From a virus: DNA of 20,306 nucleotides. A program made the position numbers and the translations under genes. The notes beneath the pieces are model-generated. The model saw nothing but the letters and a program-made list of their open reading frames with translations. It made no database searches and was not told the DNA's origin. Each line of letters opens with the position of its first letter. Position 1 is the stretch's first letter. Positions 1 through 20,306 of this stretch are shown here, one piece after another. The DNA lies in the IMG/VR virus record IMGVR_UViG_3300017763_000281, positions 1-20,306 of that record, one strand, 5' to 3'.

Positions 1-14
1 AGACCCAAAAAGTA

Positions 15-36
15 TAAAAAGGATAAATAACAATAC
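15..36 (+). promoter_or_regulatory. Putative late promoter, copy 1 (before small terminase)
   Basis: First of three copies of a 22-base element with invariant core AAAAGGATAAATA; the others are at 3541-3562 and 18002-18023. All three end in TAC and lie 40-65 bases upstream of the first start codon of a gene block. The ATAAATA part resembles the T4-type late promoter TATAAATA, which works without a -35 box, and no -35 box is seen here. Promoter function is inferred from recurrence and position; the transcription start is not known. Confidence 0.6.
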
Positions 37-78
37 CCACTACAGTAGGGAATAATACTGACTATACAGGAGAACGCA

Positions 79-552
79 ATGTCAACTGAAGAAAACCCAT
101 CAGAATCCACTAAAATTATACAAAAAGATGATGATATACTGATATCTGTGCCAGACGGAGCAGAAGAGCCCACTAGGCGACAACCCAAACGCAAATATGG
201 TGAACAAACAATAACAGGTATTATAGTAGGACAAGGCGATAACAAAAGAGTAGTCAGAATAGAAGATGTTAAAAAATTAGCAGAATTACATTTAACATAC
301 AAAGATATGGCGGCATATTTCGGCTGTAAAGAAAGCACATTTAAGGATCATTTCCATCAGGAAGTAGAAATGGGCAGACAGCGAACAAAACAAAGATTAA
401 TGAATGCTATGTTATATAATGCAGTAGAAAAGCATCAGCCCACAATACAGATTTGGATGTCGAAAAATCTCCTGGGTTGGACGGATGCACCGATAAATAA
501 AGATGATACGCAAGTATTACCGTGGTTAGATGATACACCGAATGTCTCCTAA
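79..552 (+). CDS. terS: Terminase small subunit (TerS)
   Basis: 157 residues, probably the DNA-recognition subunit of the packaging motor, which binds the packaging site and hands DNA to the large subunit. Residues 1-45 are polar and probably disordered. Residues 63-92 look like a helix-turn-helix (KLAELHLTYKDMAAYFG followed by KESTFKDHF). A charged helix follows (93-118), then the segment IWMSKNLLGW (125-134), a pattern common near the end of small terminases. The start is set by AGGAG at 69-73 just upstream of ATG 79. The large terminase follows after a 117-base structured gap, the usual order. The family match is by pattern and position only, since small terminases diverge strongly. Confidence 0.83.
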   Translation: MSTEENPSESTKIIQKDDDILISVPDGAEEPTRRQPKRKYGEQTITGIIVGQGDNKRVVRIEDVKKLAELHLTYKDMAAYFGCKESTFKDHFHQEVEMGRQRTKQRLMNAMLYNAVEKHQPTIQIWMSKNLLGWTDAPINKDDTQVLPWLDDTPNVS

Positions 553-589
553 AGTCCGTATATGGTATTAGAACTTTAGATTTCAAATA

Positions 590-673
590 ATGTTGCCAAA
601 CATATCGGTATTTAACCACAGATTGGGCCAGTATTCCCATTCTGGCCCAGTCACTTTAATGGGAAAGATATGA
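590..673 (+). CDS. Possible 27-codon leader ORF overlapping the terL start
   Basis: ATG 590 opens a 27-codon frame ending at TGA 671-673, which overlaps the terL ATG (670-672) in the ATGA arrangement. It runs through the hairpin at 621-652 and ends in MGKI. No Shine-Dalgarno sequence precedes ATG 590, so translation is unsupported apart from the ATGA overlap and its location. It may be chance. If translated, ribosomes would open the structure that could cover the terL ribosome-binding site. Confidence 0.15.
   Translation: MLPNISVFNHRLGQYSHSGPVTLMGKI
621..667 (+). promoter_or_regulatory. Hairpin / possible pseudoknot over the terL ribosome-binding site
   Basis: Bases 621-631 (GATTGGGCCAG) pair with 642-652 (CTGGCCCAGTC) as an 11-bp stem with one G-U pair and a 10-base loop. 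Loop bases 634-641 (TTCCCATT) are exactly complementary to 658-665 (AATGGGAA), which overlap the terL ribosome-binding site GGGAAAG (661-667). Together these make an H-type pseudoknot with 2- and 5-base connecting loops that would hide the site. The 5-base connector across an 11-bp stem is tight, so the stem may need to fray. A terminator is less likely because only three T follow the stem. Confidence 0.5.
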
Positions 674-1914
674 AGTTAACAGATGTACAAGCAGAAATAT
701 TAAATCATCCTGCCAGATTCAAGGTTGTAGCAGGTGGCAGAAGATTCGGCAAATCCTATTGTAGTATAGCCAGCCTGGCAAAACACGCCAGATTCCCCAA
801 CAGCAAATGTATGTATGTAGCACCTACTCACGGTATGTGCAGACAAATACTATGGCCTGATCTAAAAGAGCTTATGAAAGACCGCAAATGGGTTAAAAAA
901 ATAAATGAAAGCAATTTAGAGATAACATTAATCAACGGCAGTATCATTATGTTGCGTAGTGCAGATACACCTGACAGAGTGCGTGGACTGGGACTTTCAC
1001 ACATAGTTATAGATGAAGCCAGTGATGTAAGTGAAGAGATATGGACAGCAATCAGACCCACATTATCCGATACAAATGGTAGTGCTCTTATTATAGGCAC
1101 ACCCAAAGGGTATAACTGGTTTCGTGAGTTCTACGAAAATGCAAAACATCAGGCAGACTGGCATAGTTGGCAGTTCACTACAGCACAAGGTGGGCATGTA
1201 CCACTGGAAGAGCTGGAACAAGCAAAACAGGATCTGGATGACAGAACATACAAGACTGAGTATGAAGCTCAATTCGTCGACGCAAGTGGTGTGGTGTATT
1301 TCGCATTTGGCGACCATAACATAATGACTAAAGAAATAAAACAGGAAGCAGGTATACCATTGCATGTGGGCGGCGATTTCAATATCGATCCGATATCTGC
1401 TGTTATAGGGTATAAACATAGTGAAGGCATACACATATATGATGAAGTAGAAATATACAACAGTCATACCCAAGAACTAGTAGATGAAATAACTGAAAGA
1501 TATCCTAAAAGAAAGGTAGTGTTCTATCCTGATGCAAGTGGAGCCGCCAGAAAGACCAGTAGTGGTGGAGTCACAGACCACATCATACTTAAAAATGCTG
1601 GGTATGTGTTAAAGGTAGGCAGTATAAACCCTGCAATTAAGGATCGTATAGCCAGTGTAAATAGTGCCCTGCAGAGTAAAACAGGCGCAATTAAGTTGAC
1701 AATAGACCCTAAATGTGTTAGACTGATTGAAGCCTTAAGAAAGCAAACATACAAAGAAGGTACTAGACAACCTGAAAAGGGTGGTAGTAAAGATTACTCA
1801 CATATGTTAGATTCGCTAGGATATCTGGTAAACACATTATATCCATTAAATCTACAACATACTGGGTATAACAAACCGTTAAGGCGTAACACAGGACAAT
1901 TAATCAGGAGTTAA
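670..1914 (+). CDS. terL: Terminase large subunit (TerL), ATPase-nuclease
   Basis: 414 residues. This is the packaging motor that pumps DNA into the prohead and cuts it. The ATPase half shows Walker A GGRRFGKS (22-29), Walker B IVIDEA (112-117, D115 and E116) and the coupling motif IIGTPKG (141-147). The RuvC-like nuclease half shows GGDFNID (234-240, D236), YPDASG (286-291, D288) and YSHMLDSLGY (376-385, D381), the three expected metal-binding acidic residues. Length is typical of compact large terminases. ATG 670 follows GGGAAAG, a weak site possibly masked by the upstream structure. The frame is open upstream to 616 but offers no ATG, GTG or TTG start there. A string of small genes follows immediately. 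Confidence 0.97.
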   Translation: MKLTDVQAEILNHPARFKVVAGGRRFGKSYCSIASLAKHARFPNSKCMYVAPTHGMCRQILWPDLKELMKDRKWVKKINESNLEITLINGSIIMLRSADTPDRVRGLGLSHIVIDEASDVSEEIWTAIRPTLSDTNGSALIIGTPKGYNWFREFYENAKHQADWHSWQFTTAQGGHVPLEELEQAKQDLDDRTYKTEYEAQFVDASGVVYFAFGDHNIMTKEIKQEAGIPLHVGGDFNIDPISAVIGYKHSEGIHIYDEVEIYNSHTQELVDEITERYPKRKVVFYPDASGAARKTSSGGVTDHIILKNAGYVLKVGSINPAIKDRIASVNSALQSKTGAIKLTIDPKCVRLIEALRKQTYKEGTRQPEKGGSKDYSHMLDSLGYLVNTLYPLNLQHTGYNKPLRRNTGQLIRS

Positions 1915-1916
1915 AA

Positions 1917-2093
1917 ATGGCAAAACAAGTAGAATATGTAATAAGTGTAATAGAACCACAAGAGGAATACTTAAAGTATTTCCGTAACAGCACATTAGAT
2001 AACTGTAGGCAAAAAGCACAGGAATATTTATGGGGGTGTCCAGAAGGCACCAAATACATTTATATTACAACGAGGTTAGCAGATGCAGAATAA
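1917..2093 (+). CDS. Small protein of unknown function (58 aa)
   Basis: 58 residues beginning MAKQVEYVISVIEPQEEYL, starting 2 bases after the terL stop with AGGAG at 1906-1910 and a 6-base spacer, so translation is well supported. It is mixed alpha/beta in character, rich in Tyr and Glu, with two cysteines (C30, C41), and has no membrane segment or signal peptide. Its end overlaps the next gene by 11 bases. I do not recognise the family. It is the first of six small genes sharing the terminase transcript. Confidence 0.65.
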   Translation: MAKQVEYVISVIEPQEEYLKYFRNSTLDNCRQKAQEYLWGCPEGTKYIYITTRLADAE

Positions 2094-2331
2094 ACACTCA
2101 TTCAAAGTATGGGATAAACAAGGACAATATATGACAAAGTATACTACTGAAGAAGTATACAAAATAGTAGTCAACTATCCGCATACAAACAGAACATTAG
2201 AATTTATAGGCATGGATCGTGGCAGTTGCATACTGCAAGCCGAAGTTGCCAAAGAGGAAGGCGATACTGTTATGCTTATGGAGTCAGAAGATACAGTAAA
2301 ATTATTACAAAAGGAGAAAATAGAATTATGA
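2083..2331 (+). CDS. Small protein of unknown function (82 aa)
   Basis: 82 residues starting MQNKHSFKVWDKQGQYM. GAGG at 2072-2075 with a 7-base spacer supports ATG 2083, which lies inside the end of the preceding gene. The N-terminal half (FKVWDKQGQYMTKYTTEEV) reads like a small beta-rich fold. The C-terminal part is acidic and helical (VMLMESEDTVKLLQKEK). There is no membrane segment. The stop overlaps the next start as ATGA, suggesting coupled translation. Family not recognised. Confidence 0.65.
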   Translation: MQNKHSFKVWDKQGQYMTKYTTEEVYKIVVNYPHTNRTLEFIGMDRGSCILQAEVAKEEGDTVMLMESEDTVKLLQKEKIEL

Positions 2332-2519
2332 AATTACCAGAATATATGACAAAAGAGAGTACACACAAAACACCAGGTATTAACACAATGAGCATGATAG
2401 GATTAAGTCTTATGTGGGGCCATATGTTGAACCTTATATCATTATGGTTCTTACCATTAACAATAATGACTCTGTTAAGTGGATTTGGCAATGAAGTCAC
2501 AAAAAGAGATACACAATGA
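2328..2519 (+). CDS. Small membrane protein of unknown function (63 aa)
   Basis: 63 residues from ATG 2328, which overlaps the previous stop as ATGA; AAGGAG lies at 2311-2316, 11 bases upstream. The same frame extends upstream to ATG 2226, but that part has poor protein character and lies wholly inside the previous gene, so I reject the longer form. Residues about 20-53 are strongly hydrophobic (MIGLSLMWGHMLNLISLWFL then PLTIMTLLSGF), enough for one long or two short membrane helices, with charged ends. Size and topology would allow a holin-like or membrane-associated accessory role, but nothing in the neighbourhood (no endolysin) supports lysis. Confidence 0.6.
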   Translation: MKLPEYMTKESTHKTPGINTMSMIGLSLMWGHMLNLISLWFLPLTIMTLLSGFGNEVTKRDTQ

Positions 2520-2779
2520 GTACACCAAAAGATAACATTCCAGAACGGAATACATCACAATGGAAAAAGAACGAAAAGGCCATTAATGATAACCCTGTGT
2601 TAAAACAAGCCAGAGATACAGCAGAAGGATTAGAAAAACCTGCACACAAATACAAAAGCAGTAGTGGTAATTGGCATGGCGGCAAGGGCAGTAGACCCAG
2701 AGTAGATACCAGTTCAGAACAATATAAAGATAATTTTGACAGAATATTTAAGCAAGGAAAGTATAAAAATGACAAATGA
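2516..2779 (+). CDS. Small hydrophilic protein of unknown function (87 aa)
   Basis: 87 residues from ATG 2516, overlapping the previous stop (ATGA). It has no strong ribosome-binding site of its own, so coupling is likely. It is very polar, rich in Lys, Asn, Ser, Asp and Gly (for example SSSGNWHGGKGSRPRVD), probably largely disordered, with a short C-terminal helix (YKDNFDRIFKQGKYK). No membrane segment or recognised motif. The low-complexity, basic character could suit nucleic-acid or partner binding, but that is a guess. Confidence 0.6.
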   Translation: MSTPKDNIPERNTSQWKKNEKAINDNPVLKQARDTAEGLEKPAHKYKSSSGNWHGGKGSRPRVDTSSEQYKDNFDRIFKQGKYKNDK

Positions 2780-2984
2780 TGTAACAGAAGTAAAAGGCGG
2801 TACCTGGGTTAAATATCTGTACAATACAGTTATACCTTTCGGCACAATTAAAAGTAAACAATTTATGGTGATTAAACAATTTGCAGATACAGTAAGTAAT
2901 ATAGATGCTAGTATAAAAAACCACGCAATGAAAACAGGTGCAATATCCTGGGAGATAACAGATGAAAGCGATCCACAAGTATAA
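2769..2984 (+). CDS. Small protein of unknown function (71 aa)
   Basis: 71 residues from ATG 2769, preceded by AGGAAAG with a short spacer. An upstream in-frame ATG at 2736 exists but lies deeper in the previous gene and has a poorer ribosome-binding site. The sequence starts MTNDVTEVKGGTWVKYLYN and is beta-rich in the first half, with a helical stretch (KQFADTVSNIDASIKNHAM) in the second. It overlaps the previous gene by 11 bases and the next by 23 bases. Family not recognised. Confidence 0.6.
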   Translation: MTNDVTEVKGGTWVKYLYNTVIPFGTIKSKQFMVIKQFADTVSNIDASIKNHAMKTGAISWEITDESDPQV

Positions 2985-3204
2985 TAGTAAAACCAGAGAA
3001 GGTGCCAGACGCATAGCACAGAGTATGGGATATAGATACAGCATATATGATGATAAAAATATGATAGCCTTATTATTTAGAGCAGGCATACAGATGCCCA
3101 ATATAGATTACACAGCCGCTAGTAAACAAACCTACACAGAAGAACTGCCTTTTGAGAGTAATCCAGATCTAGTTGCAGACAGTACAGAAACAATAAAATT
3201 ATAA
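2962..3204 (+). CDS. Small protein of unknown function (80 aa), last of the terminase cluster
   Basis: 80 residues from ATG 2962, supported by GGGAG at 2950-2954 with a 7-base spacer. The N-terminus is basic (MKAIHKYNSKTREGARRIAQ) with a short helix, and the C-terminal third is acidic. There is no membrane segment or recognised motif. It overlaps the previous gene by 23 bases. The transcript probably ends at the two terminators starting 171 bases downstream. Confidence 0.6.
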   Translation: MKAIHKYNSKTREGARRIAQSMGYRYSIYDDKNMIALLFRAGIQMPNIDYTAASKQTYTEELPFESNPDLVADSTETIKL

Positions 3205-3218
3205 GTTATAAGTCCTGT

Positions 3219-3359
3219 GTGTCCGTCAAACAGGATACCGCCATTTCCTTTAACTCAGGCGCACAGGCAACCGATAAATACTGGTACATTATAAACACAG
3301 ACGGTAACAAAGGAGTAGTGTCCGTTAACGCCGTCGGTAATAAAGATGGGTCTTTATAA
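3219..3359 (+). pseudogene. Short protein-like frame, possible gene remnant (46 codons)
   Basis: An open frame from GTG 3219 to TAA 3357-3359 reads VSVKQDTAISFNSGAQATDK, then a WYIINTDGNKGVVSVNAVG segment, which looks like real beta-structured protein. Its codons favour C in the third position (GTC, TCC, ACC, GCC, AAC), unlike the surrounding genes. No Shine-Dalgarno sequence or ATG start exists, and the frame stays open upstream into the previous gene in a different phase. It may be the 3' remnant of an acquired gene, or a small gene with an unusual start. Confidence 0.3.
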
Positions 3360-3374
3360 TAATGTGTTTCCTTT

Positions 3375-3405
3375 AAGCCGGATAAGTCAAGCGATCCGGC
3401 TTTTT
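3375..3405 (+). terminator. Rho-independent terminator T1
   Basis: A perfect 9-bp stem, AAGCCGGAT (3375-3383) with ATCCGGCTT (3394-3402), has a 10-base loop and a T run at 3401-3405. It lies 171 bases after the last small gene and closes the terminase transcript. Confidence 0.88.
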
Positions 3406-3413
3406 CTTGACTC

Positions 3414-3443
3414 AAAAAAATACCCACATAGTGCGGGTATTTT
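3414..3443. terminator. Bidirectional terminator T2
   Basis: The stem AAAATACCC (3417-3425) pairs with GGGTATTTT (3435-3443), with seven A at 3414-3420 on one side and a T-rich run after the stem. It can act on both strands and is the better terminator on the minus strand (seven T). It follows T1 by about 10 bases, giving tandem termination ahead of the portal promoter. Confidence 0.8.
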
Positions 3444-3461
3444 GTTTAACCGTTGTTTAAC
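3442..3461. repeat. Direct repeat TTGTTTAAC x2, operator-like
   Basis: TTGTTTAAC occurs at 3442-3450 and 3453-3461, an 11-base period (one helical turn). It overlaps the end of terminator T2 and lies about 80 bases upstream of the second promoter motif. Tandem sites on the same DNA face fit protein binding, but nothing identifies a binder. Confidence 0.3.
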
Positions 3462-3540
3462 ATCGGTGTAGCAAGTTAGGACAAGCAATATTAGTTATAA
3501 TATGCTTTAATGATTTGTCAACAAAAGTGATCAAAATGGC

Positions 3541-3562
3541 TAAAAAGGATAAATAGTATTAC
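3541..3562 (+). promoter_or_regulatory. Putative late promoter, copy 2 (before portal)
   Basis: Second copy of the AAAAGGATAAATA element, ending GTATTAC. It stands after two terminators and 40 bases before the portal start, the position expected for a promoter of the head and tail genes. There is no -35 box at normal spacing. A short palindrome, TTTGT-CA-ACAAA (3514-3525), lies 15 bases upstream and could be a regulator site. Confidence 0.65.
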
Positions 3563-3594
3563 CTTGCAGGGAAACAAATAACTGGAGATAGATT

Positions 3595-5313
3595 TTGGCC
3601 AGCGATAATTTATATAAATTCATAACACAAACACATCCTATGTATCAGCGATATGAGGATGCCTGGAGACTTAATGTTAAGTCATACTGGGGCGGACCAG
3701 AGTATAAGAATGGACATTACTTAAAAAGGTATGCTACAGATAGTAGTACACCCAGTGATATAGTCAGAACACAAGAGATGGACAGCGATGGCGCTCCTAC
3801 TGGCAGATACTCACAGGCAGTGATAGCCAATAGTACTTCAGAAGCAGAAAATCCAGATTATATGGAAAACAACTTCTATGCAGAGAAGTTAGATCAGGTA
3901 GCCAATTACCCATACACCAGACTTTATATTTCAGAATATAATGCTATGTTGTTTAACAGTCTACCCAGCAGAACATTACCAGACGATCCAGATATACAAA
4001 AATTCAGTAACGACTGTGATGGCGAGGGCAACAGCCTTAATGAATTTTGGAGCATGGTAGATATCTATACAACAGTATTTGGTGTTGTATGGGTAAGTTG
4101 TATCAAGTATACTGATAGTGAATACCCTTTATGGAAATGGCATTCACCATTAGATGTCACTAACTGGAGTTACAAATACAACAACAAAGGTGAACTAGAA
4201 TTAAAAGAAATAGTTATTCGCGTAAGCGATGAACCAGAATTACAAATATATCAACACATCACACAAGATGTAATAGAAACCATATATGTACCTGTATCAG
4301 AAGATTTTGATCCAGCCAATTTACCAGAAGAGGCTGTTTATTATCAGGAAACAGGACAAGAAGACGCAGAGTATTACAAAATTGTCCAGGAAAACACTCT
4401 TGGAGACATTTATGTAAGACCTGTGTATCAGAGTAACAAGATCTACAATGGAGTAGGTCATACTAATATCTTTGATATCGCTAATATTCAGCGGAGCATA
4501 TATTCACTTCTCGGAGATGCCTATTCGTGCTTTACATATGGATCACACCCTGTAAACATTATCGATTCGGAAACCGCAGATATGAATGACGGCGCCATTT
4601 CTGCTGAACCCGGCGCAGTGATACGAGTTAATGCATCACTGACAGGCACCCCAGCCTATGTTTATGAATTTAGATCTCCATCTTTGGATAGTATAACAGA
4701 GATTAGAGAATTTATTAATCAAAACATAGAAAAAATGAATGAAGTAGCAATGATCCGTAGTGATGAACTACTTAAATCAAGCCGTTCAGGTGTCCAGATA
4801 CAACAAATGGACAGCAAGTTAGATGCATTTGTTCGCAGGAAAGCAATTAGCCTGGAAAATGCAGAATACAATATGTGGCAAATGTGGTATGCCTGGATGG
4901 ATACAGCAATGCCAGAAGATCTATCAGTAAGTTATAACAGAGTGTATACACAAAAAGGATTAGATCAGGAAATATCAGAAGTAAACAAAATAATGAGTCT
5001 GTTAACAGATTATCAGGACAGATTTATGCAGGGAACAACAGGCTTTACAGCAGAGCAGTTCCCAACACAAGAACAAGCAGAAGCCAGAGCACAACAATTA
5101 GGTGGATCTGGTAGCCATTCGCATACAGACGAAAATGGCGAAACAATTTATATGCCGTTCAGTACACATGAACAGTACGAACAGGCATTAGAGTCACAGG
5201 ATCAGGGTGTTGATTATGAAGAGGACACTGATTTTGAGAAAGATGTTAGAGAACAATTAAGAGAAAGGATGAAGCAACTGTTAAGTAGCACATCCAGTAA
5301 CAATAGTCTTTAA
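3595..5313 (+). CDS. Portal protein
   Basis: 572 residues, probably the ring at the capsid vertex through which DNA enters and to which the neck attaches. The assignment rests on position (after terminase, directly before scaffold and major capsid), length and character: an alpha/beta body, then a long helical region around residues 360-425 (SLDSITEIREFINQNIEKMN onward) as in portal stem and wing, and an acidic helical C-terminus. The start is TTG 3595, set by GGAG at 3584-3587 with a 7-base spacer; no ATG lies nearby in frame. A histidine-bearing segment, GSHSHTDENGETIYMPF (506-522), lies near the end. Confidence 0.82.
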   Translation: MASDNLYKFITQTHPMYQRYEDAWRLNVKSYWGGPEYKNGHYLKRYATDSSTPSDIVRTQEMDSDGAPTGRYSQAVIANSTSEAENPDYMENNFYAEKLDQVANYPYTRLYISEYNAMLFNSLPSRTLPDDPDIQKFSNDCDGEGNSLNEFWSMVDIYTTVFGVVWVSCIKYTDSEYPLWKWHSPLDVTNWSYKYNNKGELELKEIVIRVSDEPELQIYQHITQDVIETIYVPVSEDFDPANLPEEAVYYQETGQEDAEYYKIVQENTLGDIYVRPVYQSNKIYNGVGHTNIFDIANIQRSIYSLLGDAYSCFTYGSHPVNIIDSETADMNDGAISAEPGAVIRVNASLTGTPAYVYEFRSPSLDSITEIREFINQNIEKMNEVAMIRSDELLKSSRSGVQIQQMDSKLDAFVRRKAISLENAEYNMWQMWYAWMDTAMPEDLSVSYNRVYTQKGLDQEISEVNKIMSLLTDYQDRFMQGTTGFTAEQFPTQEQAEARAQQLGGSGSHSHTDENGETIYMPFSTHEQYEQALESQDQGVDYEEDTDFEKDVREQLRERMKQLLSSTSSNNSL

Positions 5314-5320
5314 TATTAGG

Positions 5321-5371
5321 TAGGTCACCTAGGTAGGGAGGCCTGAAGTTATAATACGATAACTTCTATCG
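5321..5371 (+). promoter_or_regulatory. Structured leader of the scaffold gene
   Basis: The 75-base gap before the scaffold gene is rich in inverted repeats: TAGGT-C-ACCTA (5321-5331) overlapping the palindrome ACCTAGGT (5327-5334); a perfect 8-bp hairpin GAAGTTAT (5345-5352) with ATAACTTC (5359-5366); and an alternative hairpin CGATA (5357-5361) with TATCG (5367-5371). The last two share bases and cannot form together. A strong ribosome-binding site, AAGGAG (5377-5382), follows. The role could be mRNA stability or translation control. There is no T run for termination. Confidence 0.4.
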
Positions 5372-5388
5372 AAAAAAAGGAGTAAGAT

Positions 5389-6231
5389 ATGACAGAACAA
5401 GTCGATACGGCAGTTCAACCCGAAAATGTTGAACCGGTAACAGATTCCGTAGAGCCTGTAGTAGAGCTCAATAAATCTGATATGCCAACACCAGAATACA
5501 AGGATGGCAAATGGTATTTGGAAGGAAAGCGTTTCTATACCAGAGACGAAACCAACCAAGTCACAGCAAGAGCAAAGAATGATGCTGTAAGCAACATTCT
5601 TACAGAGCTGGATGTAGATAGTATAGATCAAGTGAAGGATGTTATTACCACACTTAAATCTACTGAACTAACAGAAGAAGGACAAAGTTCTTTAGATGTT
5701 AAGGCACTCAAACAGGCAGTAGCCCGTAGAGAAGCCACAGTTGAAGATTTAACAATGGAAGTAAGCAACTTAAAACGAGACCTATTACTTAAAGATCATT
5801 TAGGCAGTCTGCAATCACACATGCCAGGTGCATGGAGTGTAGAGCAAAGACAAGCAGTAGTTGATCTTATGCAAGCCAGAGGTATGTTCGCTGTGGAAAA
5901 CGATACTTTTCAATTGAAAAGTGGAGATGACTATTTGACTGTTGATGGCATAAAACCAGACTATGAAGCCGCTGTTTCAGTGGTAGGAAAAGGACTGGGA
6001 TTGCCATTTGGTAAGAAAGGTGTTGATGTAGTGAACGCTGAGCAAACAGCAAATGACGAATCGGGCAGATCACCCAAAGAGTTAAATGCTGATAAATTGC
6101 AAAGCGATCCAGAATATAGAGCGGCCTATACCTCTTTAAGAAATAGTAACTTAAATTGGAACAGGTCAGACATAACACATAATATGGTTATGAAACAGGT
6201 GGAGAAAGTCAGAAGAGCCAGAAAAGGCTAG
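5389..6231 (+). CDS. Capsid scaffolding protein
   Basis: 280 residues lying between portal and major capsid genes, the usual place of the internal scaffold that guides prohead assembly. It has an acidic, proline-containing N-terminus (1-35), a predicted coiled coil at about 105-140 (LKQAVARREATVEDL followed by heptad-like MEVSNLKRDLLLKDHL), and a basic C-terminal helix (KQVEKVRRARKG, 269-280) of the kind scaffolds use to bind coat protein. No protease motif (Ser-His or ClpP-like) is visible, so it does not look like a fused protease-scaffold. AAGGAG at 5377-5382 supports the start. Confidence 0.78.
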   Translation: MTEQVDTAVQPENVEPVTDSVEPVVELNKSDMPTPEYKDGKWYLEGKRFYTRDETNQVTARAKNDAVSNILTELDVDSIDQVKDVITTLKSTELTEEGQSSLDVKALKQAVARREATVEDLTMEVSNLKRDLLLKDHLGSLQSHMPGAWSVEQRQAVVDLMQARGMFAVENDTFQLKSGDDYLTVDGIKPDYEAAVSVVGKGLGLPFGKKGVDVVNAEQTANDESGRSPKELNADKLQSDPEYRAAYTSLRNSNLNWNRSDITHNMVMKQVEKVRRARKG

Positions 6232-6273
6232 ACTTTTTCTTTATTAAATTGTAGACAAATATAGGAGAATATA

Positions 6274-7194
6274 ATGGCTACAACAAGTACAAAAGTACAG
6301 GAACTGTACAACGATATCATATCTGATTTACAGGTTTTCTACAGCGACGCTGTATTAATCGATAACGCTCAGTTCCTCGCAAACAGATTCGATATTTCAG
6401 GCGAATCAGGTCATACAGTCCGTGTGCCAGTTACCAACGCATATACAGATGCGGCAGTAGTGGCAGAAGGCGGATCAATTATCGCTACACCAAGTGATTT
6501 TGACCCAATCTCAGTTGACATCGCAGTCAGCAAATACGGTGTAGGTTCAAATGTTAATAGTGAGGCTATGGAAGATGGCGGGATCGCAACAATTAGATCC
6601 AGTCTTTTAGCACGCCTATCCGGTGGACTAGCTCAGGCCGTAGATTTAGCAGGTTTTTCTGAAGCAGCCGCGGCTGGTGGTAACAGTACTATCAACCAAG
6701 ATGGTAATGCTACATTAAGTGGTTCCGGTAATGCGGTTAACCTAGTTATGGACAAATCAGCATTAGGAATGGCTATCAAAAGACAGCCAAGCACAGCAGT
6801 ATGGTATGATCCAGATTTGGATTTGAACCAATTCAGATCAAGTATCAGAGTGGGCTTCAAAGCAATTCCAAACGGAGATGCTACAACATTTGGTATCAGA
6901 AAATTAAATGATGTTACAACAATTGGTTCAGGCCAATTAACATTAACAGATTTCGCAAAATCTGTATCACATTTAAGAACTGGTAACTTCCCAGGAATGA
7001 ACGGAACAGGTATGTATGCGGCATTTATTTGCCCTTCTACGGAGCTATCAATTGCTTCTCAGCTAAATTCCGTCACACAAGCCACAATTGGTGATTTAAG
7101 TGATGTAGGTAACAGAGCGTTACTCACAGGTCTTATCGGACAAGCGGCTTCATGTGAATTCTACAGAAGTAACAATTTAGCACAGCCAGTCTAA
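6274..7194 (+). CDS. Major capsid protein (HK97 fold)
   Basis: 306 residues, the shell subunit. The pattern fits an HK97-type coat: an N-terminal helical segment (1-35), an extended loop region (45-75, GHTVRVPVTNAYTDAAVVAE), a spine-helix region with SKYGVGSNVNSEAMEDGG (86-103) followed by a long Ala/Leu-rich helix (105-135), and a beta-rich remainder. The codons are more even than in the surrounding small genes, as is common for highly expressed coat genes. AGGAG precedes ATG 6274 at good spacing. No separate decoration protein gene follows. Confidence 0.9.
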   Translation: MATTSTKVQELYNDIISDLQVFYSDAVLIDNAQFLANRFDISGESGHTVRVPVTNAYTDAAVVAEGGSIIATPSDFDPISVDIAVSKYGVGSNVNSEAMEDGGIATIRSSLLARLSGGLAQAVDLAGFSEAAAAGGNSTINQDGNATLSGSGNAVNLVMDKSALGMAIKRQPSTAVWYDPDLDLNQFRSSIRVGFKAIPNGDATTFGIRKLNDVTTIGSGQLTLTDFAKSVSHLRTGNFPGMNGTGMYAAFICPSTELSIASQLNSVTQATIGDLSDVGNRALLTGLIGQAASCEFYRSNNLAQPV

Positions 7195-7211
7195 TATAAC
7201 AGGGAGATATA

Positions 7212-7784
7212 ATGGCATTTATAACAGACGCAAGTAGTGATGTAATCAGCTTCGCTGAGTACACTGATGTAGTACAAGCAGATCAGAGAATCTTTGAAGA
7301 GAATCGCATAGTTATTCCTGAGGAATCAGGTTTCTTAACTGTACAGGACTTTATAGAAGATATTTTGGCTAAAAGTACTAACAGAATTCTGTTAAAATTG
7401 AAAGCAAGTAGTTGGTGGTTAAATTATAACAGTTATGTAAACAATTATGTAAGTGATATAAACAATTTACCCAGTATAAACCCAAATCTTATAGATCCGG
7501 GTAATTTGCAGGGTAGAAGAACTAACTTTACTCAATTATGCGTATTTCATGCCTTAAGCGAAAGCATTCTTCCACTAGTTGCAGATTTCGAAACAGAAAG
7601 CAATGATATCGTTAAAATTCAGTACTATGAGAAAAAATTCATGGATTTATACAACGAATTAATATCATTAGCAGATTGGTTCGATTATGATAATTCAGGC
7701 GTAGTTGACGCAGATGAAAAGATGACAACATATTTTCAGACTCGTAGAACACGCAGAAGAAATAGTATCGTGAGAGTAAGGTAA
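7212..7784 (+). CDS. Head-tail connector / adaptor-like protein with EF-hand loop
   Basis: 190 residues directly after the coat gene, where the head completion or adaptor protein sits. It is mostly helical, with WW and Tyr-rich stretches (65-85) and a strongly basic C-terminus (RRTRRRNSIVRVR, 178-190). Residues 158-169 are DYDNSGVVDADE, a complete 12-residue EF-hand calcium loop (D1, D3, S5, G6, V8, D9, E12), preceded by an amphipathic helix (139-157). Calcium binding would stabilise the subunit or its contacts, which is inference. The stop overlaps the next start (TAATG). The role is from position, as the sequence family is not recognised. Confidence 0.65.
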   Translation: MAFITDASSDVISFAEYTDVVQADQRIFEENRIVIPEESGFLTVQDFIEDILAKSTNRILLKLKASSWWLNYNSYVNNYVSDINNLPSINPNLIDPGNLQGRRTNFTQLCVFHALSESILPLVADFETESNDIVKIQYYEKKFMDLYNELISLADWFDYDNSGVVDADEKMTTYFQTRRTRRRNSIVRVR

Positions 7785-8176
7785 TGAGTATCAGAGATAA
7801 TCTTATTACCCAAATCACTACTAATTTAAGTGGTCATAGTCAATTTGGAATAAGCACAGAACTGCCGTTTAGCACTTCAGATACACCATTGTATATGAAG
7901 AATATGAGAACGGTGTTCGTGGATGAATTACAGGAAGATGTAACAGAATTGTATCCAGTACTGGATGGCAATGATGTTATGCAAACAGAGTCTACATGTG
8001 TAGCATATCTGGCAGTTGATGCAAAAAATCAGCCCACAGATATACAAACAGTGGTAGCAAATCTGCTAGTAGCAAGAAACGGTGTAACAGCCGGTATCCG
8101 TGCTAGTGATGTTACAACTGAGTTAGAAGATGATGTTATATTATATAATATAGAGTATAACTTTACAACTGTTTAA
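7784..8176 (+). CDS. Putative tail terminator / tail completion protein
   Basis: 130 residues between the connector-like gene and the tail tube gene, the slot of lambda gpU-type tail terminators that cap the tube and join it to the head. The start MSIRDNLITQITTNLSGH fits the N-terminal helix of such proteins, which is followed by beta strands and a helix (PTDIQTVVANLLVARNG). It is translationally coupled to the upstream gene through TAATG. It could instead be a neck stopper; the sequence alone does not settle which. Confidence 0.58.
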   Translation: MSIRDNLITQITTNLSGHSQFGISTELPFSTSDTPLYMKNMRTVFVDELQEDVTELYPVLDGNDVMQTESTCVAYLAVDAKNQPTDIQTVVANLLVARNGVTAGIRASDVTTELEDDVILYNIEYNFTTV

Positions 8177-8191
8177 TATTAGGAGAAAGAA

Positions 8192-8689
8192 ATGGCAGTA
8201 ATGAATGTAACAGACGGAAATCAAGTATTTCTAACTGTGATCGATGTCGCAACAGGTTCTTTAGCAAATGTACATCCAGGAACTGGAACGAATGGCCTAG
8301 TCATTCCAACAATTCAGGATGTAACATTAAATGCTTCGCCAAATACTGTTAGATATAGTACACTGGACTCACCGTCTAGTAGTGCTTTCACAACAGTAAA
8401 CGAGAACAGCCTATCACTCAACATGCTAGTTGATGATGAGGTGTTCTTTGGGTCGACAGTAGCAAATGCTGACAACCAAGTAGCGAATGTCGGACTTTTA
8501 GGTACTAGTATCGCAAAGACCGAGGTTTATTTCTCATTAACATTTGAAGGAACAGGTTCAGGTGCAAATTATGTCACTGGAAAAGGATTTATAGGTGGTT
8601 TAGCACCTACGAGTTCTATAGATAGTGCCGTGTTTATTTCACCGCTAGAGCTCACCATTAATGGAGAGATAACTAGATCAGCAGTATAA
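8192..8689 (+). CDS. Major tail tube protein
   Basis: 165 residues, all-beta in character, Thr/Ser/Gly/Asn-rich with almost no charged clusters. It lies directly upstream of the chaperone and tape-measure genes, as tail tube genes do. It would polymerise as rings around the tape measure to form the tube. Length and composition suit a gpV-like tube subunit lacking the extra C-terminal Ig domain. AGGAG precedes ATG 8192. A strong hairpin follows the gene, consistent with high expression relative to downstream genes. Confidence 0.74.
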   Translation: MAVMNVTDGNQVFLTVIDVATGSLANVHPGTGTNGLVIPTIQDVTLNASPNTVRYSTLDSPSSSAFTTVNENSLSLNMLVDDEVFFGSTVANADNQVANVGLLGTSIAKTEVYFSLTFEGTGSGANYVTGKGFIGGLAPTSSIDSAVFISPLELTINGEITRSAV

Positions 8690-8714
8690 CAATACTGATC
8701 CGTTATTAAAACAC

Positions 8715-8736
8715 GAAGTGCCCTCCGGGGCACTTC
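8715..8736 (+). terminator. Strong hairpin after tail tube gene (partial terminator or mRNA-stabilising)
   Basis: A perfect 9-bp stem, GAAGTGCCC (8715-8723) with GGGCACTTC (8728-8736), is closed by a TCCG tetraloop of the very stable UNCG class. Only ACTTTAA follows, so termination would be partial at best. Such an element between the tube and tape-measure genes would lower downstream expression or protect the upstream mRNA. CTCC (8723-8726) could also pair with the GGAG (8744-8747) of the next ribosome-binding site. Confidence 0.7.
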
Positions 8737-8752
8737 ACTTTAAGGAGTAACA

Positions 8753-9025
8753 ATGGCATATACAAAATTCTTAAGAGGGTTCAACTCAGAAGGAGTATGG
8801 ACTAAAGAAAGCAGAATGATCCGCGTAGACGAGAACGGTGTTATCCGTGAAGTAGATATGGATGAGTATGCAAAAGAACATGGTATAGATTTACCAGATG
8901 CAAAAAAATCTAAAAAAACGATAAATATAGATATAGAGGAAAAAGGATATGGAGATATGGAATCGACACACGCCTCAGGAAGTCCTGAAGAGCATGGAGA
9001 CGGAGATAGCGAAAGCACAGAATGA
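8753..9025 (+). CDS. Small acidic protein of unknown function (90 aa)
   Basis: 90 residues with AAGGAG before ATG 8753. The N-terminal part (FLRGFNSEGVWTKESRMIRV) is beta-like and the C-terminal third is acidic and low in complexity (EEHGDGDSESTE). It lies between tube and chaperone genes, so a tail-related accessory role is possible. The family is not recognised. Its last part overlaps the next gene in another frame. Confidence 0.6.
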   Translation: MAYTKFLRGFNSEGVWTKESRMIRVDENGVIREVDMDEYAKEHGIDLPDAKKSKKTINIDIEEKGYGDMESTHASGSPEEHGDGDSESTE

Positions 9026-9134
9026 ATTAAGATGTGCTTATAAAGATGTTGAGAAAGCATCTAAAAGAATAGCATTTACATTAAGTGCTGTTCACAATTT
9101 GAAAGAAAGATTAGATAAAGATATACAGGAGTAA
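8949..9134 (+). CDS. Small coiled-coil protein of unknown function (61 aa, or 46 aa from 8994)
   Basis: The frame opens at ATG 8949 (61 residues), with a second ATG at 8994 (46 residues, beginning METEIAKAQNELRCAYKDVE). Most of it is one amphipathic, coiled-coil-like helix. AAAAGGA just before 8949 is very close to the start, while GAAGAG precedes 8994. The first 15 residues of the long form look less protein-like, and that part overlaps the end of the acidic gene, so 8994 may be the true start. It ends 4 bases before the chaperone gene. Function unknown. Confidence 0.5.
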   Translation: MEIWNRHTPQEVLKSMETEIAKAQNELRCAYKDVEKASKRIAFTLSAVHNLKERLDKDIQE

Positions 9135-9138
9135 AGAT

Positions 9139-9438
9139 ATGCAACTTTCAGAATTAAGTAAAAAACCTCAACTAACAAAGTTGACAATAGACAAACCAGA
9201 ACTAGTAGAAAAATATGGTGAAGAGCTGGACTTCTTTATGTATGACAGACAACCATTACATGTTTTCAGCAAAATAGCAAAAAGTTCTAAATCCGAAGAC
9301 ATCGCAGAATACCTAGAAATATTAAAAGATACTGTACTCAACGAGGCAGGCGAACCAGTTATGACTGAAGAAAACATTCTGCCATTAGATTTAATGACAG
9401 AGGCTATGGCACTAATAGGTGCCCAGATGGGAAAGTAA
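9139..9438 (+). CDS. Tail assembly chaperone, short form (G-like)
   Basis: 99 residues, the counterpart of lambda gpG, which binds the tape measure and recruits tube subunits during tail assembly. It starts after AGGAG at good spacing. It is mostly helical, with acidic patches, and ends ALIGAQMGK directly on a GGGAAAG slippery site next to the stop codon. The family is defined more by position, size and the frameshift than by sequence. The gene lies upstream of the tape measure as in lambda. Confidence 0.82.
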   Translation: MQLSELSKKPQLTKLTIDKPELVEKYGEELDFFMYDRQPLHVFSKIAKSSKSEDIAEYLEILKDTVLNEAGEPVMTEENILPLDLMTEAMALIGAQMGK

Positions 9439-9698
9439 CAAGCCATATTATAAATGAAAAGGATGAAGACACCAGATTCCTGCTACTAGTAGATTGCTTG
9501 GCAAAAGAATACAGTAAATTGCCTAGCGAAATATTAGCCAAGGCTGATACATTTGATATGTTGGTGTATGATGTAAGTACAACATACCAACAGCATGTAC
9601 GCAAAAAGGCTAACAAAGAGGCACCCAGTATGTCCAGTATGGATACAACCGGGCTAAACGATTTAAGTGAAAAGTATTATGGCAAAAGCATCAGTTAA
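9139..9698 (+). CDS. Tail assembly chaperone, frameshifted long form (G-T-like)
   Basis: A -1 slip on GGGAAAG (9429-9435) moves ribosomes into the frame that stays open from 9369 to the stop at 9696-9698. This gives a 186-residue product: 99 shared residues, then 87 more starting VTSHIINEKDEDTRFLLL. In lambda the longer form carries the T domain that contacts the tube protein, and the correct ratio of the two forms is needed for tails. The extension has no good start of its own (TTG 9498 lacks a clear ribosome-binding site), which supports frameshifting. The next gene overlaps its last 20 bases. Confidence 0.82.
9429..9435 (+). other. Programmed -1 frameshift site GGGAAAG
   Basis: Read in the short-form frame as G GGA AAG followed directly by TAA, this is the X XXY YYZ phase needed for simultaneous tRNA slippage, and it is the same heptamer used by lambda G/T. 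AGGTG (9417-9421), 7 bases upstream, could act as an internal Shine-Dalgarno stimulator. No clear downstream pseudoknot is seen. Confidence 0.85.
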
Positions 9699-9987
9699 AG
9701 TAAGTAAAAAGGATTTGATTAAGTTGCAGAAGCAAATTAACAAAGCAATAGATACTTCTACGGAAGAAACATACGAATTCTTTAAGAAAAAGACTCCTGT
9801 AAAAGGTGGTAATGCTAGGCGTAATACAAAATACAAAGAAAGATCTACAAAAACAAGTATTATAGGTGATTATCCTTATTCAGGCAGACTGGATGAGGGT
9901 TATAGTAAACAAGCACCCAGAGGTATGACTAAACCCAGTCTCCGTGAGCTGGAAAAGGTTATTACAAAACAATTTAGGAAAATATAA
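9679..9987 (+). CDS. Small basic tail protein, HK97 gp10-like or minor tail Z-like
   Basis: 102 residues from ATG 9679; a GTG at 9667 would add four residues but has no better ribosome-binding site. The protein is very basic (KKDLIKLQKQINKAI near the start, KQFRKI at the end). The middle, FFKKKTPVKGGNARRN, followed by SIIGDYPYSGRLDEGYSKQAP, recalls gp10/gpZ-type proteins, which often carry a 'P(V)..G.LR.S...Y...ledGt' arrangement. Such proteins usually lie between connector and tail terminator, so the position between chaperone and tape measure is unusual. It overlaps the chaperone by 20 bases and the tape measure start by TAATG. Confidence 0.55.
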   Translation: MAKASVKVSKKDLIKLQKQINKAIDTSTEETYEFFKKKTPVKGGNARRNTKYKERSTKTSIIGDYPYSGRLDEGYSKQAPRGMTKPSLRELEKVITKQFRKI

Positions 9988-12299
9988 TGGCAAAAATAGA
10001 TGCACAATTAGTTCTAGATACTAAACAAGCCAAAAAAGGTATAGATTCGTTAAAAGGAGCATTCAAAGGATTGGTTGCCGCGGCATCTATACAACAATTT
10101 GTTTCATTAGGTGATGAATTTACACAGATTACCAACAGATTAAAATCAGTAAGTAATAGTACAGAAGAAGCCAGTAGTGCATTTAATTTAGTTAAAAAGG
10201 TAGCAGGAGAGACCAGAAGTGGACTGGGTCCAGTTGCAGATCTATTTACAGATTTAACTATTGCCACAGAGGAAATGGGTTTAAGCCAGCAAAGAGTAGC
10301 CGATGTTGCAGGCACATTCAGTAAAGCCTTAAAAATATCAGGTGCAGATGCAAACGCAAGTAGTGGTGCTATCAGACAGTTCGGTCAAGCATTAGCAAGT
10401 GGTGTGTTGCGTGGTGATGAATTTAACAGCATAATGGAAGCCAACCCGGCGTTCATGCGTGAAATAGCAAAAGCATTAGAGGTAAATGTTGGCCAATTAA
10501 GAAAGATGGCTGCAGAAGGCCAATTAACATCAGATGTTTTAGTTAAAGCCACAGAAGAAATAGGTGGTGCTATTGATGAAGATTTTGGTAAAACAGTAGC
10601 CACAGTTGGTGAAAGTATTACAAACCTCAGAAATAACTTTATAGAATTTATAGGTAAAATACAGGAAAAAACAGGTGTATTTACTTTAATGAGTAATGCC
10701 ATTAATGCAGTAGCAGACAACTTAAACATAGTAGTAGCCATATTAGCCGCCGCATTTGGTGCCGCGATTGTAGGACAAATTATAACAGTCACTAAAGGTA
10801 TTATAGCATTAGGTAAGTCATTCCAGGGTGCGGCAAAAGGTGCCGCTATAATGCAAGCCATTATAGGTGGTCCAGCCGGTGTAGCCAAAGTGTTAGGTGG
10901 ACTTGTAGCAGGTGGTGGTGCATTATACTTAATGGACCAGATGTTCGAAGACACAGCAGAAAGCACAGACAAGATCAATAAAGAATTAGATGATGCGGCA
11001 AAAAATGCAAAAGATCTTGAAGGATCAGGAAAAAAAGCATTAGAACAAAGTAAAGAACAAGTACAAGCAGAAAAAGATGCCAAAACAGCACGAGATGAAG
11101 CCGCAAGAATACTAGAAAACCAATTAGAAGATTATAAAGCAATATCAGCCGAATTAGAAGTAGGCAGAGCAGAATTTGAAGCACAACTAGGTTTACAAAA
11201 CGATTTATTAGTTGCAAGTGATGTACAAAAACAAGTTATAAAAGATATAGCAGATATAGAATCAGATAGAGCAGATGAATTAAGAAATCTAGCCTCTTTA
11301 ACAAAAATTGATGCTGATGACAGATTAACTAAAGAAAAAGAAATTAATGATGAATATGATCAAAGAATAGATTTAATCAAAAAACAATCACAAGCACAAA
11401 TGACAAGTGCTACAAATACTTTAATTGTAGGTATGTTCGAGGAGCAATTAGATGCCGCAAAGGCTTTTTCGGATCAATTACAATTACTTAAAAGAGTACA
11501 ATCTGGTGCTACAGAGGAATCTATAAGAAATTATCAGGAAGAAAATACAGCACTCAGAGAGTACGAAAGTCAACGCAGAGAAATAATGAAGAAATTCTTT
11601 GGTGATGATAAAGACTTTATGAATCCAGTCACTAGAAAAAGCCTTTATAATCAGTTAAGTGATGTAGATAAACAAGGTTATGATAATCAATTGGATGCCG
11701 CAGAAGAATATTATACATCATTTATAATGCTGTTAAAACAATTCCAGATAGAACGACAAACATTAGAAGATGCTGGTAGAGAAACAACTTTTGGACAAGG
11801 ATTTGCAGAACAATTTAAGGAATTCGAAAAAAATCTAAAAGATATGGCATCATATGGAGCAAATATATTTAACACAATGACACAAGGTTGGGAAAATGCA
11901 TTCGTTAAATTCGCAGAAACAGGTAAATTATCATTTAAGGATTTATTCAAAACATTAATGACAGAAATTATTAAAATGATGGCAAACAAATTGTTCCTAG
12001 CACTCTTTATGCCAGGATCAGGAGTATTTGGTTCATTATTTGCAGGCTTCTTTAACAATGGTGGATCAATACCAGCAGGCAAGATAGGCATCGCAGGCGA
12101 AAACGGCCCCGAAATCGTAAAAGGGCCAGGAACAGTTATCAGTACCAGAGATTCAGCACAAATGCTGGGTGGTGGTGTAACTAATGTATACTATAGAATA
12201 GAGGCTACGGATCCTGCCTCATTCCAAGCTCAGGTTGCCAGAGATCCAGAATTTATATATAATGTCACTAGAGCAGGTGCCAGAAGAATACCAGGATAG
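9987..12299 (+). CDS. Tail tape measure protein (lambda gpH-like)
   Basis: 770 residues. It sets tail length and occupies the tube before DNA ejection. Residues 131-185 (containing ALASGVLRGDEFNSIMEANP and VNVGQLRKMAAEGQLTSDVL) match the conserved N-terminal tape-measure block of lambda-like phages. Hydrophobic segments at about 246-269 and 286-317 may insert in the host inner membrane. Residues 330-640 are a long charged helical region (Lys/Glu/Gln-rich). The C-terminal motif GGSIPAGKIGIAGENGPE (692-709) is typical of this family. At the usual 0.15 nm per residue, a tail of up to about 115 nm is expected. No internal peptidase or lysozyme motif is seen. Translation is coupled to the upstream gene. 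Confidence 0.95.
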   Translation: MAKIDAQLVLDTKQAKKGIDSLKGAFKGLVAAASIQQFVSLGDEFTQITNRLKSVSNSTEEASSAFNLVKKVAGETRSGLGPVADLFTDLTIATEEMGLSQQRVADVAGTFSKALKISGADANASSGAIRQFGQALASGVLRGDEFNSIMEANPAFMREIAKALEVNVGQLRKMAAEGQLTSDVLVKATEEIGGAIDEDFGKTVATVGESITNLRNNFIEFIGKIQEKTGVFTLMSNAINAVADNLNIVVAILAAAFGAAIVGQIITVTKGIIALGKSFQGAAKGAAIMQAIIGGPAGVAKVLGGLVAGGGALYLMDQMFEDTAESTDKINKELDDAAKNAKDLEGSGKKALEQSKEQVQAEKDAKTARDEAARILENQLEDYKAISAELEVGRAEFEAQLGLQNDLLVASDVQKQVIKDIADIESDRADELRNLASLTKIDADDRLTKEKEINDEYDQRIDLIKKQSQAQMTSATNTLIVGMFEEQLDAAKAFSDQLQLLKRVQSGATEESIRNYQEENTALREYESQRREIMKKFFGDDKDFMNPVTRKSLYNQLSDVDKQGYDNQLDAAEEYYTSFIMLLKQFQIERQTLEDAGRETTFGQGFAEQFKEFEKNLKDMASYGANIFNTMTQGWENAFVKFAETGKLSFKDLFKTLMTEIIKMMANKLFLALFMPGSGVFGSLFAGFFNNGGSIPAGKIGIAGENGPEIVKGPGTVISTRDSAQMLGGGVTNVYYRIEATDPASFQAQVARDPEFIYNVTRAGARRIPG

Positions 12300-12307
12300 G
12301 AGAAACA

Positions 12308-12964
12308 ATGAGTCTACAAACAATTATAGATAATGCAACATATTTAGACATAGATATACGCAAACAATCTGGCAGTACACTGAGCAGAAGTGGGCATTAT
12401 AAAACAGCAGACAGAAATGTAAATGTTTATTCATTCAAGGTGGGTATGCACGAAGGTTTAACATACAGCACAAACCGTGGTGTTATACAAGACATTTATA
12501 CCACAGGTGCTACAAACGAGAGTAATATAAGTCTTAACAATAATAGCAATATGAATTACTTAACAGCATATCAGGGAGATATATCTGGTGCAGAATTAAA
12601 TAATATTTCTGTAAATGGTGTATTTGGTGCAGAGATCTATATAGACCAAACAAGTGCTACAGGTAGTGGCACACTATTTAAGAAAGGTGACTTTATACAA
12701 CCCAAAGGTAATACTGATACATACAGATATCCTTATCAGGTAACTTCAGATGTTGCATTTAACAGCAGTAGTAGTAATACAACAGTAAGTGTACACAGAC
12801 CCGTTCTAAGCCAGTCTGGCGTTGCCTTAACAAGCGGTGGTATAAAAGTAGGTAAGGATGTAAGATGGCATGTTAAAATGTTAACATTACCAGAATACAG
12901 TATAGTACCACACGACAGAGTAGCATTTAGCGATGACTTTACACTGATAGAGGTTATTACATAA
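12308..12964 (+). CDS. Minor tail protein, distal-tail position
   Basis: 218 residues following the tape measure, where lambda gpM-type or distal tail (Dit-like) proteins are encoded. The character is beta-rich, with SRSGHYKTADRNVNVYSFKV (27-46), a segment around LFKKGDFIQPKGNTDTYRYPY (123-143) and VHRPVLSQSG. The end, HDRVAFSDDFTLIEVI, recalls a family of minor tail proteins in tailed marine and enterobacterial phages. This is recognition from memory of the pattern, not a search. AGGAG precedes the ATG. Its stop overlaps the next start (TAATG). Confidence 0.6.
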   Translation: MSLQTIIDNATYLDIDIRKQSGSTLSRSGHYKTADRNVNVYSFKVGMHEGLTYSTNRGVIQDIYTTGATNESNISLNNNSNMNYLTAYQGDISGAELNNISVNGVFGAEIYIDQTSATGSGTLFKKGDFIQPKGNTDTYRYPYQVTSDVAFNSSSSNTTVSVHRPVLSQSGVALTSGGIKVGKDVRWHVKMLTLPEYSIVPHDRVAFSDDFTLIEVIT

Positions 12965-13635
12965 TGGCAACAACTATAACATCTGTACAAGACCAGCACA
13001 TCAGCAGTTGTCTGCTTATAGATCTCACATTAGATGGTACCACATACTACCTGAGTAGTGCTTATAAGCCAGTCACATACAATACAAATACCTACACAGA
13101 GTTAGGTTCTTTTCTGAGTGTGAATGACTTTACAGAAGACATAAAAACAACAAATGGTGATATCAGTCTCACATTAAGTGGTATACCCAGCGAACAAGAT
13201 TATTTAAGTTCAATACTAACCACAAAAATTAAAGGTGGTAATGTGTTTATTCGTAGAGGTTTCTATAATATCACTACACACGAATTAGATACAACTCAGG
13301 TATTCACAAGATTTGCAGGAGTTATAACTAACTTCGTTATACAGGAAGACTTTACACCAGGTGCAGTACTACAAAATAGTGTAACAGTTACCTGTGCTAG
13401 TATAACATCAATATTAGAGAACAGAATAAGTGGACAGCGAACAAATCCAGAAGACAGAAAGAGATTGTTCCCTAACGATTTGGTATTTGACAGAGTGCCA
13501 CTATTATATAACATAGCATTTGATTTTGGTAAAGAATATAATTCAGGCGGTGGCGGAGGCTACGGCGGAGGCGGTGGCGGTGGAGGCCGTGGTGGCGGAG
13601 GCCGTAATCGTAGACAGGCTACAATAGAAAAATAA
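12964..13635 (+). CDS. Minor tail protein (gpL/hub-like position) with Gly-rich C-terminus
   Basis: 223 residues, second gene after the tape measure, in the slot of lambda gpL or baseplate-hub proteins that link tube and tip. Residues 1-180 are beta-rich, with DISLTLSGIP and FAGVITNFVIQEDFTPG stretches and TVTCASITSILENRISGQRT, a pattern seen in tail-tip proteins of this position. Residues 195-214 are GGGGGYGGGGGGGGRGGGGR, then NRRQATIEK, a flexible glycine/arginine tail. The tail is coded with GGC/GGA and CGT while the rest uses AGA for Arg, so it may be a later addition. The stop overlaps the next start (TAATG). Confidence 0.6.
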   Translation: MATTITSVQDQHISSCLLIDLTLDGTTYYLSSAYKPVTYNTNTYTELGSFLSVNDFTEDIKTTNGDISLTLSGIPSEQDYLSSILTTKIKGGNVFIRRGFYNITTHELDTTQVFTRFAGVITNFVIQEDFTPGAVLQNSVTVTCASITSILENRISGQRTNPEDRKRLFPNDLVFDRVPLLYNIAFDFGKEYNSGGGGGYGGGGGGGGRGGGGRNRRQATIEK

Positions 13636-14090
13636 TGAAAGTAAGAAACGCACAAATACAAGACTATGATGATATAAGACGCCTTATGATTGATTTTGCC
13701 AACTTTAATCCAGTTGAAGATTTACAAAATCCCAAATACGATTATCAGCATGTTAACGCAGTTATAGATCATATTCTTAAAACAGGAATAGCTCTGGTGT
13801 GTGAGCATAATGGCAGAGTTATAGGTATGTTATTAGCAACTATACAGGGAGATTTATGGCTACCACATGTTAAACGCATGACAGAAGTAGCATGGTGGGT
13901 AGAGGACGATTACAGAGGTACCACAGCAGGTGCCAGATTATTAAACAGATATGTTGCCATAGGGTTAGAAGCAAAAGACAAAGGACATATAAGTTCCTTT
14001 ACATTAACAACACTAGCAACTACACCTGATCTTAAATTAGACCAAAGAGGTTGGGAAGCAATAGATTATAATTGGTGTTATAGAGGTTAA
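13635..14090 (+). CDS. GNAT-family N-acetyltransferase
   Basis: 151 residues with a GNAT layout: an N-terminal strand and helix (MKVRNAQIQDYDDIRRLMID), a beta strand with GRVIGMLLATI (60-70), then motif A, EVAWWVEDDYRGTTAGARLL (84-103), where acetyl-CoA phosphate is bound. The usual R-x-x-G-x-G reads R94-G-T-T-A-G99, so the first glycine is Thr. The end, RGWEAIDYNWCYRG, fits a closing strand. It would transfer an acetyl group to a small molecule or protein; the substrate is unknown. It sits where lambda-like phages often encode the NlpC/P60 (gpK) peptidase, translationally coupled to the tail gene before it. Confidence 0.8.
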   Translation: MKVRNAQIQDYDDIRRLMIDFANFNPVEDLQNPKYDYQHVNAVIDHILKTGIALVCEHNGRVIGMLLATIQGDLWLPHVKRMTEVAWWVEDDYRGTTAGARLLNRYVAIGLEAKDKGHISSFTLTTLATTPDLKLDQRGWEAIDYNWCYRG

Positions 14091-14093
14091 ACA

Positions 14094-16217
14094 ATGGCAG
14101 TATTTTCAGCAATCGCATCAGCAGTATCTACATTCTTAATCACAGCAGGAGGAGGCTTTCTAGGTAGTTCACTAATAGGTACAGCAATTGCCACAGCAAC
14201 AGGATATATAGTTGCAGGTGGTTTAGCCGCCGCTACAGCCAGAGCATTAGGTGTATTTGAACCACCTTCATTTGATACAAGCGATCCTGGTGTAACAATA
14301 CAATTACCTCCTGGTACAGATAACAAATTACCCATATTATATGGTAATGCATTTACAAGTGGACCTATATTTGATGCCGCTATAAGCAATCAGAATGACA
14401 CAATGACATACTGTATAGCATTAAGTGAAGAAACGCAAACAGGAACATTTAGTTGTAGTAAAGTGTTTATGGCAGACGATGAGCTGGTATTTTCTGGTAA
14501 TACCGTAGTAAGACACATAAACCCAAACCAGAGTAACACAACAAATTATGCAGGTAATGTAAGATTAAACATTTATGCAGGTGGTAGTAGTGGTTCAGAT
14601 GTTATATTCCCTACATCAGGCACAGGCAGTAGTACACCAGCAAGTAGTATAGTACCTCACTGGGGAGCCAACCACACAGCAAATAACATGGTATTTGCCG
14701 TGTTACAAATAGATTATGATGCAGAAAATGGATTGGTGGGTTTACCACAAATGTCGTTCAAAATGAAAAACACATTAAGCAATCCTGGTGATGTATTATA
14801 TGACTATCTTACATCAACACGATATGGAGCAGGACTCACAAATGCAGAAATAGATGTAAATAGTGTCACAGGCACAGCAAATACACAAATGAAAGGTTAT
14901 AGTGCTGAGCAAGTAAATTACACAAACCAGGCAAATGCCAGTGTAACACACGACAGATATGAGATTAACGGTGTGTTAAGTACATTCGATACATCTAAAA
15001 CAAACATAGATAAAATATGTCAGGCAAGTGCTACATTCTTTACATACAATGTAAAGCAGGGTAAATTCAGTGCTATTCCAAACAGAGCAATAAGCAGTAC
15101 AGAAAAAGCCAATTGCTTGGTGTATAATGACGATAACATAGTAAGCAAAATAGATATCAGTAGTACAGAATTATACAATTTATACAATGCTGTAGAAGTT
15201 GAATTTGCAGATAACACCAGAAAAGATCAGACAAATACAGTACTGGTAGAAACACCCGGCAGTGACAGAAACGCAAATGAGCCAGATAACAGATTAAAAT
15301 ATCGTGTAGATCTCATTAATGATAATATGCGAGCAGAAGCATTAGCAAACATAGACTTAAATCAGAGCAGAGTGGGTACAGTTATACAATTTGAAACAGA
15401 TTTTAGCGGTATGCAAACAGATGTAGGTGATGTGGTAAAAATAACAAACAGCCTGTATGGCTGGTCAGATAAATTATTCAGAGTGTTAAGAACTGTAGAA
15501 CGACAAAGTGAAACAGGTATGATTACAGTACAAATGAGTGCTATAGAATATACAGACGATTATTATACATTACCTGTAAGTACAGAAACACCAGATATAG
15601 GGTTTATAGATATGCCCAAATTACCTGTAATAGGACCTATCTTTATACCAGGATTGTATGAGGGTATATATAGTAATGTAGATCTATTGCCTGGTGCTAC
15701 ATTTGGTAATGTTATTACAAACCCAGCAATGAAAACATTTGGTGCAGGTGTTCAGTTAGCAGATAATCCGCAACAAGACACAGGAACTCATCCTACACCC
15801 ACAACTACAGTAGGAGATTTAATAGATCCTGAATCTTATGATATAACAGATGCTGATATAGGCGATTATGAATTAACAGCAGGTGGACAACTGGTAGGCA
15901 CATTAAGTAGTGCATATGATTTTAGTTATCAGGGTAATGTGTTGGTAAGTTGGGCAAATGCTACAACAACAGCAACTAAATCATTCAGTAGCACATTAAA
16001 TTACAATAACTTTCCTGCTACAACACCGCCTCCACCAACATCATTAGCACTAAAAGTTAATTTAGATCCCACAGCACATTTTGGAGCAAGTGCGGCTGAT
16101 ATGAAACCACAAACAGCAAATGTTGTATTAAGAGGTAAAGCAAATTCAGGCATAACTGGTGCAGAGTTCAGTAATTTAGGATATCAGTTCCTCAGAGTGA
16201 CAAAAGGTGAGAAATAA
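14094..16217 (+). CDS. Tail tip / central attachment protein (J-like)
   Basis: 707 residues, the large protein at the tail tip that contacts the host. The N-terminus (about 5-50) is hydrophobic and Gly/Ala-rich (LGSSLIGTAIATATGYIVAG), like lambda gpI, here joined to the J-like body. Next comes a segment with DPGVTIQLPPGTDNKLPILY, a body with TRYGAGL and repeated beta units, and a central part with SSTELYNLYNAVEVEFAD typical of tip proteins (phage tail protein 3 / hub-like). The C-terminal part is beta-rich and low in Cys. At 707 residues it is shorter than lambda gpJ, and receptor-binding domains probably lie in downstream genes. AGAGG precedes ATG 14094. Confidence 0.8.
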   Translation: MAVFSAIASAVSTFLITAGGGFLGSSLIGTAIATATGYIVAGGLAAATARALGVFEPPSFDTSDPGVTIQLPPGTDNKLPILYGNAFTSGPIFDAAISNQNDTMTYCIALSEETQTGTFSCSKVFMADDELVFSGNTVVRHINPNQSNTTNYAGNVRLNIYAGGSSGSDVIFPTSGTGSSTPASSIVPHWGANHTANNMVFAVLQIDYDAENGLVGLPQMSFKMKNTLSNPGDVLYDYLTSTRYGAGLTNAEIDVNSVTGTANTQMKGYSAEQVNYTNQANASVTHDRYEINGVLSTFDTSKTNIDKICQASATFFTYNVKQGKFSAIPNRAISSTEKANCLVYNDDNIVSKIDISSTELYNLYNAVEVEFADNTRKDQTNTVLVETPGSDRNANEPDNRLKYRVDLINDNMRAEALANIDLNQSRVGTVIQFETDFSGMQTDVGDVVKITNSLYGWSDKLFRVLRTVERQSETGMITVQMSAIEYTDDYYTLPVSTETPDIGFIDMPKLPVIGPIFIPGLYEGIYSNVDLLPGATFGNVITNPAMKTFGAGVQLADNPQQDTGTHPTPTTTVGDLIDPESYDITDADIGDYELTAGGQLVGTLSSAYDFSYQGNVLVSWANATTTATKSFSSTLNYNNFPATTPPPPTSLALKVNLDPTAHFGASAADMKPQTANVVLRGKANSGITGAEFSNLGYQFLRVTKGEK

Positions 16218-16603
16218 TGTATAGAACTATATATAACAAAGATAGTGGTAAAATTATTATATCCAGAAAAATAAGTGATGAAATGTTAGCAACCAGATTA
16301 GCAACATATACACATCAGGCAAGTATAGATGGTTATACTGACGATATACAAAATAAAAAAGTAGACTTAAACACTTTAACTGTAGTAGATGATGTGCAAG
16401 AGGAAGATGTAGTTGCCTGGATGCGTGAAAGACGCAGATTATTATTAGCAGAGTGTGACTGGACCGTAGGAGCAGATAGTCCTCTGTCAGATAGTAAAAA
16501 AACAGAATGGCAAACATACAGACAAGCATTAAGAGATTTACCTGCAACATATCCAGATGTCACAGACAGAAATCAAATTAATTTTCCCACTAAACCGGAG
16601 TAA
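16217..16603 (+). CDS. Phage tail assembly chaperone (APC type), fibre-associated
   Basis: 128 residues. The C-terminal half, with RERRRLLLAECDWTVGADSP (70-89) followed by LSDSKKTEWQTYRQALRDLP (90-109) and ending NFPTKPE, matches the tail assembly chaperone family (Pfam Phage_tail_APC) found beside tail-fibre genes, where it helps fold or attach fibres. The N-terminal half is a small beta/helix unit specific to this phage. TAATG overlap couples it to the tip gene, and the putative adhesin starts 3 bases after its stop, so it probably serves that adhesin or the fibre downstream. Confidence 0.82.
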   Translation: MYRTIYNKDSGKIIISRKISDEMLATRLATYTHQASIDGYTDDIQNKKVDLNTLTVVDDVQEEDVVAWMRERRRLLLAECDWTVGADSPLSDSKKTEWQTYRQALRDLPATYPDVTDRNQINFPTKPE

Positions 16604-16606
16604 AGT

Positions 16607-17992
16607 ATGAGTCAGCAATTTGGATGGTTTAAGAACAAATATCAATCAGGAGGAGGTGCAACATTTACTCCTAGTGTAAATCTTAATGAAGTTATAACAG
16701 CAAATGGTTTTCAGTATCAAGCAACAATAACCAGTAACATACCAAATGCAAATCTATTAGTCTCAATGCGTGGCACTATACCAGAAAGTAATATAGTGGG
16801 TGGTAGTAGAAATACAAGTATTACAACAGATTCTTTCGGTACTGCCACAGTTATAAAAGATTTCGAAACAGCAACCAGTAATACTACATTTGATTTTCAA
16901 ACCAGTGTTTATAATCCAAATAAATTACCAGATCTAAATGAAGCCACAATGGCACAAGGAAATGTTGTCACACTGAGCGGAACAGCAAACAAACGAATAG
17001 ATGTAGCAAGTTACAGTGGTAATGTTACAGATATAGCAAAAAGCAATATAACTGTGGGTTCTGATACAATGACTTTATATCAATTCACAGTTCCTGGCAC
17101 ATTTACATTTGATATTACAAGTGTAGCCAATGTAAGTAAAGAAGTACAAGTATTTGCAGTAGGTGCCGGTTCAGGCGCGGCAAACACAACACCAGTTACT
17201 TTTGGAAAAGGCGGTGGTGGTGCTGGAGGTAATCTAGTGACAGGTAATTTAACATTTACAGATGCCAGAATAGTGTGTAATGCTACTATAGGTGCAGGTG
17301 GTGTTACAAATACTGACACAAATGGCGGCAGAGGTGGTGGTAGTGGTATATTCTTACACACAGATGCAAATGTACTAGTTGCAGGAGCAGATGCGGCGCA
17401 TACAGGTTTAGGAGAAGGTCGTATGGGCGAACTTGGCCAAGGTGGTTCTGGTGGCGGTGTTATGATGAGTGCTGGAGGCGGTGGTGCTGGAGGCGGAAAC
17501 GAATTAGATTACAGTGATCCTTCAAGACTTCCCTTCCCTCAAGCAAAAGGAGGATATTTATTAGGTGGCGGTGCAACACATACAACATTTGCAAATGTTA
17601 TATTTAAGGGTGGTGTAGATAGTAATTTATCTATTAATTTTTCACCTAGTATAGGCAATACCGTGCCTTTAAGTTATGCAAATACTTCTGTATCTGGAAA
17701 TCTAAATATTATGGGAGAATTAGCAGGATCAGTAGGCAGTAACACAGGTAATATAGGTCTAGGTGGTGTAGATTTTATACATGATTTCACAGGATCTAAT
17801 GTAAGTTATGGCGGTGGTGGCCCTGGCCAGGCACAAGGTGTTGCATTCAGTAGATTCTATAGTGGTTATGGTGCAGGAGGATATGTAGGATTAAATCCTA
17901 CTGATCCTGGTAAAAATGTAAATGTAGACGGTAAAAATGGCATAGTAATGATAAGACATATACAAAACGGTACCCGTGCCCTGAGTATGTAG
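16607..17992 (+). CDS. Glycine-rich putative tail adhesin / receptor-binding protein
   Basis: 461 residues. Residues 1-150 are a beta-rich attachment part. Residues 155-455 form a glycine-rich domain of the phage and prophage type: a strand pattern YQFTVPGTFTFDITS then VQVFAVGAGSGAA, followed by runs GKGGGGAGGN, NGGRGGGSG, GELGQGGSGGG, SAGGGGAGGG, LGGGATH and GGGGPGQ. In phage S16 gp38 such runs form packed polyglycine helices that present variable loops to the receptor. The loops between the runs (for example YSDPSRLPFPQAK) would be the specificity part. It follows the APC chaperone gene and precedes the fibre block. The function is inferred from sequence type and context. Confidence 0.72.
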   Translation: MSQQFGWFKNKYQSGGGATFTPSVNLNEVITANGFQYQATITSNIPNANLLVSMRGTIPESNIVGGSRNTSITTDSFGTATVIKDFETATSNTTFDFQTSVYNPNKLPDLNEATMAQGNVVTLSGTANKRIDVASYSGNVTDIAKSNITVGSDTMTLYQFTVPGTFTFDITSVANVSKEVQVFAVGAGSGAANTTPVTFGKGGGGAGGNLVTGNLTFTDARIVCNATIGAGGVTNTDTNGGRGGGSGIFLHTDANVLVAGADAAHTGLGEGRMGELGQGGSGGGVMMSAGGGGAGGGNELDYSDPSRLPFPQAKGGYLLGGGATHTTFANVIFKGGVDSNLSINFSPSIGNTVPLSYANTSVSGNLNIMGELAGSVGSNTGNIGLGGVDFIHDFTGSNVSYGGGGPGQAQGVAFSRFYSGYGAGGYVGLNPTDPGKNVNVDGKNGIVMIRHIQNGTRALSM

Positions 17993-18001
17993 CAAATCTG
18001 C

Positions 18002-18023
18002 TGAAAAGGATAAATAGTAATAC
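18002..18023 (+). promoter_or_regulatory. Putative late promoter, copy 3 (before fibre block)
   Basis: Third copy of the AAAAGGATAAATA element, ending GTAATAC, starting 10 bases after the adhesin stop. It lies ahead of a structured leader, a mini-ORF and the structural and fibre genes. No terminator precedes it, so it would boost rather than isolate this block. Confidence 0.62.
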
Positions 18024-18031
18024 AATTTAAG

Positions 18032-18061
18032 GTTATATGCGAACTCGTATATAGCAAGTTC
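18032..18061 (+). promoter_or_regulatory. Leader hairpin downstream of promoter copy 3
   Basis: Bases 18032-18041 (GTTATATGCG) pair with 18046-18055 (CGTATATAGC), including two G-U pairs, around the loop AACT. The loop is complementary to AGTT at 18057-18060, so a short pseudoknot is conceivable but sterically tight. It begins 9 bases after the promoter motif and may stabilise the 5' end of the mRNA. Confidence 0.4.
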
Positions 18062-18078
18062 CAACTGGAGGCGAGCAA

Positions 18079-18120
18079 ATGAAAAAATTACCCAATAACA
18101 ATATTAAGAGGAGATCATAA
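18079..18120 (+). CDS. 13-codon mini-ORF with strong ribosome-binding site
   Basis: ATG 18079 is preceded by a perfect GGAGG (18067-18071) with a 7-base spacer. It encodes MKKLPNNNIKRRS and stops at TAA 18118-18120, overlapping the next ATG (TAATG). The next gene also has its own AGAGGAG. A site this good in front of such a short frame suggests a translated leader that feeds ribosomes to the next gene, or a small basic peptide. It has no known counterpart. Confidence 0.4.
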   Translation: MKKLPNNNIKRRS

Positions 18121-18626
18121 TGTCTGGTCGCGTCTTAACCGTATCTAACTATCTGCAAGGAGCGGATAATGTTCAATGCATTGAACTTTTTCCAAGTAGT
18201 CAACCTACATATACATATGACTTTAATGCAAGTATCAGCAGTTATACTTTTGAAGCAGATTATCAAACAATTATAATAGATCAAATGAGCTATTCTACAG
18301 CAGATGGTCAACCCAATTTCACACTCAGTACTGTTTTAGGCAGTTATGCAAATGCTGAAGTAGGTAATGCAAACATTAATGTTATAGATGCCAGTGCAGG
18401 AACAGTTGCATTAACTATACCTAAAAACAGATATACAGGTAATATTACACCAGATGCTCGTACAAATGTGCCAGTTACAATCTTATCATTCAGGTGGACC
18501 GATACAGGAGTCACACCAAATACAACAGATAGTCACAGATGGGCTATTATAGAACGATTTGAACCAGATGTAACAATTGGCGACCCAACATTAGGTGCAG
18601 GTTATACAGCAATACCAACTTCATAG
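18120..18626 (+). CDS. Structural protein of unknown role (168 aa)
   Basis: 168 residues, beta-rich and Thr/Asn-rich, with SISSYTFEADYQTIIIDQM (38-56), TVALTIPKNRYTGNITPDAR and an end HRWAIIERFEPDVTIGDPT. These segments recall a virion protein found next to tail-fibre genes in marine phages. That is recognition by pattern and the function is unknown. It may be a fibre base, collar or small fibre-linked subunit. AGAGGAG (18107-18113) and TAATG coupling to the mini-ORF support the start. Confidence 0.62.
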   Translation: MSGRVLTVSNYLQGADNVQCIELFPSSQPTYTYDFNASISSYTFEADYQTIIIDQMSYSTADGQPNFTLSTVLGSYANAEVGNANINVIDASAGTVALTIPKNRYTGNITPDARTNVPVTILSFRWTDTGVTPNTTDSHRWAIIERFEPDVTIGDPTLGAGYTAIPTS

Positions 18627-18635
18627 GAGACTTAA

Positions 18636-20306
18636 ATGCCAGGCAATATAACATTAGCAGTAAGTCAAGCAAACATAACTGTAGACCAACAAAATACCAC
18701 AGTAGCCGTTACAAGTACACCCAGTACAGTTGTAGTAGGTGAAAGCAGAACAACAAGTAATGCTGATATCCGTAATGCTATCAGTAATGCATTCCCAATA
18801 ACATACAGCACATCAACAGGAGTAATAGGTATAGATCCTAGTGCTATAAGTGGTGGTAATGTTGTATTTGGAGGTAATGCAACAGGTGATATTACAGTAG
18901 ATAAAAGCACAGGTGCATTCTTTGAGTATACGGTTACAGGAAATGTAACAGGTATTACATTAAGTAACTTTAATGCTGGTGAAACAGCAACAATTATCTT
19001 TACACAAGATGCTATAGGTGGTCATCAGATTGATACCACGACAACACCTGGTAATTGGTCAGCATGGAATTTTGCATCAGGCAGTAGCTCAATAGACGAA
19101 AACCCTACTAACTGGAGTACACTGAGTATATTTGGACTAGGTCCCACAGGTGGTGCCGCAAATGCCTATTATGCCAGTGTGGTTAGGGAAGAAACAGGAG
19201 ATGTATTAAGTAATTTAACAGTTACAGGAAATATCAGTGCTGGTGGTACAATAACAGGAGAATTAACTGGTAATGTTACAGGTACAGTAAGCAGTCTGGC
19301 CAATCACACCACAGCAGGATTAACTGAAAACACCAATTTATATTATACAGATGCCAGAAGCAGATCCGCAGTAAGTGTAACACAAGCAAGTGCCAGTGGT
19401 GCCGGCACATTAGCATATAACAATAGCTCAGGTGTATTTACATACACACCACCAGATTTAACAGCATTTGGTTTAACAAATGCACAAGCCCAAGCATACA
19501 TACAAAGCAATGGCTTAACTATGACAAGTGCTATCAGTAGTGATAGCAATATAACAACTACAGCAAATACTAGTGCGGCACATGGAACATTTACAGGTGC
19601 ACAAAGTATAACAGCAACAGGCAATGTGTCAATTGGCGGTAGACTCACTGTAACAGGCAATATAGACTCAGAGACGGTCAAGGACCTTTTGATTGAAGAC
19701 AGAGACATAACATTAGGTTATGGCACAACAGGTGCACCAAGTTCTAATAGTCAAATTATTATAGACAGAGGCAGTAGTGCAAACACATACCTTAAGTGGG
19801 ACGAAGGAACAGACAAGTGGAAGTTCAGTAATGATGGTAGCACAGAATTTTCTTTACCAGAAAGCACAACAGATATAGCAGAAGGCACAAATCAATATTA
19901 TACAGATGCCAGAAGCAGAGGTGCAGTAAGTGTTACAACAGCAAGTAGTAGTGGAGAAGGTGCATTAAGTTACAATAACACAACAGGTGTATTTACATTT
20001 ACACCAGCAGATTTAAGTGCAGGAATAAGTAACGCTCAAGCACAAGCATTTATACAGAGTAGCGGATTGGCAATGACAGCCAATGTTACAAGTAACAGTC
20101 TTATAAGCACAACTGGTAATTTGCAAGTAAATGCAGATACAACAAGTGCTATTGGCATGAAAGGCTTGACATACAGAAGCGATTATAATTTATTAGGATT
20201 AGGAACAACAGCCGCTCAAACCGGTTTACATATAAATTGTGATCAAAATGTTTATGCGGCAGTAAGATTAGATGAATACGCAAATACTTTCTTTGGACCG
20301 GATTTC
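18636..20306 (+). CDS. Tail fibre protein, 3' end outside the window (partial)
   Basis: At least 557 residues from ATG 18636 (AGGAG upstream), with no stop before the window ends. It is Thr, Ser, Gly and Asn-rich with a beta-fibre character. The units NLTVTGNISAGGTITGEL and LTVTGNIDSETVKDLLIEDR are typical of tail fibres of marine tailed phages. A 62-63 residue repeat carrying YYTDARSR, AVSV, YNN-GVFT and NAQAQA-IQS occurs twice (residues 234-296 and 419-480). No chaperone or autocleavage domain is visible in the part present. It probably forms trimeric fibres that reach for the host surface. Confidence 0.78.
   Translation, partial: MPGNITLAVSQANITVDQQNTTVAVTSTPSTVVVGESRTTSNADIRNAISNAFPITYSTSTGVIGIDPSAISGGNVVFGGNATGDITVDKSTGAFFEYTVTGNVTGITLSNFNAGETATIIFTQDAIGGHQIDTTTTPGNWSAWNFASGSSSIDENPTNWSTLSIFGLGPTGGAANAYYASVVREETGDVLSNLTVTGNISAGGTITGELTGNVTGTVSSLANHTTAGLTENTNLYYTDARSRSAVSVTQASASGAGTLAYNNSSGVFTYTPPDLTAFGLTNAQAQAYIQSNGLTMTSAISSDSNITTTANTSAAHGTFTGAQSITATGNVSIGGRLTVTGNIDSETVKDLLIEDRDITLGYGTTGAPSSNSQIIIDRGSSANTYLKWDEGTDKWKFSNDGSTEFSLPESTTDIAEGTNQYYTDARSRGAVSVTTASSSGEGALSYNNTTGVFTFTPADLSAGISNAQAQAFIQSSGLAMTANVTSNSLISTTGNLQVNADTTSAIGMKGLTYRSDYNLLGLGTTAAQTGLHINCDQNVYAAVRLDEYANTFFGPDF
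19335..19523 (+). repeat. Fibre repeat, copy 1
   Basis: Encodes residues 234-296 of the fibre protein, beginning NLYYTDARSRSAVSV and ending IQSNGLTM. It aligns with the copy at 19890-20075 over 62-63 residues. Confidence 0.7.
19890..20075 (+). repeat. Fibre repeat, copy 2
   Basis: Encodes residues 419-480 of the fibre protein, beginning NQYYTDARSRGAVSV and ending IQSSGLAM. It is one residue shorter than copy 1 and most differences are conservative, pointing to duplication within the fibre gene. Confidence 0.7.

Follow-up and report, generated by a model that had tools for sequence, protein, structure and literature searches.

The window, IMG/VR record IMGVR_UViG_3300017763_000281 taken whole (20,306 bp), belongs to a group of small tailed phages that are known solely from environmental viral DNA. 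Almost every gene lies on the plus strand, and the gene order runs from the terminase subunits through the portal, capsid, tape-measure and J-like tail-tip genes to the fibre region. Bases 1-30 encode RPKKYKKDK*, the C-terminus of a conserved protein of about 100 aa. The genes and promoter-like sites are as follows.

15-36, plus strand: late-type promoter 1, packaging unit (GATAAATA at 22-29, N4, TAC at 34-36; predicted +1 at A35)
79-552, plus strand: terminase small subunit, TerS (PHROG 309, E 3.5e-5)
670-1914, plus strand: terminase large subunit, TerL (PHROG 2, E 9.5e-50)
3268-3287, plus strand: fourth late-type site, GATAAATACTGGTAC (match at 3273-3287; predicted +1 at A3286)
3541-3562, plus strand: late-type promoter, head/tail unit (GATAAATA at 3548-3555, N4, TAC at 3560-3562; predicted +1 at A3561)
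3595-5313, plus strand: portal protein (PHROG 145, E 2.2e-30)
9987-12299, plus strand: tape-measure protein, followed by lambda-like tail genes
18002-18023, plus strand: late-type promoter, fibre unit (GATAAATA at 18009-18016, N4, TAC at 18021-18023; predicted +1 at A18022)
18079-18120, plus strand: possible minicistron or leader ORF of 13 aa, MKKLPNNNIKRRS*, by direct reading (its stop overlaps the next start, TAATG)
18120-18626, plus strand: fibre unit, first gene (168 aa; matched no family)

The 13-mer AAAAGGATAAATA is present in the window as three exact copies, at 17-29, 3543-3555 and 18004-18016, all on the plus strand, and exact copies occurred in 0 of 100 dinucleotide shuffles of the window. 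Each copy is followed at a constant distance by a TAC (34-36, 3560-3562 and 18021-18023), and the genes downstream of the three elements are TerS at 79, the portal at 3595 and the fibre-region gene at 18120. The original prediction of three near-identical elements with a conserved TAC tail, each ahead of a gene block, was therefore confirmed, but it missed a further site: GATAAATA-N4-TAC matched four positions in the window (0.03 expected), including 3273-3287, where CAACC replaces the AAAAG ahead of GATAAATA. This fourth site was conserved among aligned relatives. When three mismatches to the 13-mer were allowed, no enrichment was detected in the window (27 vs. 21.8 expected); what carries the signal is the exact copies and where they are located. 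Late-type promoter 1 overlaps the 3' end of the upstream ORF (1-30) and has an A/T block at 7-11; those of the head/tail-unit promoter lie at 3533-3537 and 3543-3546. A minicistron like that at 18079-18120 is possible in only a few relatives, as judged by promoter-to-gene distance.

Relatives were collected by portal, TerL and J protein searches and one pattern scan. The loci counted upstream of the portal, fibre, TerS, major capsid protein (MCP), tape-measure and J genes were found by protein rather than by motif, and the statistics over 93 contigs, 52 sites and intergenic 7-mers also drew on a few long pattern-scan records (e.g., G004 and G022). All 61 non-redundant portal loci had ATAAATA upstream of the gene, as did 29 of 30 relatives at the fibre-region gene and 18 of 26 at TerS; several of the eight TerS loci that lacked the site were distant relatives or had a wrongly called start. 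The motif was rare ahead of the other genes counted (MCP 1/55, tape measure 0/18, J 1/35; together 2/108). Presence at the portal, fibre and TerS genes and near-absence before MCP, tape measure and J is the pattern that promoters starting a transcription unit would leave. Across the family, this supports the claim that the packaging, head/tail and fibre units each begin at such an element. Over 93 non-redundant contigs, GATAAATA-N4-TAC occurred 38 times in sense, once in antisense and once reversed. ATAAATA was also the commonest 7-mer in the family's sense-strand intergenic DNA (167 copies, compared with 17 in antisense), and the runner-up isomer with the same composition had 74 copies in sense intergenic DNA. 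A scatter of the motif at random sites inside genes, which had been named as evidence against promoters, was not seen, as 47 of the 52 ATAAATA-N4-TAC sites were intergenic and nearly all were in sense. As is characteristic of T4-type late promoters, the sites precede units of late virion genes and have the same orientation as those genes. From the observed sequence, position, orientation and conservation, we infer promoter function and a start site for these elements; the three repeats and the fourth site are very probably late promoters.

Late transcription in T4 is the textbook case in which promoters are linked to a sigma of the phage and to the clamp used in replication. The T4 late core spans -13 to -6, with ATAAATA at -12 to -6 and T/purine at -1/+1; position -13 is variable in relatives, and there is no -35 conservation (PMC1524935, PMC2988020). 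The T4-type core (TATAAATA) was found at the portal, fibre and TerS loci, with G at -13 as a variant. A family consensus was built from 108 sites aligned on the core. Because the core served as the anchor, it is necessarily constant in this consensus; its invariance is supported independently by the portal loci, all of which have an exact core (61/61). G occupied -13 in 100 of the 108 sites, T occupied -1 in 65 and a purine +1 in 93, and initiation is predicted at the purine 6 nt past the core. Two A/T blocks, at -28 to -24 and -18 to -15, are separated by approximately 10 bp (about one helical turn), with an A/T content of 94-99% at -27/-26, and no TTGACA-type -35 box was present at the late sites. 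The family therefore shares with the gp55/gp33/gp45 system of T4 the ATAAATA at -12 to -6, the lack of a TTGACA box, the late virion genes and, as a prediction, the purine start 6 nt past the core. In contrast, it has G instead of T at -13, siphovirus-like tail genes, no detected gp55, clamp or polymerase in the relatives, and two phased A/T blocks where T4-type late promoters have no conserved upstream sequence; in the same alignment comparison, these blocks were absent from the late sites of T4 and of the T4-like pelagiphage HTVC008M. The proposed likeness to T4 late promoters was borne out for the core and the predicted geometry, whereas neither G(-13) nor the A/T blocks are characteristic of T4. 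The AAAAGG that had been taken as an added 5' half of the element is confined to the subclade of the window and was rejected as a general half-site; it is the form that the second A/T block and G(-13) take in this subclade.

Phage HTVC008M (KC465899) also carries NATAAATAGTANTA sites with very close downstream bases and a strong sense bias (ATAAATA 30 sense vs. 4 antisense). However, its genome is 147 kb in size, with annotations for a late sigma, a clamp, a loader and a polymerase, and its sites lack both G(-13) and the A/T blocks. Coliphage rV5 is reported to have a T4-late-like motif, TggTAaAAtA, in the absence of gp55, gp33 and gp45 homologs, although this is a looser motif in eight copies in one phage, whereas the family core is exact and conserved (PMC3606486). 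Enterobacteria phage CBB likewise has ATAAATA before structural genes and no detected gp33 or gp45 homologs, but it is a jumbo myovirus and possesses a gp55-like sigma (PMC5259590).

The DNA adjoining the sites contained the following leaders and other structured non-coding segments.

36-60, plus strand: TerS-transcript 5' leader (hairpin in relatives, CAGTA-GCGA..-TACTG)
3205-3407, plus strand: structured conserved non-coding segment with covarying helices, which holds the fourth late-type site
3562-3570, plus strand: short inverted repeat CCTTGCAGG, adjoining the predicted portal start (palindrome here in many relatives)
18032-18055, plus strand: fibre-transcript 5' leader hairpin with covariation, GTTATATGCG-AACT-CGTATATAGC

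Compensatory changes were observed at all 10 pairs of the fibre leader hairpin, and 94.5% of cells were paired compared with 62.8% in shuffles (0 of 500 as high); the signal was lost on sliding the partners. The fibre leader is very probably transcribed because this covarying hairpin sits 3' of the fibre promoter. The TerS leader stem in relatives showed covariation at two of five pairs, and the window copy deviates from it, with an alternative CCCACT/AGTAGGG pairing possible. Covarying leaders just downstream of the sites support transcription from them. The palindromes at the portal promoters of relatives are loop-free, varied in sequence and located at about +1 to +16, with a mean arm of 3.67 vs. 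1.97 when shuffled and arms of at least 4 in 35 of 61 loci; these may act as operators or hairpins. The segment at 3205-3407 ends in an intrinsic-terminator-like hairpin (about 3375-3405), and its covariance model also matched more distant relatives, more weakly, whereas Rfam matched nothing anywhere in the window, this segment included. On the minus strand, a near-perfect sigma70-type promoter at 3521-3494 (TTGACA-N16-TATAAC; TATAAT in G004) points left toward a hairpin (about 3416-3442) that resembles a bidirectional terminator. A small minus-strand RNA from this promoter is possible.

The search for T4 late machinery included three genomes that are apparently near-complete (G001, G003 and G006), of which G003 (29,101 bp) and G006 (34,273 bp) have end overlaps of 185 and 202 bp, respectively, and are probably complete and circular; the sequence of G001 starts over at about 27.3 kb. 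The gp55 families PHROG 234 and 12791 had no match among the 25 records searched from the family, one of which was the window, although the T4 control was found, and a profile HMM of ten gp55s run over six-frame translations recovered the controls only. It is possible that gp55 has diverged past detection in the family. Searches for the clamp, loader and polymerase using phmmer with single HTVC008M queries, which distant homologues could escape, returned only the positive control. Among the scanned non-structural proteins, no transcription or replication family was matched except by ParB-like/methyltransferase proteins, and none matched the single-subunit RNA polymerase family in this general scan. 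The gp55-like sigma and sliding clamp that the original prediction considered necessary were thus not detected in the apparently near-complete relatives, and this failure to detect T4 late-machinery proteins suggests that an unrecognized phage or host factor probably reads the sites. Two candidates for gp55 were rejected, namely, the p102 family (about 100 aa), whose repeated weak matches fell outside the sigma domain (hhalign about 0.1), and an 86-aa ORF (E 0.02), which is a conserved short protein after TerL. A provirus search for the host found no portal relative in genome_contigs. One relative (L206, 16727-18103) encodes a fusion of ParB_N and an N6/N4 DNA methyltransferase between late promoter 1 and TerS, which is absent at the corresponding place in the window.

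Two neighboring genes, p167 and p173, were kept in all three of these genomes. Relatives of p167 were present in G001, G003 and G006, and those of p173 adjoined p167 in G001 and G006, where the profile matches were weak (probability 90 and 56). The predicted structure of p167 is a double helix-turn-helix (pLDDT 77.5), and that of p173 (pLDDT 83.9) is a putative new fold, without a fold match. Neither protein showed a relation to gp55 (hhalign probability about 0.1) or matched a solved structure; hence, their role as early proteins acting on the late promoters is a guess based on where they lie and how well they are conserved. Perfect sigma70-type promoters (TTGACA-N16/17-TATAAT) were identified in G003, G004 and G006, outside the late units. 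The one in G003 (L206, 13889 onward) contains GATAAATA in its spacer and lies upstream of the genes that encode p167, p173 and a 259-aa protein, an arrangement that suggests a switch. In G001, the p167 gene is located on the minus strand, with a minus-strand GATAAATA upstream.

The sites are best explained as late promoters of T4-like geometry that are read by host RNA polymerase together with a late-acting, phage-made factor other than gp55, for which p167 and p173 are the best candidates; we rate this explanation somewhat above even odds. A non-gp55 phage factor is the likeliest but unproven reader of the sites. Under this explanation, GATAAATA would serve as a -10-type element at -13 to -6 with no TTGACA-type -35 box, preceded by the A/T blocks at -28 to -24 and -18 to -15, one helical turn apart, and initiation would occur at the purine 6 nt past the core. 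Transcripts of the packaging, head/tail and fibre units would start at these sites and carry leaders with short hairpins. We further infer the timing and the factor: host RNA polymerase with a phage-made specificity factor that is not recognizably gp55 probably reads the sites late in infection, and such a late-acting factor is probable because relatives also have perfect sigma70-type promoters outside the late units. A more specific version is tentative, namely, that p167 and/or p173, unrelated in sequence to gp55, redirects host RNA polymerase without a clamp or a replisome of its own, with the phased A/T blocks replacing the -35 contact. If true, it would represent an independent solution to T4-type late transcription in small siphoviruses, with p167 and/or p173 as the factor.

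Alternatively, a host alternative sigma may read the sites, and the phage would need no factor of its own. Neither gp55 nor any other recognizable sigma was detected in the apparently near-complete relatives, and the core does not vary among diverse phages, which is what recognition by a constant host factor would predict; to our knowledge, however, no sigma recognizes GATAAATA without a -35 box, and control of late timing would still be needed, which renders this alternative unlikely. It is improbable that the sites are ordinary sigma70-type promoters whose -10 box, ATAAATA, simply has unusual flanks, since the core is exact at 61 of 61 portal loci, G(-13) occurs in 100 of 108 sites, and canonical TTGACA-N16/17-TATAAT promoters were found elsewhere in relatives with no TTGACA at the late sites, even though the genome is AT-rich, the composition is -10-like, and the A/T block near -26 could replace a weak -35. 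We consider it equally improbable that a highly diverged gp55 is hidden among the unassigned early proteins and that the T4 mechanism is retained in full. Such a protein would be small and highly diverged, as gp55 is (PMC2988020), and the core and GTANTA downstream bases match the pelagiphage annotated with a late sigma, but the six-frame profile search was negative while its positive controls were found, hhalign gave about 0.1 for p173, p167 and p102, and the clamp, loader and polymerase were not detected. The combination of a T4-like late core with undetected replication and late-transcription genes could also reflect late machinery borrowed from a co-infecting T4-like helper phage. Virophages and their giant virus provide a parallel (cf. 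PMC11998528). Nevertheless, the full set of virion genes is present, and G(-13) and the phased A/T blocks are missing in both T4-like phages tested, so that we consider a helper highly improbable.

A family that has the T4-late core, but in which none of the associated genes are detected, would uncouple this promoter from the machinery known to read it and would provide two small candidate proteins to test, p167 and p173. Phage DSL-LC06 (L228), which comes from a lake, is 30 kb long and encodes a related TerL, has seven ATAAATA on the gene strand vs. one on the other and possibly uses the same system without the TAC tail. In addition, contigs L154, L191, L196, L156 and L201 of the motif scan contain AAAAGGATAAATA-NNANTAC upstream of genes that were not identified as family relatives.
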